From Gemmatirosa kalamazoonensis (GTDB lineage Bacteria; Gemmatimonadota; Gemmatimonadetes; Gemmatimonadales; Gemmatimonadaceae), in NCBI RefSeq assembly GCF_000522985.1, contig NZ_CP007130.1, forward strand, positions 124,001 through 188,000: DNA of 64,000 bases, given 5' to 3'. A program made the position numbers and the translations under genes. Of this stretch, positions 1 through 64,000 are shown one piece after another. The notes under the pieces were generated by a model that worked only from the letters and a program-made list of their open reading frames with translations, was not told where the DNA came from and searched no databases. Numbering within the stretch: position 1 is the first letter of the stretch; each line of letters starts with the position of its first letter.

Positions 1-28
1 GTGCGAATCGCGCGGGTCGTGGCCCCCG

Positions 29-529
29 ATGACCGCGCTCTACCTCGCGAGTGTCACCGCTCACGTCCTCGCCGCGATGCTCTGGCTCGGCGGCATGTTC
101 TTTCTCGGCGTCGTGGGCGCGCCGGTCCTGCGCGCGGTCGAACCGCCCGCGCTGCGCAAGCACCTCTTTCGAGAGCTCGGGCTGCGGTTCCGATCGGTTG
201 GCTGGTGGGCAATCGGCACGCTCGTCACCACCGGCGTGATCAACCTGCACTTTCGTGGGCTCCTGCATTGGGACGGTGTCCTCGGTGCCGCCACGTTCTG
301 GCAGACGCCTGTGGGACGTGCGCTGGGCGTCAAGCTCGTCGGAGTCGTGGCCATGCTCACCGCGAGTGCGATTCACGACTTCGTGCTTGGTCCGCGTGCC
401 GCCAGCGCGGAACCCGGGTCGCTCCGGTCCGTGACGCTTCGCCGTAACGCGGCGGTCCTGGCACGCGCGAACGCCCTACTCGGCGTGGTGATCGTGCTCG
501 CCGCCGTCCGGCTCGCACGCGGCGGCTGA
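29..529 (+). CDS. CopD-like integral membrane protein
   Basis: A 166-residue membrane protein resembling small stand-alone CopD-domain proteins, a family linked to copper handling at the inner membrane; the role of the single-domain forms is not settled. Four hydrophobic helices are visible, near residues 3-30, 57-75, 97-121 and 142-163. A histidine lies in helix 1 (VTAHVLAAMLW) and another in the loop after helix 2 (INLHFRG), compatible with metal binding but not proof. The frame is open to the window edge, so the ATG was chosen because it begins a typical first helix; a longer protein is possible. The next gene starts about 320 bp downstream, so this is probably its own unit or the end of one. 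Confidence 0.7.
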   Translation: MTALYLASVTAHVLAAMLWLGGMFFLGVVGAPVLRAVEPPALRKHLFRELGLRFRSVGWWAIGTLVTTGVINLHFRGLLHWDGVLGAATFWQTPVGRALGVKLVGVVAMLTASAIHDFVLGPRAASAEPGSLRSVTLRRNAAVLARANALLGVVIVLAAVRLARGG

Positions 530-850
530 CGTGCGTCTCATCGAGCGCGTCAGACCCTGGGCCGCCTAACGATCGCCGGGCGTGGCGGCGGTGTCCGGCT
601 GCCTGCCGCCGTCATGCTGCCACCGCCTGCCACCGCAGCCATGGTGGTGTCGGACACCATCCGACAGCGGCCACACGATGCTCCGACGGCCCCGGTGGCG
701 GAACATAGGTACGGTTGTCTCAGCCGTCAGAATGCCGCGCACAGTGAATGTGATGCTATGCGGCGCGGGACGCACTACTGCGACGGGTGATGAGCATGGC
801 ACTGCTCTACGCCATCACCGAATCCGCGTTTCCCGCAGTCGGAGCAACCA
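530..850. other. Intergenic region with operator-like repeat and octamer
   Basis: No convincing gene on either strand. It holds one GCCTAACG octamer (564-571), 35 bp past the stop of the upstream gene, and the inverted repeat at 648-666, about 185 bp before the kinase start. A further half-site-like TCCGACG follows near 677. This is the likely promoter region of the kinase. Confidence 0.6.
648..666. promoter_or_regulatory. 19-bp inverted repeat, candidate operator
   Basis: Perfect 7-bp arms TGTCGGA and TCCGACA separated by CACCA. The same 7-5-7 layout recurs at 6319-6337, 9080-9098 and (imperfect) 11724-11742, always in non-coding DNA near signalling, stress or metabolic genes. Symmetry and spacing suggest a dimeric regulator; the regulator is not identified. 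Confidence 0.6.
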
Positions 851-2908
851 GTGCACACGCTGCCTAACGCTGCCCATCAACATCGCGCCGAGTCGCATCG
901 GGAACCTGGGAACTTTGCGGGTCTTGAGCCACGGTCCGCTCGCTGGGCTGTCCTCCCGCTGGCGCTCGTCGTGGTGGCAATACTCGGCTCCGTGGCGATC
1001 CCCGCCCGACAGACGTGGCGGATCACGCGGCTGCTCCGCGAGACCACCGCAGTGCTCGCGCCGGCGCGGCTGATCGAAGCGGAGCTGCACGCCGGGCTCG
1101 CGAAGGAGCTCACCGCGCTGCAGCGCTACGCCCTGACGGGCGACACCGCGATGCTCGAGCAGTTCCGCGCGGCGGCGGCGGATGACGAGCGGCGTCTCGC
1201 TGCCCTAAAGCGCCTCGCCGCGCGCCTCGGAGCCGCGCCCACCGTTCACGTGGATGTGCTCGGACAGCGGATCGATGGGTGGCGGAGGACGACGGGCGCG
1301 AGGGCGACGCAGTCAGGGACGCGCGCACAGATCGCGGCGACGTTTCGGGCGGGACAAGCGCAGTACGACGCAGCGCTGAGCGCGTTCGCTGGATTGTCGT
1401 CCGACCTCGCGGCCAACGCTGCCGCGCGCGACGACCGTGTCCGCGCGCTCGAGCACCTGAGCCTCGCGATCAATGCAGCGCTGGTGCTGGCAGCGCTCGT
1501 CGCGATGGGCGGCGTGACGACGCTGACGCTCAGGGAACGGCGGCTGACCGCCACGCTTCGCGCCCGCGTCGGCGAGGCTCGCCGGAGAGCACGGCAGGAG
1601 GCCGCGCTCCGTGAGGCGGCGGAGGCGCTCGCCGGGGCGTACAGCGTCGACGAGGTGACGCAGCGGGTCGCACAGACAGCCCTCGCCGCGCTCGAAGTTC
1701 ATGGGGCCTTCGTCGAGCGGATCGTCTCGCGGTCGGGCGAACTCGCGGACGTGGCGGTCGTTCAGGCGGTGGCTGGCGCCGATGTGCCACCGCTCGGGAC
1801 AACACGCGCGCTCGCCGGCTCCTTCACGGAGCAGGTGACGGCGAGCGGTCAGTCGCTGCTCATCGCGGATCTGCATCAGCCGGAGCGAGCAGGGGCCGCC
1901 GGTGCCGTTCGCACGCCGGGCGGATCGGCGATCGCCGTGCCACTCGGCGGCAGCGTCACGCCGATGGGCGCGCTCTTCGCCATGCGCGCCACGGGTGGCG
2001 AATTCGACGCCGATGACGTGGCACGGGCGGGCATCTTTGGCCACCTCGCCACACTGGCGTTCGACAAGGTGCGGCTGCTCGAAGACGCGTTCGAGCGACG
2101 GCGGGTGCTGGAGCGGGTGATGAAGAGCCGATCACGCCTGATGCGTGGCTTCAGCCACGACGTGAAGAATCCCATCGGCGCGGCCGACGGCTTCGCGGAT
2201 CTCCTGAGCCTGGGCGTCTACGGCGAGCTGTCCGCGCAACAGCAGGCGAGCGTCGAGCGCATGCGTGGGTGCCTTCACGGAGCGCTCGCGCTGATCGACG
2301 ACCTGCACGAGCTGGCTCGCGCCGAGACCGGTATCCTCACGCTGTCGTCGGAGCCGGTGAACGTGGTGGAGCTCGTCCGAACGATCTGCGACGAATACCA
2401 CGCCGCGGCACGGGCCGCGGGGCTCTCGCTCTCGGTGGAGGTGGCGCTCGACCTGCCCCTCATCGACACGGATCGAGTGCGGGTGCGACAGATCGTCGCC
2501 AACCTGCTGTCGAACGCGATCAAGTACACCGAGCGCGGCACGGTGGTGGTGCGTGCGTCGCACCGACCGACCGGCGCCTCCAATGAGGCCGGCGACTGGG
2601 CGCTCATCGAGGTCGTCGACACGGGCCTCGGCATCCCCGCGCACCAGCAGGACGTGATCTTCGAGGAGTTCAGCCGACTCGGTAGCGGAGAGCACCGTGG
2701 GGCCGGGCTCGGACTGGCGATCAGCAAGCTGCTCGCCGAGGCACTCGGCGGTCGCATCACCGTGCAGAGCGTGCCGGGACAGGGATCGACGTTCACGCTG
2801 TGGCTCCCGCTCCACCAACCCGCAGCGCGCATCCGCGCATCCCCAGCGGCCGGCGCTCCCACGTACGTGCGCACCGGATGTGTGCGTCCAGCGTACGTGT
2901 GCACGTGA
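851..2908 (+). CDS. GAF-domain sensor histidine kinase with periplasmic sensor
   Basis: A 685-residue kinase. A helix near residues 34-52 and a second near 200-220 enclose a helical CHASE3-like extracytoplasmic segment. A coiled coil and a GAF domain (about 250-405) follow. The HisKA region carries the H-box FSHDVKNP with the phosphorylated histidine near residue 435. The ATPase domain shows the N box (NLLSNAIKYT), G1 (VVDTGLGIP), F box (FEEFSRL) and G2 (GAGLGLAISKLL). The start is a GTG, and GCCTAACG lies 11 bases inside the gene. No response regulator is adjacent. The C-terminal 30 residues beyond LPLHQP look disordered. The inverted repeat at 648-666 lies upstream. The signal sensed is unknown. 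Confidence 0.88.
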   Translation: MHTLPNAAHQHRAESHREPGNFAGLEPRSARWAVLPLALVVVAILGSVAIPARQTWRITRLLRETTAVLAPARLIEAELHAGLAKELTALQRYALTGDTAMLEQFRAAAADDERRLAALKRLAARLGAAPTVHVDVLGQRIDGWRRTTGARATQSGTRAQIAATFRAGQAQYDAALSAFAGLSSDLAANAAARDDRVRALEHLSLAINAALVLAALVAMGGVTTLTLRERRLTATLRARVGEARRRARQEAALREAAEALAGAYSVDEVTQRVAQTALAALEVHGAFVERIVSRSGELADVAVVQAVAGADVPPLGTTRALAGSFTEQVTASGQSLLIADLHQPERAGAAGAVRTPGGSAIAVPLGGSVTPMGALFAMRATGGEFDADDVARAGIFGHLATLAFDKVRLLEDAFERRRVLERVMKSRSRLMRGFSHDVKNPIGAADGFADLLSLGVYGELSAQQQASVERMRGCLHGALALIDDLHELARAETGILTLSSEPVNVVELVRTICDEYHAAARAAGLSLSVEVALDLPLIDTDRVRVRQIVANLLSNAIKYTERGTVVVRASHRPTGASNEAGDWALIEVVDTGLGIPAHQQDVIFEEFSRLGSGEHRGAGLGLAISKLLAEALGGRITVQSVPGQGSTFTLWLPLHQPAARIRASPAAGAPTYVRTGCVRPAYVCT

Positions 2909-2977
2909 CGAACGCTCCCGGGGCCTGGCGGGGTCGGTGAACTCATGTCGCGCTCCATCATTCCTGCTGGAGGCGAC

Positions 2978-3505
2978 ATGTCGGACGATGAGGATGCGGG
3001 ACTCGACGCGGGCCATGGCCGGAGCCCGGGCGCGACAGGGCGATTGTTCCCCGACGCCAAGCTGGTGACACCGGCCAGCGGGCTGTTCTCGCTCGACCGC
3101 TACCGACCGCTACGGAATCTCGTGGTACTCATGCTCGGCAGCGGCCCGATCGTCGCGCCTACGGCGCGACTACTGAGGCAACTCGCTGTCGCGCACGTAG
3201 AGATCGAGGCAGAGGACGGTCAGATCGTCGTGATCGCCGCGAACACGCCGGCGCAGTGGCGCGCAGGCTGGCCGTACGCGTTTCCGCTCGCGTTCGATGT
3301 GGGCGCGACCCTCCATCGCCGCATGGCCGCCGTCGATTCGGCGGGCCGCCCCGACGTGGCGCTCTTCATCACCGATCGATTCCGGGAGATCTTCGCGGTC
3401 CTCCGGCCTCGCGACGCGCGATGGCCCACGAGCGCACGCGACGTGATCGAGTGGCTGACGTTCATCAACATCCAGTGTCCGGAATGCAACCCGCCGGAGG
3501 CCTGA
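2978..3505 (+). CDS. Redoxin-like protein lacking the peroxidatic cysteine
   Basis: A 175-residue protein. The start was set at the ATG at 2978, which has GGAGG seven bases upstream; an in-frame ATG at 2945 lacks such a site. Residues 30-150 have the feel of an AhpC/TSA thioredoxin-like fold: a strand-rich start (RNLVVLMLGSG), a helix, QIVVIAANTP, a GATLHRRMAA segment, then VALFITDRFREIF. The position after the first strand, where peroxiredoxins carry the catalytic cysteine, reads GSGPIVAPT, so peroxidase activity is unlikely. The only cysteines are in a C-terminal CPEC motif, which could bind metal or a disulfide. It sits 33 bp before the glucosidase gene and is probably cotranscribed with it. 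The fold assignment is tentative. Confidence 0.65.
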   Translation: MSDDEDAGLDAGHGRSPGATGRLFPDAKLVTPASGLFSLDRYRPLRNLVVLMLGSGPIVAPTARLLRQLAVAHVEIEAEDGQIVVIAANTPAQWRAGWPYAFPLAFDVGATLHRRMAAVDSAGRPDVALFITDRFREIFAVLRPRDARWPTSARDVIEWLTFINIQCPECNPPEA

Positions 3506-3538
3506 GCGTGCACGCACCAGCCGACGCATGACACCTCC

Positions 3539-6196
3539 GTGACGGAATCGAGCGCGGAACTCGGCAACGCCGAGCGGTTGCGACTCGCGGAGGACGCACG
3601 CACGAATGGGGTGTGGAAGCGTTGGGGTCCATACCTGAGCGAGCGGCAGTGGGGCACGGTACGCGAGGACTACAGCCCGTACGGTACCGCGTGGGAGTAT
3701 CTGCCGCACGATGCCGCGCGCAGCCGCGCCTACCGCTGGGGGGAAGACGGCATCGCTGGCATCAGCGATGACCGGCAGCTTCTCTGCCTCGCCGTCGCGT
3801 TGTGGAACGGCCGTGATCCCATCCTGAAGGAACGCCTGTTCGGCCTGACGAACAGCGAAGGCAACCACGGCGAGGACGTGAAGGAGCTGTACTACTATCT
3901 CGACGCCACGCCGACGCATTCGTACCAGAGGATGCTCTACAAGTACCCGCAGGAGCCGTTTCCGTACTCCCGCCTGGTCGACGAGAACCGGCGCCGCGAC
4001 CGGGCCGACCCGGAGCTCGAGCTGATCGACACGGGCATCTTCGACGAGGGACGCTACTTCGATGTCGTGGTCGAGTACGCGAAGGCGGCGCCTAACGACA
4101 TCCTCTTGCGTGTCACGGTGCACAACCGCGGGCCCGAGGCGGCGTCGATTCACGTGCTGCCGCAGGTCTGGTTCCGCAACACGTGGTCGTGGAGCGACGG
4201 CGCGCCGCGACCCGCGCTGCATGCCATCGACCAGCGTGCCATCGAGGCCCGTCATCCGGATCTCGGACGCTACGTCCTTCACTGTGACCCGGGCGCGACG
4301 CTGCTGTTCTGCGACAACGACACCAACACCCCGCGCCTGTTCGGTTCCGACGCTCCAGGCTACTTCAAGGACGCGTTCCACGAATACGTCGTCGACGGCC
4401 GCCACGACGCGGTGAATCCGCGGCGGGCCGGCACCAAGGCCGCAGCGCACTATCTGCTCGCGGTGCCGGCGGGAGGCGCGGCGCAGGTCCGGCTGCGCCT
4501 GAGCGACGCGCCGTCGTTGCCGCGGCCGTTCACCGAATTCGACGCCATCGTCGCGTCGCGCCAGCGCGAGGCCGACGAGTTCTATGCCGTACTGCAGCGC
4601 GACCTCCCGGACGCCGAGAAGCGCAATGTGCAGCGCCAGGCGCTCGCGGGCCTGCTCTGGAGCAAGCAGTTCTACCACTACGACGTCCCGGAGTGGCTGC
4701 GTGGCGATCCCGCGCAGCCGCCACCGCCGCCCGAACGGCGACACGGACGGAACCACGAGTGGCAGCACCTGAACAACGCCGATGTCGTCTCGATGCCGGA
4801 CACATGGGAGTACCCGTGGTACGCGGCGTGGGATCTCGCCTTCCACTGCATCCCGCTGGCGCTCGTCGACGCCGAGTTCGCGAAGTCGCAGCTCGTATTG
4901 CTGCTGCGCGAGTGGTACATGCACCCGAACGGCCAGTTGCCCGCGTACGAGTGGGCGCTCGGCGACGTCAATCCGCCCGTGCACGCCTGGGCGGCGTGGC
5001 GCGTGTTCGAGATCGATCGCAGGCAGCGCGGCGACGCTGGCGACATCGCGTTCCTGGAGCGCGTCCTGCACAAGCTGATGCTCAACTTCACGTGGTGGGT
5101 GAACCGGAAGGACCTGGGCGGCCACAACATCTTCCAGGGTGGCTTCCTAGGGCTGGACAACGTCGGAGTGTTCGACCGCTCCAAGCCGCTGCCGACCGGG
5201 GGGCACATCAATCAGTCCGACGGCACGAGCTGGATGGCGATGTACAGCCTGAACCTCCTGCGCATCGCCCTCGAGCTGGCCCAGCACAATCCGGTGTACG
5301 AGGACATCGCCACCAAGTTCTTCGAGCACTTTCTCGAGATCGCCGCCGCGATGAGCGGCGTGGCCGGCGACGGACCGGGCCTCTGGGACGAGACGGACGA
5401 GTTCTACTACGACGTGCTGAAGCTGCCGGACGGCGCGCGCGTGCCGCTGCGACTGCGCTCGATGGTGGGGCTCATCCCGCTCTTCGCGGTGGAGACGCTC
5501 GAACCCGAGCTGCTCGACCGGGTGCCGGAGTTCCGGCAGCGGCTGGAATGGTTCCTCCACCATCGGCCGGATCTCGCGCGCCAGGTATCACGCTGGAACG
5601 AGCCGGGGCGCGGCGAGCGGCGGTTGCTATCGCTCCTGCGCGGCCACCGCATGAAATGCCTGCTCCGGCGCATGCTCGACGAGACGGAGTTCCTGTCCGA
5701 GTACGGCGTGCGCTCGCTCTCGCGGCATCATCGCGATGTGCCGTACGTGCTCTCTGACGGCGACCGGTCGTTCGGCGTGCGGTACGAGCCCGCCGAGTCG
5801 GAGTCTGGACTGTTCGGTGGCAACTCCAACTGGCGGGGGCCGGTCTGGTTTCCGGTGAACTTCCTGCTCGTGGAGTCGCTGCAGAAGTTCCACCACTATT
5901 ACGGCGACGAGTTTCGCGTCGAGTATCCCACCGGCTCCGGCGTGCTCGTGACGCTCAACGACGTGGCCGACGAGTTGACCCGCCGGCTCACGCGCCTCTT
6001 CCTCCGCGATGCGGACGGGCGGCGCCCGAGCGCGCGACAGCACGGACCGCTCGCGAACGATCCGCATTTCCGCGACCACGTGCTGTTCCACGAATACTTC
6101 GACGGCGACGACGGCCGAGGCCTTGGCGCCTCGCACCAGACCGGCTGGACGGCCCTCGTCGCCAAGCTATTGCAGCCCCGCAGGGCGCCGCACTGA
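3539..6196 (+). CDS. GH63 / MGH1-like glucosidase
   Basis: An 885-residue cytoplasmic glycoside hydrolase of the (alpha/alpha)6 type. The N-terminal third ([29 protein letters not shown]) is typical of long bacterial proteins labelled MGH1-like glycosidase or glucosidase. The catalytic domain has [14 protein letters not shown] around residue 425, whose aspartate is the probable general acid, and near the C terminus [10 protein letters not shown] followed by [10 protein letters not shown], the usual site of the general base region in GH63. Known relatives act on glucosylglycerate, mannosylglycerate or alpha-glucosides; the substrate here cannot be read from sequence. No signal peptide. The start is a GTG with no clear Shine-Dalgarno. 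A C at 4090-4097 forms part of an octamer copy inside the gene. Confidence 0.85.
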
Positions 6197-6668
6197 GGCG
6201 GAAAGAAGATGTGCGTCGTCGACGTGGACGATCGATCCGGGTGCCGGGCACGGGCTCGTGGGCCGCGACCCGAGCGTTAGGCAGCCGCTACAGCGAGTCC
6301 TCGCGCAGTCGTGCCGGCCGTCGGAGGTCATCCGACGCCACCATCAAGAATGGCCGACAGCCGCGCGCCGAGACGCGTCGCATCTTGAGTTCAGGAGAAC
6401 TCGCCAACACGGGTGGAGATCCGACACGCCGCGCGGGACAACACTGCGCCGCTGCGTGCCCGCTCCGAGAGAACTGCCGATGCCCAACGTACGAGAAGCC
6501 GTCGTGGCTGCGCCCCTGCGCACCCCGAGACGCGTCACGCACACCCCGCCCGCCCGCAGGGTCGGCGTCAGGCCTGGACGAGATCAGCGCCGCCTGTCCG
6601 ACACTGGCGCGGGAGCGTGTCTCCTTCGACGCCTCGATGCGGCTGTGGCGCACCCCTCCGACCACACG
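6197..6668. other. Intergenic region, possibly containing the decayed 5' part of the next gene
   Basis: Contains CGTTAGGC at 6275-6282, an inverted repeat at 6319-6337 with a further half-site (GCCGACA, 6353-6359), and a variant of the GCGAGAAGCC motif at 6491-6500. The last 60 bp, read one frame off the next gene, encode a plausible sequence (SFDASMRLWRTPPTT) that may belong to it. Confidence 0.45.
6319..6337. promoter_or_regulatory. 19-bp inverted repeat, candidate operator
   Basis: CGTCGGA, five bases (GGTCA), TCCGACG: a perfect 7-bp dyad in the same 7-5-7 layout as the site at 648. An extra half-site GCCGACA follows at 6353-6359. It lies downstream of the glucosidase and upstream of a small same-strand gene. 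Confidence 0.55.
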
Positions 6669-6905
6669 ATGGCGGCGCTCCGCGCGACGGTCACCGATCT
6701 GGTGGACCGCATGAAGGCGCTCGGCCTGCCGCTCGATCGTATCGAGGCGGCTGTCGAGATGCTGCTGCGCGAGCACGGGACCCCGCGCCCAGGACCGACC
6801 CTGCACACCGGCGACGCGTTACCGGCAACCGGGTCCGCGGCGACGGTCCGGGCGCGCCTGTTCGACTGGTGCGTCGGAGCGTACCGAGACGATGAGTGGT
6901 GGTAG
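6669..6905 (+). CDS. Small helical hypothetical protein, possibly frameshifted at the 5' end
   Basis: A 78-residue protein starting MAALRATVTDLVDRMKALG, predicted mostly helical, with a charged C terminus (RARLFDWCVGAYRDDEWW). It resembles short hypothetical proteins I associate with Gemmatimonadota, which usually have about 30 more N-terminal residues containing a LxxWRxPP-type stretch. Such a stretch (RLWRTPPTT) lies immediately upstream in another frame, so a one-base indel near 6660, or a sequencing error, may have shortened the gene. Family membership is from memory and unverified. It converges on the Acg-type gene, only 40 bp away. Confidence 0.55.
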   Translation: MAALRATVTDLVDRMKALGLPLDRIEAAVEMLLREHGTPRPGPTLHTGDALPATGSAATVRARLFDWCVGAYRDDEWW

Positions 6906-6945
6906 GGGTCTGGCGTGCGAGCCGATGCGACCGCGTCTCTCATCC

Positions 6946-7872
6946 TCATGTGCATCGTGTCGGGAAATGCGGAGCTGCCAGCACGCTGTCCGCACACAGG
7001 TCCGCTGGATGAGACAGACAAATCACCGTCTGCGGGATCGCGTCCGGCGGCATTCCACCGCGTCGGCCCGGCACCCCCGGATCGCTCGCCTCGCGCACGA
7101 GTCCTGACACGAGCCGACGGATGAGCGGCACCGCGACGGGTTCGTTCACACATGACGCGACGAGGCCCGCGGTGCATGCCGTGAGCAGGACCCGTGCGCG
7201 CGCCTGGCCCGCGACGAGCCAGTCGGCCATCGTGTCGCCGTTCGTCATGAGCACCGCGACGGCGGACGCGCGCTCCATGAGGACGCGGCCGGTCGGCTTC
7301 CCCCGCGACTGCTTCGCGACCGCCACGAGCCCTCCCAGCGTTCGGCGGAGTGGCGGCGCATCGATGAATCCCAGCCATGCGCCCTCCAACCGTGCGGCGC
7401 CGAGCAGCAGCGACAACACGTGTGGCGCGATGGCGCGGCTATCCGAACGAGTTCCCTCCGCGCGCGGTCGCGTGAGAGCGGCCACCATCGCGTGGTCGGC
7501 GGGCGTGGGGGTGTGCGACGCATCCAGGCTCACGCGCGCGAGCAGGTCGGGCTCCGCGCGGTCGGGCAGCAGTTCCACCCGGGCGGCGTAACCCAGCGCG
7601 CGGAGTGCGACGCACAGTCGCAGGAGTGCCGCGCCGCAGTCGATGATCGACTCGCGGCCAGCAGGATCGACGCCGGCAGGCACGCCGAGGCGATCGACGT
7701 ACATCTCCAGGACGCCATCGTCTCCCACGCAGCACATCCAACGCTCCCGGTCAGCACCCGACGGCACCCGCACCGCCTCGCGCAGTGCCTCACGCGCAAC
7801 TCCGCGCATGGCCTCGCGCGGCGCGGCACCCAGCGTGCGGCCTCCGGCGATCACGGACCCTTCGTCCAACAT
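6946..7872 (-). CDS. Acg-type FMN-dependent nitroreductase-like protein
   Basis: A 308-residue protein. The ATG at 7872 was chosen because AGGAGAGG lies just upstream; a start at 7905 is also open. The layout fits the Acg/Rv3131 nitroreductase-like family: an N-terminal LREAVRVPSG segment, LRALGYAARVELLPD followed by a PDLLARV strand, a central GKPTGRVLM..VAVLMTNGDTMADWLVAGQARARVLLTAC region (broken here at the usual positions of the FMN-site loop) and a late AIPQTVICL. The related mycobacterial genes belong to the hypoxia/dormancy regulon. It is the last gene of a DUF488 - transaldolase - Acg operon, 10 bp behind the transaldolase. The C terminus (PHFPTRCT) is shorter than usual. Confidence 0.68.
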   Translation of the reverse strand: MLDEGSVIAGGRTLGAAPREAMRGVAREALREAVRVPSGADRERWMCCVGDDGVLEMYVDRLGVPAGVDPAGRESIIDCGAALLRLCVALRALGYAARVELLPDRAEPDLLARVSLDASHTPTPADHAMVAALTRPRAEGTRSDSRAIAPHVLSLLLGAARLEGAWLGFIDAPPLRRTLGGLVAVAKQSRGKPTGRVLMERASAVAVLMTNGDTMADWLVAGQARARVLLTACTAGLVASCVNEPVAVPLIRRLVSGLVREASDPGVPGRRGGMPPDAIPQTVICLSHPADLCADSVLAAPHFPTRCT

Positions 7873-7882
7873 GTGACCTCTC

Positions 7883-8569
7883 CTACGCGTGTTGAGGTAT
7901 CGCACTCGCGGCCGTCGGGCGCGCGCCGCCGTGCACCGCCTGCCAGTCCTGCCGGAATCGCACGATGCCGGCCTCCGTGAGGGGGTGCCGGATCATCCGC
8001 CGAAGCACCTCGTTAGGCACGGTCGCGATGTGCGCCCCGGCGAGCGCCGCCTCGGTCACGTGGCGCGGACTCCGGATGGACGCGACGAGCACCTCCACCG
8101 GCAGACCGTGAAGCCGCACGATCGCGGCGATGTCGCGCACCGTCTCCATGCCGTCCTCGTTGATGTCGTCGAGCCGTCCGACGAACGGCGACAGAAACGA
8201 CGCGCCGGCCTTCGCCGCGAGCAGCCCCTGATTCGCGCTGAAGATCAGCGTGCAGTTCGTCATGACGTGTTCGTGTGCGAGGCGCGCGATGGCCTCCAGG
8301 CCCGCCTCGCACATCGGGACCTTGACGACGACGTTCGGCGCCAGCGCGGCGAAGTGGCGCCCCTCGCGCAACATGCCGTCGACCTCCTCGGCGACGACTT
8401 CGGCACTCACGGGGCCCGGCGTGATCCGGCAGATCTGCGTGAGCACGTCGTCGTAGCTGCCGCCCACCTTGGCGAACAGCGTCGGATTCGTCGTCACACC
8501 GTCCAGCACACCCCAACGCGCTGCCTGGCGGATCGCGTCGATGTCGGCCGTATCGGGGAAGAGTTTCAC
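7883..8569 (-). CDS. Transaldolase, fructose-6-phosphate-aldolase-like
   Basis: A 228-residue class I aldolase of the small TalC/FSA transaldolase group, close to the family length of about 215-225. KLFPDTADIDAIRQ and GVTTNPTLFAK form the first strands; the Schiff-base lysine is in NVVVKVPM. TNCTLIFSANQGLLAAKAGASFLSPFVGRLDDI is split across the typical later strands, and the protein ends in helices (EAGIVRFRQDWQAVHG). The start is a GTG whose last two bases overlap the TGA of the DUF488 gene (GTGA), implying translational coupling; an in-frame ATG at 8584 would overlap more. It could act in the non-oxidative pentose phosphate pathway or as an F6P aldolase. Confidence 0.9.
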   Translation of the reverse strand: MKLFPDTADIDAIRQAARWGVLDGVTTNPTLFAKVGGSYDDVLTQICRITPGPVSAEVVAEEVDGMLREGRHFAALAPNVVVKVPMCEAGLEAIARLAHEHVMTNCTLIFSANQGLLAAKAGASFLSPFVGRLDDINEDGMETVRDIAAIVRLHGLPVEVLVASIRSPRHVTEAALAGAHIATVPNEVLRRMIRHPLTEAGIVRFRQDWQAVHGGARPTAASAIPQHA

Positions 8570-8922
8570 GGCAGGCCCCCGCATGCGAGGAGGTGGTCTC
8601 GCAGCGCGACAGCCGCGTTGTGTTTCGTGTCGCGTGCGCTGTAGACGAGGGTCGTGGGTCCGCTCCGCGCCGCAGCGAGCAGCGGCTCGACCGCCTTCGC
8701 GTGCTTGCGTAGCTCGGCGAAGTACCGACGCCGGAACTCTTCCCATCGCCGGGGATCGTGCCCGAACCAGCGACGCAGCTCGGGGCTCGGCGCCACGTCC
8801 TTGAGCCAGCCGTCGAGCGGCAGGTCCGCCTTCCGTACGCCGCGCGGCCACAGCCGTTCGACCAGAAAGCGTGCGCCATCGCTCGCCTCGGCCGCGTCAT
8901 ACGCACGCTTCAGCGCGATCAT
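8566..8922 (-). CDS. DUF488 family protein
   Basis: A 118-residue protein with the hallmarks of DUF488: start IALKRAYDAAEASDGARFLV, the motif ERLWPRGVRKADLPLDGWLKD (split in the family as RLWPRG and WLKDVAPS), WFGHDPRRWEEFRRRY, and a closing segment on TLVYSARDTKHNAAVALRD. Biochemical function is unknown. The ATG at 8922 has AGGAG about ten bases upstream. It is the first gene of a three-gene operon; the upstream region holds the 7-5-7 inverted repeat at 9080-9098, shared with the divergent gene at 9246. Confidence 0.88.
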   Translation of the reverse strand: MIALKRAYDAAEASDGARFLVERLWPRGVRKADLPLDGWLKDVAPSPELRRWFGHDPRRWEEFRRRYFAELRKHAKAVEPLLAAARSGPTTLVYSARDTKHNAAVALRDHLLACGGLP

Positions 8923-9245
8923 GTCCGTTCAGCTCCTGCCCCGCGGTGGAGTGTGCCGCCTCATCGCTCGGTCGTCCCGGTGATTGCCGTGCGTCGCGGT
9001 ACGTCGCGGTACGTCGCCGTACGCGAGCCAAGGGTAGACTCGCGCTCCAGCCAGCGCCGTCGGACCACCGTGCCACGCGCGTCGGATGAAGTCCGACAGG
9101 AGCGGTCTCGCGCGGAACTCGAGCGGATTCGCGTGAATGCCTAACGGCAGCATGTCGTCGGGGAGGTCCCGCCGCCGACGCGGATTCCTCCGACAGTCCC
9201 GCCGCGGGCGCCGGCTAACGTGATCGTACAGGCACCGGAGACACC
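8923..9245. other. Divergent promoter region
   Basis: A 323-bp region between the DUF488 operon and a rightward gene. It contains the inverted repeat at 9080-9098, a half-site TCCGACA at 9189-9195, a GCCTAACG octamer at 9139-9146, and a short tandem run of GTACGTCGC units at about 8998-9018. No gene is supported. Confidence 0.6.
9080..9098. promoter_or_regulatory. 19-bp inverted repeat, candidate operator
   Basis: CGTCGGA, TGAAG, TCCGACA: the dyad is perfect over six base pairs, in the same 7-5-7 layout as the sites at 648 and 6319. It is about 158 bp from the DUF488 start and 148 bp from the start of the divergent gene, so it could serve either. Confidence 0.6.
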
Positions 9246-9695
9246 ATGGCGCAGTTCTGGAAGGGATTGGAACGGCGCACGCGCGGAGCGAGCGTCAATC
9301 GGCGAGCGCACGTGCGCGCCGCGTGGGCGTGCGTGCGGGTCGAGAGCGTCGACTACGCGGATCGCGGCGGCGCGGTCATCGCGCGCGTGTGGGTGCGACT
9401 CGGTGCGCTGGCGCCGGCCGACGTCGCGGTGGAGCTCGTGACGCCGTCGCGCGGCGGGTGTCGCATGTGGTGCGAGCAGTCGTACCACAACGGGAGCTTC
9501 GCCTACACGGCCAGCATGGCGCGCGTGGCAGACGAGACCGAGGACACACCCGAGACGTGGACGGTGCGCGTCACGCCCGCGCGTCGGTGGATTGGCGTGC
9601 ACGGCCTTCCGCCGGTCGTCGGCGGAGTCGCCCGCGTCACTTCCGGATCAGGTCCAGCGAGAGCGCCAGCCTCACATACTCGGTGCGGTGCGTGA
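9246..9695 (+). CDS. Stand-alone C-terminal domain resembling alpha-glucan phosphorylase
   Basis: A 149-residue protein. Residues 1-125 resemble the beta-rich C-terminal tail of short-type bacterial alpha-glucan phosphorylases: a helix (FWKGLERRTRG), a strand ending VRVESVDY, the WVRLGALAPADVAVELV segment, a glycine- and aromatic-containing strand (NGSFAYTASM), and a closing strand before WTVRVTPARRW. The catalytic pyridoxal-phosphate region is absent, so it cannot be a phosphorylase by itself; it may be a carbohydrate-binding module or a relic. The last 59 bp overlap, tail to tail, the end of the response regulator gene, and the residues after GLPPVVGG probably carry no fold. It sits near glucosidase and transaldolase genes. 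Confidence 0.55.
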   Translation: MAQFWKGLERRTRGASVNRRAHVRAAWACVRVESVDYADRGGAVIARVWVRLGALAPADVAVELVTPSRGGCRMWCEQSYHNGSFAYTASMARVADETEDTPETWTVRVTPARRWIGVHGLPPVVGGVARVTSGSGPARAPASHTRCGA

Positions 9696-10395
9696 TGCCC
9701 AGCTTCTTCTCGATGCGCTGCTTATAGGTGTCGACCGTCTTGGGACTGATGTCGAGCTGCTGGCCGATCTCCACGCCGCTGTAGCCTTCGGCCATCAAGG
9801 TGACGACACGCTGCTCACGCTCGCTCAGCGACTGGAAGGCGAGCCGCCGCGCGTCCGGCGCGGCACTCTGGCGTACGGACCCCGCCAACAGACGCGCCAC
9901 GTGCGGCCGCACGTACGTGTCGCCGGACGCGACCACGCGAATCGCCGCCACGAGCTCGCGACCCGCGGCCTCCTTCGACAGGTAGCCGGTCGCGCCGTCC
10001 TTGAGGAGCGGGATCAGCTGGTCTTCCTCGGCATGCATGCTCAGGATGAGTACCTTCGGCGGATGCTCGAGCGCACACAGCGCACGCGTCGCCGTCGCGC
10101 CGTCGCCGCCGGGCATGTCCAGGTCCAGCACGACGACGTCGGGTGCGAGCTGCTCGGCCAGCGCGACGGCCTCGACTCCGTTCGACCCGTCGCCCACGAC
10201 GGTGACGTCCGGCGTCTTCTCCAGGAGCGCCCGAAGCCCCACCCGTAACACGGCGTGATCGTCGACGAGCACCACGCGCACGGGCGCCTCGCGCAGGCTC
10301 ACGCCGCGCCGCGCGTAAGGGCGTGCGGCGAGCGCCGCGGCCACTGCCTGCAGGGAGTCGGCCGATCCCGAGCCGGCCGGTGGAACAACGGACAT
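9637..10395 (-). CDS. NarL/FixJ-family response regulator
   Basis: A 252-residue regulator. After a 45-residue extension, the receiver starts at VRVVLVDDHAVLRVGL, with the acidic pair DD, the phospho-acceptor aspartate in VVVLDLDMPGGDG, and the conserved lysine in GYLSKEAAGREL. A C-terminal LuxR-type HTH follows (SLSEREQRVVTLMAEG, then SPKTVDTYKQRIEKKLG). The ATG at 10395 has GGAGG eight bases upstream. It lies 70 bp behind the receiver-kinase gene on the same strand, so the two form a two-component unit. It is a candidate reader of the TGTCGGA-type inverted repeats nearby, two of which lie upstream of its own operon; this is inference. Confidence 0.9.
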   Translation of the reverse strand: MSVVPPAGSGSADSLQAVAAALAARPYARRGVSLREAPVRVVLVDDHAVLRVGLRALLEKTPDVTVVGDGSNGVEAVALAEQLAPDVVVLDLDMPGGDGATATRALCALEHPPKVLILSMHAEEDQLIPLLKDGATGYLSKEAAGRELVAAIRVVASGDTYVRPHVARLLAGSVRQSAAPDARRLAFQSLSEREQRVVTLMAEGYSGVEIGQQLDISPKTVDTYKQRIEKKLGITHRTEYVRLALSLDLIRK

Positions 10396-10465
10396 TGCGA
10401 CCTCCAACGAGACGTGTACAACGCGCACGGCGACGGGGCCGTGCGTCGAGCACTTGCCGGAGCGG

Positions 10466-11644
10466 TCACGGCTGCTCCGGCAACACGAACGTGAACGTGC
10501 TGCCGACGCCCGGTCGGCTCTCGACCTCGATACGTCCGCCATGCCCCTCGGCGATGCCCTGCGCGATGACGAGGCCGAGCCCCGCCCCGCCGCGCCCCGT
10601 CTCATGGGCCTGCCAGAACCGGTCGAACAATCTCGGCATGTTCTCGGGGGCGATGCCACAGCCGGTGTCCTCGACCCGGAACCGGACAGCGTTGTCACCT
10701 CGGCTCACCGCGAGCGAGACGCGACCGCCGCGCGGCGTGAACTTGATCGCGTTCCCCACCAGGTTGCCGACCGCCTGCACGACCCGATCGACGTCGGCGT
10801 CGACCCACAGCGCCGACTCCGTCCGCTCGACCACCAGCGTCACGCCAGCGCCCGCCGCGGACGGCGCGAACATCGACCAGAGCATCTCCGTGATCGCCTG
10901 CGCGGTCATCGGCTCCCGATGGATGGTCAGCCCCCCGGCTTCGATCGCCGTGACGTCGAGCAGGTCCCGGATGATGCGCAGCGCCCACTCGCTCGATCGC
11001 ACGATGGCGCTCGCCAGAACGGACGGATCGCCGCTCCCGTCGAGCAGCGCGTTCCCCGACACCGCGATGGCGGTGAGCGGGCTGCGCAGGTCGTGCGAGA
11101 CCATGCCGAGGACCTCGTCGCGGACACGCGTCGCTCGCTCCGCTGCGGCGCGCGCCTCGCGTTCCCGCACTAGCAATCCCTCGCGCTCGCGGCGCAGGCG
11201 TTGACGTTCGATCGCGTGCCGAACGGCGTGGCGCACGACGCGCCCGTCGTCCTGTCGCTTGGTCAGATAGTCCTGCGCGCCGGCCTTCACGGCCGCGACC
11301 GCGAGCGCGTCGTCGGCGGCTTCCGCCATCACCACGACCGGGACGTCGGGTGCCGCGGCGACCAGGGTCGCCACGCCGGCGAGGCCGCGGCCATCAGGCA
11401 GCGACAGGTCGAACAGGACGACGTCGAACCGTAGGCGCGCGAGCCGCTCGCACGCCTGCGCCATCCGCGACACGCGCTCGACGTCGCCGGTGCTCCTGCA
11501 CTCGGCGCAGTCGCCGAAGTATCCCGCGATCGTCGCCGCATCCGCCGCGTCGTGCTCGACGAGCAGCACGCGCAGGCGACGCGGTGCGTCGTGAGTCGTG
11601 GGCGGCGCGGCCGGCGCCGCTCGGTCCGTCGAGCTCGTGATCAT
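10466..11644 (-). CDS. Receiver-histidine kinase hybrid
   Basis: A 392-residue soluble protein: an N-terminal receiver (LRVLLVEHDAADAA; phospho-acceptor in VVLFDLSLPDGRG; lysine in AGAQDYLTK), a coiled-coil linker rich in Arg and Glu (about 140-175), HisKA with H-box MVSHDLRSP, and an ATPase domain with NLVGNAIKFT, VEDTGCGIA, FDRFWQ and GGAGLGLVIAQG. There is no membrane or PAS sensor, so it probably receives phosphate or a partner signal through its receiver. The ATG at 11644 is preceded by GAGAG. First gene of an operon with the NarL regulator. Upstream DNA carries an inverted repeat at 11724-11742 and two half-sites further out. Confidence 0.88.
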   Translation of the reverse strand: MITSSTDRAAPAAPPTTHDAPRRLRVLLVEHDAADAATIAGYFGDCAECRSTGDVERVSRMAQACERLARLRFDVVLFDLSLPDGRGLAGVATLVAAAPDVPVVVMAEAADDALAVAAVKAGAQDYLTKRQDDGRVVRHAVRHAIERQRLRREREGLLVREREARAAAERATRVRDEVLGMVSHDLRSPLTAIAVSGNALLDGSGDPSVLASAIVRSSEWALRIIRDLLDVTAIEAGGLTIHREPMTAQAITEMLWSMFAPSAAGAGVTLVVERTESALWVDADVDRVVQAVGNLVGNAIKFTPRGGRVSLAVSRGDNAVRFRVEDTGCGIAPENMPRLFDRFWQAHETGRGGAGLGLVIAQGIAEGHGGRIEVESRPGVGSTFTFVLPEQP

Positions 11645-11973
11645 GACGCTCTCTGCGAGGAAAACCGGCTCCCGGCATGGCCCCGACCGGTACCGCAAGC
11701 TCTCCCCGGTGTCGGCCGGTTGCTGTCAGATATACGCCGACAGCGCGTCAAACGCTCCGATAGCCACGCCACCCCGCCGTGCCAACCTCCAGTCCGGAGG
11801 GCGGTGCAGCTTCTGTCGGACAATCCGGTCGCCATCGGCACGCTGCTCCGACAGACCGGTCCTTCGCGCTGGCCTAACCTGCGAGGGAAGGCGGTGCCGC
11901 CTGCGGCATCCGGGAACGTCTCCCAACCACCCCGCGTCCAGTACAGGGGCGCGAACCGAGCGGGAAGGCCAAC
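11645..11973. other. Divergent promoter region with TGTCGGA-type sites
   Basis: A 329-bp region between the kinase operon and a rightward small-gene pair. It holds the imperfect dyad at 11724-11742, a TGTCGGA at 11814-11820 and an inverted TCCGACA at 11847-11853 (26 bp apart), and a near-octamer GCCTAACC at 11873. No gene is supported. Confidence 0.55.
11724..11742. promoter_or_regulatory. Imperfect 7-5-7 inverted repeat, candidate operator
   Basis: TGTCAGA, TATAC, GCCGACA: five of seven arm pairs match. It is about 80 bp upstream of the receiver-kinase start, so it may mediate autoregulation of this two-component operon. Confidence 0.45.
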
Positions 11974-12336
11974 ATGCGAGAAGACATCGAGTCCCGCGAC
12001 ACACGACGCAACGGTCCGATGACGTCACGAATGGACGGCATCGAAGATCTCATCGGCGGATCCTCGCCGACGGATGCGCGCGTGCGCGCGGTCGACCATC
12101 ACCAGGTTGAAGGCCGGCACTTCCACTGGCCTGAGACCGAGCGGACGCGCGCCGTGTGGGTCGACTGGGAGTGGCGCGCCTGGGGTGTCGGCCAACGCGC
12201 CAGGGCCGCCGTGCGCCGTGCCTGGCAGAGCCTCATGACGCGCGGTCACGGCCATGACGTGGGGGGTGATCACGGCGATCATCCGATGCACGTGACGCCG
12301 GCACCCATCGACGAGCCGCGTGTGCCGCGGCCATGA
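11974..12336 (+). CDS. Hypothetical protein, upstream partner of the next gene
   Basis: A 120-residue protein of unknown function, rich in His, Arg and Trp, with no membrane segment. The central WVDWEWRAWGVGQRARAAVRRAWQSL could be an amphipathic helix, and the C terminus is His/Asp rich (RGHGHDVGGDHGDH). The ATG follows GAAGG at a good distance; a second in-frame ATG lies at 12019. Its TGA overlaps the ATG of the next gene as ATGA, which supports both being real. I do not recognise a family. Confidence 0.55.
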   Translation: MREDIESRDTRRNGPMTSRMDGIEDLIGGSSPTDARVRAVDHHQVEGRHFHWPETERTRAVWVDWEWRAWGVGQRARAAVRRAWQSLMTRGHGHDVGGDHGDHPMHVTPAPIDEPRVPRP

Positions 12337-12806
12337 CGTCGCGCGAGACGCGCACATCGGCTGCGGCCGCGCGGCCGGAGCCCGACGTCGCGGTCGACGC
12401 CGTTGGGCTGGGCTACCGCGTGTGCGGCGGCCGACTCCACGTGAGTTACCCGCATCGCGGAAGCGATGGAGAAGTCACCTACCGGAGCGGCTTCGCGCTC
12501 GGCGCACTACCCCCCGCGTACTGGACGGATCCGCCGAACGCCATCACCGCGGCGCGCGTCGCCCTTTGGACGGCGCTGATCGGGTACCTCCGCGCGTGCG
12601 CGCCGCGTGGCGACGGCGTCGCGGCACGGAGGCACCCATCCGCCCCCAGCGAGGAGGATGTCGATGCCGCCTCGGACATGAGCTTTCCGGCCAGTGACCC
12701 GCCGGCGTGGATGGGGTCCATGGCGTGCATCGCGTCCGGCGACGCCGAACGGCGCCCGGGCGTGTCCGAATCGCCTAACGCTTCCGCCGCGAAGCGAGCT
12801 TCCTGA
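12333..12806 (+). CDS. Hypothetical protein with SFPASDPPAW motif
   Basis: A 157-residue protein of unknown function. The middle contains DAASDMSFPASDPPAW, a short motif found in many small hypothetical proteins of soil bacteria. The N-terminal half holds short strands (GYRVCGGRLHVSYPHRGSDG) and a helix (ITAARVALWTALIGYLRAC). It is coupled to the preceding gene by an ATGA overlap. The 3' end overlaps the convergent DUF2945 gene by 32 bp and contains a GCCTAACG octamer (12773-12780), whose other strand forms that gene's stop codon. Confidence 0.65.
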   Translation: MTSRETRTSAAAARPEPDVAVDAVGLGYRVCGGRLHVSYPHRGSDGEVTYRSGFALGALPPAYWTDPPNAITAARVALWTALIGYLRACAPRGDGVAARRHPSAPSEEDVDAASDMSFPASDPPAWMGSMACIASGDAERRPGVSESPNASAAKRAS

Positions 12807-13005
12807 GCGCCGAGCCTTTGTGCATCGCGATGTGGTCGGTCAGGTCGCTCTGGATCTCGTACTGCGGTTCCTCGGGGCTCGCGTGGACCGTATAGCCTTT
12901 GAACCGGATCGGCGACGTCACGACCCGAATGATCGTACCGCGAACGCGACCCGCCTCCGAGTTCCAGCTCACGTGATCGCCGCGCTCGAACCGACAGGCC
13001 CTCAT
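12775..13005 (-). CDS. DUF2945 (Tudor-like HVA1 family) small protein
   Basis: A 76-residue protein. FERGDHVSWNSEAGRVRGTI, the strand IIRVVTSPIRFKGYTVHAS, and EPQYEIQSDLTDHIAMHKGSALR (split across the domain end) are characteristic of DUF2945, a small beta-barrel, Tudor-like domain. The ATG at 13005 has GGAGGC nine bases upstream; the open frame reaches further but without a comparable site. The stop TAG is supplied by the octamer CGTTAGGC. It is adjacent to and divergent from the AlkA-like gene, whose first possible ATG overlaps this start. Confidence 0.85.
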   Translation of the reverse strand: MRACRFERGDHVSWNSEAGRVRGTIIRVVTSPIRFKGYTVHASPEEPQYEIQSDLTDHIAMHKGSALRKLASRRKR

Positions 13006-14029
13006 GACGAACGCCTCCGCATGGGTCGATAGGACCGTGTCGCAATCGCGGGACCAAGCCACTCCACGTGACGACGCGAGCGCCCAGGTGGCGAGTAGGC
13101 GTGACGCGCTATCGGTCACGCCGCCGTATCGCCTCGATCTCACGGCGAGCGCGCTGCGGCGCCTGCCTAGCAACGTCGTAGACGTGCTGACGCCGGATGG
13201 AGCTTACCTGCGCGTTCTCGCCGGCGCGCACGGTCATGTCGTCGTACACGTCTCACAGACCGGACCCACACGGCTCGAGCTGCTGATCACCGGCGACGTG
13301 CGTGACCACGCTGTCGCGCGCGACGCGGCCCGTCGGATGCTCGGCGTACGCTGCGATCTCACGTCGTTCGATCGAGCGTCGGCGCGGATTCCGTGGCTCG
13401 CGCCGCTGGCCAGGCGCATGCGCGGCCTGAAGCCGCCGCGCTACGCGTGTCTCTGGGAAGCGTTCGTGAACGCCATCGTGTTCCAGCAGGTGAGCCTGGC
13501 CGCGGCGAGCGCGATCACGCAGCGGCTCGTCGTCGCGCTCGGGGCGCCCCTACTGTACGCGGGTGTGCCGCTCTACGTATTCCCGAGCGCGGAGCAGGTG
13601 CTCGGCGCCGATGACGCTCTTCTGCACGCGACCGGGCTCAGTGCGAGCAAGCGCGTGACGCTGCGCCGCGTCGCGACCGCCATCGTAGCCGGCTCGATGT
13701 CCGAACGACTGCTCGCGGCCTGCACGAGCCCGCAGGCCGCGGCGCGCCTCTCCGAGATCAAGGGGATCGGACCATGGTCGGCCGCGGTCATCCTCCTCCG
13801 GGGTCTCGGGCGGCTCGACGTCTTTCCCGCTAACGACAGCAGCGTGCGTCGCAACATCGTCATGATGGCCCCGTCGCAGCGCGTCGACCTCGTACGGACG
13901 GTCGCCGCGTTGCAGCCGCAGCAAGGCCTGCTGTATTACCATCTGCTGCTCGCGCGCCTGGAAGCCCGAGGCGGCCTGGGAGCCGCGTCGGTGTCAGCGC
14001 TCGGCCGCGCTCCGGCTATCTCCTCGTGA
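13004..14029 (+). CDS. DNA-3-methyladenine glycosylase, AlkA-like
   Basis: A base-excision-repair glycosylase of up to 341 residues. The helix-hairpin-helix element is clear: LSEIKGIGPWSAAVILLRG, followed by LDVFPANDSSVRR, whose aspartate is the catalytic position of the HhH-GPD family. WEAFVNAIVFQQVS is the typical preceding helix. The N-terminal beta domain (RLDLTASALRRLPSNVVDV) matches the AlkA arrangement. The first ATG overlaps the divergent DUF2945 start, which leaves no room for a promoter, so an in-frame GTG at 13088 is a realistic alternative start. It removes alkylated purines; adjacency to DUF2945 may reflect a shared stress promoter. Confidence 0.85.
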   Translation: MTNASAWVDRTVSQSRDQATPRDDASAQVASRRDALSVTPPYRLDLTASALRRLPSNVVDVLTPDGAYLRVLAGAHGHVVVHVSQTGPTRLELLITGDVRDHAVARDAARRMLGVRCDLTSFDRASARIPWLAPLARRMRGLKPPRYACLWEAFVNAIVFQQVSLAAASAITQRLVVALGAPLLYAGVPLYVFPSAEQVLGADDALLHATGLSASKRVTLRRVATAIVAGSMSERLLAACTSPQAAARLSEIKGIGPWSAAVILLRGLGRLDVFPANDSSVRRNIVMMAPSQRVDLVRTVAALQPQQGLLYYHLLLARLEARGGLGAASVSALGRAPAISS

Positions 14030-14696
14030 CCGTTCGCGTGGAGCCCGATTACCGCCTCCGCCTAACGGTTGTCGATACGGCACCGGGTCGCCAGTACCAT
14101 CGTGGCGTGTCGGATGAATCCCGCCGTCGCCACCAAGACTGTCCGACAGACGGGTGAGCGCGTGCAGCCTAGTCTGACTCGCCACGGGCCGCTCGCCGGG
14201 AACCCAGGCGTTCGGCGCGGACCGGGATACGCGGACCCAATCGAGTCGGAGAACCGCCGCCGTGTCGAGACCGAGGGAGTGCGACATCATCCGGAGCGGC
14301 CGCGTGCGCACGCTCCGCGTGGATCTAAGTGGCTCGGTAGACGCTGTGGGAAGGCTCGGCCGACGCGTGCAGGCGCTCGCACGCCGCGTCCGGGCCATGC
14401 TGTCCCCGTGGGTTCGCGCCGGCGAGGATGACACGACCGCGCGGTCCTCGCTTGCAGAGGGGGGTGTTGAACGGGTGCGGTCTGGCCTGGCGTGGCGTGC
14501 CCCACGGACGCGGCGCGAGGAGCTTCGATTCGACGGCCACCGTGCCGATTCGCTTGCGTTAGGCCTCGGTGCGTCTCGCCGCCCCAACCGGCGAGCAGGG
14601 CAGCCGTCACCCCGATCCCTCGGCGCGACGACGGGGTCGCGGTGCGTGGACGTCAGCCGCACAGACTTCGGCCCACCCGCGCCGTCGGGCACCCTG
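14030..14696. other. Long intergenic region upstream of the oxidase
   Basis: A 667-bp region whose open frames are Arg-rich on both strands and look non-coding. It contains GCCTAACG at 14060-14067 and the inverted octamer CGTTAGGC at 14557-14564, and a TGTCGGA (14108-14114) paired with an inverted TCCGACA (14142-14148) 27 bp away. These are likely regulatory sites for the oxidase gene. Confidence 0.5.
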
Positions 14697-14852
14697 ATGC
14701 CGGACCACTCGTGGCTCGGGTGGTGGCCGATGACGGGCTGGCACTTCGGGTTGCTGATCCAGGCGATGGCGCCGCTCAGCGCAAGCGCGCTCGCGAGCGC
14801 GCTTGCGGAACAGAGCGCGAACGATCCGAGGCACGTCCGCCCCCGCGCCTGA
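14697..14852 (+). CDS. Possible small Trp-rich membrane protein upstream of cox1
   Basis: A 51-residue open frame, MPDHSWLGWWPMTGWHFGLL then IQAMAPLSASALASAL. The first 25 residues are hydrophobic and aromatic, as in tiny oxidase-associated peptides, and the stop sits one base before the cox1 ATG. There is no clear ribosome site and the frame is open far upstream, so it may be chance. No family recognised. Confidence 0.3.
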   Translation: MPDHSWLGWWPMTGWHFGLLIQAMAPLSASALASALAEQSANDPRHVRPRA

Positions 14853-14853
14853 C

Positions 14854-16854
14854 ATGCACGCGATCAGTCAGCCAGCCGTGGCACCCCGCCCCGTCCTCCG
14901 CGCTCAGACGTCCGATGGCGTGTGGGGCTGGATCACCACGGTCGATCACAAGCGAATCGGGAAACTCTATCTCTTCACATCCCTCTTCTTCTTTCTCGTC
15001 GGCGGGATCGAGGCGGGGCTGATTCGCGCGCAGCTGGCGGGGCCCAACATGCGCGTGCTCTCGGCCGAGACGTACAACCAGATCTTCACGATGCACGGCA
15101 CGACCATGATCTTCCTCGCCGTCATGCCACTCGCGGCGGCGTTCTTCAACTTCCTGGTCCCGCTGCAGATCGGCGCGCGCGACGTGGCGTTCCCGCGGCT
15201 TAACGCCTTCTCGTATTGGATCTATCTGTTAGGCGGCATCATCATCACGGTGCCGATCTTCTTCCGCGCCGCGCCCGACGGCGGGTGGTTCAACTACGCG
15301 CCGCTGTCCACGAAGCAGTCGTCGCCCGGGATCAACGTCGACTTCTGGGCGGTGGGCGTGCAGATCCTGGGGCTCTCCACACTGGCGGCGTCGATAAACT
15401 TCATCACGACGATCCTGAACCTGCGCGCGCCGGGCATGAACCTGATGCGCATGCCGCAGTTCACGTGGAACGTGCTCGTCGTGCAGTTCATGGTGCTGCT
15501 TGCCTTTCCGGTGCTCACGATCGCTGTGCAGTTCCTCATCTTCGACCGCTTCTTCGGGACGAACTTCTACACCACGGCGGCGGGTGCCGACCCACTGCTC
15601 TGGCAGCACCTGTTCTGGATCTTCGGCCACCCCGAGGTCTACATCCTCATCCTGCCGGCGTTCGGGCTCACGTCGGAGGTGGTGCCCGTGTTCAGCCGCA
15701 AGCCGCTGTTCGGCTACCCGGCGATGATCTACGCGACCATCCTGATCGGGTTCTTCGGCTTCGGCGTGTGGGCGCACCACATGTTCGCCGCGGGGATGGG
15801 CCCCGTCGCCGACGCGGCGTTCAGCCTGACGACGATGCTGATCGCGATCCCGACAGGCGTGAAGATCTTCAACTGGATCTCCACGATGTGGGGCGGTTCG
15901 ATCCGCTTCACGACGGCGATGCTCTTCGCGATCGGGCTCGTGTCGTCGTTCACGATTGGCGGCATCTCCGGCGTGATGCACGCGTCGCCGCCGGCGGACC
16001 TGCAGCAGACCGACACGTACTTCATCGTCGCGCACATCCACTACGTGCTGTTCGGCGGGTCGATGTTCGGCCTGTTCGCCGGCATCTATCACTACTTCCC
16101 CAAGATGTTCGGTCGCCTGCTCGACGAGCGACTGGGCAAGGCGCACTTCTGGCTGGCGCTGGTCGGACTGCACGTGACCTTCTTCCCGATGCACTTCTCG
16201 GGGCTGTTAGGCATGCCGCGCCGCATCTACACGTACGACGCGTCGCAGGGGTACACGGGCTTCAACCAGATCGCGACGGCGGGCTACGGTTTCCTGTTCG
16301 TCTCCGTTCTGATCTTCCTGTACAATGCGGCCCGCAGCATGCGCTCCGGCCGCGTCGCCGGGAACGACCCCTGGCAGGCGGGCACGCTCGAGTGGAGCAT
16401 CTCGTCGCCGCCGCCGGACTACAACTTCGCCGAACTCCCGCGCGTGACGTCGCGCTACCCACTCTGGGATCTCACGCAGCCGGAGCTCACGCGCGAGGTG
16501 CCACACTCGACGCGCGGGGACGAGCGGTTAGGCATCTCGGTCGCGGCCGGCATGAACGGCCAAGAAGTCGCCGTGACGCACCCGAACCCCGCGATCAGCG
16601 GGCGCGAGATCGCCGGGGCTGGCATGCACGAGGAGCCGGCGGTCCAGCGCACGGCTCACGAGCTGGGCATCCTGATGCCCACGCCGACGATCATGCCGCT
16701 CGTGTGCGCGGGCGGCGTGGCGGTAATGTTCTGCGGCCTCTTGGTGCTCGAGCGCAGCACCGCGGCGGGCGTCGGCGTCATGGTGTGCGGGGCGGTCTGG
16801 TGGGTGTCCGCACTCTATGGCTGGCTCACCACGCCGCTCGAGCGCGCGGCCTGA
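14854..16854 (+). CDS. ctaD: Cytochrome c oxidase subunit I (haem-copper, A-type)
   Basis: A 666-residue haem-copper oxidase catalytic subunit in the inner membrane. Visible features: TVDHKRIGKLYL at the first helix; MHGTTMIF with a haem a histidine; GARDVAFPRLN, the proton-entry region; WIFGHPEVYILILP with the Cu-B histidine, the cross-linked tyrosine and the D-channel glutamate; WAHHMF with two Cu-B histidines; the K-channel PTGVK; and DTYFIVAHIHYVLFGG with the haem ligands. The ATG at 14854 was chosen because upstream residues are not conserved-looking. The last 120 residues add a hydrophilic stretch and two further helices. Subunits II and III are not nearby, so the complex must draw partners from elsewhere. 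An ATPase of the Mrp family follows 11 bp downstream. Confidence 0.93.
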   Translation: MHAISQPAVAPRPVLRAQTSDGVWGWITTVDHKRIGKLYLFTSLFFFLVGGIEAGLIRAQLAGPNMRVLSAETYNQIFTMHGTTMIFLAVMPLAAAFFNFLVPLQIGARDVAFPRLNAFSYWIYLLGGIIITVPIFFRAAPDGGWFNYAPLSTKQSSPGINVDFWAVGVQILGLSTLAASINFITTILNLRAPGMNLMRMPQFTWNVLVVQFMVLLAFPVLTIAVQFLIFDRFFGTNFYTTAAGADPLLWQHLFWIFGHPEVYILILPAFGLTSEVVPVFSRKPLFGYPAMIYATILIGFFGFGVWAHHMFAAGMGPVADAAFSLTTMLIAIPTGVKIFNWISTMWGGSIRFTTAMLFAIGLVSSFTIGGISGVMHASPPADLQQTDTYFIVAHIHYVLFGGSMFGLFAGIYHYFPKMFGRLLDERLGKAHFWLALVGLHVTFFPMHFSGLLGMPRRIYTYDASQGYTGFNQIATAGYGFLFVSVLIFLYNAARSMRSGRVAGNDPWQAGTLEWSISSPPPDYNFAELPRVTSRYPLWDLTQPELTREVPHSTRGDERLGISVAAGMNGQEVAVTHPNPAISGREIAGAGMHEEPAVQRTAHELGILMPTPTIMPLVCAGGVAVMFCGLLVLERSTAAGVGVMVCGAVWWVSALYGWLTTPLERAA

Positions 16855-16865
16855 CGCGGCCTGAG

Positions 16866-17720
16866 ATGCCGTCGAGCGCGCTGCCGCTGGCGTCGGTGCA
16901 TCCGGGCGGCGCTCCGCGCCGCGACCCCTGGGCAGGCCAGGTGCGGCTCGCCCGCGTCCGCCGCGTGATCGCGGTTGGCGCGGGCAAGGGAGGAGTCGGC
17001 AAGAGCACCGTCGCCGTGAACCTCGCGCTGGCACTCGCCGCCGAAGGGATTCGCGTGGGGCTGCTCGACGCCGACATCTACGGCCCGAGCATGCCGATCC
17101 TGCTCGGTATCACGGCTTGCATGGCGCGGGCGCGCGTAACGCCAGAGCGGCATATCGTGCCGCTGCTCGCACACGGGCTACCGTTCGTGAGCTTCGGGTT
17201 CTTCCTCGGGGCCGGGGCTCCGGTCGTATGGCGTGGGCCGATGGTCGCCAAGGCCGTACGGCAGTTCGCGACGGGCGTCGCCTGGCCTGAGCTCGACCTC
17301 CTCGTCGTCGACCTCCCGCCAGGCACCGGCGACGTACCGCTCTCGCTCGCGCAAGCTCTCGCGCTCGATGGCGCGGTGGTGGTCACCCAGCCGGCCCGCG
17401 TCGCCGCGGTCGAAGCCGAGAAGGCCGCCGCCCTGTTCCGGGCATTAGAGGTACCCGTGTTGGGTATCGTCGAGAACATGACCGGGCCGTTCGGACGGGG
17501 CGGCGGGCGTGCCGTTGCCGACACACTTGAAGTCCCGTTCCTCGGCGAGATTCCGTTCGACAGTGCCGTAGTCTCGGACGGCGATGCGGGCACCCCGACG
17601 GTCCTCACGCGGCCGCAGAGCGCCGCGGCACTCGCTCTGCAGACCATCGCGCGGCGCGTGGCGGAGTCGTTGGGGTGGCAGCACATCGACGGCGACGGGG
17701 CGCGTGATTCCTCCGCGTAG
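16866..17720 (+). CDS. Mrp/ApbC-like P-loop ATPase lacking the CxxC motif
   Basis: A 284-residue deviant-Walker ATPase of the Mrp/NBP35 group, which carries Fe-S clusters to apoproteins. Walker A reads GKGGVGKST; DADIYGPSMPILLG and VVDLPPGTGD are family signatures. Normally the segment after GIVENM contains a CxxC that binds the bridging cluster. Here GIVENMTGPFGRGGGRA follows directly, so the cysteine motif is deleted. Only one cysteine (ITACMAR) remains in the protein. The N-terminal DUF59 domain is also absent. It lies 11 bp behind the oxidase gene, suggesting cotranscription and perhaps an oxidase-assembly role; that is inference. The stop is 34 bp before the haemoglobin start. Confidence 0.85.
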   Translation: MPSSALPLASVHPGGAPRRDPWAGQVRLARVRRVIAVGAGKGGVGKSTVAVNLALALAAEGIRVGLLDADIYGPSMPILLGITACMARARVTPERHIVPLLAHGLPFVSFGFFLGAGAPVVWRGPMVAKAVRQFATGVAWPELDLLVVDLPPGTGDVPLSLAQALALDGAVVVTQPARVAAVEAEKAAALFRALEVPVLGIVENMTGPFGRGGGRAVADTLEVPFLGEIPFDSAVVSDGDAGTPTVLTRPQSAAALALQTIARRVAESLGWQHIDGDGARDSSA

Positions 17721-17754
17721 GTCAGTTCGTAGATCACGCCGCGCCCCGACCACC

Positions 17755-18198
17755 GTGTCGCGCACGCTGCCGATCACCACCAAGACGTCCGACACGCCCG
17801 AGCCGTCCGCGACGGCCGAGACATCGGGTGCGCTGCCCGACGTAGACGATGACGTACTGATCCCGCTGCTGACCGCCTTCTACGCCGCGATCGAGCGCGA
17901 CGACGTCCTGCGGCCGTACTTCGCCGGGCTCGATATGGCGACGCACATCCCGCGGATCGCCGACTTCTGGTCGACCGTGCTGCTCCTCTCCCGGCGGTAT
18001 CAGGGCAATGCGTTCCGGCCGCATCTCGAGATGCCGGGCCTGAGCGCGGGGCACTTTCGGCGGTGGCTGGCGACGCTCGAGGCCACCATCGACGCGCGGC
18101 ACGCCGGGCCCGTCGCCGAGCAGATGAAGACCCTCGGACACCGCATCGCGCACAGCATGCAGCTCCGGCTCGGTATCGCACCGGACTCGGCTACATGA
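17755..18198 (+). CDS. Group III truncated haemoglobin
   Basis: A 147-residue globin. VLIPLLTAFYAAIERDDVL (helix B region), FAGLDMATHIPRIADFWSTV (split by family loops) and the proximal region GHFRRWLATLEATI fit group III truncated haemoglobins; the histidine in AGHFRRW is the proximal candidate. Such proteins bind O2 or NO. The GTG at 17755 is the likeliest start; the first 30 residues are polar and disordered. It follows the Mrp-like gene closely and may share the oxidase transcript. Its stop overlaps the first codon of the LysR remnant (ATGA). Confidence 0.85.
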   Translation: MSRTLPITTKTSDTPEPSATAETSGALPDVDDDVLIPLLTAFYAAIERDDVLRPYFAGLDMATHIPRIADFWSTVLLLSRRYQGNAFRPHLEMPGLSAGHFRRWLATLEATIDARHAGPVAEQMKTLGHRIAHSMQLRLGIAPDSAT

Positions 18199-18652
18199 GT
18201 CGGGCGCCGTCGTACTTCGTTAGGCACCCGAAGCCGGCGCACCCGCGCGACCTTGCCGACCACGAGTGCCTCAACTGGCACGCGGCGCCGGACGCGCCGC
18301 CTGACCGGTGGGAGTTCACGGAGCAGGGCCCCGACCGCCCGCGCAAGGTCGCCGTGGCGGCCCGGCGCGCGTCCTGTCGACGGACGCGGCGTTCACAACC
18401 TCCATCGCGCGCGACAGGGGCTCGGCGTGACCATGGCCCTCGAGCACCGGGTGCGCGGCGAGGTGGCGCAGGGGGCGCTCGTTCTCAGTGCTGCAGCAGT
18501 TCCCGGCGCCGCACCTCGGTTACCACCTGTATTACCCGCAGCGCCGCCACGGCTCGCCAGTGATGCGCGCGCTCATCGACTACGTGCATCGCGAAGCGAC
18601 CGACCAGCCGATGGCCCCACCGCCTGTCACTCGGCACCTGCGGCGGGGGTAA
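18195..18652 (+). pseudogene. LysR regulator remnant with at least two frameshifts
   Basis: The three forward frames together read as the C-terminal half of a LysR substrate-binding domain. Frame 1 (18195-18360): SYFVRHPKPAHPRDLADHEC then LNWHAAPDAPPDRWEF. A second frame (about 18370-18500): GLGVTMALEHRVRGEVAQGALV. A third frame (about 18490-18652): FPAPHLGYHLYYPQRRHGSP then VMRALIDYVHREAT, ending in TAA. No HTH domain is present because the haemoglobin gene directly precedes. The gene is dead: truncated at the front and frameshifted twice. CGTTAGGC at 18218-18225 lies within it. Confidence 0.85.
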
Positions 18653-19210
18653 GATTCGCCTTTGAAATGAGTTAGGCTGGCGTTAGGCACTCGCCGCGGC
18701 ACAGACGTCCGGGCACAAAGTCCAATACGCCTGTTACGTGCGAGAAGCCGCGCGTTCGCATCAACCTACGCGCGAGAATCCCAACGGGCGCGCTGAGCTA
18801 CCGGCGCGATGCCTAGCGAGCATACCACGAGCTGCTCGCGAGAGCCCGGGCTCTCACGCGTACCACCGGCACAACAGGAGCGGCGCCGCGAGGTCGCTCG
18901 ACTGCCCTTCGCCGACGCGCTTCTTACGGCCGGTGGATGACCACATGAATCGCTCGTGGTGGTTAGACGCTCGATGCCACGGGACATGACCGGCCCCACG
19001 GCGGCTGGCGTGAAATGTCAGGCGCGCTCTGTCTCGATCGCCATGCTCGCGCCGTTAGATGTCCAGGCGCGCCGTGGGATTCGTTCGCACGACGACCGCG
19101 ATCGTCTCACGGGAACCAGAGAACGAGTCGGCTCGGCACGCGAGCTTGTAGATCGCGCTCCAGCCGTACGGCTTCGCCAGGCTGAAGACGCCTAGCTATA
19201 GCTATAATAG
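18653..19210. other. Intergenic region with repeat motifs
   Basis: A 558-bp gene-free stretch. It contains GTTAGGC twice in tandem (18671-18677 and octamer 18681-18688), GCGAGAAGCC at 18740-18749 and TACGCGCGAGAATCC at 18767-18781, and an AT-rich palindrome at its right end. No gene is supported on either strand. Confidence 0.6.
18740..18781 (+). repeat. Tandem copies of the GCGAGAA(G/T)CC intergenic motif
   Basis: GCGAGAAGCC (18740-18749) and CGCGCGAGAATCC (ending 18781), 20 bp apart. Both belong to an intergenic motif family also found at 21720, 22654, 22698, 36422, 39692, 39731 and 42556. CGTTAGGC lies 51 bp upstream. Confidence 0.6.
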
Positions 19211-19217
19211 CTAGCGT
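19191..19217. terminator. AT-rich hairpin at the end of the serine hydrolase gene
   Basis: GACGCCTAGCTAT and ATAGCTAGCGTC can pair with one bulge around a short AT-rich loop. The TAG stop of the leftward gene lies in the right arm. It also contains TATAAT (19203-19208), a perfect -10 hexamer on the plus strand, but no -35 is visible. A terminator is the simplest reading. Confidence 0.5.
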
Positions 19218-20620
19218 CGCCCACTGGAGACGCGCCGTGCCGTCATCGCGCGCCGCCCGTCGCTCCACGCGAGCGCGCGTACGCTGGCCGACCCGTCACG
19301 CCGGAACTCGAGCGTGAGCGGTGTCGCCCCGCGTGCCGGCAGCCCGACGAAGCGCAGCGGCCCCACGGGGAAGTACATCGTCTCGCGCGGCAGCGAGTCG
19401 GCAGCGGCGACGTACAGATATCCCTGGCCGGTCGCGGCGCGCAGCTCCACGGCGCCGCCCGCGGCAGCCTCGTACCGGCCGGCGAGTGCGGCGAGTGCGC
19501 GGTCGCCTAACGGCGTCACCCGCGGCGGGAGCGGCAGCGGCGTCTCGCCCAGCGCGAGGCGCGTGAGCCCCTCGTTCAACAGGTCGCGCCACCGGTGGCG
19601 CCGGTCGTTGTTGACCCAGACGATCACGACGTCCTGCCGCGGGTAGTGCAGCAGCTGCGAATGGAAACCCGGCGTGTCGCCCCCCTTCGAGACCACCGGC
19701 GCGCCGTTCCGCCCGTGCGGCTCGTAGCGCCACCCGTACGCCTCGGTGGCCGTGGAGTCGAGGAGTCGCGCGCGCTGGGCGGGGGGCAGCAGCGTCTCGC
19801 CAAACAACGCCACGTGCCAGCGGTACACGTCGCCCACCGTGGCGATCCAGCCGCCGGCGCCGCGGCTGCCCCAGACGAGCGGGCGATCCGGCACCAACTC
19901 CGGTGGGTGCCCTGGCGCGGCGACGTAGCCGCGTGCGCGCCGACGGGCCCACGCGGGCTCCCAGCTGAACGCCGCATCGATCCCGGCCGGGCGCAGCAGT
20001 ACGTCGCGCACGTAGTCGGCGTACGGGCGCCCCGACGCCTCCTCCACGATCGCCGCGAGCAGGCTCACCCCCGCGTTCGTGTAGCGGTACCGCTCCCCCG
20101 GCGCGCTCTCTGCCGGCGTGTCGCGCATCTGCGTCATGAAGACGCGGCGGCTCGTGTCTCCGACCGGCGCGCCGTCCGCAACCAGCCCCGAGGTGTGCTT
20201 GGCGAGGTGCTCTACCGTCGCCCCGGCCTTCGACGGCGGCATCGGCCCGAGCCAGCGAGAAAGCAGGTCCGTGGTGGAGAGCCGTCCTTCCGCCTCGAGC
20301 GCGAGGACCGCCGCTCCGGTGAGCGTCTTCGTGATCGACCCAAAGTCGTAATAGGTCGTCGGGCCGTTGGGCACACGCGCCTCGCGATCCGCCCACCCGT
20401 AGCCCTTGAGGAGCACCACCGCGCCACGTCGCACCACGAGCGCCGTGCCTCCGTAGCCGTACTCGGCGTAACGTTCGAGCAGGCTGTCGAGCCGGGCGCC
20501 GAGGGCACCGGCGACCACCGTGGTATCTAGCCGGGGAGGCACCGGCCCTGCCGCATGCTGGGCGCGTGCGGCGACCGGGAGTGAGAGCAGCGACATCGCT
20601 GCGAGTGTGCGTGAACGCAT
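19211..20620 (-). CDS. Secreted serine hydrolase, class C beta-lactamase fold
   Basis: A 469-residue exported enzyme. A signal peptide (RSRTLAAMSLLSLPVAARAQ) suggests cleavage after ARA. The SxxK motif is in FGSITKTLTG, with the nucleophilic serine near residue 100, and the YxN motif is in RYRYTNAGVSL. The late HxG-type position reads SKGGDTPGFHS. A C-terminal domain of about 110 residues follows. Such proteins are esterases, D-aminopeptidases or peptidases rather than true beta-lactamases; the substrate is unknown. The ATG at 20620 gives a clean signal peptide; a TTG at 20644 is less likely. Downstream of an AraC regulator on the same strand, 144 bp away. One of three such hydrolases in the window. 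Confidence 0.85.
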   Translation of the reverse strand: MRSRTLAAMSLLSLPVAARAQHAAGPVPPRLDTTVVAGALGARLDSLLERYAEYGYGGTALVVRRGAVVLLKGYGWADREARVPNGPTTYYDFGSITKTLTGAAVLALEAEGRLSTTDLLSRWLGPMPPSKAGATVEHLAKHTSGLVADGAPVGDTSRRVFMTQMRDTPAESAPGERYRYTNAGVSLLAAIVEEASGRPYADYVRDVLLRPAGIDAAFSWEPAWARRRARGYVAAPGHPPELVPDRPLVWGSRGAGGWIATVGDVYRWHVALFGETLLPPAQRARLLDSTATEAYGWRYEPHGRNGAPVVSKGGDTPGFHSQLLHYPRQDVVIVWVNNDRRHRWRDLLNEGLTRLALGETPLPLPPRVTPLGDRALAALAGRYEAAAGGAVELRAATGQGYLYVAAADSLPRETMYFPVGPLRFVGLPARGATPLTLEFRRDGSASVRALAWSDGRRAMTARRVSSGRR

Positions 20621-20764
20621 CGTAACGGCCAGGGTGGGAGTCAACTCCCGACCATGCGGCCTGGGCGCAACGTCGTCTTGTACGGATGGAACCTCCGATC
20701 TCGTCTGATCTCGGCGCCCGGCGGGGCTGGACCTCAGTCTAACGAGCGCGGGGAAGACGCCAGG

Positions 20765-21547
20765 TCACCGCGCCGCACCGACGAGCGATCGGTAGGCCGA
20801 CGGCGTCACCCCCGTGGCGCGCCGGAACGTGCGGCACAGGTGCGCGTGGTCGAAAAACCCCGCCTCGCACGCCGTCGCGGCGAGCGGGCGGCCCGCTCCA
20901 GCCGCGGCGCGCGCCGCAGCGCGCTGGAGCCGGAGCCGCTGCGCGTACTCGGTGACCGAGCACCCCACGTAACGGCGGAACTGCCGCGCGAGGTACACCG
21001 GGTGCACCCCGGCCGACGCGGCGAGCTCGCGCACGCGCGGCGTGTCCGCGCCCGCGTCGTCGAGCTTCTCGCGCACCACGCGCAGCCACCGCGGCGCGCC
21101 ACCACGCGCGCCGCTGTCGGCACCGCTGTCGGCGCCGCTGTCCGCCGGCTCGACCAGCGCGGCGAGCACGTCGAACGTCGCGCGCTCCACGGCGTCGCCG
21201 CTGCCGGGGCGACGCGCAAGGCCAAGTAGGCGGAGGAATGGTGGAACCGCCCGCCCTGCATGCTCCCAGCGCCACGTCGCGAGTCGCCGCTCGAGCGCCA
21301 GCAGCTCTGTCCCAGCCGGCTCGTCGAGCAGCACCTGGAGCATGTGCGCCCCCGCGGGCCCGAACTCGTTGGCGTGCTCCGTCCCCGCCGGCTTGACGAC
21401 GACGCTGAGCGCCCGTCCCACCTCGTCGGCGCGTCCCACCCGCTCGCGCACCGCGCCGGCGAGCACGAGCGACACCCCCGTGGTGGCGTGGACGTGTTGC
21501 GGCTGCAGGACGCCCGGCAAGTAGTGCTTCTCGGTGACTTGGATCAT
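20765..21547 (-). CDS. AraC-family transcriptional regulator
   Basis: A 260-residue regulator with an N-terminal cupin-like ligand domain (HYLPGVLQPQHVHATTGVSL) and two C-terminal HTH motifs (RVRELAASAGVHPVYLARQF and ATACEAGFFDHAHLCRTFRR, then TGVTPSAYR). A linker between them contains a short tandem repeat coding SGADSGADSGA. The start was placed at ATG 21547. It precedes the serine hydrolase on the same strand and may control it. Confidence 0.85.
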   Translation of the reverse strand: MIQVTEKHYLPGVLQPQHVHATTGVSLVLAGAVRERVGRADEVGRALSVVVKPAGTEHANEFGPAGAHMLQVLLDEPAGTELLALERRLATWRWEHAGRAVPPFLRLLGLARRPGSGDAVERATFDVLAALVEPADSGADSGADSGARGGAPRWLRVVREKLDDAGADTPRVRELAASAGVHPVYLARQFRRYVGCSVTEYAQRLRLQRAAARAAAGAGRPLAATACEAGFFDHAHLCRTFRRATGVTPSAYRSLVGAAR

Positions 21548-21888
21548 CACAAGTCGTACGCGTGCCCGCACGCGGCTGTTGCGAGGGGGCGGGCTCCTGC
21601 GGTCGCGGCCGTCGCGGCCGTCGCCGCCGCTTCGCCGCCGGACGGGCGATGAGCGAGGAAGCGACGGCTTAAGCGTCGCCCTACGCGCGAAAGTCCGTCG
21701 CGACTGCGTGCACGTGCGCGCGAGAAGCCGAACGTACGACGGGTCGACGCGCGCACGAGAAGCACACGCCGAACGCGTCCAGCCGGCAAGACGGCCCTCT
21801 ACGTTCTGATCCGGGGGCGAAGCGCTGCGGAGAGCCGTTCGGCAGCTACTCTGTGATACACACCGGTCTCAGTTAGGCAGGAGCCCAA
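21548..21888. other. Divergent intergenic region
   Basis: Lies between the AraC gene and the phosphotransferase gene. It contains two to three tandem GTCGCGGCC-like units near 21601-21628, GCGAGAAGCC at 21720-21729, and GTTAGGC 9 bp before the ribosome site of the next gene. No gene is supported. Confidence 0.55.
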
Positions 21889-22623
21889 ATGGGATGGGAG
21901 GCACTCGAGCAGTGGGGTGCCGACGTCGCTCGCATCGAACCGCTCGCTGGCGGAGTCGCCAACGACGTGTGGAGCGTGCGCGTCAACAGGCGCCTGGCGG
22001 TCGGTCGTCTCGGCGCCACGAGCGACCCCGATCTCGCGTGGGAGACCGGACTCCTCCAGCACCTCGACCGTGAAGGTCTGACCGTGCCGGTGCCGATCCC
22101 GACCGCGGACGGCCGGCTGTTCGCCGACGGTGTGGTGGTGATGTCCTACGTGGAGGGTGGACCGCCCCAGACGGCGGCCGACTGGCGTCGCGTGGCTGAC
22201 ACGCTCCACCGGCTGCACCGGGTGACGCGGGGCTGGCCGCAGCGCCCCGGCTGGCGCTCGTCGACCGACCTGCTGCACGCCGAGACCGGGACGAAGATTG
22301 ACCTCGGCGCGATGCCGCCCGAGGGCGTTGCTCGCTGCCGAGCCGCGTGGGCGCGGCTCGTCGGCCGTCAGACCTGCGTCGTCCACGGCAACCCCGCCAA
22401 CCCCGGCAACATCCGCATGACTGCGGGGCGGGTCGCGCTGATCGACTGGGACGAGTCACACGTCGATGTCCCCGACCTCGACCTGGTGCTGCGCCACAAC
22501 GCCGCCGGTCTCGACGACGCCGCGCACGACGTCGCTGCGCAAGCGTCGGCCGCATGGGAAGCCGCCGTCTGCTGGGGCGACGCGTACGCCGTCAAACGGC
22601 TCGCCGACGTTCGAGCGGTCTGA
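21889..22623 (+). CDS. Aminoglycoside-phosphotransferase-like kinase with altered HGD motif
   Basis: A 244-residue protein of the APH/choline-kinase-like fold. EPLAGGVANDVWSVRVN is the nucleotide loop, SYVEGGPP the hinge, and ALIDWDESHVDVPDLDLVL the metal-binding DFG-equivalent region. The catalytic loop reads VHGNPANPGN: the usual HGD has asparagine in place of the catalytic aspartate, so kinase activity is uncertain. The sequence style resembles actinobacterial relatives, a hint of transfer. AGGAG lies seven bases before the ATG, and GTTAGGC 9 bp further upstream; GCCTAACG occurs 54 bp after the stop, so the gene is framed by oppositely oriented octamers. No resistance function should be assumed. 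Confidence 0.8.
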   Translation: MGWEALEQWGADVARIEPLAGGVANDVWSVRVNRRLAVGRLGATSDPDLAWETGLLQHLDREGLTVPVPIPTADGRLFADGVVVMSYVEGGPPQTAADWRRVADTLHRLHRVTRGWPQRPGWRSSTDLLHAETGTKIDLGAMPPEGVARCRAAWARLVGRQTCVVHGNPANPGNIRMTAGRVALIDWDESHVDVPDLDLVLRHNAAGLDDAAHDVAAQASAAWEAAVCWGDAYAVKRLADVRAV

Positions 22624-23049
22624 GCGCAGAATGCCGCGATAGGCGCTCTACTCGCGAGAAGCCAATCATGCGCGCTGCCTAACGAGCCGTGTTGACGTAC
22701 GCGCGAGAATCCGATCGTACGTACGTCGAACCGCGCGACACGTCAGATGCTCACCGCGCCGGCACTGGGCGGATCGCCTGCCGGGCGCTAGCGCGAGGCG
22801 CAGCCGCGTCGCCAACGTGGCTACGCACGTCGTGGCCCCAGGCAGTGCGCGCATGCGGGCCACGATGTTTTTCCGGTACCCAGGCCAGACGCGCCGCCCC
22901 GCGCCACAGCTCCGCGATCGTGCGCGCGGAATCGAAACGCCCGAAATCGCGCTGCGCTCGCGAGTCTCGGTGCGCGCAAACGACCGGACGTGTTCGCCGC
23001 GACAGCACGGAGTGGACTGTCGACGCCCGACATCGAATGACACTACGAT
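22624..23049. other. Intergenic region between convergent genes
   Basis: A 426-bp region with the composite repeat at 22654-22712 and no supported gene. The open frames are Arg-rich on both strands. No strong hairpin was found. Confidence 0.5.
22654..22712 (+). repeat. Composite intergenic element with octamer
   Basis: GCGAGAAGCC (22654-22663), 13 bp, GCCTAACG (22677-22684), 13 bp, then TACGCGCGAGAATCC (22698-22712). The same order, GCGAGAA(T/G)CC followed 13-15 bp later by GCCTAACG, occurs at 36422, 39731 and 42561. Confidence 0.65.
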
Positions 23050-24300
23050 TCAGGTGTTCGAGGGCAAGTACTCGTGATGCGGCTGCAGCAGCGTCACCAG
23101 CGCCGCACCCGCGAGTAGGATCGGCGACAGCCAGAGACCCGTAGACAGCCTACCGGCGCCGTCGGAGAGCAAGCCGGAGAGCATCGGCCCGGCGCTCTGC
23201 CCGGCAGCGAACGCCGTCGTCAACCCGGCGATGCCCGCCGTCCACGCGTGCGGCGCGAGGCTCCGCCGACTCAGTGCCGTGACCGCGGTCGGTCCCGCCA
23301 TGAAGCTGCCGCCGAAGATCACCGCGGACGCGAAGGCCGCCGCCGCGCCGGGCGCGACGAGCACCGGGATCGTGCCCACCAGCGCCACGGCCGAGACGAG
23401 TGCCAGCCCGCGTCCGCCGCGCACCCGCGCGAGTAGCGGCCCCCACGCGAGCGTCGAGACCACAGACGCGACGCCCAGCACCAACCAGAAGGCGACGGTG
23501 ACCCAGGCGGCGAGGTGACGCGCCCGCAGCAGCGCGATGACGAACGTCATGTAGCTCACGTAGCCCGCGCCGAACAGGAAGTAGCCGCCGAACGTCGCGC
23601 CGAGTCGCGCGATCTCTCGCCGCGACAGCGCGGCGGTGCCGGCGTGCGCGTGCTCCGGCGTGGCCTTCGCCGCCAGCCAAGCCGGCGGCAGCGCGAGCAG
23701 CGAGAGGACGCCTAACAAGAGCCAGCCACCGCGCCAGCTCCGGTCCTGCGCGAGCGCCACGGGTACCGCGAGGCCTGACAGGACGATGCCGATCCCCACT
23801 CCGGCGAAGTACACCGGCAGCAGCGCGGGCTTCACGCGTGAGGCGAGCGAGGATCCCACCACGAACGCCACCGCGGTCGACACGCCGCCGATCGCACGAA
23901 GCAGCACGAGCACGGTGTAGTCGTCGGTCGTCCCGGTGAGCAGCAGTACGAGCGCGCTGATGGCGAGGCTGACGACGAAGGCCTGGCGGATGCCGAACCG
24001 CCGGGCCCACCACGCGGCGGACAGAGCGCCGACGATGTAGCCCGACGCGTTGGCGGTGTTCATGCCGCCCGCACGCGTGTAGTTCCAGCCGAGTGCCTCG
24101 CGCATCGGCGGCAGCAGCAGCGCGTAGGCGAAGCGCGAGAAGCCGAGCGCGATGATCGGCGCGACGGCCAATCCCAACGCGATCAGTAGGTGATGCCGGT
24201 GCTCGCGGTGGTTTCGCGCGTGCTGTGACCCGTGTACGGAGCCGTCCACGTGCGCGGCCGGCACATCGGTGGCTGGGGGAACGTTCGGGAGAGCGGTCAT
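23050..24300 (-). CDS. MFS transporter, YbfB/YjiJ type
   Basis: A 416-residue inner-membrane transporter with about twelve helices. After a polar, His-rich N terminus (HGSQHARNHREHRHH) the first helix reads LLIALGLAVAPIIALGFSRF, followed by AYALLLPPMREALGW, matching the YbfB/YjiJ group of uncharacterised MFS proteins (GxxFARFAYxxxLPxM pattern). The substrate is unknown. The ATG overlaps the stop of the preceding gene as ATGA, so the two are translationally coupled. A TTAGGC leucine-glycine codon pair occurs near 23711. Confidence 0.85.
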   Translation of the reverse strand: MTALPNVPPATDVPAAHVDGSVHGSQHARNHREHRHHLLIALGLAVAPIIALGFSRFAYALLLPPMREALGWNYTRAGGMNTANASGYIVGALSAAWWARRFGIRQAFVVSLAISALVLLLTGTTDDYTVLVLLRAIGGVSTAVAFVVGSSLASRVKPALLPVYFAGVGIGIVLSGLAVPVALAQDRSWRGGWLLLGVLSLLALPPAWLAAKATPEHAHAGTAALSRREIARLGATFGGYFLFGAGYVSYMTFVIALLRARHLAAWVTVAFWLVLGVASVVSTLAWGPLLARVRGGRGLALVSAVALVGTIPVLVAPGAAAAFASAVIFGGSFMAGPTAVTALSRRSLAPHAWTAGIAGLTTAFAAGQSAGPMLSGLLSDGAGRLSTGLWLSPILLAGAALVTLLQPHHEYLPSNT

Positions 24301-24608
24301 GGCCGCATCCCTCGCAGACGCGCCGCGGTCCACTGCCCGCGCGAGTGCTCCTCGAGGAGGAACGAAAGGGCGTCTTCGACACGCGCGGCCGAAACGCCCG
24401 CGTTGGACGCCGCGGCGGCGTATGAGCGTGCGGCTTCGCGCACGGCGGCAGGTTCATGCCGCTCGGCGAGCACTGAGATCAGGCCGCGAGCCCGGTCGAA
24501 GACCGTGCGGAACGCGGCGGCTACGTGCGGTTCGAGTGGCTGATCACCATCATCCCGGCGCCACGAGGGCGCTCGGCGTCGCATGGGTCGCGTGTCGTGC
24601 AGAGACAT
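24297..24608 (-). CDS. Small hypothetical protein coupled to the MFS transporter
   Basis: A 103-residue mostly helical protein (AAFRTVFDRARGLISVLAER, VEDALSFLLEEHSRG). The start at 24608 has AGGAG eight bases upstream. The stop overlaps the transporter ATG (ATGA). Unknown function; no membrane segment or recognised domain. Coupling suggests a role tied to the transporter. Confidence 0.65.
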   Translation of the reverse strand: MSLHDTRPMRRRAPSWRRDDGDQPLEPHVAAAFRTVFDRARGLISVLAERHEPAAVREAARSYAAAASNAGVSAARVEDALSFLLEEHSRGQWTAARLRGMRP

Positions 24609-24842
24609 CTTAGGCGCTCCTGGTGTCTTCCGACGGGTGTCGCGCCGACCGCAGAGTCGGCGTGACCCACGTTGCGGAGGCGCTACCCGGAGCGCTTGGC
24701 TGTGCGAGTTGGACGTGCTTGCCTCACTCCCGCCCACCTCGCTCGAACCCTCTCGCGGAAGAGAGACGCGCCGTGCGTCGAGCTCACTGAGCGCAAGTCG
24801 GAGGTCCTGCGGAGACGGTCACCATCGCGCCCCACCGCGGAA

Positions 24843-26531
24843 TCATTCACCACGAGTCAGCGACGGCCGATGGGACTCCGGTAGGCGCACAGGGGTGACT
24901 ATCTCGACCTGCGTACCGCCTCTTTGGCTCGTCACGCGGAGCGTGCCGCCGACCGCCTCCACTCGTTCCCGCATGACGAGGAGGCCGAAGTGTCCCAGTC
25001 GCCCTTCCCCGAGAATCCGCGGGTCGATGCCGACGCCGTCGTCGCTGATCGTCACGCGGACACTCTCGCCGCGGTACTCGATGTCGACGGATACGAGGCA
25101 TGCTTCCGCGTGGCGGAAGGCATTCGTCACCGCCTCGAGCGCCGCACGCTGGATCTCCAGCAGCACGTGGCCGTCGACGGGGCTGGGTGGCTCGTTCGCG
25201 GTGATCCGGAATGCGGTGCGGTGCTCGGCGGCGAGACGCTCGGCGGCTCGGTGCAGCACCGTGACAGTGTCGAGCTCCGCCGCGGACGCCCGCAGGCCCT
25301 GCACGGCCTTGCGACCTTCGACGATGGCGTCGTCGAGCAGGCCGAGCGCCTCATCGAGCTCGCCGCGCAGTCGGACGTCGGCGGCCGACAGGCGGAGCGA
25401 GAGCGCCTGCAGCCGCAATGACGAGCCGACGGCGCTCTGGATCAGCGTGTCGTGGATGTCGGCGGCGACGCGCGCTCGCTCGCGCAGGCGCTCGGCCGCG
25501 AGCATCTCCTCGTGCCGGCGCCGCTCCTGCGTCATCTGGACGTGCGTCGTGACGTCGACCGCGACACCGCGCAGTCCGACGACCGCGCGCTCGTCGTCGA
25601 GAATCGGCGTCGCGCGGAGCTCCACCCAGCGCTTCTCCGTCTTGCGACGCAGGCAGCGGAGCACGGGACCGTCAACAGTCTCCCGCCGCATGCACGCGTC
25701 GAGATAGCGCGCGACGTTCTCACGGTCGGCCTTGTGAATCGAGGCGGCGAGGCGGCGAGGCGTCGTGAGCGGCCGCCCCGCGGTGCGGCCTAACAGCTCG
25801 TCCGCGGCGGCGTTGAGGAACGCGACGCGGCACGCCGGCGACGCGGGGTCGCCGTAGAGCTCCCACACGACGGCGGGGATCTCCCGCACGATCTCCTCGA
25901 GCCGCTCCCGCTCGCGCGTGAGCTCGCGGTTACGCTCCTCGAGCGCCGCGTGCAGCGCGAGTGCGTCCTCCGCGTGCAGCGCGTTGTCCACCGCGACGGC
26001 GATGTGCGACGCGACGAGCAGCGGAAGCTCGAGGTCGATGTCGTCGTACACCCCCGGCCTCGAGTTGCCGAGGTTGAACGCGCCGAGCCGCCGGTGCACC
26101 GTCGTGAGCGGCAGACTCAGGAACGCGCGCACGCCGGCATCGTACAGGGCCTTCTCCACTGACGCGTACACGCCCGACGTCGCGGTGTCGTGGATCACGA
26201 CCGGTTGCTGGGTCGTCCACACGCGCCCTGAGGGTGACTCCACCATCGGGATGCCGGCGACATGGCCGCGCATGGGCATCGGAGCGCCCTCGATCTGCCA
26301 CACGCGCATGCGGTCGGCGGCTGGGTCGTGCAGCACGACGCTGAGGTATGTGAAGTTCAGCAGGTCGTGCAGGCGGCCATTGAGGTCGTGGAACAGTCCC
26401 TCGAGGGTCCGGTAGCCGGCGATGGCCTGCGTGAGCTCGCCGAGCGTGCGCCAGCGAACGAGCGCCGACGCGTGCGCGTCGGCGGACGTCGGCACGAGTG
26501 GACCGACAGGAGGGTCGGAGCGCACCGTCAC
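24843..26531 (-). CDS. GAF-PAS sensor kinase, HisKA_3 type
   Basis: A 562-residue soluble kinase. Domains: GAF (about 35-185), coiled coil (LEERNRELTRERERLEEIV), PAS (about 215-330), HisKA_3 with the histidine in RVAADIHDTLIQ, and an ATPase domain with LEAVTNAFRHAEA, ISDDGVGID and GHFGLLVMRERVEAVGG. The start is a GTG at 26531 overlapping the TGA of the transporter gene upstream (GTGA), so it is coupled to it. HisKA_3 kinases usually pair with NarL regulators; the nearest orphan of that type is at 34395-35036, not adjacent. A TTAGGC codon pair lies near 25790. Confidence 0.88.
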   Translation of the reverse strand: MTVRSDPPVGPLVPTSADAHASALVRWRTLGELTQAIAGYRTLEGLFHDLNGRLHDLLNFTYLSVVLHDPAADRMRVWQIEGAPMPMRGHVAGIPMVESPSGRVWTTQQPVVIHDTATSGVYASVEKALYDAGVRAFLSLPLTTVHRRLGAFNLGNSRPGVYDDIDLELPLLVASHIAVAVDNALHAEDALALHAALEERNRELTRERERLEEIVREIPAVVWELYGDPASPACRVAFLNAAADELLGRTAGRPLTTPRRLAASIHKADRENVARYLDACMRRETVDGPVLRCLRRKTEKRWVELRATPILDDERAVVGLRGVAVDVTTHVQMTQERRRHEEMLAAERLRERARVAADIHDTLIQSAVGSSLRLQALSLRLSAADVRLRGELDEALGLLDDAIVEGRKAVQGLRASAAELDTVTVLHRAAERLAAEHRTAFRITANEPPSPVDGHVLLEIQRAALEAVTNAFRHAEACLVSVDIEYRGESVRVTISDDGVGIDPRILGEGRLGHFGLLVMRERVEAVGGTLRVTSQRGGTQVEIVTPVRLPESHRPSLTRGE

Positions 26532-27769
26532 GGTGCGTCCAACGCGCCGACCGTGATCTGCGCGCCCACCGACTCCGTCGCGCGGGCCACCAGCGTCGTG
26601 GTGGCGAGCCGCCCGAGCGAGTTGACTGGTGTATTCAGCCGTCCTGCGAACGGAATCGCCGCCACGACACCCGCCGCGGCAGCTGGGAGGCCAGCCTGGG
26701 AGAGCACGAATCCCAGTACCACCAGCGCGCCCAGTCCGACCGGCGGTGTCATGACGGAGCCGACCCACACGAGCGCGCCGATGAGCGCGACGCGTCCGGG
26801 GACGAGCGCGATCCCCGCGGCGTTCGCGGCGAAGACACACGCCACCGCGAGATAGGCGGCCGAGCCGACCTTACTGACCGCGACGCCTAGCGGCAGCGTG
26901 AACGCGAACACGCGTCGGTCGACGCCGAGCCGGCGCTCCGCCGCCTCGAGCTCCATCGGCAGCGTTGCTGCGCTGCTGCCGGTCGCGAACGCCGTCACGA
27001 GCACGTCGCGCACGGCGGGGATCACCGAGCGAGGCGGCACACTCACCGTGAGCAGCAGCAGGAGCGCAGCGCACAGTGTGCTCTCCGCCACGTAGATCGC
27101 GAGGAGTACCGTGGCGAATTGCGCGAGTACGCGCCCGTCGCGCGGAGCGAAGGTCATCGCGGCCAGTGCAAACGTGCCGATCGGCGCGTAGTACATGACG
27201 CCTTCGAGCATCACGTGGCTTGCACGCCCGCACCCGTCGAAGAACGCGTGGACGGTGTCGGCCTGCCGCGCCGCGCCCGAGCGCCGCAGCCGCGCGATGG
27301 CGAGCGCGAACGGCACCGTAAACACCATGACCGGCAGGAGCTGCCCCTCGGCGAGTGCGGCGACCACGTTGGCCGGCACGAGCGCATCCAGGAACGAGCC
27401 GGGCGGCGGGGCCAGCGGCGGAGCGTGAGCGCCAGGCAGCGTCATGCCTGCGCCAGGCCGGAGGAGGAGCGCGACGGCGAGGCCGAGCGCCGTGGCCGCG
27501 GCGGACGCCCCCGCATACAAGGCGACGCTTCTCGCACCGACTCGGCGAAGCGCCTCGGGTGTGATCGCGCCGAGCCCCGTGACGATCGTGCATACGACGA
27601 TCGGGAGCACGAGCACGGTCAGCAGCCGGACCAGTAGGTCGCCAAGCGGGCGCACCACGGTGACCGGCGGTCCGATCAGCGCGCCGGTGAGCGCGCCGAG
27701 CGCGAAGCCTGCCGCGAGCCGGCCTCCCATAGGAGCACCGAGATAACGCCGCAGCCAAGTACCCGACAT
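26528..27769 (-). CDS. Dicarboxylate/amino acid:cation symporter (DctA/GltP family)
   Basis: A 413-residue transporter of the DAACS family. Hydrophobic helices run throughout; the signature ATGSSAATLPMELEAAER corresponds to the family serine-rich loop, and LPLGVAVSKVGSAAYL to the next helix. The usual NMDGT-like substrate and ion motif is weak: the LPLGV segment carries the change, and NTPVNSLGR replaces the later NxxGD motif, so substrate preference cannot be inferred. The ATG at 27769 has only a weak ribosome site. Coupled by GTGA to the kinase that follows, suggesting a transporter-sensor pair. Confidence 0.82.
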   Translation of the reverse strand: MSGTWLRRYLGAPMGGRLAAGFALGALTGALIGPPVTVVRPLGDLLVRLLTVLVLPIVVCTIVTGLGAITPEALRRVGARSVALYAGASAAATALGLAVALLLRPGAGMTLPGAHAPPLAPPPGSFLDALVPANVVAALAEGQLLPVMVFTVPFALAIARLRRSGAARQADTVHAFFDGCGRASHVMLEGVMYYAPIGTFALAAMTFAPRDGRVLAQFATVLLAIYVAESTLCAALLLLLTVSVPPRSVIPAVRDVLVTAFATGSSAATLPMELEAAERRLGVDRRVFAFTLPLGVAVSKVGSAAYLAVACVFAANAAGIALVPGRVALIGALVWVGSVMTPPVGLGALVVLGFVLSQAGLPAAAAGVVAAIPFAGRLNTPVNSLGRLATTTLVARATESVGAQITVGALDAP

Positions 27770-28370
27770 GGCTCGTTCGCGGTGCGCGTAGGCGGCGCGT
27801 GTGGACCGATGAGTTCCACCCCGCGAGGCAGGTTGACCGCCCACCGTTCAAGGTACCGCTGCCATTCGGAAGCGCGAGGTTCCACACGGCCACCGACCAC
27901 CGCTGTAAGCACGGCGTGGCGACGTCGTGTGAGGAGAGAGGGTGCCGGAAGCACCTGTTTCCCGCATCTACCGGCCGAGCAGTCCTGCACTCTCGCGTAC
28001 GAGGTGCACGGCGGTAGCCCGAACGGGAGAATCCCGGCGACCGCTGTGCGTCCGCGCGCTCGTCCGCTCCTCGGGTGTGATCAGGAGCGTGGGTCGTAGG
28101 AAGCGCCCGAGAATCGCTCGCCGGCTGAGAGATGAGGTGTGCGACAGCCGTCGTAGGCACTCGCGCGGGGCACTTGGACACGCTTGCCCGCACTTCGCGC
28201 ACGACGAACGCGACTCGCAAGCGCATCCAAGCCGCGGCGACGACGACTCCGCATGGTCGCTCTCACACCGGGACGCGCATTCCGCGTGGACCGCGAGCGC
28301 GCCAGGCGCATCCAGCCATCACAGCACGTTAGGCGCCGCGCCTCAGTCACCCATGCAGTAAGAGGTACCG
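27770..28370. other. Divergent intergenic region without supported genes
   Basis: A 601-bp region between the transporter and the outer-membrane protein gene. Open frames are Arg-rich and inconsistent. One CGTTAGGC octamer (28327-28334) lies 36 bp before the next start codon. No other strong signal. Confidence 0.5.
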
Positions 28371-28955
28371 ATGACATTCCGCTTCCGCGCTATCCAGCCA
28401 GTCCACACGCTCGCTCTCGTGGCGGCGTTCATCGCCGCGTCCGCGCCGCTCGCTGCGCAAGCGCCCGCACGTCCCTTCACGCTCGCGGGCTTCGGTGGTG
28501 GCATCTCATCGCTCGGCGGCGACGGGGAGTTCCGCGTCACCCACGAGGACGGCGTGCGTCTCGGCTACGACGTGAATCCCGTGATCACCCTCCGCGCGGT
28601 CGTGACCAGCGCGACGCGTGAGACCTCCGGAGCGGCCTGGGGCAAGCACTCCGGGACCGACGTCTCGCACCGACGCTACGCCGCCGAGATCGTCGCCGGT
28701 CCATCCGGCGCGCGCAACGTCCGGCCCTACGTGTTCGGCGGCGCCGGCGTCGTGACCAACGATCCGCGTGGAGACGGTGACGCGAACACCACCGGCGCGT
28801 TACGGGCCGGTGTCGGCTTCGAGTGGCGCCCTGGCCGATCCCACATCGGCGCGGCGTTCGAGGCCGGGGCGAACGCGTACCGCCTCAACACGCTCGGCGT
28901 GCGCCGGACGCAGTACGACGTCGCGTGGAACGGCGGTCTCGCCCTGCACTGGTGA
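28371..28955 (+). CDS. Outer-membrane beta-barrel protein
   Basis: A 194-residue exported protein. A signal peptide (core LALVAAFIAASAPLAAQA) suggests cleavage near residue 30. The mature part consists of alternating short strands (FTLAGFGGGISSLGG, GVRLGYDVNPVITLRAVV, RPYVFGGAGVV, RAGVGFEWRPG) ending in ALHW, an aromatic C terminus typical of barrel insertion. Function unknown. AAGAGGT lies upstream of the ATG. A very strong hairpin follows at 28996-29036. Confidence 0.75.
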   Translation: MTFRFRAIQPVHTLALVAAFIAASAPLAAQAPARPFTLAGFGGGISSLGGDGEFRVTHEDGVRLGYDVNPVITLRAVVTSATRETSGAAWGKHSGTDVSHRRYAAEIVAGPSGARNVRPYVFGGAGVVTNDPRGDGDANTTGALRAGVGFEWRPGRSHIGAAFEAGANAYRLNTLGVRRTQYDVAWNGGLALHW

Positions 28956-28995
28956 GCCGAGCACCACGCACGCAACGACGCCAAGACACACGCGT

Positions 28996-29036
28996 GCGGC
29001 GCGCGCCCCCGTGTAGCTCGCGGGGGCGCGCGCCGC
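28996..29036 (+). terminator. 16-bp perfect hairpin terminator
   Basis: GCGGCGCGCGCCCCCG (28996-29011) pairs perfectly with CGGGGGCGCGCGCCGC (29021-29036) around a 9-base loop, 40 bp after the outer-membrane gene. There is no T-run, as is common in very GC-rich genomes. Confidence 0.75.
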
Positions 29037-29064
29037 TCCCACACTGCCACACCAGGAGTAGACG

Positions 29065-30054
29065 ATGGACGAAGATACCCGTACCACGATTGCGGTCCTC
29101 GACGTTGTCGAGACCGTAGAAGATGCAGGCGCAGCGGCTGGCCGTGACGCCAAAGACACCGCGCAGTCGTGCGAAAACGCGCGCGTCGTCGCGAAGTTCT
29201 ACGAGGCGTACGCTGCTCGCGACGTGGACGCGGCCGCCCAGCTGGCCGCGCCCGATTTCGTGTTGCACGTGCCCGGTCGCGGCGTCCTCGCCGGCGAGCA
29301 CTGGGGCACGGATGGTTTCCGGCGCTACCTGTCGATCATTCAGGCGCACAGCGGCGCTGTCTTCGACTTCCGGGTTACCGCCATCGCGGTGAACGGCGAG
29401 CACGTATTCACGCGCGAGGTCCTCGAGCTGACTCGCGCGGGAGAGCCGGACAGCCGCTTCGTGCTTCGGATCTCGAACTGGTTCAAGCTCCGCGGCAGCC
29501 TCCTCTCCGAGGCTTGGGTCATCCCCGAGCACCAACGCGCGTACGACGCGTACTGGTCCTCCGCGAAATCCGCGTCCGGCGCCGCCGCGATGTCGACGCC
29601 GCGGGAGCGGTACGGTGGCGTCGACCTCGAACGAGCCGCGTCGACGAAGCCGCGTGCCCTTCTGGAGCGCATGTACGACCGCTTCTGGCGCGGCGACGCG
29701 GCCGCGATGCGCGAGACGGTCGACGATGACGTGGTGGTGAACATCGTCGGCGAGAGCGCGATGTCCGGCGTGTACCGGGGCTGGGACGGCTACATGGAGT
29801 TCCGCCGCCGCCTCATGTCCATGGCGGCCTCGAAATACAAGCTCGATGTCGTGGCGCTGGCAGCGGGCGGGCGGGACGTCTTCGCCGTGGAGTACATCCG
29901 CATGAACCGGAGCTGGGATCCCACGCTTCAGGAGATCTACGTGCTGATGCACTTCGAGGTCGACGACGGGCGCGTCACACGCATGGACGACTTCCCCTTC
30001 GATACGTACGCGTGGGAGCAGTTCTACACCCCCGACGCGCGCTGGGAGGGCTGA
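29065..30054 (+). CDS. Tandem SnoaL/NTF2-like protein
   Basis: A 329-residue protein made of two NTF2-like alpha+beta domains. Domain 1 (about 35-170): VVAKFYEAYAARDVDAAAQL, then FVLHVPGRGVLAGEHWG, and FRVTAIAVNGEHVFTREVL. Domain 2 (about 190-325): LLERMYDRFWRGDAAAMRET, then GVYRGWDGYMEFRRRL and VFAVEYIRMNR. Each domain has the FYxAYxxRD-like first helix of SnoaL-like enzymes and steroid-isomerase relatives. No catalytic assignment is possible. AGGAG precedes the ATG. A secreted small protein follows 6 bp downstream. Confidence 0.78.
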   Translation: MDEDTRTTIAVLDVVETVEDAGAAAGRDAKDTAQSCENARVVAKFYEAYAARDVDAAAQLAAPDFVLHVPGRGVLAGEHWGTDGFRRYLSIIQAHSGAVFDFRVTAIAVNGEHVFTREVLELTRAGEPDSRFVLRISNWFKLRGSLLSEAWVIPEHQRAYDAYWSSAKSASGAAAMSTPRERYGGVDLERAASTKPRALLERMYDRFWRGDAAAMRETVDDDVVVNIVGESAMSGVYRGWDGYMEFRRRLMSMAASKYKLDVVALAAGGRDVFAVEYIRMNRSWDPTLQEIYVLMHFEVDDGRVTRMDDFPFDTYAWEQFYTPDARWEG

Positions 30055-30060
30055 GGCGCC

Positions 30061-30396
30061 ATGCGCAGACTTCTCCTATCCGTGCTGCTATGCGACATCG
30101 CGTGTTCGGCCGGTTCCGTTCAGACGCCGGGCGTGGGCCGTGGGCCGCACACCAGCGTCGTCAGGTATCAACTCTTGCACGTTCGCGGCGTCGACCGCGA
30201 TCGGCGACGGAACGCCGAGGCGAAGATGCGCGTTGCCTGCGGGGGCGCGTACGACATCGTGTCGGAGTGGCGGCAGAACGACCGGACCGCCGTGTACCAC
30301 ACCGGCGAAGGTCGCGAGACCCGAGTGCAACCGGTCGCGTACCAGTACATCGAGTACGCGTGTGACAGCGGCGCGAGACCGCGCGATGTGCCGTAG
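30061..30396 (+). CDS. Small secreted hypothetical protein
   Basis: A 111-residue protein with a signal-peptide-like start (RRLLLSVLLCDIACSAG). The mature part has a pair of cysteines (ACGGAYDIVSEW and EYACDSG) that could form a disulfide. Unknown family. Starts 6 bp after the NTF2-like gene, so probably cotranscribed. A bidirectional terminator lies 30 bp downstream. Confidence 0.6.
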   Translation: MRRLLLSVLLCDIACSAGSVQTPGVGRGPHTSVVRYQLLHVRGVDRDRRRNAEAKMRVACGGAYDIVSEWRQNDRTAVYHTGEGRETRVQPVAYQYIEYACDSGARPRDVP

Positions 30397-30425
30397 CCTC
30401 TCGCACGAGAGCGCACGCTTGATCG

Positions 30426-30459
30426 AGAGGCGCGAGCACGGAGAGGTGCTCGCGCCTCT
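30426..30459. terminator. Bidirectional 14-bp hairpin terminator
   Basis: AGAGGCGCGAGCAC (30426-30439) and GTGCTCGCGCCTCT (30446-30459) are perfect complements around the loop GGAGAG. It lies between the convergent genes ending at 30396 and 30472, so it can stop transcription from both sides. Confidence 0.8.
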
Positions 30460-30471
30460 GGCGTTTCCGCC

Positions 30472-32097
30472 TTAGTGTCGCCCTGGCCCCGTTAGGCGCG
30501 CGCGATCGTCGACTCGCGTGAAGGCGTCGTCGTCGAAGAAGCGGAGCTCCGCGGGTAGGGCAACGTCGTCACGGATATGCAGCGAAGGGACTCGGCCGAC
30601 GGGGTCGACGTCGAACGTCACGAGTGTGATCCCCAGTGTGTCCGGTCGGTCGCGCCAGCGCGCGCGGTACGTGTCCCCCGCCCAGTGTTCGAGGTCAACG
30701 ACGAATGCCCCCCACAGGTGCGCCACGAGGCGCCCGTCCTGGCTGGCGACGATCACGTCCCCGTACATCGGGCTCGTGTAGCGCCCCGCGTAGGCGTCGA
30801 GCGGAAGCGTCGCCGTCGTGTGCTCCGGCCGGCGCTGCTCCGCGTCCCGCTTCGCCGCCTCGAGGGCCGACTCGTCCTGCTTCATGCGGGCGAGCAGCAT
30901 CGCACTCCAGTCGCGCGGCGGCGTGCCGAGGTACCCGTCGAGCGCGCGGCGCGCGATCGCCGAAAAGAGCGCGTTGTGCCCGTCGGTGTTGGTGAGTACC
31001 ACGATTCCGAGCCGCTTCTCCGGCACGAACGCGATCTCGGACAGCATGCCGTCGATCCCTCCCGTGTGCCACAACACCTTCACGCCGAGGTAGTCGTACA
31101 TCGCGACGCCAAGTCCGTACGCGCGAAAGTGTGTGGACGGCGACAACGGGTCGTCGGGGCCCGGCGTGATCGTCTGCGGCGATTCGATCTCGCGGAGTGT
31201 CGCGGAGTCGAGCAGGCGCCGCGTCCCGGGCCGGCGGTTGGCGCGGCCGTTCGCGAGCAGGAAGCGGAGCCACCGCGCCATGTCGGCAGCCGACGAAGTG
31301 ATGCTGCCGGCGGGCGCGATGTTGTCAATGTCCCGGTACGGGCGTGGTGTCAGATGCACGCCGTCGGAGAAGTGCGGCGTGGCCACGTTGGCGACGCCGG
31401 CGAGCTCGCCGAGCGACGTGTAACTCGACCGCATGCCGAGCGGCCTGAGGATGCGATCCTGTACGAGCCGGTCCCAGCTGATGTCCGCGGCAGCTGCAGC
31501 GGCCTCGCCAGCGGCGAGCACCATGAGGTTTTGGTAGCCGAACTCCGAGCGGAAGCTGCTGTTCGGCGTGAGGTACCGAACGCGCCGCAACACTTCGGCA
31601 CGGCTACGCGGGGCTCCGTAGGCGATCATGTCGCCGCGTCGTCCCAGTCCGCTGCGGTGCGACAGCAGGTCGCGCACGGTAATCTCGCGCGTGACCCACG
31701 GGTCGTAGAGCTGGAAGCCGGGCAGAAACTTCGTCGCGGGATCGTCCCAGCGCATGCGCCCGTCGTCGACCAGCATGCCCGCGGCGACCGCCGTGAAGAG
31801 CTTCGTGTTCGAGCCGATGGCGAAGACGGTGTTCTCGTCCACCCGATCCGGCTTACCCGCCATACGCACGCCGAAGCCGCGCGCGTAGACGACCGAGTCG
31901 TCTTTGACGACGGCGACCGAGACACCGGCGATGCCCCAGTCTCGCACCGCGTGTTCGACGTAGGCGTCGAACCCGGCGAGTGGAGCGGGCGTACGTTGCG
32001 CGGGGAGCGGGGCGCTGGCCGACACCTGCAGCAGGACCCCGAGCGCCGCCATGGGCGTGAACGACTTGCGCTCGGTCCGTCGAACGTTCTCTCGCAT
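30472..32097 (-). CDS. Exported serine hydrolase with C-terminal DUF3471-like domain
   Basis: A 541-residue beta-lactamase-fold hydrolase. The signal region reaches APLPAQ. SxxK is in IGSNTKLFTAV and the YxN-equivalent in FGYQNLMVLAAG; WHTGGIDGMLSE is the HxG region. A C-terminal lipocalin-like domain (YAGRYTSPMYGDVIVASQDG, then LRFFDDDAF) is typical of DUF3471. The ATG at 32097 was chosen over an upstream one because GGAGGAG lies seven bases before it. The substrate is unknown; such enzymes include D-aminopeptidases and esterases. Confidence 0.87.
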   Translation of the reverse strand: MRENVRRTERKSFTPMAALGVLLQVSASAPLPAQRTPAPLAGFDAYVEHAVRDWGIAGVSVAVVKDDSVVYARGFGVRMAGKPDRVDENTVFAIGSNTKLFTAVAAGMLVDDGRMRWDDPATKFLPGFQLYDPWVTREITVRDLLSHRSGLGRRGDMIAYGAPRSRAEVLRRVRYLTPNSSFRSEFGYQNLMVLAAGEAAAAAADISWDRLVQDRILRPLGMRSSYTSLGELAGVANVATPHFSDGVHLTPRPYRDIDNIAPAGSITSSAADMARWLRFLLANGRANRRPGTRRLLDSATLREIESPQTITPGPDDPLSPSTHFRAYGLGVAMYDYLGVKVLWHTGGIDGMLSEIAFVPEKRLGIVVLTNTDGHNALFSAIARRALDGYLGTPPRDWSAMLLARMKQDESALEAAKRDAEQRRPEHTTATLPLDAYAGRYTSPMYGDVIVASQDGRLVAHLWGAFVVDLEHWAGDTYRARWRDRPDTLGITLVTFDVDPVGRVPSLHIRDDVALPAELRFFDDDAFTRVDDRARLTGPGRH

Positions 32098-32347
32098 TGT
32101 CTCCTCCGAATCCACGTGATGTGCCCTTGCGTCGGAGGAGTCTGCGGTGAACGCGTCGCGCTCCCTTGTGCGCCCTTGCTGCCACGTTAGGAGATGGTGC
32201 GAGCGTCAGAGACCAGCTGAACTCCGACGGCGCACCTCCGGCGTCCGGCGAATCGCGGAACGCCGCGGGGACGCCGCGGCGACCACGAGCATGCCGCTGC
32301 GCGCCGCGCGGCCAACGGATCGAAGGGCGTGGTGTGGCCGGCATTGG

Positions 32348-33115
32348 TCACGCGTTCGGCGCGAGCGCGTTCTCGCCGCGCGCGACCGGAAGAGTGAACG
32401 CGACGCACAGCCCGCCCCCGTCGACGGTCTCGGCGGCGATCCGGCCACCGTGCGCTTCGACGAGCCACCGCGCGATCGCCAGCCCGAGACCGACGCCCGC
32501 GTGCGCGGCGATACCGTCCCCCTGCCAGTACTCGTCGAACAGACGACCGAGTTCGCCCGCACGCACACCGGGGCCGTTGTCCGTGATCGAAATGCGGATC
32601 GCGTCATCGGTCGCCTCCGCGACCGCGCACACGCGGCCGCCCTTCGGCGTGTACTTGATCGCGTTCCCGCACAGGTTCCCGAGCACCTGGAGCAGCCGAT
32701 CGCGGTCCGCGTACGCATGGGGCAGCGCCGGGGGCCCGCCCACACCGATGTGGATGCTCTTCGCGCGCGCGTGCGGTGACACGAGGGCGCGAACGTCTTC
32801 GAGCAGTGCCCGTACGTCCACCGGCGCGCGCCGGAGTCGAAGCGCCCCGGCCTCGACCTGCCCCATGGTCAGCAGGTCCTCCGCGATCCGCAGCGTCTCG
32901 CGCGCGCAGCGCTGCACGAGCGCGAGCTGCCGCTGCAACATCTCGCCGGTGGAGCAGTCGCCGAGGAGCTCCTCGGCAAACTCCGCGGCCATCAGCACCG
33001 CCGACACGGGCTGCCGGAGGTCGTGCGCGACCACCGCGAGCATGTCCGGGCGCCAGCGCGTGGGCGTCACACCAAGGACGCCGCGATCCGTACGATCGGT
33101 CTCGGTCGCTAACAT
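32348..33115 (-). CDS. Soluble histidine kinase without sensor domain
   Basis: A 255-residue kinase core. H-box VVAHDLRQPVSAV, then NLCGNAIKYT, ITDNGPGVR, FDEYWQ and GVGLGLAIARWL. There is no input domain and no membrane helix; the N-terminal 25 residues are polar, so it likely interacts with a partner. The ATG at 33115 lacks a clear ribosome site. CGTTAGGC, read on this strand, lies 35 bp upstream of the start (33151-33158). An AraC gene ends 92 bp upstream on the same strand. Confidence 0.8.
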   Translation of the reverse strand: MLATETDRTDRGVLGVTPTRWRPDMLAVVAHDLRQPVSAVLMAAEFAEELLGDCSTGEMLQRQLALVQRCARETLRIAEDLLTMGQVEAGALRLRRAPVDVRALLEDVRALVSPHARAKSIHIGVGGPPALPHAYADRDRLLQVLGNLCGNAIKYTPKGGRVCAVAEATDDAIRISITDNGPGVRAGELGRLFDEYWQGDGIAAHAGVGLGLAIARWLVEAHGGRIAAETVDGGGLCVAFTLPVARGENALAPNA

Positions 33116-33207
33116 GTTGCACCGGGCAGATTGAGGTTGCGGCCATACTGGCCTAACGCTGATGTCCTCGCTTGCACCGACTTGCCTCACCCCAGCGCGC
33201 GCGTCGT

Positions 33208-34209
33208 TCATCCGGCGACGCGGTCGATCACGTCGAGGGCGCCCTTGGGGTGCACATCGCCGCACGGCGCCGTCGCGAGCTGCCGCGCGTAGCACGAAGG
33301 AGTCATTCCCGTCCCGCGCTTGAAGCGCCGAGTGAGATGGCTCTGGTCGGCGAACCCCGCGTCGTACGTCACGTGCGACGGCGACACACCCGCCGCGATG
33401 AGCGAGCGCGCTCGCGCGAGCCGCAGTTCCATCAGGTATGCTCTCGGCGGCATGCCGTGCACGCGCTCGAACGCGCGGGCCAGGTAGTATTTGCTCAGGC
33501 GCGCGGCGGACGCCATGTCGTCGAGGCTCACCGGATCGGCGACGTGCTCCACCAGATGTGCCTGAAGCCTGCGGACCGCGTCGTGTCGCCGCGGTCCGAC
33601 GCGCTTCTGCGCCGCCTGCGCGAGCGGTTCCGCGTGGCGGGCGGCGAGCGCGCCCGTCGCTTCGGAGAGCCGCTGCTCGCAGTCGGCACTGCGCACCGGG
33701 GACCACAGCTCGTCGAACAGCGAGGACAACACGTCACGCAGCTCGCGGTCGAGAATCACCGCACGCGAGAAGTACGGCATCTCCGGTTGTGCGCACAGCC
33801 CACTACCAGGAGGCCTGTCGTGGCGCGCGGCGTGAGCGGCGCGAGCGGCGCGCGCGACGAACGCGGGCGTGAGGAGGAGCATCTTCGCCGACCACGCGTC
33901 GGCTGTAGCCGCGTGCAACGTGTGTGACTCGGTCGGCGGCGTGACCACGATTGCGCCTTCAGGAGCGAGCATGCGCCGACCGTGCGCGTTCACCACGTGC
34001 GTGGGTGCCGCGGGGATCACGATGCGCAGCTCCTCGTGCAGTAGACGCGGCACGCCTCCGGTCGCTACGGCGAGCACGGCCCGCGCACGCGAGGCGTTGA
34101 TGTTCAGAGCATTCGAGCGCTGGAACCCGCGATCGAATGGGCACCAGACACGAAGTGTAGACGTTGGTGTACCGCCCAGCGGGGTCTGAGATGCGGATGA
34201 CGCGTGCAT
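33208..34209 (-). CDS. AraC-family transcriptional regulator
   Basis: A 333-residue regulator. The N-terminal cupin-like domain (IVIPAAPTHVVNAHGRRML, APEGAIVVTPPTESHTL) is followed by a helical segment and two HTH motifs (VSLDDMASAARLSKYYLARA and PSHVTYDAGFADQSHLTRRF). The ATG at 34209 is preceded by GGGGAG; an upstream ATG at 34233 is weaker. CGTTAGGC lies 31 bp upstream (34241-34248 on the plus strand). The ligand is unknown. Confidence 0.87.
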   Translation of the reverse strand: MHASSASQTPLGGTPTSTLRVWCPFDRGFQRSNALNINASRARAVLAVATGGVPRLLHEELRIVIPAAPTHVVNAHGRRMLAPEGAIVVTPPTESHTLHAATADAWSAKMLLLTPAFVARAARAAHAARHDRPPGSGLCAQPEMPYFSRAVILDRELRDVLSSLFDELWSPVRSADCEQRLSEATGALAARHAEPLAQAAQKRVGPRRHDAVRRLQAHLVEHVADPVSLDDMASAARLSKYYLARAFERVHGMPPRAYLMELRLARARSLIAAGVSPSHVTYDAGFADQSHLTRRFKRGTGMTPSCYARQLATAPCGDVHPKGALDVIDRVAG

Positions 34210-34335
34210 GGCGCTCCCCGGATCGCCGTCCACGACGGCGGCCTAACGACCGGAAGAGCCCTCGCCCGTTGCGCGGGCCTGCGGTCGACGGGCGCAGGTT
34301 ACCGGTGAGCGGCCCTCGCTCGCGTCTGTCCGCAG

Positions 34336-34376
34336 AGGAGTCTTTGCTCCTCTCCCCCGAGAGAGCGCCTGCTCTC
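34336..34376 (-). terminator. Tandem hairpins downstream of the NarL regulator
   Basis: AGAGGAG and CTCCTCT flank TCTTTG, and GAGAGCGCCTGCTCTC follows, giving two short adjacent hairpins. They lie just beyond the end of the leftward regulator gene at 34395. Confidence 0.55.
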
Positions 34377-34394
34377 CCGAACGAGAGAGGCGCG

Positions 34395-35036
34395 TTACGG
34401 CGATCCGTCGAGGTGGATGATGCCGCGCTGGAGCGCGACCGTGACCGCCTCCGTGCGATCGTCCGCGCCGAGCTTCTCGAGGATGTTCTTGAGGTGGATC
34501 TTGATGGTCCCTTCGGTGCGCCCGAGGAGCTCCCCGATCTGCCGGTTGCTGAAGCCCTTCGCGACGAGCCGGAGGACCTCGGTCTCGCGCGGCGTCAGTT
34601 CGACGCGCGGCGTGTACTCCGCCAGCCTCGCCGCAACCGGCGCCGGGATGACGCGCTGGCCGCGGTGCACGGCCCTGATGGCGTGCAGCACTTCCGCGCG
34701 CAGCATGTCCTTCAGCAGGTATCCCTTCGCTCCCGCCTCGAGCGCGCGGTGGATGTCTTCGTCCCCGTCATAGGTCGTGAGGGCCACGATACGCGCGCGC
34801 GGGAACTCGGCGACGATCGCCCGGATCGCCGCGACGCCGTCCATGACGGGCATTCGCAAGTCCATCAGCGCCACGTCGGGCCGCAGCTCGCGATAACGCT
34901 CGATCGCCTCTTCCCCGTTGGTCGCTTCACCCACGACGAGCATGTCCGGCTGCGCCCCGATCACCGCCGCGAGCCCACTGCGGATGAGCGGGTGATCGTC
35001 GGCGGTGAGCACCGTCACGGGAGTCGGCGAATCCAT
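34395..35036 (-). CDS. Orphan NarL/FixJ-family response regulator
   Basis: A 213-residue regulator, compact and canonical. Receiver: TVLTADDHPLIRSGL, phospho-acceptor in VALMDLRMPVMDG, threonine in IVALTTYDGD, lysine in GYLLKDMLRAEVL. LuxR HTH: LTPRETEVLRLVAKGFSNRQ and RTEGTIKIHLKNILEKLG. No kinase gene is adjacent; a HisKA_3 kinase at 24843-26531 is of the right class to be its partner. The start at 35036 places the receiver directly after a six-residue leader. Divergent from the esterase gene, with a 207-bp intervening promoter region. Confidence 0.9.
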   Translation of the reverse strand: MDSPTPVTVLTADDHPLIRSGLAAVIGAQPDMLVVGEATNGEEAIERYRELRPDVALMDLRMPVMDGVAAIRAIVAEFPRARIVALTTYDGDEDIHRALEAGAKGYLLKDMLRAEVLHAIRAVHRGQRVIPAPVAARLAEYTPRVELTPRETEVLRLVAKGFSNRQIGELLGRTEGTIKIHLKNILEKLGADDRTEAVTVALQRGIIHLDGSP

Positions 35037-35243
35037 GAGACGTCCCGGTGAGTGTGGAACTCCCAGCACTGCCTTCTAAGAAGCGCGCTCGAGGCCGTGT
35101 CGCAATCCGACGACCGGAAGAGGGCCGCCTATCTCGTTCGAGATAGATGCCCGGACAGAGCCGGGGTCGGCAACCACGTCCAAGCATGCGACGCCGGGTA
35201 GGGCGACGTTCGCCGGGTCCGTTCGTCCCATTCGACAGGAGCG

Positions 35244-36263
35244 ATGACGATGATCGATCTCGCAAATCCCCAGCGAGCCCCACGGGTCGAGCAACAGCCG
35301 CCACACGCCGCGCGCGCGGCCATGGATCCGCTGGTTCGCCGAATCCTCGACGATCTGGAGGGTCAGTCGGGGCCGGCGCTGAACGAAATGGCTGTGGAGG
35401 AAGCGCGGGAAGTCGCAGCCATGATGGAGCGGAGTGACGCGCCCCTTCCAATGGTCGAAGTGGAGGAGCGCGTGCTGCCGACTGGTCGCCCGAACGGCGT
35501 CCGTTCGCGGATCGTACGCCCACCAGACGTTGCCGGCCCGCTCCCGGGCATCATGTACTTCCACGGCGGCGGGTGGGTCATGGGCGACGAGCGTACGCAT
35601 GACCGCATTGTGCGTGCGCTCGCGACGCAAGTCGGTGCGGCGGTAGTCTTCGTCGACTACACCCGCGCGCCGGAAGCGCGCTTCCCCGTCGCGATCGAGG
35701 AGTCCTACGTCGCCACCACGTGGATCGCCGAGCACGGCTTGTCGCTCGGCATCGACGGCACACGCCTCGCCGTCGTGGGCGACAGCGCCGGCGCGAACAT
35801 GGCCACCGTCGTGGCGCTGCTCGCCAGGCGACGCGGGGGGCCCCGGGTCGCGCTCCAGGTGCTCCTCTACCCCGCCACCGACGCGCGCATGGATACGCCG
35901 TCGTACGACGAGTTCGCCCGTGGCTTCTTCCTCACGCGCGAGATGATGGCATGGTCGTGGAACCACTATCTCCCGGACGTCACGGCACGTCAGCAGCCCA
36001 CCGCCTCGCCGCTACGCGCGACGCTCGACGAGTTGCGCGGCCTGCCGCCGGCGCTTGTGATCACCGCGGAGTACGACGTCCTGCGCGACGAGGGCGAGGC
36101 CTACGCCAGGAGACTCGCCGAAGCCGGCGTGCCGGTGACCGCGGTGCGATACCTGGGCGCGATTCACGACTTCGCAACGATGGCGCGCCTCGCCGACTCA
36201 CCCACGCAGCGCGCCGCGATCGCCCAGGCCGTGCACACGCTGCGCGACGCGCTCGGCGTATGA
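35244..36263 (+). CDS. Alpha/beta-hydrolase, HSL-type esterase
   Basis: A 339-residue esterase of the hormone-sensitive-lipase group. The oxyanion motif is in MYFHGGGWVMG, the nucleophile serine in VVGDSAGANMA, the acid in TAEYDVLRDEGEAYARRL and the histidine in GAIHDFATM. The length is typical. The ATG at 35244 has GGAG five to six bases upstream; a second ATG two codons later is possible. It hydrolyses short acyl esters in the family; substrate unknown. The stop overlaps the start of an oxidoreductase remnant (ATGA), so an original two-gene operon is likely. Confidence 0.9.
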   Translation: MTMIDLANPQRAPRVEQQPPHAARAAMDPLVRRILDDLEGQSGPALNEMAVEEAREVAAMMERSDAPLPMVEVEERVLPTGRPNGVRSRIVRPPDVAGPLPGIMYFHGGGWVMGDERTHDRIVRALATQVGAAVVFVDYTRAPEARFPVAIEESYVATTWIAEHGLSLGIDGTRLAVVGDSAGANMATVVALLARRRGGPRVALQVLLYPATDARMDTPSYDEFARGFFLTREMMAWSWNHYLPDVTARQQPTASPLRATLDELRGLPPALVITAEYDVLRDEGEAYARRLAEAGVPVTAVRYLGAIHDFATMARLADSPTQRAAIAQAVHTLRDALGV

Positions 36264-36452
36264 CGCCATCGCACTTCGACGCGCTGATCATCGGGTCGGG
36301 CCAGGCGGGTACGCCGCTCGCCGTTGCCCTCGCGCGCCGGACGCCGCACCGCCCCGGTCGAGTGCTCCCAGGTCGGCGGCACGTCTGTTAACGTCGTCTG
36401 CAACCCGACGAAGACGAACATGCGAGAATCCGCACGGGCGCGTGCTGCCTAA
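36260..36452 (+). pseudogene. Remnant of an FAD-dependent disulfide oxidoreductase
   Basis: The first 43 codons (MTPSHFDALIIGSGQAG, then TPLAVALARR) encode the dinucleotide-binding start of a mercuric-reductase-like flavoprotein, but stop near 36391. Another frame continues the family pattern as VGGTSVNVVCNPTKTN, where relatives carry GGTCVNxGCxPTK; the first redox cysteine is serine here. The reading then runs into a GCGAGAATCC-GCCTAACG element and ends on TAA inside the octamer. Truncated to about 60 codons and frameshifted. Its ATG overlaps the esterase stop. Confidence 0.85.
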
Positions 36453-36454
36453 CG
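36422..36454 (+). repeat. Composite intergenic element at a gene breakpoint
   Basis: GCGAGAATCC (36422-36431), 15 bp, GCCTAACG (36447-36454). It falls exactly where the oxidoreductase remnant loses similarity to its family. Confidence 0.65.
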
Positions 36455-36705
36455 ATTGACGCCCGCGTCCGCGCCAAACAGTTGCCTCTCTTCAGCGAAC
36501 GCGCGGCTCAGTGAATCCTGAAGCGCAAGACGGACGGCACGGCCGTGCCCCTCCCGACCGGCCGCATCTCGCGCCGCCACGCGGTGACACGTATCGTTGC
36601 CGCGCCGCACGGACCGCGTCCCCGCGGGCGCAATTGCGGCGTGATTGCGCGGCGACCCGTTCGCCGCCCGTGGGAGGCGGCGCCCATCCCGGCTCCAAGG
36701 ATGTC

Positions 36706-38232
36706 ATGCGCAGCGGTACGATCGCACGCGCGCTGGTGTTGGCATCGCTCGCTCCGCCGCTCGCTGGGCCGGGTGCGGAGCGCGTCGTGCGCGACTCGAG
36801 CACGGCCGGCCCGGCGACCGTTTCGGTGTTCGTCGGTACGCGCCGCGCGACCCCGCTCGCCCCCGCGCTCGCGGGCTACAACGTCGCACTCATGGGCGTC
36901 GCGCTCACGTATACTGACCGCGATCTCGCGGCGGCGGCGCGCCGACTCAGCCCGGGGTGGCTCCGCTACCCCGCCGGCACGCGCGGCGAGGCGTTCGACT
37001 GGCGGACGGGACGCAGCCATCAGGCGTGGGTCGACGCCGTGACCGGCACGGTCGGGCCGGCCGACCGGCCGTTCTTCCGCGACATGCTCCAGAGCGCGCT
37101 CGTGGCGCTCGAGGCGAAGGGGGGCGAGCGCGTCGACGACGCGGCCGCCTTCGCCCGCGCGGCCGGGGCGCGAGGGCTCGTGGTCTGCGTGAACGTCTAC
37201 AGCGACACACCTGCGTCGGCAGGCGACTTCGCCGGCTACGCGCGTGCGCACGACATCCGCGTGCTCGCGTGGGAGCTCGGCAACGAGCCGTACTTCAACC
37301 GGCGCCGCTTCGCGACCGGCGCCGCGTACGCCGCCGCGATGCGCCCGTTCGCCGAGGCGATCCGGCGCGCGGATCCGACGGCGACCGTCGCCGTCTCGAT
37401 GAGCGACGCTGGCTTCCAGGACCACGCGTGGGACGACGCGCTCGGCGCGTTCCGGCCGCGCTACTGGGACGCGGTCGTGTACCATCACTACCCGACCGTG
37501 TCGGGCGCGCCGGCGCGCATGATGGCTGCGCTGAACGGCGTGCTCGCCGACAATACCTCGGCGTACGTCGAGCGCGAGGTGCGCCCGCGCTTCGGAGCGA
37601 TGCCGGTGATGATCACCGAGAGCGGCCCGCAGGACGGCCCGGCACCCGGCATGTCGGGCACGCTGTACGGCGGCATCTGGTCCGCCGAATACGCGCTGCG
37701 CGTGTCGGGGCTCCCGCAGGTCACACGCTTCGGCGTGCACCAGCTGGTCGGTCCCGCCGGCGTGGTCGGCGGCGAGGCCACCGGCGTTTCCGCCCGGCGC
37801 GGCGCGCTCACCACCAGCGCGCAAGGCGCGGCCTACGCCGTCGCCGCGTCGGCCATCAACTCCGCGAGCGGCGTCTACGCGACGCACGTGGAGGGCGGCG
37901 GCACGGTGCGCCGCGACGGCGATCACGGTGCCGACATGGCGATGCCCGCCGTGTACGCGCAGGCCTATCGGCGGCGCGACGGCGACGCGGTCGTCGTCAC
38001 CAACAAAGGGCCGCGCGCCGAGGTGCTCGCACTCGTCGTCGACGGACGGGCCGTCGCGTCGTCGCTGCGCGTGCTCACCGTCACCGGGCCGTCGCCGACC
38101 GCGAGCAACCGACCCGGGCGCGAGCGCGTGACGGCGACGACGTCGGTCGCGTCCCGCACGGTGCGCATCCCGCCGTACGCGGTGGTGGAGATCGTCTGGG
38201 GCGCGGCGAGGGGAATCGATAAGACACGTTAG
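36706..38232 (+). CDS. Secreted clan GH-A glycoside hydrolase
   Basis: A 508-residue exported enzyme. The ATG at 36706 has AAGGA upstream and begins a signal peptide (GTIARALVLASLAPPLAG). The fold appears to be a (beta/alpha)8 barrel: the acid/base glutamate is in AWELGNEPYF near residue 193 and the nucleophile in VMITESGP near residue 305. GWLRYPAGTRGEAFDWRTG at the barrel start recalls arabinofuranosidase (GH51) and GH79 enzymes. A C-terminal beta-sandwich ends in IPPYAVVEIVW. The exact family and substrate are not determined. The stop TAG is part of CGTTAGGC (38227-38234). Confidence 0.8.
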   Translation: MRSGTIARALVLASLAPPLAGPGAERVVRDSSTAGPATVSVFVGTRRATPLAPALAGYNVALMGVALTYTDRDLAAAARRLSPGWLRYPAGTRGEAFDWRTGRSHQAWVDAVTGTVGPADRPFFRDMLQSALVALEAKGGERVDDAAAFARAAGARGLVVCVNVYSDTPASAGDFAGYARAHDIRVLAWELGNEPYFNRRRFATGAAYAAAMRPFAEAIRRADPTATVAVSMSDAGFQDHAWDDALGAFRPRYWDAVVYHHYPTVSGAPARMMAALNGVLADNTSAYVEREVRPRFGAMPVMITESGPQDGPAPGMSGTLYGGIWSAEYALRVSGLPQVTRFGVHQLVGPAGVVGGEATGVSARRGALTTSAQGAAYAVAASAINSASGVYATHVEGGGTVRRDGDHGADMAMPAVYAQAYRRRDGDAVVVTNKGPRAEVLALVVDGRAVASSLRVLTVTGPSPTASNRPGRERVTATTSVASRTVRIPPYAVVEIVWGAARGIDKTR

Positions 38233-38272
38233 GCACCCGGCGTCACCCTGGTCCGGTCTGCTACTCGCCACG

Positions 38273-39472
38273 ATGCTCTGCCTCGGCTGCTCGACGCCCG
38301 GCCGGAGCGCCTCCGCTCACGCGCCCGCCCGCTATCTGTTCGTCTGGGCGGGCCCACACGGCGCGGACGGCGCCGGCGCCGAGGACTTCGTGGCCGTCCT
38401 CGACGCCGACGCGAAGAGCCCGACGTACGGCCGCGTGCTCGCGACGCGCGCCGTCGGCACCGCCGGCGCGATGGCGCACCACACCGAGCTCGCGCTGCCG
38501 GTGGGGCATCCGCTCTTCGCCAGCGACTACGAGACCGGGCAGGTCTTCCTGCTCGACGTCAGCGCGCCGCTCGCGCCACGCGTGACCGCGCGCATCGACC
38601 AGGTGCCGGGGTACCGGCGCCCGCACAGCTTCGCGCGGCTGCCGAACGGTCACGTGCTCGCCACGTTGCAGTACGGCGACGGCGCACGGCCGGGCGACCC
38701 GGGCGGGCTCGCCGAGTTCGACGCCGCCGGCCGGCTGCTCCGCACACGCTCCGCGGCCGACGCGGCGTTCCCCGGCGCCCGCATCCGGCCGAACGGCGTC
38801 GAGCTGCTGCCGGGGATCGACCGCGCGGTGACGACGAGCATGCCGATGGACGACGAGCGCACCGCCGACGTCGTGCAGGTGTGGCGGCTTTCCGACCTCA
38901 GGCTGCTGCACACGCTCGCGCTGCCGGTGGCGTCGGGCGACACGGTCACGCACATGCCGTACGACGCGCGCACGCTGCCCAACGGCCGCTCGGTGATGGT
39001 GAACACGTATTACTGCGAGCTGTACCGCCTCGCGGGCCTCGACGACGAGCGGCCGCGCCTCGAGCGCGTCAGGCTCGCGCGCCCGATCCCCGGTGAGGGG
39101 TGCGCGGTCACCGCGGTCGCCGGGCACTTCCTGATCGTCCCCGCCGCGACTGCGCACGAGGTCGTCAGCTTCGACGTGACCGACGCCGCTCGGCCAGTCG
39201 AGGTCTCGTCGCTCCGCGTGGACTCGACGTTCTTCCCGCACTGGGTGGGCGTGGACCCGGGAAGCGACCGGCTCGTGATCAACAGCTCCGAGCTCGGCGA
39301 GCCGCGCGTGCTGCTCGCCCGGCTGGATCGAGCGACGGGGCGGCTGTCGTGGGACGCGCGGTTCCGGGACGCGGGCTCGGGCCGCGCGGGCGTGAGCCTC
39401 GACCGCGAGGTGTGGCGGCGCGCGGGGCGAGCCCCGATCGCGCACGCGGCCGTGTTCGGGGGTGGGCGGTGA
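38273..39472 (+). CDS. SBP56-like beta-propeller lipoprotein
   Basis: A 399-residue (or slightly longer) exported protein. The in-frame residues before this ATG (SGLLLAT) and LCLGC would together make a lipoprotein signal, so the true start may be a non-ATG codon 8-20 residues upstream, overlapping the preceding stop. The body has repeated beta-strand blades (FVAVLDADAKSPTYGRVLAT, PLFASDYETGQVFLLDVS, PNGHVLATLQYG, VQVWRLSDLRLLHTL) like selenium-binding protein 56/methanethiol oxidase, but key motifs could not be confirmed. It follows the glycosidase closely and is probably cotranscribed. Confidence 0.68.
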   Translation: MLCLGCSTPGRSASAHAPARYLFVWAGPHGADGAGAEDFVAVLDADAKSPTYGRVLATRAVGTAGAMAHHTELALPVGHPLFASDYETGQVFLLDVSAPLAPRVTARIDQVPGYRRPHSFARLPNGHVLATLQYGDGARPGDPGGLAEFDAAGRLLRTRSAADAAFPGARIRPNGVELLPGIDRAVTTSMPMDDERTADVVQVWRLSDLRLLHTLALPVASGDTVTHMPYDARTLPNGRSVMVNTYYCELYRLAGLDDERPRLERVRLARPIPGEGCAVTAVAGHFLIVPAATAHEVVSFDVTDAARPVEVSSLRVDSTFFPHWVGVDPGSDRLVINSSELGEPRVLLARLDRATGRLSWDARFRDAGSGRAGVSLDREVWRRAGRAPIAHAAVFGGGR

Positions 39473-39625
39473 CGAAGCGAGCGTGCCCCGCGGCGCCGAC
39501 GTGCTCCCTGCGATTCGGGCTGGCGGGTAGGCTCGGGATCTACGCCCCGGCGCGACACTCCATCGCAGAGCCGGCGGGGCTCACGCGTGCAACGTGGGTG
39601 CGCGTCGCGATCGGCCGCGTGGGGC

Positions 39626-39725
39626 GCCTAACGCACGGTCATTCAGTGAACCGCGCGCAACGCCGCCTGACGCCCGACGCGCGGGTTGCGCTACGCGCGA
39701 GAATCTCGACGATCGCGCGTTAGGC
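39626..39725. repeat. 100-bp imperfect palindrome bounded by inverted octamers (attC-like)
   Basis: GCCTAACG (39626-39633) and CGTTAGGC (39718-39725) are exact reverse complements. Inside, GCACGGTC can pair with GATCGCGC with mismatches, CGCGCG pairs with CGCGCG, and GCAAC faces GTTGC nearer the centre. The ends fit the integron attC core pattern (RYYYAAC at one end, GTTRRRY at the other) and the size fits an attC site. No integrase is in the window. Confidence 0.5.
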
Positions 39726-39730
39726 TGCCC

Positions 39731-39763
39731 GCGAGAAGCCGAGCGTTCGCGTGCCGCCTAACG
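39731..39763 (+). repeat. Composite intergenic element
   Basis: GCGAGAAGCC (39731-39740), 15 bp, GCCTAACG (39756-39763), directly after the palindrome's right end. Another octamer follows at 39821-39828. Confidence 0.6.
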
Positions 39764-39945
39764 GCAACCGCTCGCCTCGACGCGAGACACCGAATCATCG
39801 AGGTCCCGGTCCCGCGAGACGCCTAACGACAACGACTCCCCGTCCGAATCGCGTCCGCTCCGCGTCGTCCACCACTGCCACCTCGTCGACGTCCGCGGCG
39901 GCAGCGACCGACGCCGGCAGCACGCGGAACTCGAGCGCGATCAGC

Positions 39946-40806
39946 TCACTTCGCGGCGACGGTGAACTCCTGCACCATGCCGTGCATCTCGTGCGGCTTG
40001 CCGTCCTTCGCGTCCGGGATGAAGCACGCCACGCTGTATCGACCGGGCGTGAGCGTCGTCGTGAACGTGCCCGTGCGGCCCCTGCCGAGGCCCGCCATAC
40101 CGGGCGCCGGCGCGAGCGGCGGCGGTCCCTTCTGCCCGCCCTCGAACCACGCATCGACGTCCTTCATCGTCTTCCCCGGCGCGAGCTTCACGAACGCAGC
40201 CTCGTGCTCCTGCATGCCGACGTTCGCCACCTGGATGACGTGCCGCCCCGCGGTGAGCGGCTTGGAGAACTTGAAGCCGTACTCGAAGACCTCGAGGCGC
40301 ACGTCGGGCGCGGGCTCGGGCGCGGACAGCGTCACGGCGCGCGCCGGTGCGACGCCCAGCGCGGAGACGGTGAGCGCGTGCATCATCCCCTTCGCCATGT
40401 GCGGCACCGTCTCCCCGGGCGACGGGACCCAGCACACGAAGATGTAGTTGCCCGGCTCGAGCGTGACCGTGGCCTCGATCGTCTGCCCCGGCCCGGCGGC
40501 GTTCGGCCCCCCGGCCCCAACTGCCCACGGCGTCGGCCGGTTGGCCTTTATTGCGGCCGCGTAGTCGGCCAGCGTCTTCCCGTTCGTCAGCTCGAGGATC
40601 GAGATCTGGTGGACCTCGCGGCCGTCGTTCACGAGCCGGAACGTCGTGGTGCCGGCGGCGATGCGCGCCGGCGCGATGAAGGCGAACTCCTTGGCATGGA
40701 CGGTGACGACGGGAGTCGTGAACGCCTTCGACGCGGTCGCAGCGTCTCCGACCGCGGGAAACGCGACGGCGGCGACGAACAGGGCGGTAGGGGCGGTTCG
40801 GAGCAT
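39946..40806 (-). CDS. Exported protein with two cupredoxin-like domains
   Basis: A 286-residue exported protein with a short signal peptide (LFVAAVAFPAVGDA). Two beta-sandwich domains show cupredoxin-like features: domain 1 (about 30-155) with TTTFRLVNDGREVHQISILE, then NYIFVCWVPSPGETVPHMAKGM; domain 2 (about 170-285) with HVIQVANVGMQEHEAAFVKL, then RYSVACFIPDAKDGKPHEMHGM. The pattern of His early, then Cys and His/Met late, would suit copper binding in each domain. The role may be electron transfer or metal sensing. A SnoaL-like gene ends 51 bp upstream on the same strand. Confidence 0.8.
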   Translation of the reverse strand: MLRTAPTALFVAAVAFPAVGDAATASKAFTTPVVTVHAKEFAFIAPARIAAGTTTFRLVNDGREVHQISILELTNGKTLADYAAAIKANRPTPWAVGAGGPNAAGPGQTIEATVTLEPGNYIFVCWVPSPGETVPHMAKGMMHALTVSALGVAPARAVTLSAPEPAPDVRLEVFEYGFKFSKPLTAGRHVIQVANVGMQEHEAAFVKLAPGKTMKDVDAWFEGGQKGPPPLAPAPGMAGLGRGRTGTFTTTLTPGRYSVACFIPDAKDGKPHEMHGMVQEFTVAAK

Positions 40807-40857
40807 GGCGCCTTTTCTTGGGAGGGACGAGGTTCCGGCAGGTGCGCTGCGGAGGGC

Positions 40858-41343
40858 CTATCGGTCACGAGGAGGCGGGAAGCCCGTGGCGTCATACGCG
40901 GGGACGTCGTCGTTCTCCGCCTTGGGGTCGATCACGGTGTTCTGGAAGTGCACGATCTTCCAGACGCCCTCGCGCTTGACCATCGTGAACGACGCTCGCG
41001 TCTTCGCCGCAGCCACCCACGGGTACCGCGGGTCGAGGGACGCTCCGAAATGCAGGGTCGCGACGGCCACCGCCACGTCAGGCGCGATCGACCGGATCAT
41101 CACGGTATCGACGCTGGCGCTGGTCGTAGCAAACATGCCCTTGTGGATCGCGACGTGGCCCTTATAGACAGTCGCCTTGCCGCGCCAATGGTGGCCGACC
41201 ACGTTGATCCACTCCACGTCCTCGGCATCGAGATCGTGCATGGCTTGCATGTCATGCCGAGTCCAGGAGTTCGCGAAGGCGTTCACGATGGCCCGGACGG
41301 CCGATTCATCCTCGGCACTGAGCGCTGGCGGCGTGTTCGTCAT
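40858..41343 (-). CDS. SnoaL/DUF4440-like protein (SgcJ/EcaC type)
   Basis: A 161-residue NTF2-like protein: ESAVRAIVNAFANSWTRHDM, HDLDAEDVEWINVVGHHWRG, and KREGVWKIVHFQNTVI are typical of SgcJ/EcaC-type DUF4440 proteins. No signal peptide. Function unknown; many relatives are annotated as oxidoreductases without evidence. Precedes the cupredoxin gene and is probably cotranscribed with it. Confidence 0.82.
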   Translation of the reverse strand: MTNTPPALSAEDESAVRAIVNAFANSWTRHDMQAMHDLDAEDVEWINVVGHHWRGKATVYKGHVAIHKGMFATTSASVDTVMIRSIAPDVAVAVATLHFGASLDPRYPWVAAAKTRASFTMVKREGVWKIVHFQNTVIDPKAENDDVPAYDATGFPPPRDR

Positions 41344-41497
41344 CTCGGCGTTCGAGGCGCGGCATCCTGAAAGGCAACAGCGGCGCGCACGGCCAACACG
41401 GTTCGCTCCATGAAGAGCCTCCCCGTGCGAGGCTCAGTAGGGAGAGTGGCGAGTCCCGCTGGAGCGAGATAGTAAGAATGCGACGCCCGGCGACGAA

Positions 41498-42343
41498 TCA
41501 GTCGCGGCGCGGGCGGTCGGCCGTCGCGTAGAACGTGTGAAACGCGGGGAGATCGCTGAGGCGCGCGAGGAGTCGCGACGGGGACTCACCCGTGAAGGCA
41601 CGACAGTCGTGAACCAGGTGCATCTGGTCGTAGTAGTCGTGATCCGAGGCGATGCGGCTCCACGCGCGGCCGGGATGCCGGAGCTTGTGATCCAGGACGG
41701 CGTTGAACCGGATGATGCGCGCGTAGAGCTTCGGCGGCACGCCGACGTGCCTCAGGAAACGCCGCTCGAACTGCCGGGTCGATAGCCCGGTATCGCTCGC
41801 CATCGCCGAGACGCGTTGCACACCGTGGCGCGCGAACAGGCCGTTCGCGGCGCACCCGACCGGATCCGGACGACCGTGGTCGCGGAGCAGGCGGATCAGG
41901 TGTGCTTCGGCGAGCCGGATGCGCTCGACAAAGCTCGGAGTCTCGCCGAGCCGCCGCTCGAGCGCCGAGACCTCGGGCCCGATGACGCCGTGCGCGTCGT
42001 ACGCGGCGTCCGCCAGCTCCGTCATGGGGACGCCGAACAGCCGGTGGAAGCCGGACGGCTGGAAATGGATCGTGAAGTGATCGATGCGCCCGAGGGCCGA
42101 CAGGCCGGGTCGCGCGTATGATTGCGGTCCGACCACGACCACACGAGGCGTTGGGTCGGTCTGGCCGGACCCACAGCGAAGGGCGCGATAGCCGTCCGCG
42201 AAGGAGAACGTCAGGAGCTGCTTGGGGCGCGCCGGCAGCGGGATGACGAGCGAGGCCCCGTCGACCCGCCCCGTCGTCATGCCGTACGCCCAGCCGTACG
42301 GCCTCAACACCGCGCTCGGCGGCGCCATTCTCGTCTGAAGCAT
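41498..42343 (-). CDS. AraC-family regulator with DUF6597-like domain
   Basis: A 281-residue regulator. The N-terminal domain (VLRPYGWAYG, VIPLPARPKQLLTFSFADGY, IHFQPSGFHRLFGVPM) matches the sensory domain common in this AraC subgroup, and the C-terminal HTH includes VSAMASDTGLSTRQFERRFL and IASDHDYYDQMHLVHDCRAF. The ATG at 42343 has GGAGGG seven bases upstream; a GTG-type extension to 42424 is unsupported. Ends 154 bp upstream of the SnoaL gene on the same strand. Confidence 0.87.
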   Translation of the reverse strand: MLQTRMAPPSAVLRPYGWAYGMTTGRVDGASLVIPLPARPKQLLTFSFADGYRALRCGSGQTDPTPRVVVVGPQSYARPGLSALGRIDHFTIHFQPSGFHRLFGVPMTELADAAYDAHGVIGPEVSALERRLGETPSFVERIRLAEAHLIRLLRDHGRPDPVGCAANGLFARHGVQRVSAMASDTGLSTRQFERRFLRHVGVPPKLYARIIRFNAVLDHKLRHPGRAWSRIASDHDYYDQMHLVHDCRAFTGESPSRLLARLSDLPAFHTFYATADRPRRD

Positions 42344-42555
42344 ACGCGCCCTCCGCCGGGATCGGTCGAGAGAGGATACGCCCAGACGTTTTCCCGCGCC
42401 ATTGCGCAGGTCGTTCACCACCACCCAGCGCCCGATCGGCCGCCGAGAAGCGTGACGCCGTCGGGTGAGCTACGAGCGAGGGGCCGGAGATCCACGTGAC
42501 GCGGAACGGTGTGCGCTACGCTACGCGAGGCGCCCGACGCACACGCGAGTCGCGC

Positions 42556-42592
42556 TACGCGCGAGAATCCTGTGCTCGCGCGATGCCTAACG
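42556..42592 (+). repeat. Composite intergenic element
   Basis: TACGCGCGAGAATCC (42556-42570), 14 bp, GCCTAACG (42585-42592). GCGCTACGCGCGAGAATC is shared almost exactly with the copy near 39690. Confidence 0.65.
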
Positions 42593-42722
42593 GCCGCGTT
42601 GCGCGATATGAGACGTGCGTCTACTTCCGCAGCGCGACGAGAGTGGTCGGTCGTGTGCACCGGTACAAGGGACGCTACAAGCACCAGGGCCTCTCGTTTT
42701 GGAAGGTGCCGATCGCGGCACC

Positions 42723-42758
42723 GGCCTGAGGCAGGACCGCGGCGGCGCTGCCTCGGCC
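42723..42758. terminator. Hairpin terminator downstream of the ABC-F gene
   Basis: GGCCTGAGGCAG (42723-42734) pairs with CTGCCTCGGCC (42748-42758) with one bulge around a GC-rich loop, 14 bp past the end of the leftward ABC-F gene. Confidence 0.6.
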
Positions 42759-42771
42759 AGCGCTTCGGCGA

Positions 42772-44391
42772 TCAGGACTTTCCGGCGCGACGCGCGCGGT
42801 CCGCCTCCCACTCGACGAACGGGCCGTCGAAGTCCGTGAGGTGCGTGCCGTCGAACGCCCAGACGCGCGTCGCGACCTCGCGCAGGAACGCGCGGTCGTG
42901 GCTCACCAGCAGCACCGAGCCGTCGTAGTCGTCGAGCGCGTCCTCGAGCGCCTCGATGTTCTCGACATCGAGGTGGTTGGTCGGCTCGTCGAGGATGAGG
43001 AGATTCGCGCGGGCGAGCGTCATGAGCGCGAGCGCGACGCGCGCACGCTCGCCGCCGGAGAGCGAGCCAATCTCGCGCAGCACCTCGTCGCCGCTGAACC
43101 CGAACGCGCCGAGGCAGTTCTGCACCGCGCCCCGGCTCCAGAGCGGTCGTTGGTCCTGGATCGCGTCGTACAGCGACTTGCGGAGCGGAAGGTCGGCGAG
43201 GTCCTGGCGAAACCACGCCGCCGTGATCGATCCGCCGATCCTCGCCTGGCCGCTCGCGGGCGGGCGGTCGCCGATGATCGTGGAGATGAACGACGACTTG
43301 CCCGCGCCGTTCGGCCCCACGAGCGCGACGAAGTCGTTCCGCCGCAGCACGGCCGTGAAGTCCTCCACGAGGACGCGACCTGGCACCTCCACCCGCAGGT
43401 CCTGGATCGCGATCACCTGGTCGCCGCCGCGTTCGGCCACTTCGAACTGGAGCGACATCGCGGCCGGATCACCCGGCGGCGGCGCGAGACGCGGCAGGCG
43501 CTCGAGTCGCTTGCGCTTGCCCTTCGCCTGGAACGAGTTGACGCCGGCGATGTTGCGGCGGATGTACTCCTCTTCCTTCTTCACGTACGCGCGCTGCTTC
43601 TCCAGCTCGCGCTCGCGCGACAGCCGTCGCTCGGCGCGCTGCGGAACGAACTGGCTGTAGTTGCCTCGGTACCACTCGCTCGTGCGCGCTTCGACGTGCA
43701 GGATGTGCGTGCAGACGGCGTCCATGAACGCCCGGTCGTGCGACACGACGATGACCGTCTCGCTCGCGCTCTTCAGCCACTCCTGCAGCCAGGTCGTGGT
43801 GTCGAGGTCGAGGTGGTTGGTGGGCTCGTCGAGGAGCAGCAGGTCGGCGGGCGCGATGAGCTGCGCCCCGAGGCCGACGCGCCCGCGCTCGCCCCCCGAC
43901 AGGGACGACACCGGCCGCGTCTTGGACTCTTCGGCGTCGAAGCCCAACCCCTGCAGCACGGCGTCGACGCGCGAGTGATAGACGTAGCCCCCGAGGTCGG
44001 CGAAGCGCTCCTGGTCGCGCCCGAACCGCTCGAGGAAATCGTCCGTGACGCGCTCGCCGAGTTCCCCGAGCTCGATCGCCTGCTCGGCGAGACGTCGTTC
44101 GAGGGCGATCACGTCGCGCCATGCGGCCGCGCCGGCCTCCCACACCGTCGTCGCGCCTTCGAACGCGCGATGCTGGTCGAGTAGAGCGTGCCGGAGCCCC
44201 GGCCTGCGCGCCACGCTCCCGACCGTCGGCGAGAGCTCTCCGGTGATGAGTTTGAAGATCGACGTCTTGCCGGCGCCGTTGCGCCCGATGACGCCCCACC
44301 GCTCGCCCTCGGCGACGGTGAAGGTGACGTTCGTGAAGAGTTCGGTCGCGCCGAAGGAGAGGCCGACGTTCGAGAGCGAGAGGAGGGTCAC
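42772..44391 (-). CDS. ABC-F family ATPase
   Basis: A 539-residue soluble protein with two ABC domains and no membrane segments. Domain 1: Walker A GRNGAGKTS, signature SSLSGGERGR, Walker B LLLLDEPTNHLD. A charged linker (ELEKQRAYVKKEEEYIRRN) is the P-site tRNA-interaction region of ABC-F proteins. Domain 2: GPNGAGKSS, GSLSGGERAR, LLILDEPTNHLD. Such proteins act on ribosomes (translation factors or ribosome protection). The subfamily is not certain. An octamer copy lies on each side (42585 and 44466, inverted). Confidence 0.92.
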   Translation of the reverse strand: MTLLSLSNVGLSFGATELFTNVTFTVAEGERWGVIGRNGAGKTSIFKLITGELSPTVGSVARRPGLRHALLDQHRAFEGATTVWEAGAAAWRDVIALERRLAEQAIELGELGERVTDDFLERFGRDQERFADLGGYVYHSRVDAVLQGLGFDAEESKTRPVSSLSGGERGRVGLGAQLIAPADLLLLDEPTNHLDLDTTTWLQEWLKSASETVIVVSHDRAFMDAVCTHILHVEARTSEWYRGNYSQFVPQRAERRLSRERELEKQRAYVKKEEEYIRRNIAGVNSFQAKGKRKRLERLPRLAPPPGDPAAMSLQFEVAERGGDQVIAIQDLRVEVPGRVLVEDFTAVLRRNDFVALVGPNGAGKSSFISTIIGDRPPASGQARIGGSITAAWFRQDLADLPLRKSLYDAIQDQRPLWSRGAVQNCLGAFGFSGDEVLREIGSLSGGERARVALALMTLARANLLILDEPTNHLDVENIEALEDALDDYDGSVLLVSHDRAFLREVATRVWAFDGTHLTDFDGPFVEWEADRARRAGKS

Positions 44392-44476
44392 GCGGAGGCA
44401 GGCAGAGCGAGCAGGGATGGGTGCCGAGTTCGGTACAGCACGGGAAACCTAGGCCCTCGCGCTCGCGTTAGGCACC

Positions 44477-45514
44477 TCAAGCAGAGCGCCATCCGAGCGC
44501 CGGGGCGACATGCGTGAGGATCGCGTCGATGCAATGCGCGCAGTAGTCGACGCCGAGCTGATTCGGGATCGTCAACAGCAGCGTGTCGGCCTCCGCGATC
44601 GCCTCGTCCTCCCGGAGCTGCGTCACCAGCACGTCTGGCTCGGCTGCGTACGTGCGGCCGAAGATCGCGCGCGTGCGCGCGTCGATCCACCCGACGTGGT
44701 CCTGGTCCTCGTCCCGGTCGCCGAAGTCGCCGAAGTACCGCCGGTCGGCGTCCGTCGTCAGCGCGAAGATGCTGCGGCTCACCGACACGCGCGGCGTTCG
44801 CGCATGTCCCGCCGCCTCGAACGCCGCTCGGTACGCGCGGATCTGATCCGCCTGCTGCGCGTGGAACGGCTGGTTCGACTCGTGATCCTTCAGCGTGGAG
44901 CTCTGGAGGTTCATCCCGAGGCGCGCAGCCCACTGCGCCGTCGCGTTCGAGCTCGAGCCCCACCAAATGCGGTCCCGCAGCCCGGGTGCGTGCGGCTCGA
45001 GGCGCAGCAGCCCCGGCGGATTGGGGAACATGGGCCGAGGGTTGGGACGCGCGAACCCCTCGCCGCGGAGGACCTCGAGGAACGCTTCCGCGTGGCGGCG
45101 CGCCATGTCCGCCTCGGTCTCGCCCTCCGCGGGCCGGTAGCCGAAGTAGCGCCACCCGTCGACGACCTGCTCCGGCGAGCCGCGACTGATCCCGAGCTGC
45201 AGCCGCCCGCCGGCGATGAGATCCGCGGCACCCGCGTCCTCCGCCATGTACAGCGGGTTCTCGTAGCGCATGTCGATCACCGCCGTCCCGATCTCGATCC
45301 GCTTCGTCCGCGCGCCGATCGCCGCGAGCAGCGGGAAGGGCGACGCGAGCTGCCGCGCGAAGTGGTGCACGCGGAAGTACGCCCCGTCCGCGCCGAGCGC
45401 CTCGGCGACGACGGCCAGCTCGATCGACTGCGCCAGCGCGTCCGCCGCCGAGCGCGTGTGCGACTGCGGGGCCGGGGTCCAGTGGCCGAACGACAGGAAC
45501 CCGATGGATTTCAT
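44477..45514 (-). CDS. Luciferase-like (LLM) flavin-dependent oxidoreductase
   Basis: A 345-residue TIM-barrel monooxygenase-like enzyme. FLSFGHWTPAPQSHTRSA, LGADGAYFRVHHFARQLASP and IEIGTAVIDMRYENPLYMAE are canonical first strands; LQLGISRGSPEQ and the WWGSSSNATAQWAA segment line the flavin site. Substrate unknown. GCCTAACG, read on this strand, begins 3 bp after the stop codon. The ribosome site is weak. Confidence 0.9.
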   Translation of the reverse strand: MKSIGFLSFGHWTPAPQSHTRSAADALAQSIELAVVAEALGADGAYFRVHHFARQLASPFPLLAAIGARTKRIEIGTAVIDMRYENPLYMAEDAGAADLIAGGRLQLGISRGSPEQVVDGWRYFGYRPAEGETEADMARRHAEAFLEVLRGEGFARPNPRPMFPNPPGLLRLEPHAPGLRDRIWWGSSSNATAQWAARLGMNLQSSTLKDHESNQPFHAQQADQIRAYRAAFEAAGHARTPRVSVSRSIFALTTDADRRYFGDFGDRDEDQDHVGWIDARTRAIFGRTYAAEPDVLVTQLREDEAIAEADTLLLTIPNQLGVDYCAHCIDAILTHVAPALGWRSA

Positions 45515-45900
45515 CTCGAACTCATCGCGTGCGCGGCGCCATCGGCGCCATCGGCGCGTCGGAATCGGTCCTCATGCGTCACACGGTGGCTGGTGGGCGC
45601 TGTGGTGGCACGGGAGCGCGGCCTCCCCCACGCCACGGTCGAGATACGCCGGCACGAGCATGGAGCGGTGGGTGCAGCTCTGCCGCTGGAGCGATGCGCG
45701 GCTGCGTCGGAAACTATGGCGCCGGGCGAAGTTCGCATTGCCGGCGGCACATGAGCCTACGCGCGCGAATCCGAACGCGCGCCGCTGTCGCTCGGGGCGC
45801 AGCGGGGCGGCGCCGAGACTAGCGGCCAGCAGCCAGGGATCGCAGCATAACGCACCCGCGACCGCGCACCGCCGCTGCTCCCGCGCCCTCCACCTCGACG
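45515..45900. other. Divergent intergenic region
   Basis: A 386-bp region with no supported gene. It holds a variant of the repeat motif (TACGCGCGCGAATCC, 45758-45772). Otherwise only Arg-rich frames are present. Confidence 0.5.
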
Positions 45901-46773
45901 ATGACGGCCAAGGACAGGCTCGAGCGGCAGATCGTACAACACTTCGGCGTCGTGACCACGCTTGCGGTGGTCGTCGCCGTTGCCGTCGCCGTCGGCGTGG
46001 TGGCGCGGCCTGACGACACGCTGGATCAGGTCGAGAAGGCCGCCGATGCGCTCGTGAAGGGGGCAGCCATCATCGTCGGCGCCCTCTGGTCACTCAACCG
46101 GTATTTCGTGGCGAGGACGGACTATCCGCAGCTCCGGGTGACGCTCGACGTCGACTCGATCCCCGCCGACGGCTCCCTGCCGGGGAGTGCGTCAAAACAT
46201 CCTGGGGCGGTGGCGCCCACTCCCAGCCACGGACTGCTGGCCTACCGGCTCGACGTGCTGAACACCGGGAAGATCCTGCTCCCCGTGCACGCGCTCTACG
46301 TAGACATCCATGCCGTCACCGTCGACGGGGCCACCGTCTCCTACGAGCCGCTGTATCGATGGCCGGAGCACGGGGCCCACCCGTCGGCACCCATCGAGCC
46401 GGGAGCGTGGACCGGCATCAGCGACGCCATTCCCTGCCCGCTCGACGTCCGCGCCATTCGTGTGTTCGTCGAGGTCTTTCTTCATCAACGGCCGTCGTGG
46501 ACATGGCACCGGATCGTCGTCATCCGAAAGGAGTTGCCCCCGGCGGTCCCTGCCCCCGCTGCGGAGGCGCACGCCGCATCGAGGTCACCGGCGCGCCGCG
46601 GGGTCACTGTGTACTCTGCGGGGCTGCGGCCGCACCGGGCTCTCAGTACTGTGCGCAACACCTCCCGGCGTTCCCGCGCCGCGCACGCCGCGCTTCGCCG
46701 GCGGCGACCGAGTGGCGACGGTGCCCGCTCTGCGGCGGGACGGGCCCCGACCCAGTCGGTCGCTGAGCCCTAA
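45901..46773 (+). CDS. Membrane protein of unknown function, 3' end overlapping another frame
   Basis: Up to 290 residues. Two hydrophobic helices (about 17-36, VVTTLAVVVAVAVAVGVVA; and 52-70, GAAIIVGALWSLNRYFVA) are followed by a beta-rich domain (YRLDVLNTGKILLPVHALYV, then WTGISDAIPCPLDVRAIRVF). From about residue 205 the sequence becomes Ala/Arg-rich low complexity (AASRSPARRG), exactly where a zinc-ribbon protein is encoded in another frame, so the functional protein may end earlier or an original stop may have been lost. Family not recognised; the layout recalls small membrane-anchored proteins of phage-defence or stress loci, but nothing confirms that. Confidence 0.65.
   Translation: MTAKDRLERQIVQHFGVVTTLAVVVAVAVAVGVVARPDDTLDQVEKAADALVKGAAIIVGALWSLNRYFVARTDYPQLRVTLDVDSIPADGSLPGSASKHPGAVAPTPSHGLLAYRLDVLNTGKILLPVHALYVDIHAVTVDGATVSYEPLYRWPEHGAHPSAPIEPGAWTGISDAIPCPLDVRAIRVFVEVFLHQRPSWTWHRIVVIRKELPPAVPAPAAEAHAASRSPARRGVTVYSAGLRPHRALSTVRNTSRRSRAAHAALRRRRPSGDGARSAAGRAPTQSVAEP
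46503..46766 (+). CDS. Zinc-ribbon protein overlapping the upstream gene out of phase
   Basis: An 87-residue frame reading MAPDRRHPKGVAPGGPCPRC and onwards. Cysteine pairs are regularly spaced: CPRC, CVLC, YCAQH and CPLC, a double zinc-ribbon pattern that chance rarely produces. It lies entirely within the 3' part of the membrane protein gene but in a different frame (about 270 bp of overlap). It may be a separate gene with AAGGAG upstream region nearby, or the original C terminus of the membrane protein separated by a frameshift. Conservation of the cysteines argues that this is the real frame here. Confidence 0.6.
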   Translation: MAPDRRHPKGVAPGGPCPRCGGARRIEVTGAPRGHCVLCGAAAAPGSQYCAQHLPAFPRRARRASPAATEWRRCPLCGGTGPDPVGR

Positions 46774-46842
46774 CACGCGTCGCCGTGGAACGCTGAACAT
46801 GGTGGACCTCCGGTAGTCGTGTGACGCGCCTGCGGTCGTCGC

Positions 46843-49050
46843 TCACGACGGCCCGGGGAGCGCTAACCGGGCCAGCAGTCGCACGAAGGCCGGCTCCCCG
46901 CGCAGCGGCGCGAAGGTCGGGTCCACGGCGAGATAGATGGACCACGGGTCGCGCTCGTCGAGCGCGCGCCCGAGCCAGGCGAGTGTCGCCGGCTCGTCGC
47001 CGATGATCGCGTAGGCCCGCGCGACCGCGACCGGCTGCACGTAGGTGCTCGCCGCCGCCTGCTCGACGGCCGCGAGCAGCGCGCGGGCCACGGGCTCGTC
47101 CCCGGCGAGCGCCTTCACGTACGCCATGCTGAGCGGATTCGCGCCCGCGAGCACGGCGCCCCGCTCGGCCGCGGCGGCGGCTTCCGCGCGCCGTCCGGTC
47201 AGGTAGTACGCCCACCCGAGGAACCCGTAGGCCGGCGCGAAGTCCGGCTCGAGCTCCAGCGTGCGGCGCAGCTGCGCGATCGCCACCTCGTACCGGCCGG
47301 CGAGCAGCAGCATGGGCGCGAGCCCCGCGTTGATCGCCGCCGAAAGCGGGTCCAGCGCGCGCGCGCGCCCGATCTCCGCGATCGCCTCGTCCACCGCGCC
47401 GGTGGCGAGCAGGTAAATGGCGTACCACTGGCGCGCCGTCGCATACTCGGGCTTGAGCGCCATGGCCGTGCGCAGCTCGCGCGCCGCGCCGTCCCAGTCC
47501 CAGTCGTAGGCGAGGTGGATGGCGCCTAACGAGGCGTGCGCTTCTGCGAGCGTGCCGTCGAGCGCGAGCGCGCGGCGGACCGCGTCGGCGGCACGCGGGA
47601 TCGCCTCGCGCGGGCGCAGCAGGCCGTTGTAGCCGAGCAGCGTGTAGGCGTCGGCGATCCCCGCCCACGCCGCCGCGTAGCCCGGGTCCTCCGCCAGCGC
47701 CTGCTCGAAGTGCGCGATCGCCTTGCGGACCTCCTCGCGCACGCGCCGGCCGAGGAAGTGCCGCCCCCGCAGGTAGAGGTCGTACGCCGCGAAGTTCTCC
47801 GTGCGCGACGGCGCGGCGGACGCGGGCAGCGCGCCCAAGAGCTGCGGCGCGAGCGCCGCGACGATCGCGTGGCGCATCTCCTCCTGCAGTGCGAAGACGT
47901 CGCGGTGGGCTCGCTCGAATCGCTTCGTCCAGACGGCACTCCCCGAGGTCGCGTCGATCACGTCGACAGCCACGCGCAGTCTAGGCCCCGCGCGCCGCAC
48001 ACGCCCCGTGACGATCGTCGCAACGCCGAGCGCGCGCGCCGCCTCGCGCGCGTCCGTCGCCGTCCCCTTGAAGGCGAACGAGGAGGCGCTGGCGGCGACC
48101 CGAAGCCCGCGGAGGTGGCCGAGCGCGTCGATCAATGCGTCGGTCAGCCCGTCGGCGAGGTAGGCGCTCTCCCGCGCGTCGTCGGCGCCGCCCTGTTGGT
48201 CGATGAACGGCAGGACCGCCACCGACGGCGTCATCGGGGCGGCAGCTCGGGCAGCGGCGCCCTCGCCCTCCTCGCGCGTCACTCCACCGGCCAACGCGCG
48301 CGCGTACTCCGCGGCGAGCGCCGTCACCGACGGGTCGGCTGGCAACGCGAACTCGGCGTCGATCCGCGCCGCCAGGCCCGCGTGGGCGTCGAGTGCGCGC
48401 CGCAGCGCCGCACGCGTCCCGGGGCCAGCGAGGGCACGCAGGAGGTTGCACGCGCCGCGCGCGTCGAGCGGCGCGGCCGCCGTCCACCGCCGGGCCACGG
48501 CCGCGGCATCGTCCCACGCCTGTGCGGCCTCCAGGCGCTCACACTCGGCCGCGCACGCCGAGACGAAGCGCCGTTCGAGCTCGGCGCGCTGGGCCGCGAC
48601 CCAGTCCTCGAACGCGGGCGCGACACCGGCCAGGTGCACGCCGTCGAGGAACGGCCCCGCGTAGAGCGCGAGTACCCGCGCGTGCTCGCCGGCGGCGCTC
48701 GCCTCGCAGAGGACGCGCGCATCGACCGCGGGCGCGGCGGGCGCGGCGGCCAGCGCCACGAGCTCGTCGCGGCGCGTGATGGCGTCGACCCCGATCGCGC
48801 GGCGGAGCACGGAGAGCGCCTCGCGCAGTGAGTGGCGCGCGCGGGCGTCGTCGCGGTCGCCCCAGAACAGCGCCGCGAGATGGTCGCGCGTCAACGGGCG
48901 CGTGGCGAGCGCGAGGTAGGCCAGCAGCGCGAGCGGGCGTGGCCCGAGTGTGAGCGTCGTCGCCCCGCGCATGGAGAGGGTGCCGAGCGTGAGTAGGCTC
49001 GGAACCTCGACGGCGCGACCGGCGTGGTCGGCAACGATGGCGTGGGACAC
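46843..49050 (-). CDS. BTAD-type transcriptional regulator with TolB-like and TPR domains
   Basis: A 735-residue protein. The N-terminal 220 residues form a winged-helix-like plus bacterial transcriptional activation domain (SMRGATTLTLGPRPLALLAY, RARHSLREALSVLRRAIG, ERRFVSACAAECERLE). The middle (PSVAVLPFIDQQGGADDARE to FALQEEMRHAIVAAL) is the TolB-like domain often fused to such regulators. The C-terminal 300 residues contain about six TPR units (ALAEDPGYAAAWAGIADAY, TLELEPDFAPAYGFLGWAYY). The open frame begins with a TTG; the GTG at 49050 is preferred. Divergent from the cupredoxin-like gene at 49195, which it may control. The signal is unknown. Confidence 0.85.
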   Translation of the reverse strand: MSHAIVADHAGRAVEVPSLLTLGTLSMRGATTLTLGPRPLALLAYLALATRPLTRDHLAALFWGDRDDARARHSLREALSVLRRAIGVDAITRRDELVALAAAPAAPAVDARVLCEASAAGEHARVLALYAGPFLDGVHLAGVAPAFEDWVAAQRAELERRFVSACAAECERLEAAQAWDDAAAVARRWTAAAPLDARGACNLLRALAGPGTRAALRRALDAHAGLAARIDAEFALPADPSVTALAAEYARALAGGVTREEGEGAAARAAAPMTPSVAVLPFIDQQGGADDARESAYLADGLTDALIDALGHLRGLRVAASASSFAFKGTATDAREAARALGVATIVTGRVRRAGPRLRVAVDVIDATSGSAVWTKRFERAHRDVFALQEEMRHAIVAALAPQLLGALPASAAPSRTENFAAYDLYLRGRHFLGRRVREEVRKAIAHFEQALAEDPGYAAAWAGIADAYTLLGYNGLLRPREAIPRAADAVRRALALDGTLAEAHASLGAIHLAYDWDWDGAARELRTAMALKPEYATARQWYAIYLLATGAVDEAIAEIGRARALDPLSAAINAGLAPMLLLAGRYEVAIAQLRRTLELEPDFAPAYGFLGWAYYLTGRRAEAAAAAERGAVLAGANPLSMAYVKALAGDEPVARALLAAVEQAAASTYVQPVAVARAYAIIGDEPATLAWLGRALDERDPWSIYLAVDPTFAPLRGEPAFVRLLARLALPGPS

Positions 49051-49194
49051 GCGGGCCACGTTCGGGGCCCGCCGGCAGCCCGTCAAGTGACGACGGCGCA
49101 AGCCATTGACGCGTTGACGCCCGTTTGACGCCCGGTCGCGATCGTGGACCTGCGTCCACGCTTGTTAGGCCGCCCACACACGGGGACATTCGGA

Positions 49195-49674
49195 ATGCGT
49201 CACGCCCGCACTCGTCGACACGCGCTGGCCCTCACCCTGGCGCCCGCCGGCGCCCTCGCGTTCCTCGCCGCGGCATACGCGCCGACGGCCCCGCACCGGG
49301 TGCGGGTCGTCGCGCGCGACTACGCGTTCGAGGCCGCCGACACCGTTCCGGGGGGCGACGTCAGCTTCGAGCTCGAGAACCGCGGCGCGCACTTCCACGA
49401 GCTGATCGTCGGGCATCTGCGCCCCGGCGCGACGGGTCAGGACATCGTCGCGGCGCACCAGCGCGGGGTCACGCTGCGCCAGCTCCAGGAGGCGTACCTG
49501 GCCGACGCCGCCGGCGGGGCGCTGCTCGCCCAGGCCGGCACGCGCTCGCCGGCGCGGCTCGTGATGACGCTCGCGCGCGGGCAGGCGTACGTGCTGCTCT
49601 GCCAGCTCCGCGACACCGGCACCGCCCCGCAGCACGCGGTGCTCGGGATGTTCCACCTCGTCCACGTACGATGA
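49195..49674 (+). CDS. Exported single-domain cupredoxin-like protein
   Basis: A 159-residue exported protein with a signal peptide (TRRHALALTLAPAGALAFLA). The mature part reads VRVVARDYAFEAADTVPGGD, then VSFELENRGAHFHELIVGHL, and a C-terminal YVLLCQLRDTGTAPQHAVLG region. His (HFHE), Cys (LLCQ) and His (PQHAVLG) at these positions suit a type 1 copper-like site, with Met in GMFHL. It resembles each half of the two-domain protein at 39946. GTTAGGC lies 24 bp upstream of the ATG. Transcribed divergently from the BTAD regulator. Confidence 0.75.
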   Translation: MRHARTRRHALALTLAPAGALAFLAAAYAPTAPHRVRVVARDYAFEAADTVPGGDVSFELENRGAHFHELIVGHLRPGATGQDIVAAHQRGVTLRQLQEAYLADAAGGALLAQAGTRSPARLVMTLARGQAYVLLCQLRDTGTAPQHAVLGMFHLVHVR

Positions 49675-49684
49675 GAGGAAGCGG

Positions 49685-49750
49685 AGCGCGCCACTGCCGA
49701 TGGAAAACGGCCGGATGCCCATGACGTCGAGGTAGCGGGACTCATCGGCC
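49685..49750 (-). pseudogene. ADOP permease fragment
   Basis: About 22 codons, reading SRYLDVMGIRPF, recall the MacB-like periplasmic segment (xPxYLxxMGIPLxxGR) of ADOP permeases. Very short, so low certainty. Confidence 0.4.
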
Positions 49751-49798
49751 GGGCGCGTCCTCGTTCCTGGCACGCCGGGTGACGACGTCTCGACGACG

Positions 49799-49983
49799 AG
49801 ATCTTGCACGGCGGAGCGCTCGCGCACCTGAGCGAGCGCGGCGTGCGCGTGACGCTCGTCTGCGCCACCGACGGCGAGGCTGGCAAGGCGCATCCATCGG
49901 TCGGGCCCGTGGAGGACCTGGGCGCGACGCGCGTGGAGGAGCTCAAGCTGTCGTGCGCGCGACTCGGGATCGAAGCACCCGTG
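49799..49983 (+). pseudogene. PIG-L/LmbE deacetylase fragment
   Basis: About 60 codons: HGGALAHLSERGVRVTLVCA, then TDGEAGKAHPSVGPVEDLGA and TRVEELKLSCARLGI. This is the early strand-loop region of PIG-L family N-acetyl-sugar deacetylases, whose intact members are about 230-300 residues. Both ends break off into unrelated sequence. Confidence 0.75.
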
Positions 49984-50234
49984 CGGCTCGGCGACGCTCG
50001 CCGCGCGCACGCTCGCGACGACGCCCACGATCTCACGCAGCGCGGTGTCGGCGCCCATCGTCGTGCCCACGCGCAGCCGCTGGCCGACGGCCCGCGCGCC
50101 GGGGAAGAAGCGGCGTGCGAGCGTCTCATCCACCGCGACGACGGGTCGACCACGCGCAACGTCGTCGGGACCCACAGACGACCACGCACGAGACGGATCC
50201 CGATCGCCTCGAAGTAGCCCGGCGTCACGACCAC
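49976..50234 (-). pseudogene. ADOP permease fragment with a frameshift
   Basis: Two frames supply consecutive parts of a MacB-like periplasmic domain: VVTPGYFEAIGIRLVRGRLW (50234-50172), then VVAVDETLARRFFPGARAVG and LREIVGVVASVRAASVAEP (about 50155-49976). Intact relatives are 800-900 residues. The fragment abuts the deacetylase fragment. Confidence 0.75.
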
Positions 50235-50563
50235 GAGCTGCGCGCGCGGCGTCGAGCGTGACGTCGCGCTTCAACCGCGCGGGCGGGCGGACGCTCGAAG
50301 GCATCGTCCCGGCCGTCTGCGTCGCGGCCAGCGGCCGAGAGGAGCGACATGGTGCGGTTTCCGGCGAGGAGAGGGAGCGGCGAATATGCGAGCACCGCCG
50401 CCGGATGTCACGGCGACGGGACGCCGCTCGAGCGACCCGAGACGAGTCGCCGCCCGGCCGCCCGACGGCGCCTAACGATACGCGGACGCGAACGCGCGCG
50501 GGGCCGAATGCACGGAACACGAGTGCGCCACGCCTTGCTCTTTTCGCGCGCGTGCCGTATGGT

Positions 50564-50599
50564 ATGCCTCGACTACTGAGGCCTCAATCCTCGAGGTAT
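50564..50599 (+). promoter_or_regulatory. Nested palindromes upstream of the first PadR gene
   Basis: ATGCCTCGA (50564-50572) and TCGAGGTAT (50591-50599) are near-perfect inverted arms (8 of 9). Between them lies the perfect palindrome TGAGGCCTCA (50577-50586). The layout suits a dimeric PadR operator just before the PadR gene at 50604. Confidence 0.55.
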
Positions 50600-50603
50600 C
50601 GGC

Positions 50604-50933
50604 ATGGCCGACGCGTCGGAGCTCCTGCACGGCACGCTCGACACCCTCGTCCTCAAAACGCTCTCGTGGGGGCCGCGCCACGGCTACGGGATCGCGCGGC
50701 TCATCCAAACGTCCACCGACGACGTGCTCACCATCGGCGAGGGCGCGCTCTACCCCGCGCTCTACCGCATGGAGAAGAAGGGGTGGGTCGCCCACGAGTG
50801 GGGGCTCTCGGAGAACAACCGCGAGGTGAAGATCTACCGCCTCACGCCCGCGGGACGCGCGCGGCTGCGCCTGGAGCTCGCGCAGTGGAACGAGTTCACG
50901 ACCGCCGTCGGCAAGATCCTGCACGCGAACTGA
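50604..50933 (+). CDS. PadR-family transcriptional regulator
   Basis: A 109-residue regulator with the winged HTH of the PadR family: LLHGTLDTLVLKTLSWGPRH, GYGIARLIQ, then IGEGALYPALYRMEKKGWVA and EVKIYRLTPAGRARL. The C-terminal helix (ELAQWNEFTTAVGKIL) gives dimerisation. It is the version paired with ADOP permeases. It likely represses its own operon through the palindromes just upstream. The permease start is 48 bp downstream. Confidence 0.9.
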   Translation: MADASELLHGTLDTLVLKTLSWGPRHGYGIARLIQTSTDDVLTIGEGALYPALYRMEKKGWVAHEWGLSENNREVKIYRLTPAGRARLRLELAQWNEFTTAVGKILHAN

Positions 50934-50980
50934 CCCCCGGCGCGCAATACGCAAACGCGAGACACGAGACGGAGGCGTCC

Positions 50981-53629
50981 ATGACGAGGCTCGGCCGCTT
51001 CACGCGGCAGCTCCGCGCCCGGATCTGGAAGGTGCCCGTCGAGCGCGAGGTCGACGCGGAGCTGGCGTACCACCTCGAGATGCGCACCGCGGAGAACATC
51101 GCCGCGGGAATGGACCCCGGCGCGGCGCGCGAGGCGGCCCTCCGCCGCTTCGGCGACGTCGCGCAGATTGCCTCCACCTGCCGCACGTTAGGCGAGGAGC
51201 GGGACCGCGCCATGGAGCTCACCGACCGGATCGCCGAGCTGCGCCAGGACGCGACGTACGCGGCGCGCCACCTCCGCGCGAATCCCGTGTTCGCCGTCGT
51301 CGCCGCGCTCACGATCGCGTTGGGCATCGGCACGTCGACGACCATCTTCGGCATCGTCGACGCGGTGCTGCTCCGCCCCCTCCCCTTCCGCGAGCCCGAC
51401 CGGCTCGTGCGCGTGTGGGAGGCCAACCCGACGATCGACCGCTTCGGGGTCTCCGAGCCGAACTACCTCGACTGGCGTGCACGCGCGCGGAGCTTCACCG
51501 AGCTGGCGGCGTACGCCGGCACCGTCACCAGCCTGACCGGGGGCGGGGACCCAGAGCGGCTGCGCGGCGCCGTCGCCACGCCCGCGCTGTTCCGCGTGCT
51601 TGGCGTCGCGCCGGCGCTCGGCCGCGCGCTCGTCGACGACGACGCGCGCCCGGGCGACGTGCGCCGCGTCGTGGTGCTCTCGGACGCGCTGTGGCGGCGG
51701 AGCTTCGGCGCCGATGCGCGCGCCGTCGGCCGCAGCATCACGCTCGACGGGCGCGCCTACGAGATCGTCGGCGTGATGCCGGCCGGGTTCGACTTCCCCG
51801 GTCGCCGCGAGCTGTGGCTGCCGTACGCGCCGTCGACCGAGGCGTCCCGCGGGAACCACATCCTGAGCGTGGTCGGGCGGCTGAAGCCGGGCGTGGCCGT
51901 CGCGGCGGCGACCACGGAGCTGCGCGGGATCGCCGGCGAGCTGTCGCGGCAGTACCCGCAGAGCAACGCCGACTGGGGCGTCACCGTCGCGTCGGTCGCC
52001 GACTGGATCGTGGGACCGGAGCTCAGGACGCGAGTGCTCGTGCTGCTCGCAGCGGTCGGGCTGCTGCTGCTCATGGCGTGCGTGAACGTGGCGAACCTGC
52101 TGCTCGCGCGCGCGACCGCGCGGCAGCGCGACATGGGCCTCCGGGCGGCGTTAGGCGCCGGGCGCGGTCGGCTCGCGCGCCAGCTCCTGACCGAGAGCCT
52201 CGTCCTCGCCGCGTCAGGCGCCGCGGTCGGCATCGCGCTCGCGTTCGTGCTCGTGCCGGCGCTGCGCGGCGCCGCGGCGGACACCGTGCCGCGCCTCGAC
52301 GAGATGCGCGTCGACTGGCGCGTGCTCGCGTTCGGCGTGGGCGCGTCGGCGCTCACCGGGCTGCTCTTCGGGCTCGCGCCGGCGGTGCAGGCGTCGCGCA
52401 CGAACCTGGCGACGCTGCTGCGCGGCGGCGGTCGGGTGGCGGCGGCGAGCGGCGCGCGCAGCGCGCTCGGCGCGCTCATCGTCGGGTCGGTGGCGCTCGC
52501 GACGCTGCTGCTCGTCGGCGCGGGACTCATCGGCGGCAGCTTCGTGCGGCTGATGCGCGTCGACCCGGGGTTCGACCCGGGCGGCGTGCTCACCGCGCAG
52601 CTCGTGCTCCCCGACGCGCGCTACGGCGACGAGGCGCGGCGCGACGTCTTCTGGAGCGAGGTGGTGCGGCGGCTGTCCATGCTTCCCGGCGTGCGGGCGG
52701 CGGGCGCGACGAACGTCGCGCCATTCAGCGGCGGGAGCACGAGCACGCCGTTCACGGTCCCCGGCCGCGCCGACGCCGGGGCGTACCGCCAGGCCGACTG
52801 GCGCGCCGTGACGCCGGGCTACTTCGCGGCGTTAGGCATTCGCCTGAAGCGGGGCCGGCTGGTCGCCGAGTCCGACGCGCGCGACGCCCCGACGGTGATC
52901 GTCGTCTCGGAGGCGATGGCGGCCCGGGTGTGGCCCGGCGAGGATCCGATCGGCAGGCAGGTCCTGGCGCAGGGCAACAAGGATCCGTGGACGGTCGTCG
53001 GCGTGGTGGGCGACATCCGCGACGGCACGCTCGAGGCGGAGCCGCGCGAGATGATGTACCTGTCGTACCACCAGAACGCGTGGGGCTCGATGTGGCTCAC
53101 GCTGCGCATGCGCGGCGACCCGATGCGCGCCGCCGACGCGGTGCGACGCGAGATCTGGGCGATCGACAGGGCGCTCCCGGTCGCCGAGGTGCAGCCGCTC
53201 GAGCGACTCGTCGCCGACGCGGCGGCGCAGCCCCGTCTCACGTCGCTCGTCTTCGCGCTGTTCGCCGGTGCGGCGCTCGTGCTCGCGGTGGTCGGCGTGT
53301 ACGGCATCGTCGCGTACGGCGTCGCGCAGCAGACGCGCGAGATCGGCGTCCGGCTCGCCCTCGGCGCGGGTCGCTCGCGCATCCTCGCGCGCGTGGTGGG
53401 CCACGGGTTGCGCCTCGCCCTCGCCGGCACGGCGTTAGGCGCGGTCGCCGCGCTCGCGCTCTCGCGCTACCTGACGGGGATCCTCTACGACGTGGCACCC
53501 ACGGACGCCGCGACGTACGCGGCCGTCGTCGTGGTCCTCGCCACCGCCGCGGCGCTGGCCAGCGCACTCCCGGCCACCGCGGCCGCGCGGCTCGATCCGG
53601 TGCGCGCGCTGCGGAACCCGGGGAGCTGA
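50981..53629 (+). CDS. ADOP-family permease (FtsX/MacB-like)
   Basis: An 882-residue inner-membrane protein. Residues 20-60 form the N-terminal prefix domain (VEREVDAELAYHLEMRTAEN). A first helix (FAVVAALTIALGIGTSTTIF, about 108) leads to a MacB periplasmic core, then an FtsX domain (VNVANLLLARATARQRDMGL), a second periplasmic core (VTPGYFAALGIRLKRGRL, EIGVRLALGAGRSRI) and a final FtsX domain, eight helices in all. It has no ATPase. ADOP proteins are orphan permeases whose substrate is unknown. Three TTAGGC codon pairs occur in it. GGAGG lies five to nine bases upstream of the ATG. Follows PadR and precedes a serine hydrolase by 4 bp. Confidence 0.88.
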   Translation: MTRLGRFTRQLRARIWKVPVEREVDAELAYHLEMRTAENIAAGMDPGAAREAALRRFGDVAQIASTCRTLGEERDRAMELTDRIAELRQDATYAARHLRANPVFAVVAALTIALGIGTSTTIFGIVDAVLLRPLPFREPDRLVRVWEANPTIDRFGVSEPNYLDWRARARSFTELAAYAGTVTSLTGGGDPERLRGAVATPALFRVLGVAPALGRALVDDDARPGDVRRVVVLSDALWRRSFGADARAVGRSITLDGRAYEIVGVMPAGFDFPGRRELWLPYAPSTEASRGNHILSVVGRLKPGVAVAAATTELRGIAGELSRQYPQSNADWGVTVASVADWIVGPELRTRVLVLLAAVGLLLLMACVNVANLLLARATARQRDMGLRAALGAGRGRLARQLLTESLVLAASGAAVGIALAFVLVPALRGAAADTVPRLDEMRVDWRVLAFGVGASALTGLLFGLAPAVQASRTNLATLLRGGGRVAAASGARSALGALIVGSVALATLLLVGAGLIGGSFVRLMRVDPGFDPGGVLTAQLVLPDARYGDEARRDVFWSEVVRRLSMLPGVRAAGATNVAPFSGGSTSTPFTVPGRADAGAYRQADWRAVTPGYFAALGIRLKRGRLVAESDARDAPTVIVVSEAMAARVWPGEDPIGRQVLAQGNKDPWTVVGVVGDIRDGTLEAEPREMMYLSYHQNAWGSMWLTLRMRGDPMRAADAVRREIWAIDRALPVAEVQPLERLVADAAAQPRLTSLVFALFAGAALVLAVVGVYGIVAYGVAQQTREIGVRLALGAGRSRILARVVGHGLRLALAGTALGAVAALALSRYLTGILYDVAPTDAATYAAVVVVLATAAALASALPATAAARLDPVRALRNPGS

Positions 53630-53633
53630 CGCC

Positions 53634-55109
53634 GTGCGCGCGCTGCTCCGTGCGTCGATGATCGCGAGCGTCGGGCTCGTCGCCGCGGCGTGCGCGGCGG
53701 CATCGTCCGCCACCCCGCCCACGCGCACGAATGCGGCGACACGGGCCGACGTCGACTCGCGAACGATCGACGCCCGCGACCTCGAGCGGTTCGTGGACTC
53801 CGTGGTGACCGCCCATCTCGCGCGCACGCACCTGCCCGGCGCGGCGTTCGCGTTCGTGCAGGACGGCCGGACGCTCGTCCTCAAGGGCTACGGGGTTGCC
53901 GACGTCGCGAGTGGCCGCCGCGTCAGCGCGGAGTCCACGATCTTCCGCATCGGCTCCATCAGCAAGGTGTTCACCGCGACCGCGGTCGTGCAGCTCGCCG
54001 ACCGCGGACGGCTCGAGATGACGCGCGACGTGAATCAAGTGCTGCGCAAGGTGCGCGTCCCCGACGCGTTCGGCGCGCCGGTCACCGCCGAGCAGCTGCT
54101 CGACCACACGGCGGGGCTCGACGAGATACGTCCCGGGACTCAGGCTGCGTCGCCGACCGAGGTACTCACGCTCGCCGAGTTCCTTCGCGGACGGCTCGTG
54201 CGCGTGCGGCCGCCGGGCGAGACGATCAGCTACTCGACGTACGGCATCACGCTCGCCGGAGAGCTGCTGGAGGAGGTCTCTGGATCGGACTACCAGGACT
54301 ACCTCACGCACAACGTGTGGGCGCCGCTGCGCATGACGCGCACGAACGTCGCCATCCCGACCGCGTTCGCGCACGACGTCGCGGTCCCGTACGAGGTGAG
54401 CAACGGCGCGCCGGAGCCGGCGCCGTGGGAGTGGTATCACACGACGCCCGCGTCGTCGGTCAACAGCACGGCGGCGGACATGAGCCGCTTCCTGCTGGCG
54501 CAGCTGAACGACGGCGAGCTGGAAGGCGCTCGCATCCTCAGCCCGCGCGCCACGCGCTACATGCAGCGGCAGCACGCGACGATGCATCCACGTCTCCCCG
54601 GGTTCGCGCTCGGCTTCTACGAGGATTACGTGGGCGACGTGCGCGTCCTCGAGCACGGCGGCCAGGTCGCGGGCTTCAGCTCGCTCCTGCTCATGATCCC
54701 GGAGGCGCGCGCCGGCTTCTTCGTCGTCTCGCACGGCGAGCAGAGCACGCTGCGCGACGAGTTGAAGTACGCGCTGCTGACGCGCTATTTCCCGCGCGCC
54801 CGGACCCACCTCGCGGTCCCGCCCGCGCCGCCGAACGCGGCAGCCCGCGCCGAGCGATTCGCCGGTCGATATGCGTGGACCACGTCGTGTCATAGCTGTG
54901 GCGCGCGCGCCGCACCGTTGACGATGACGGTCACGGCGAACGCCGACGGCACGCTCGGCTTCTCCGGACGGCGGTGGATCGAGGCGGAGCCACTGCTGTT
55001 CGTGCGCGACGACGGCTCCGGCTACATCGCGTTCCGCGCCGACAGCGCCGGCCGCATCACGCACATGTCGCCCGGGTCGTTCTGGTCGTTCGAGCGGCTG
55101 CCGCCGTGA
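53634..55109 (+). CDS. Serine hydrolase lipoprotein, beta-lactamase fold
   Basis: A 491-residue exported enzyme. The start is a GTG 4 bp after the permease stop, so it belongs to the PadR/ADOP operon. The N terminus (LLRASMIASVGLVAAACAAA) carries a lipobox-like AAAC. SxxK is in RIGSISKVFTATAV, the YxN-equivalent in ISYSTYGITLAGEL, and the third motif region in LEHGGQVAGF. The C-terminal domain (about 395-490) contains CHSC and strand-rich segments. Substrate unknown. Third such hydrolase in the window. Confidence 0.85.
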   Translation: MRALLRASMIASVGLVAAACAAASSATPPTRTNAATRADVDSRTIDARDLERFVDSVVTAHLARTHLPGAAFAFVQDGRTLVLKGYGVADVASGRRVSAESTIFRIGSISKVFTATAVVQLADRGRLEMTRDVNQVLRKVRVPDAFGAPVTAEQLLDHTAGLDEIRPGTQAASPTEVLTLAEFLRGRLVRVRPPGETISYSTYGITLAGELLEEVSGSDYQDYLTHNVWAPLRMTRTNVAIPTAFAHDVAVPYEVSNGAPEPAPWEWYHTTPASSVNSTAADMSRFLLAQLNDGELEGARILSPRATRYMQRQHATMHPRLPGFALGFYEDYVGDVRVLEHGGQVAGFSSLLLMIPEARAGFFVVSHGEQSTLRDELKYALLTRYFPRARTHLAVPPAPPNAAARAERFAGRYAWTTSCHSCGARAAPLTMTVTANADGTLGFSGRRWIEAEPLLFVRDDGSGYIAFRADSAGRITHMSPGSFWSFERLPP

Positions 55110-55208
55110 ACCGACCGCAGCAGCGCGCGGAGGTCAGACTTCCGGGAGCTCGTTCCCGCTCCTTCGCGTGCTTGCAACCCCGGCACACTCCGCGCGCGCC
55201 CGAGACCG

Positions 55209-55625
55209 ATGCGCTATACGAGCCTGTCGATGCGCGAAGTGAGCGCGGCACTCCATGACGTCGCCGAGGACGCGTGGAACACGCTCCGCGGTCTCGACGA
55301 GGCCGGCGCGGACGCGGTCGCGACGATGCACGGCATCGTGCATCTGCTCGTAAACAACTCGGTGATCTCGGTCGCCGGCACGGTCGAGGACCTGCCCGTG
55401 GCCCGCATCGAGGACGCGATGGCGGTCAACTTCTGGGGCGTCGTGCACGGCTGCCGCGCGTTTCTCCGGCATCTCCGCGCGGCGGTACGACGCGGCGAGC
55501 CAGCGGCGATCTGCAACGTGCTGAGTGACTTCGCGCTCTTCGCGCTGCCGACGAAGGCGGCCTACGCCGCGTCGAAGCACGCCGCGCGCTCGGTCGTCGA
55601 CTCGACGGCGGAGCCGCCGCGGTGA
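55209..55625 (+). pseudogene. Short-chain dehydrogenase remnant
   Basis: The middle of an SDR protein is recognisable: IVHLLVNNSVISVAGTVEDL (family LVNNAG), MAVNFWGVVHGCRAFLRHL, and AYAASKHAARSV with the YxxxK motif. The first half with the TGxxxGxG nucleotide loop is missing and the sequence stops soon after the active site, at about 138 of the usual 250 residues. Probably non-functional. It lies between two PadR/ADOP units. Confidence 0.7.
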
Positions 55626-55644
55626 CCGGGTGCCTCTTCTCCCA

Positions 55645-55693
55645 TTGACAGTCTACGGGGCGCTCCTACGTTAGCAAAGACATTCTATGGGAG
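55645..55693 (+). promoter_or_regulatory. Promoter with direct-repeat operator for the second PadR/ADOP unit
   Basis: A consensus -35 TTGACA (55645-55650) and TACGTT (55667-55672) are 16 bp apart. The -35 overlaps GACAGTCTA (from 55647), and GACATTCTA recurs 32 bp downstream (from 55679), each followed by a G-run. The same arrangement recurs upstream of the lipoprotein gene at 58809-58858. Confidence 0.7.
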
Positions 55694-55706
55694 AAGCCAG
55701 GCCACC

Positions 55707-56054
55707 GTGACCTCACTCGACCTCCTTCAGGGCACCCTCGACCTCCTCGTCCTGAAAACGCTCTCGTGGGGGCCCGCCCACGGTTACGACGTCGCCCGCT
55801 GGATCCAGGACGTCACGGCCGACGTATTGCGCGTCGAGGAGGGCTCGCTCTACCCCGCCCTCCACCGACTGGAGAAGCGGAAGCTGCTCAAGTCTTCCTG
55901 GGGGCTCTCGCGCAACAACCGGCGCGCCAAGTACTACGAGATCACCGCCAAGGGTCGCGAGGCGCTCGCCGCCGAAGCCAGCACCTGGTCCGACTTTACG
56001 AAGGCCGTCTCCGCCGTCCTGACGTCGCCCAATCGCCCCGCGTGGGCTCGATGA
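55707..56054 (+). CDS. PadR-family transcriptional regulator
   Basis: A 115-residue regulator, closely related to the one at 50604: LLQGTLDLLVLKTLSWGPAH, GYDVARWIQDVTADVL, EEGSLYPALHRLEKRKLLK and RAKYYEITAKGREAL. The start is a GTG. Its last codon region overlaps the ATG of the ADOP gene (ATGA), implying coupling. It is the best candidate to bind the direct repeats at 55645-55693 and 58809-58858. Confidence 0.9.
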   Translation: MTSLDLLQGTLDLLVLKTLSWGPAHGYDVARWIQDVTADVLRVEEGSLYPALHRLEKRKLLKSSWGLSRNNRRAKYYEITAKGREALAAEASTWSDFTKAVSAVLTSPNRPAWAR

Positions 56055-58771
56055 GCCGCACCGCGAAGTCCGCCTGGCGCTACCTTCGCTTCTGGGGCCC
56101 GGATCCGCAGCGCGACCTCGACGACGAGATCGCGTTCCACATCGAGGCGCGCATCGAGGATTACATCGCCGACGGAATCGCTCCCGAGGCCGCGCGCACT
56201 GCCGCGCTCGAGCGATTCGGCGACCTCACGCGCTATCGCGGCGAAGTCATGGCGATCGAGAAGCGGGACGCCCGCCGGCGCACGATCGCCGACGTCGTGC
56301 ATGCACTCGTCGGCGACGTCCGCTTCGGCGCGCGCCAGCTTCGCCGGAACCTCCCGCTCACCTGCGCCGCGCTCCTCTGCTTCGCCCTCGGCATCGGCGC
56401 GAACACGTCGATCTTCTCCGTCGTCAACGCGGTCCTCTTCCGTCCGCTCCCGTTCCCCGATTCGGAGCGGCTCGTGATGGTGAGCGAGGGCCTAACGAAG
56501 CTCGCCGTCGACTTCAACGCCATCTCCGCTCCGGACCTGATCGACTTCAAGGAGACGGAGGGCCGCACGTTCGACGCGCTTGCCCTCATGCAGGCGAGCG
56601 CCGTGACGCTCTCCCTCGGCGGCGACGCCGAGGTCGTGCACGGAGCGGCGATCACGCCGTCGACCTTTCGCGTGCTTCGTGTCGCGCCCGCCCTCGGCCG
56701 CGCGTTCGTCGACGGCGACACGCGGGTCGATGCGCCGGCCGTCGTCATCCTCAGTGACGCGCTCTGGAAGCGCCGCTTCGGCGGCGATCGCGGGGTCGTC
56801 GGCAAGACGATCACGTTCTACGGCGGGCGTACGGCGGAAGTCGTCGGCGTCATGCCGCCGGACTTCTCCTTTCCCGTCCCGGGGCTCGGCCTCCCGGTCG
56901 GCGACGTCTTCGTGCCGTTCGTCTTCTCGGCCGCGATCATGAGCGCACGCGCCGACAACTTCGGCCGCATCGCGTTCGGCCGCCTCAAAGACGGCGTCGG
57001 CGTGGCGCAGGCCGAGGAATCGCTCGCCGAGATCGCGCGGCAGATGCCGCGGCGCTATCCGGACAGCTACGGCCCGCTCGCGAGCGTGGACGGCCCGCTG
57101 CTCGTGCACGTGAAGAGCCTACGTGAGGCCGCCGTCGGCACGTCGCGCCGGCCGCTCCTCGTGCTCCTCGGCGCGGTGAGCTTCGTGCTGCTCATCGCGT
57201 GCATCAACGTCGCCAGTCTGTTCGTGGCGCGCGCGTCGGCGCGACATCGCGAGATCTCCGTCCGCGGTGCGCTCGGCGCCACCCGCGGACGTCTGGCGCA
57301 GCAATTCCTCGCCGAGGCGCTGATCCTCCTGGGCGCCGGCTCCGTGCTCGGCGTGATCGCCGCTCACTGGAGCACGCGCATGCTGGTCGCGTCCGCGCCG
57401 GGAAGCTTCTACCGCGCGTTCGACGTGCGCATCGACGGACGCGTGCTCGCCGCCACGGCCGGGCTCACGGTCTTCACCGCACTCGTCTTCTCCGTGCTCC
57501 CCGGCCTGCGCGGTCGCGCGTCGGCGACCGGTCCGGCGCCACGAGACGGAGGCCGCTCCGGAACCGCGACGCGTACACGCCACCAGGCGCGCCGCGCGCT
57601 CATCGTCGCTGAGGTGGCGATGGCGCTCGTGCTGACCGTGGGCGCCGGCCTGACGCTGCGCAGCTTCGCCCGCGCGCGCGCGCTCAGCCCGGGCTTCGAC
57701 CCCGAGCATCTCGTCACGTTCACCGCAACGTTCCCCACGGCGAGCTTCCCGAACGCGGACCGCGTGAAGCACGCGGAGATGCAGGTCCTCGTGCACTTGC
57801 GCCAGATCCCCGGGGTCCAGGCGGCGAGTGGAACGGCTCCGCTTCCGATGCAGGGACTCTGGGAGATCACCTTCGCGCCCGACGGCCCGTCGCTCGAGCA
57901 TTCGCCCGCGGCAACGAACAGCGTCGTGCTGCCCGGCTTCTTCGAGACCATGCGCATCCCGCTTCGCGCCGGGCGCTACTTCACGGAGCGCGACGTCGAG
58001 GGCGCGCGCGATGTCGTGATCGTCAACGAAACGATGGCCACGAAGTACTACGGCACGCCCAATCCAGTCGGCCGCCGCTTCAAGTGGGGCGGACGCGACG
58101 CGGAGCACCCCTGGAAGACGATCGTCGGCGTCGTCGCGGACGTGAAGCACCGCCAGCTCGACGCGGAGCCGTCCGCGGCGGTCTACGAGCCGGTGCTCCA
58201 GCAGGACACCGGACAGAGCGCGAGTCTGTACCGGGTGATGTCGTTCCTCGTGCGCACGGACCTCACGCCGGCGGCGCTCAGCGCGCCGATACGCACGGCG
58301 GTGCGCGAGGTCGATCCGCGGCTGATGGTGGTCGACCTGCAGCCGATGAACGCTGTGGTCGGGCAGACGATCGCTGGGCGCAAGTTCAACGCGCTGCTGC
58401 TCGGCCTCTTCGCGCTCGTCGCGCTGGCGCTCGCCGCCACCGGTGTGTACGGCGTGCTCCACTACTCCGTCATCCAGCGCACGCGGGAGATGGGCGTCCG
58501 GTTGGCGATGGGCGCGCGCGTGTCCGACATGCTGCGGCTCGTCGTGGGGCAGACCGTGGCGCTTGCGTGCGTCGGTGTGGTGATCGGTCTGGCGGCCGCG
58601 CTCGTGCTGAGCCGCGTCATGCGCACGTTGCTGTTCGACACCGACCCGTTCGACGTGCCGACGTTCGCGGTGAGCGCCACGCTGCTGTTGATCGTCGCGG
58701 CGCTGGCGAGCTACCTGCCGGCGCGCCGTGCGTTGCGGATCGACCCGACGGTCGCGATCCGCGCCGACTGA
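56051..58771 (+). CDS. ADOP-family permease (FtsX/MacB-like)
   Basis: A 906-residue inner-membrane protein with the same domain order as the first ADOP: N-terminal prefix domain (LDDEIAFHIEARIEDYIADG), first helix (LTCAALLCFALGIGANTSIF), MacB core (STFRVLRVAPALGRAFVDGD), FtsX domain (INVASLFVARASARHREISV), second core (LPGFFETMRIPLRAGRYFTE), and a terminal FtsX domain (REMGVRLAMGARVSDMLRL). Function unknown. Coupled to PadR by an ATGA overlap. GCCTAACG lies inside at 56490-56497. Confidence 0.88.
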   Translation: MSRTAKSAWRYLRFWGPDPQRDLDDEIAFHIEARIEDYIADGIAPEAARTAALERFGDLTRYRGEVMAIEKRDARRRTIADVVHALVGDVRFGARQLRRNLPLTCAALLCFALGIGANTSIFSVVNAVLFRPLPFPDSERLVMVSEGLTKLAVDFNAISAPDLIDFKETEGRTFDALALMQASAVTLSLGGDAEVVHGAAITPSTFRVLRVAPALGRAFVDGDTRVDAPAVVILSDALWKRRFGGDRGVVGKTITFYGGRTAEVVGVMPPDFSFPVPGLGLPVGDVFVPFVFSAAIMSARADNFGRIAFGRLKDGVGVAQAEESLAEIARQMPRRYPDSYGPLASVDGPLLVHVKSLREAAVGTSRRPLLVLLGAVSFVLLIACINVASLFVARASARHREISVRGALGATRGRLAQQFLAEALILLGAGSVLGVIAAHWSTRMLVASAPGSFYRAFDVRIDGRVLAATAGLTVFTALVFSVLPGLRGRASATGPAPRDGGRSGTATRTRHQARRALIVAEVAMALVLTVGAGLTLRSFARARALSPGFDPEHLVTFTATFPTASFPNADRVKHAEMQVLVHLRQIPGVQAASGTAPLPMQGLWEITFAPDGPSLEHSPAATNSVVLPGFFETMRIPLRAGRYFTERDVEGARDVVIVNETMATKYYGTPNPVGRRFKWGGRDAEHPWKTIVGVVADVKHRQLDAEPSAAVYEPVLQQDTGQSASLYRVMSFLVRTDLTPAALSAPIRTAVREVDPRLMVVDLQPMNAVVGQTIAGRKFNALLLGLFALVALALAATGVYGVLHYSVIQRTREMGVRLAMGARVSDMLRLVVGQTVALACVGVVIGLAAALVLSRVMRTLLFDTDPFDVPTFAVSATLLLIVAALASYLPARRALRIDPTVAIRAD

Positions 58772-58808
58772 GCGGTCGCCGCCGCGGGCCCGTTGGTCAC
58801 TTTTCTCA

Positions 58809-58858
58809 TTGACATTCTAGGGGACGAGTCTATCCTCCCCAGAGACATTCTATGGGAG
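58809..58858 (+). promoter_or_regulatory. Promoter with direct-repeat operator, same as upstream of PadR
   Basis: TTGACA (58809-58814), 16 bp, TATCCT (58831-58836). GACATTCTA at 58811 and 58844, 33 bp apart, each followed by a G-run. It matches the site before the second PadR gene, so both units are probably controlled by the same regulator. Confidence 0.7.
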
Positions 58859-58865
58859 GCGGCCG

Positions 58866-59312
58866 ATGCGCGCTCGATCTGTGTCGCGATCTCACGTTCT
58901 GCCGTCATGCAGCGGGATCGCGCTCCTCGCCGTCCTCGGCGGCTGCGCGGCGTCCACCGGCCGGGCTGCGCCGCGCACCGCAGCCGGCGCCACCGCACCG
59001 CAGACGTTCCGGCTCGACAACGGGACACTCGACCGGCTCGACGTCTACGTGGTCGAGGAGACGCGCGAGTGGTTCCTCGGGCGCGTGGAGCCGGGCACTG
59101 TCGCCCGGCTGCTCGTGCCGCCTAACGCCCGCCTCGACGGACGCGCGACGGTCCGGCTGGCGGTCCTCGCGAACGCGCCGCGGACGGGGCGCCCGAGCCG
59201 AGCGGCCGGGGCGGTGCTCACGGTTGGGCAGCCCCTCTCGCGGCTGCTTGCCCAGGAATGGCTGTTCGCGCAGGGGCAGCTGCTCGGCGTCGCGGGGCGC
59301 CGGCCGCGTTAG
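58866..59312 (+). CDS. Small lipoprotein upstream of the third ADOP permease
   Basis: A 148-residue exported protein. The hydrophobic start (GIALLAVLGGC) ends in a lipobox LGGC near residue 27. The mature part has strands (FRLDNGTLDRLDVYVV, RATVRLAVLANAP) like small beta-sandwich lipoproteins. Unknown function. The stop TAG is formed by the octamer CGTTAGGC (59307-59314). It lies 8 bp after the direct-repeat promoter, which suggests a very short leader. Confidence 0.7.
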   Translation: MRARSVSRSHVLPSCSGIALLAVLGGCAASTGRAAPRTAAGATAPQTFRLDNGTLDRLDVYVVEETREWFLGRVEPGTVARLLVPPNARLDGRATVRLAVLANAPRTGRPSRAAGAVLTVGQPLSRLLAQEWLFAQGQLLGVAGRRPR

Positions 59313-59340
59313 GCGGCCGATCGGCGCGCGCACAGGACAC

Positions 59341-59362
59341 GTCGACCATCGGTCGACCATCA
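59341..59362 (+). repeat. Tandem 11-bp repeat
   Basis: GTCGACCATCG is followed at once by GTCGACCATCA, a near-perfect two-unit tandem repeat 16 bp before the third ADOP start. It may be a binding site or replication slippage. Confidence 0.5.
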
Positions 59363-59377
59363 ACGGGAGCGGAGACG

Positions 59378-61876
59378 ATGATGCTGGAGCGATTCGACAC
59401 TCTGCGCGGCGACGTCTCGTTCGCCGTGCGACAGCTGCGCCGCACGCCGGTGCTCTCGGCCGCCGCCATTCTCTGCTTCGCCCTGGGCATCGGCGCGAAC
59501 AGCGCCATCTTCTCGATCGTGAACGGCGTCTTGATCCGTCCGCTCCCGTATCGCGACGTCGACCGCGTGGTCGCCATCAACGACGGGCTGCCGAAGCAGG
59601 GGCCGGGCTTCCTGCGCGGCATCTCCGCGCCCGAGCTGCTCGACTACCGCGCGCTGGACGGACGCATCTTCCAGGCGACGGCGATCTACGAGCAGCGCAC
59701 GTTCACCGTGGCCGCGCCCGACGGCGCGCTCGAGCGGGCGCAGGGCGCGCTCGTCTCCGGAAACTTCCTGCGCGTCCTCGGGCGCGAGCCGGCGCTCGGC
59801 CGCGTGCCTGCGACGTGGACCGCGAACGCGAGCGACCCGACTGCCGCGAGCGCCGCGTCGGAGGTCATCGTCAGCCACGCGTTCTGGCAGACGCACCTTC
59901 GCGGGGATCCGGACGTCGTCGGCAAGTCGATGCCGTTCGGCAACGGCGTCGCAACGGTGGCCGCCGTCATGCCGCCGGACGTGCAGTTCCCCATCGGCGC
60001 CATCGGCGCCGAGCCGGCGCAGGTGTTCGCGCTGTACGCGCTGACGCCGGACGTGCTGAAGACGCGCGCGGATCGCTACGGCACCTGGGCGTTCGGCCGT
60101 CTGGCCGACGGCGTGACGGTCGCGCAGGCGTCGGCGGCGGTCAACAGCGTCGCGTCCGGATTGCCGCAGCGGTATCCGGACATGTATCGCGGCGCCACCG
60201 AACGGGTGCTGGCGGAAGCGGCGCCCCTGCGCGAGACGATCGTCGGACCGGTCCGGCGGCCGCTGCTCGTGCTGCTGGCCGCCGTCTGTCTCGTCCTGCT
60301 CATCGCCTGCCTCAACGTCTCCAGCCTGCTCGTCGCGCGATCCGTCGCGCGTCAGCGTGAGATCGCCGTGCGTCGCGCGATCGGCGCGTCGCGATCCCGC
60401 CTGGCGCGGCAGTTCCTCACGGAGAGCATCGTCCTCGTCGCCACCGGCGGCGCCCTCGGGCTCCTGTTAGGACACTACGGCGCGGTGCTGCTGACGCGGC
60501 TCGATCCCAACGCCTCGCTGAACGGCTACGACGTCGGGTTGGACTGGCGCGTCGTCGCCGCGACGGCGGCGGTGACGGCGCTGACGGGAATCGTCTTCTC
60601 GGTGCTCCCCGGCCTCGCGGGGCACGACGACTTCCACACGAGCCTGCGAGAGCGGGAAGCGTCGGCGCGAGGCGCGGGAACGTCGCGCAGCGGGCTGGTG
60701 GTGGCGGAGATCGCGATCGCCCTGTTGCTGACGGTGGGGGCGGGACTGATGGTGCGCAGCTTCCTGCATCTGCGCGCGGTCGATCCTGGCTTCGACGTCG
60801 ATCAACTCCTGACGTTCCGGGTGAACTTCCCCGAATCGCGCTACCCCACGCACGACGCCGCGATCACGTCGGAGCGGCTGCTCGCCGACCGATTGCGGGC
60901 GATCCCCGGCGTCGCGGCGGTCGGCGCGGCCACCGACATCCCGCTCACCGAAGGGTCGCAGATCGTCTTCACGCCGGATCCGGCGGTCGGGCCGCCGCCT
61001 GACAAGATGCCCGTCGTCGCGCTCAGTCTCGTGCACCCCGGATACTTCGAGGCCGCCGGGATCCGGCTGCGGCTCGGGCGCGCGTTCACGGTGGCCGACG
61101 ATCCTGGCAGCGTGCCGGTCGTGATCGTCAGCGAGGCCGTCGCGAAGCGGTACTACGCAGGCAACGCCATCGGCCGGCAGTTCAAGTGGGGCGGGCCGGA
61201 TTCCCCGCAGCCGTGGCGCACCGTCGTCGGCATCGCGGGCGACGTGAAGCAGGGTGGTCTCGCGGACGAGAACCCACCGCTCGCCGTGTACATCCCGGCG
61301 GCGCAGATCAACACGGGACCCGCCGCCGGACAGGTGCGCGGCACGAGCTACCTCGTCCGCACGTCCGGTGATCCGCGTCGATCGATCAACCCGGTGCGCT
61401 CGACCGTGAAGGACTTCGACGCGCGCATGCCGGTCGCGGGGCTGCGACCGATGAGCGACATGCTCGCCAGGTCGATCGCCGACCGGAAGTTCAACATGTT
61501 CCTGCTCGGCGCGTTCGCGGCGGTCGCCGTCAGCCTCGCGGCAGTCGGCATCTATGGACTGATCGCCTACTCAGTCGCCCAGCGCACACGCGAGCTGGGA
61601 ATTCGCATCGCGCTGGGCGCGGTACCTCGTGACGTGCTCCTCCTCGTGGTCCGTCAGGGTGCGTCACTCGCCCTCATCGGAATCGTGATCGGAAGCCTCG
61701 GTGCGGTCGCCGTGACGCGCTGGATGCGGTCGATGCTGTTTCAGATCGACCCGCTGGATCCGATCACCTTCGGTCTCGTCGGCCTCGGGCTGGCGGCGGT
61801 GGCAGTCGGGGCGAGCTGGTTTCCGGCGACGAGGGCGGCGAACGTCGGCCCCGTCGTGGCGATGCGCACCGACTGA
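59378..61876 (+). CDS. ADOP-family permease lacking the N-terminal prefix domain
   Basis: An 832-residue permease. The first helix starts near residue 22 (LSAAAILCFALGIGANSAIF), so the 60-80 residue prefix domain seen in the other two copies is absent. MacB core (GNFLRVLGREPALGRVPATW), FtsX domain (LNVSSLLVARSVARQREIAV), second core (HPGYFEAAGIRLRLGRAFTV) and terminal FtsX domain (RELGIRIALGAVPRDVLLLV) are all present. The start is one of two adjacent ATGs; GGGAGCGGAG lies upstream. Preceded by the lipoprotein gene, probably one transcript. Substrate unknown. Confidence 0.87.
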   Translation: MMLERFDTLRGDVSFAVRQLRRTPVLSAAAILCFALGIGANSAIFSIVNGVLIRPLPYRDVDRVVAINDGLPKQGPGFLRGISAPELLDYRALDGRIFQATAIYEQRTFTVAAPDGALERAQGALVSGNFLRVLGREPALGRVPATWTANASDPTAASAASEVIVSHAFWQTHLRGDPDVVGKSMPFGNGVATVAAVMPPDVQFPIGAIGAEPAQVFALYALTPDVLKTRADRYGTWAFGRLADGVTVAQASAAVNSVASGLPQRYPDMYRGATERVLAEAAPLRETIVGPVRRPLLVLLAAVCLVLLIACLNVSSLLVARSVARQREIAVRRAIGASRSRLARQFLTESIVLVATGGALGLLLGHYGAVLLTRLDPNASLNGYDVGLDWRVVAATAAVTALTGIVFSVLPGLAGHDDFHTSLREREASARGAGTSRSGLVVAEIAIALLLTVGAGLMVRSFLHLRAVDPGFDVDQLLTFRVNFPESRYPTHDAAITSERLLADRLRAIPGVAAVGAATDIPLTEGSQIVFTPDPAVGPPPDKMPVVALSLVHPGYFEAAGIRLRLGRAFTVADDPGSVPVVIVSEAVAKRYYAGNAIGRQFKWGGPDSPQPWRTVVGIAGDVKQGGLADENPPLAVYIPAAQINTGPAAGQVRGTSYLVRTSGDPRRSINPVRSTVKDFDARMPVAGLRPMSDMLARSIADRKFNMFLLGAFAAVAVSLAAVGIYGLIAYSVAQRTRELGIRIALGAVPRDVLLLVVRQGASLALIGIVIGSLGAVAVTRWMRSMLFQIDPLDPITFGLVGLGLAAVAVGASWFPATRAANVGPVVAMRTD

Positions 61877-61895
61877 ACCGTGGTGCTTCGCGCTC

Positions 61896-61914
61896 CGGTG
61901 TCGATACGACACCG
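61896..61914. terminator. Short perfect hairpin between convergent genes
   Basis: CGGTGTCG (61896-61903), loop ATA, CGACACCG (61907-61914). It lies 20 bp after the permease and could serve both convergent genes. Confidence 0.65.
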
Positions 61915-62063
61915 ACCGGCGCTGGCGATGCTCGCTCCCGTCTCGCTTCGGATGAATCGTGACGGGCGTCGAGCGCTCGATGCCGAGGACGCGCCCATGG
62001 ATCCCGCGGCAGCACGCGGCGTGAGGCGCCCGGGACGTATCGCGGACATCACCCACATGCCAG

Positions 62064-64000
62064 CTACCGCAGCGCCGCCGCGATGTTGCCGCCGTCCACC
62101 GTGGTCACGCCGCCCGTCGTCTTCATCGCCAGCGCCTGGTGCAGGAACGCCTCGGCGACGTCCTCGGCGCTGACTTCCTCTCGCAACAGGTTCCCTCGCA
62201 TGTACGCGGCCTCGTCCACGCCGCGCGCCGACGCCCGCGCGGCGATCATCGCGTCGGTCAGCAGCCCGCTTCGGATGCGGTCCGCGTTCACAACGTTGAC
62301 GCGAATGCCGTCGGCGCCGTGCTCCAGCGCGTACTGCCGCGCGAGCAGGAACGTGGCCGCCTTCGGTGCGCCATAGGCGCCGAGGCCCGGGCCGGGATTG
62401 ACCGCCTGCTTGGACACATTGAAGAGCAGCGCGCCGCCGGTCCCCTGCGCCTTCATCACCCGCACGGCATTCTGCGCGACGCTCTGGTGCGCGAAGAAGT
62501 TGAGTTCGAAGCTGCGCCGCAGCACGTCCTCCGGGAGCGTGGCGATGGCGCCCTCCCACGCGGCCCCGGCGTTGGACACGACGATGTCGACGCCCCCGAA
62601 CCGTCGGCACGCCGCGTCGAACGCCGCGCGCACGGCCTGCGGATCGGTGACGTCACACGCGAGCCCGAGCGCGTGACGGCCGCACGACTGCGCGACGCGC
62701 TGCGCCCCCTCGCCGTCGAGGTCGAGCACGACCACTTCCGCGCCCTGGCGCGCGAACAGGCGCGCGGTCGCCGCACCGATCGCTCCCGCGCCACCGGTGA
62801 CGAGCGCCGCCTGCCGGGCCAAGGGCCGCTCCGCGGTCTTCCCCAGCTTCGCCTGCTCGAGGGACCAGTACTCCATCTCGAAGAGCTCGGCCTCGGGCAG
62901 CGGCTCGAAGCGCCCCACCGCCTCGGCCGCGCCTAACGTGGCGATGGTGGTCTCGGCGACGTCGGCCACGATGTCGGCCTCGGACTTGGACGTGCCTAAC
63001 GCGACGACCCCCACCCCGGGCACCAAGAGGACGCGCGGCAGCGGATCGAGCATCGTGCGCCTTCTGCCTTCCCCATCGCCGGAACGTGCGTCGTGGCGCT
63101 CGAAATACGCGCGGTAGTCGTCGCCGTACTGCGCCACGCGCCGGCGGACGTCCTCACGATACGCGTCGAGGCTCCCGGCCTCGGGCGCGCGCAGCACCAG
63201 CGGGCGGTGCTTGATGCGGATGGTGTGGTCCGGCGTGACGACGCCGCGCCACGCGGCCTCCGACAGGTCGGCACGGTTGCAGAAGGCGAGTGCCTGCGGA
63301 CCGTCGCGCAGGCTCGCCACGAAGCGACGGTAGCGACCGTCCCCCAGCGGCTCGGCACACGCACCGCGCAGCACGGGCAGCACGTCCGCCGCCGGGGCCG
63401 GCGAGGCGGGCAACGACGCCGCCGCCGGCACCACCACGCGGCCGCGCGCGATACGCGCCTCGGCCAGCGTGACCATGCGGATCATCCGCTCGTACGCCTG
63501 CTCGGCGCTGTCGCCGAACGTGAAGATGCCGTGCTTGTGCAGCACGAGGCCTTCCACGGCCGACTGCTGCTCGAACGCGAGCGTCGCCGCTTTCGCCAGT
63601 CGGAACCCGGGCATCACGTACTCGACGACGGTCATCGCGTCGCCGAACACCTCGCGGCAGATCTCGAGACCGTTAGGCTGGTCGGACAGCGCGAGCACCG
63701 CGTTGGCGTGCGTGTGGTCGACGTACGCGTGCGGCAGGAACGCGTGCAGCAGCGTCTCCACCGATGGCGTGGGCGCCATGGCGTCGAGCAGGTTGCAGCG
63801 GAGCGCGTTGACCATGTCCTCGTCGCTGAGGCGATCCAGCGCCTGCAGCCGGCGCAGCGGCGCGAGCCGCACGGCGGGCAGCCCCGCGGGCTCGATGGCG
63901 GCCAGGTCCCAGCCGGAGCCCTTCACGCACAACACCTCGACCTCGTCGCCCGCGATGTCGCGCACGCGCGTCTTCACCGACGTGTTGCCGCCGCCGTGCA
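62064..64000 (-). CDS. Bifunctional class II aldolase / short-chain dehydrogenase (partial, 5' end outside the window)
   Basis: At least 645 residues are visible, and the frame runs off the right edge: the sequence before the first internal GTG continues as HGGGNTSVKT, a class II aldolase start, so the true start is beyond the window. Aldolase part: YVDHTHANAVLALSD with metal-binding histidines, LVLHKHGIFTFGDSAEQAYE. Dehydrogenase part (from about residue 395): LVTGGAGAIGAATARLF nucleotide loop, VVSNAG, and YGAPKAA with the YxxxK. Such fusions in the rhamnulose-1-phosphate aldolase/alcohol dehydrogenase group act in rhamnose and related sugar breakdown; the substrate is unproven. Three octamers lie within (62931, 62994, 63671). 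Confidence 0.9.
   Translation of the reverse strand, partial: HGGGNTSVKTRVRDIAGDEVEVLCVKGSGWDLAAIEPAGLPAVRLAPLRRLQALDRLSDEDMVNALRCNLLDAMAPTPSVETLLHAFLPHAYVDHTHANAVLALSDQPNGLEICREVFGDAMTVVEYVMPGFRLAKAATLAFEQQSAVEGLVLHKHGIFTFGDSAEQAYERMIRMVTLAEARIARGRVVVPAAASLPASPAPAADVLPVLRGACAEPLGDGRYRRFVASLRDGPQALAFCNRADLSEAAWRGVVTPDHTIRIKHRPLVLRAPEAGSLDAYREDVRRRVAQYGDDYRAYFERHDARSGDGEGRRRTMLDPLPRVLLVPGVGVVALGTSKSEADIVADVAETTIATLGAAEAVGRFEPLPEAELFEMEYWSLEQAKLGKTAERPLARQAALVTGGAGAIGAATARLFARQGAEVVVLDLDGEGAQRVAQSCGRHALGLACDVTDPQAVRAAFDAACRRFGGVDIVVSNAGAAWEGAIATLPEDVLRRSFELNFFAHQSVAQNAVRVMKAQGTGGALLFNVSKQAVNPGPGLGAYGAPKAATFLLARQYALEHGADGIRVNVVNADRIRSGLLTDAMIAARASARGVDEAAYMRGNLLREEVSAEDVAEAFLHQALAMKTTGGVTTVDGGNIAAALR

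Follow-up and report, generated by a model that had tools for sequence, protein, structure and literature searches.

Two different things had been merged in an initial annotation of this DNA, which read the motif GCGAGAAKCC and the octamer GCCTAACG as one small repeat, possibly mobile or RNA-coding: GCCTAACG is a word found throughout the genome, and the GCGAGAA motif (CTACGCGCGAGAATCCG) is an element of its own, one-way and restricted to a plasmid. That the word is an uptake-like self-DNA signal, with the GCGAGAA motif standing apart from it, is a reading on which we are evenly divided; by analogy with known uptake sequences, the function of GCCTAACG would then be DNA uptake, with a receptor reading the word.

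Throughout the 64,000-nucleotide stretch analysed here (the window), GCGAGAAKCC has 9 exact copies, all on the + strand, where 0.72 are expected, and none of 100 shuffles reaches 9. The copies reported initially are real and every coordinate was right, including those of the variants at 39697 (GCGAGAATCT) and 45763 (GCGCGAATCC), and GCCTAACG indeed follows 13, 15, 15 and 14 bp after the copies at 22654, 36422, 39731 and 42561 (Table 1). The claim that the motif occurs only in non-coding DNA is nearly, but not quite, true, because an exact copy at 24135, absent from the earlier list, lies within the gene of an MFS transporter, close to its predicted 5' end.

Table 1. Sites of the word GCCTAACG and of the plasmid motif in the window.
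Feature	Position	Strand	Match
Word GCCTAACG	564..571	+	exact
Word GCCTAACG	862..869	+	exact
Word GCCTAACG	4090..4097	+	exact
Word GCCTAACG	6275..6282	-	exact
Word GCCTAACG	8011..8018	-	exact
Word GCCTAACG	9139..9146	+	exact
Word GCCTAACG	12773..12780	+	exact
Word GCCTAACG	14060..14067	+	exact
Word GCCTAACG	14557..14564	-	exact
Word GCCTAACG	18218..18225	-	exact
Word GCCTAACG	18681..18688	-	exact
Word GCCTAACG	19505..19512	+	exact
Word GCCTAACG	28327..28334	-	exact
Word GCCTAACG	30490..30497	-	exact
Word GCCTAACG	33151..33158	+	exact
Word GCCTAACG	34241..34248	+	exact
Word GCCTAACG	38227..38234	-	exact
Word GCCTAACG	39626..39633	+	exact
Word GCCTAACG	39821..39828	+	exact
Word GCCTAACG	44466..44473	-	exact
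Word GCCTAACG	47524..47531	+	exact
Word GCCTAACG	50470..50477	+	exact
Word GCCTAACG	51186..51193	-	exact
Word GCCTAACG	52149..52156	-	exact
Word GCCTAACG	52830..52837	-	exact
Word GCCTAACG	53433..53440	-	exact
Word GCCTAACG	56490..56497	+	exact
Word GCCTAACG	59120..59127	+	exact
Word GCCTAACG	59307..59314	-	exact
Word GCCTAACG	62931..62938	+	exact
Word GCCTAACG	62994..63001	+	exact
Word GCCTAACG	63671..63678	-	exact
GCGAGAAGCC, first of tandem pair	18740..18749	+	exact copy of plasmid motif
Plasmid motif CCTACGCGCGAGAATCCCAA	18765..18784	+	29.4 bits; followed after about 30 bp by the degenerate word GCCTAGCG
Degenerate plasmid motif GCGAAAGTCC, first of pair	21680..21699	+	15.6 bits
GCGAGAAGCC, second of pair	21720..21729	+	exact copy of plasmid motif
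Composite GCGAGAAGCC - 13 bp - GCCTAACG	22654..22684	+	exact
Plasmid motif GTACGCGCGAGAATCCGATC	22696..22715	+	28.8 bits
Composite GCGAGAATCC - 15 bp - GCCTAACG	36422..36454	+	exact
Composite, word reversed: GCGAGAATCT, then CGTTAGGC at 39718	39697..39725	+	
Composite GCGAGAAGCC - 15 bp - GCCTAACG	39731..39763	+	exact
Composite GCGAGAATCC - 14 bp - GCCTAACG	42561..42592	+	exact
Plasmid motif variant GCGCGAATCC	45763..45772	+	27.1 bits

The window contains 37 copies of the word, counting both strands, where 1.06 are expected, and the whole genome has 4469 (reversed control, 133). It is therefore not private to the GCGAGAA element; this half of the supposed repeat is a different, genome-wide phenomenon, invisible from a single window. 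The genomic copies divide into 2194 forward and 2275 reverse (63/70 for the control) and are found on all replicons at a similar density, about one per 1.7 kb. Stretches of C2 carry the word on both strands, and the 15-kb phage-like element C1, with 12 copies, is as word-rich as the chromosome, an observation that we counted against the uptake reading. Over 864 kb sampled, no 8-mer is more over-represented than GCCTAACG, with 543 copies where 11 are expected; its looser context is GnY-GCCTAACG-V. Wholly genic copies make up 373 of these 543 (69%), where about 87% of the DNA is coding, and another 126 are wholly intergenic. Orientation within genes is unequal (225 antisense, 148 sense), all four permitted reading frames are used, in relatives too, and 206 of 279 sampled TTA codons lie inside the word. 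Spacing is near random; close or inverted pairs are not in excess, inverted orientation is not preferred, and the words are single.

Among 394 genomes of the phylum, abundance is bimodal and clade-structured: the word is either abundant (about 170-4500 copies; 25 word-rich genomes) or nearly absent (369 word-poor genomes). It is patchy within Gemmatimonadaceae and a sister family, and an rpoB tree implies at least 6-8 switches. GCCTAACG ranks as the top or a near-top 8-mer in most of the word-rich relatives sampled, and a search for substitute words in word-poor relatives found none. Orthologous sites with and without the word differ by substitution in 11 of 11 cases, without gaps; GCCTAACG originates by substitution, not by insertion. 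When two species were compared, 22 of 24 words were intact where 66% of 8-mers were (p 0.004), a test that is suggestive only, since one-mismatch neighbours (41/47 intact) were about as conserved as the word.

The plasmid motif CTACGCGCGAGAATCCG is a non-coding motif of about 20-25 copies, on the + strand throughout, which occupies only 130-320 kb of the 1.04-Mb plasmid and in several copies has GCCTAACG at its end. Using a fixed weight matrix (an iterated matrix was discarded after drifting into coding sequence), we found 21 intergenic sites of at least 12 bits on the + strand and 0 on the - strand of the home plasmid (448 kb); the same quantity of intergenic sequence taken from other replicons gave 1/1, and a Markov model predicts about 2. 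Strong matches to a covariance model of the motif, again only on the + strand, were confined to 142-303 kb of this plasmid. The small dispersed repeat that had been proposed thus exists and is enriched on its home plasmid, but it is not genome-wide. A second cluster of matches (C4:611-632 kb) turned out to lie in repeated coding sequence that looks NRPS-like by eye. About six motif copies carry GCCTAACG 13-16 bp behind; within 20 bp after the 21 motif copies, exact GCCTAACG was seen about six times, where about 0.1 is expected (by hand, from a density on each strand of one word in about 3.4 kb). A search for TACGCGCGAGAAKCC in 85,000 species gave, among the matches listed, scattered single matches in all kinds of taxa.

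Of the two identities suggested initially, folded RNA is not supported, nor is a mobile miniature element of the REP/RAYT type. Covariation of the motif lay within that of shuffles and folding z-scores were mostly between -1.1 and 0.7, leaving no convincing fold; only the composite at 42561..42592 formed a hairpin that clearly outdid its shuffles (z -2.5). An Rfam search of the window matched no known RNA family, and a tRNA search of it found none. A REP/RAYT element was rejected, with the Y1 transposase (PF01797) absent from the genome and present in 5 control genomes. An attC identity of the motif (R''-L''-L'-R' hairpin) was rejected as well, as was an array of attC sites or cassettes in this DNA: the genome's own attC model, which recovers 23 sites in C3 (E below 1e-10), gave nothing better than weak chance matches across the window and the C4 island. 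A single repeat that includes GCCTAACG would account for the about six to seven copies in which both parts stand at a fixed spacing, far above chance; however, the other half is missing at the 4469 GCCTAACG copies elsewhere, and fold, Y1 transposase and copies outside the plasmid region are all lacking. As a whole that reading is largely refuted and we find it scarcely credible. For the motif we favour, with low confidence, a role as the mark of junctions, which orientation-specific recombination or insertion would have left behind while gathering single-gene imports in the plasmid region.

Under the uptake reading, the DNA receptor of natural transformation would prefer fragments bearing GCCTAACG, alleles gaining the word by point mutation would be over-represented among recombined imports and so spread, and molecular drive, perhaps together with selection for the uptake of kin DNA, would maintain, on the chromosome as on the plasmids, the density of about one word per 1.7 kb. 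An over-represented asymmetric octamer, present in and between genes, might also be a Chi-like hotspot at which an enzyme of the RecBCD/AddAB/AdnAB type stops degrading and starts recombining. Chi sites are such octamers and are often frequent on phages, as the word is on C1 (12 in 15 kb), but they usually follow replication orientation, whereas GCCTAACG is equally divided between strands (2194/2275) and, in the replicons sampled, is not clearly biased in orientation. No consistent replication-strand polarity appeared in 18 samples, a comparison that is not a full test of Chi because the origin was not located; we consider a Chi-like role unlikely. Even coverage of all replicons at similar density would suit a chromosome-organising or segregation protein that binds GCCTAACG throughout the genome. 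Known signals of this kind (KOPS, matS, NBS, parS), however, are much less frequent and either polar or limited to domains, and it would be odd for a housekeeping signal to come and go so patchily between closely related genera, so such a protein seems distinctly improbable. A HIP1-like or restriction-modification word linked to DNA methylation would have a parallel in cyanobacteria, whose HIP1 is likewise a singularly over-represented octamer, patchy among genomes. HIP1 is genome-wide and tied to methyltransferases (PMC4390886), but it is a palindrome, whereas GCCTAACG is asymmetric and not self-complementary, and GCCTAACG is absent from the published methylome, which covers m6A and not cytosine methylation and lists RGATCY, ATGCAC and CCAGN7TCA only (PMC3974934). 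A methylation word is, in our judgement, extremely improbable.

The genome's own integron offers a further explanation. GCCTAACG is the R box of many of its attC sites, 8/8 bases (GCCTAAC(G) is their outer box), and in its 12.5-kb integron array all 10 words lie within attC boxes and none in the DNA between attC sites, an absence that we count in favour of the uptake reading. The word might have spread as an R box bound by the integron integrase, providing landing sites, and an integrase is present in 13 of 16 word-rich Gemmatimonadaceae genomes of the phylum set (counted by hand). However, 140 of the 369 word-poor genomes also have the integrase, most integrase-bearing genomes lack the word, and no integrase appears in 8 of the 25 word-rich genomes (several of these 8 are drafts); the integrase distribution does not support it as the cause. 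Moreover, attC R boxes vary (GTC, GCT, ACC, GCC-C) and are paired, degenerate and in hairpins, whereas the genome-wide word is invariant, single, strict and mostly inside genes, and neither the window nor the plasmid island yielded any attC better than a weak chance match. We regard an integrase origin as very unlikely. It is also quite unlikely that the two systems are coupled, with a GCCTAACG-tuned receptor of transformation preferentially importing integron cassettes from any species while drive sows the word through the host genome. Coupling, if true, would combine attC-guided gene capture with self-DNA recognition, and the identity of GCCTAACG with the attC box, if not coincidence, would connect natural transformation with the capture of cassettes.

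The uptake reading draws on likeness to DUS and USS, and also on the enrichment of the word, the way it is spread across replicons, strands and reading frames, its origin by substitution, its patchy, clade-structured distribution and its not being an m6A site. To our knowledge, DNA uptake signals are established only in two Pseudomonadota families, Neisseriaceae and Pasteurellaceae; a full-text literature search found no description of GCCTAACG as such a word. Under this reading it would be, as far as known, the first DUS/USS-like word outside them. An uptake-like signature in another phylum, repeatedly gained and lost among genera, would offer many natural comparisons, bearing on how a word starts, spreads and decays and on whether word or receptor comes first. 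Like DUS and USS, GCCTAACG is a short asymmetric word in thousands of copies on both strands, in genes and, with an excess, in intergenic DNA, with no replication polarity seen in the 18 samples, clade-specific and retained in coding sequence through codon choice; unequal orientation within genes is known for USS/DUS too. It differs in phylum and sequence, and it shows no excess of inverted pairs, whereas inverted pairs acting as terminators are typical of DUS/USS. Neisseriaceae DUS occur as dialects; GCCTAACG, unlike them, is identical across two families. In H. influenzae, where no general orientation bias is seen, 65% of USS lie in ORFs with 86% of the DNA coding (PMC2346458), close to the 69% of GCCTAACG copies wholly in genes with about 87% coding.

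The Gemmatirosa kalamazoonensis assembly comprises 7.48 Mb in four contigs (5,311,527; 1,106,233; 1,040,503; and 20,952 bp, the third being plasmid C4, of which the window covers bases 124001-188000); the published genome of strain KBS708 lists a 5,312-kb chromosome and elements of 1,106, 1,041, and 21 kb (PMC3974934). The initial annotation had described a single composite repeat in the window, in which the motif GCGAGAAKCC is followed by the eight-letter word GCCTAACG. We recovered nine copies of the motif, all on the + strand, against 0.72 expected; the reported coordinates proved correct, and the word indeed lies 13-15 bp behind the four copies for which this had been claimed. The unity of the repeat did not hold, because GCCTAACG, the top over-represented 8-mer of the window, occurs there 37 times, on both strands, against 1.06 expected. 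We therefore treat the word and the motif, here called the plasmid motif, as two separate phenomena.

Using a weight matrix of the plasmid motif (CCTACGCGCGAGAATCCGAA; threshold 12 bits), we found 21 intergenic sites at or above threshold on the + strand and 0 on the - strand over the initial 448 kb of C4, compared with 1 on each strand in an equal intergenic length from contigs C2 and C3 and about 2 under a Markov model. As most of these 21 sites either were matrix input or have the same motif, strand bias and confinement are stronger evidence than the site count. A covariance model of 16 copies, run against the whole genome, gave strong matches only at C4:142-303 kb, all on the + strand. The orientation of the motif is constant despite changing gene orientation, several copies form tandem pairs 32-87 bp apart, and GCCTAACG stands 13-16 bp behind six to seven copies, with degenerate or reversed forms behind others. 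Matches at C4:611-632 kb were discarded as repeated coding sequence. As the oxidoreductase start listed in the table breaks near the copy at 36422, part of that copy may derive from a former gene. Several other long hairpins on C4 are made of short repeated units.

Features on the plasmid (C4) and the 1.1-Mb replicon (C3)
Feature	Position	Description
Phosphotransferase gene	window 21889-22623	83.6% DNA identity to Rhizobium plasmids, reading frame only; flanked by motif copies 21720 and 22654
Truncated start of FAD-dependent disulfide oxidoreductase	window 36264-36440	FDALIIGSGQAGTPLA; broken, by eye, near motif copy 36422
Luciferase-like gene	window ~44486-45506	78% identity to Streptomyces and Sinorhizobium, one reading frame
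Non-coding duplication, 387 bp	C4:222717, 246496	86% identical; starts GAACGCGAGCAAnCnGCGC-GCCTAACG; hairpin at end
Dispersed inverted repeats, ~150 bp	C4:44129, 63164, 81297, 93838, 102064	arms are runs of GGACTGAAGRAGGACTGAAG within CACGTACGTGGAG ends
Palindromic element, ~85 bp, three copies	C4:54729, 344746, 411995	GGCGAGTACTCTGGGGATCC...GATCTCGAGATC...GGATCCCCAGAGTACTCGC
Integron integrase	C3:856836-857774	above NCBIfam cut-off
Integron, chromosomal-type	C3:845150-857774	21 attC beside integrase
Solo attC, two	C3:880-882 kb	

A folded RNA had been suggested for the motif, and a short dyad (at least 5 bp) does surround it more often than in flank-shuffled controls (52% versus 18%), but structure in general was supported by neither covariation nor folding energy. 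An attC search ruled out integron cassette recombination sites, and the genome contains no Y1 transposase. For two of the genes lying between motif copies, the best match on a plasmid is restricted to one reading frame, and, judged by such similarities, this stretch of C4 seems to have gathered genes imported one at a time. This appearance favors, with low confidence, the reading that the plasmid motif marks junctions left by an orientation-specific insertion process; alternatively, it may be a protein-binding or regulatory site.

Genome-wide, GCCTAACG occurs 2194 times in forward and 2275 times in reverse orientation, whereas the reversed-letter control gives 63 and 70. An 864-kb sample of all large replicons holds 543 copies against 11 expected under a trinucleotide model, while one-mismatch neighbors are close to expectation, except for GCCTAACA (60 versus 2) and a few others, which look like decay products. 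Between genes, the word is loosely extended, with G at -3 in 63% of copies, C/T at -1 in 76%, a base other than T at +8, and slightly more A+T at +9/+10. Spacing is near random (CV 0.96), and in the sampled stretches neither close nor inverted pairs are over-represented and no orientation trend along the replicons is visible. By hand count, orientation is skewed at C4:100-400 kb (~125 forward versus 82 reverse) and not at C4:400-848 kb. The 21-kb high-copy phage-like element carries 12 copies in 15 kb, a density as in the chromosome. The sampled copies are wholly genic in 373 cases, wholly intergenic in 126, and on gene edges in 44, with about 87% of the DNA coding; genic frames are Leu-Gly (TTA GGC; 206), Pro-Asn (CCT AAC; 121), and, in 27 and 19 cases, the two remaining permitted frames, coding share and frame counts being approximate given our simple home-made gene caller. 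The word accounts for 206 of the 279 TTA codons that the sample contains.

At 11 alignable orthologous sites, differing sequence without gaps stands opposite GCCTAACG (for example, CCGCTCGGC versus CCGTTAGGC), so the word arises by substitution, mostly silent or mild, rather than by insertion. Between two genomes ~94% identical (G020 and G359), the word is intact at 22 of 24 sites, against 66% for all 8-mers (p 0.004); since one-mismatch neighbors are also well kept (41/47), this single species pair is only suggestive of preferential conservation.

Across 394 Gemmatimonadota genomes, mostly drafts, counts are bimodal, a genome carrying either ~170-4500 copies or hardly any (mostly <50; in-between maximum 93), and low-count genomes usually fall below their own reversed control. 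The word-rich genomes all belong to one order: genera g1, g6, g12, g20, g21, g26, g29, g31, and g34 of family f1 (a separate survey adds g28), g47, g56, and g60 of f2, and a single g40 genome of f3. G021, presumably Gemmatimonas aurantiaca T-27, is word-poor. Genera are mostly all-or-none, the exception being g21, where G241 has 3 copies against 1586-3754 in its three congeners, a natural test of word loss. In most sampled word-rich f1 genomes, GCCTAACG ranks first or in the top few over-represented 8-mers, and no other asymmetric word replaces it in sampled word-poor ones; word-rich relatives carry it in all four permitted frames. When genomes are labeled high or low on a tree of rpoB proteins from 46 of them, at least 8 changes are required, 6 of them forced by well-supported branches, and the label is more clustered than 499 or 500 of 500 shuffles.

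The attC sites of Gemmatirosa (GCCTAACGCTGGAGTTCAGC...CTGCAACGAATCGTTAGGC) match GCCTAACG in their outer R box at 8/8 bases. Within the 12.5-kb array, for which density predicts about seven copies, the word occurs only in attC boxes. This pattern fits a history in which cassettes arrived recently and the word builds up in resident DNA. Integrases occur in 157/394 genomes and do not predict the word, since 17/25 word-rich and 140/369 word-poor genomes carry one (hand count). Moreover, attC boxes are variable and paired, whereas the genome-wide word is neither; we take this agreement to be a coincidence, so far unexplained, and give a meaningful link a low probability.

A methylation word is unlikely, because the m6A methylome motifs are RGATCY, ATGCAC, and CCAGN7TCA (PMC3974934). 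A Chi site appears less likely, as such sites usually follow replication orientation and no consistent polarity was seen in 18 samples. In its behavior, GCCTAACG is closest to the DNA uptake sequences of Neisseriaceae and Pasteurellaceae (DUS/USS), and we infer that it is most likely an uptake signal. In H. influenzae, 65% of USS lie in ORFs while 86% of the genome is coding, general orientation bias is absent, and one orientation is favored within genes (PMC2346458); the word shows nearly equal figures in its genic share relative to coding share, its overall orientation, and its orientation preference within genes.
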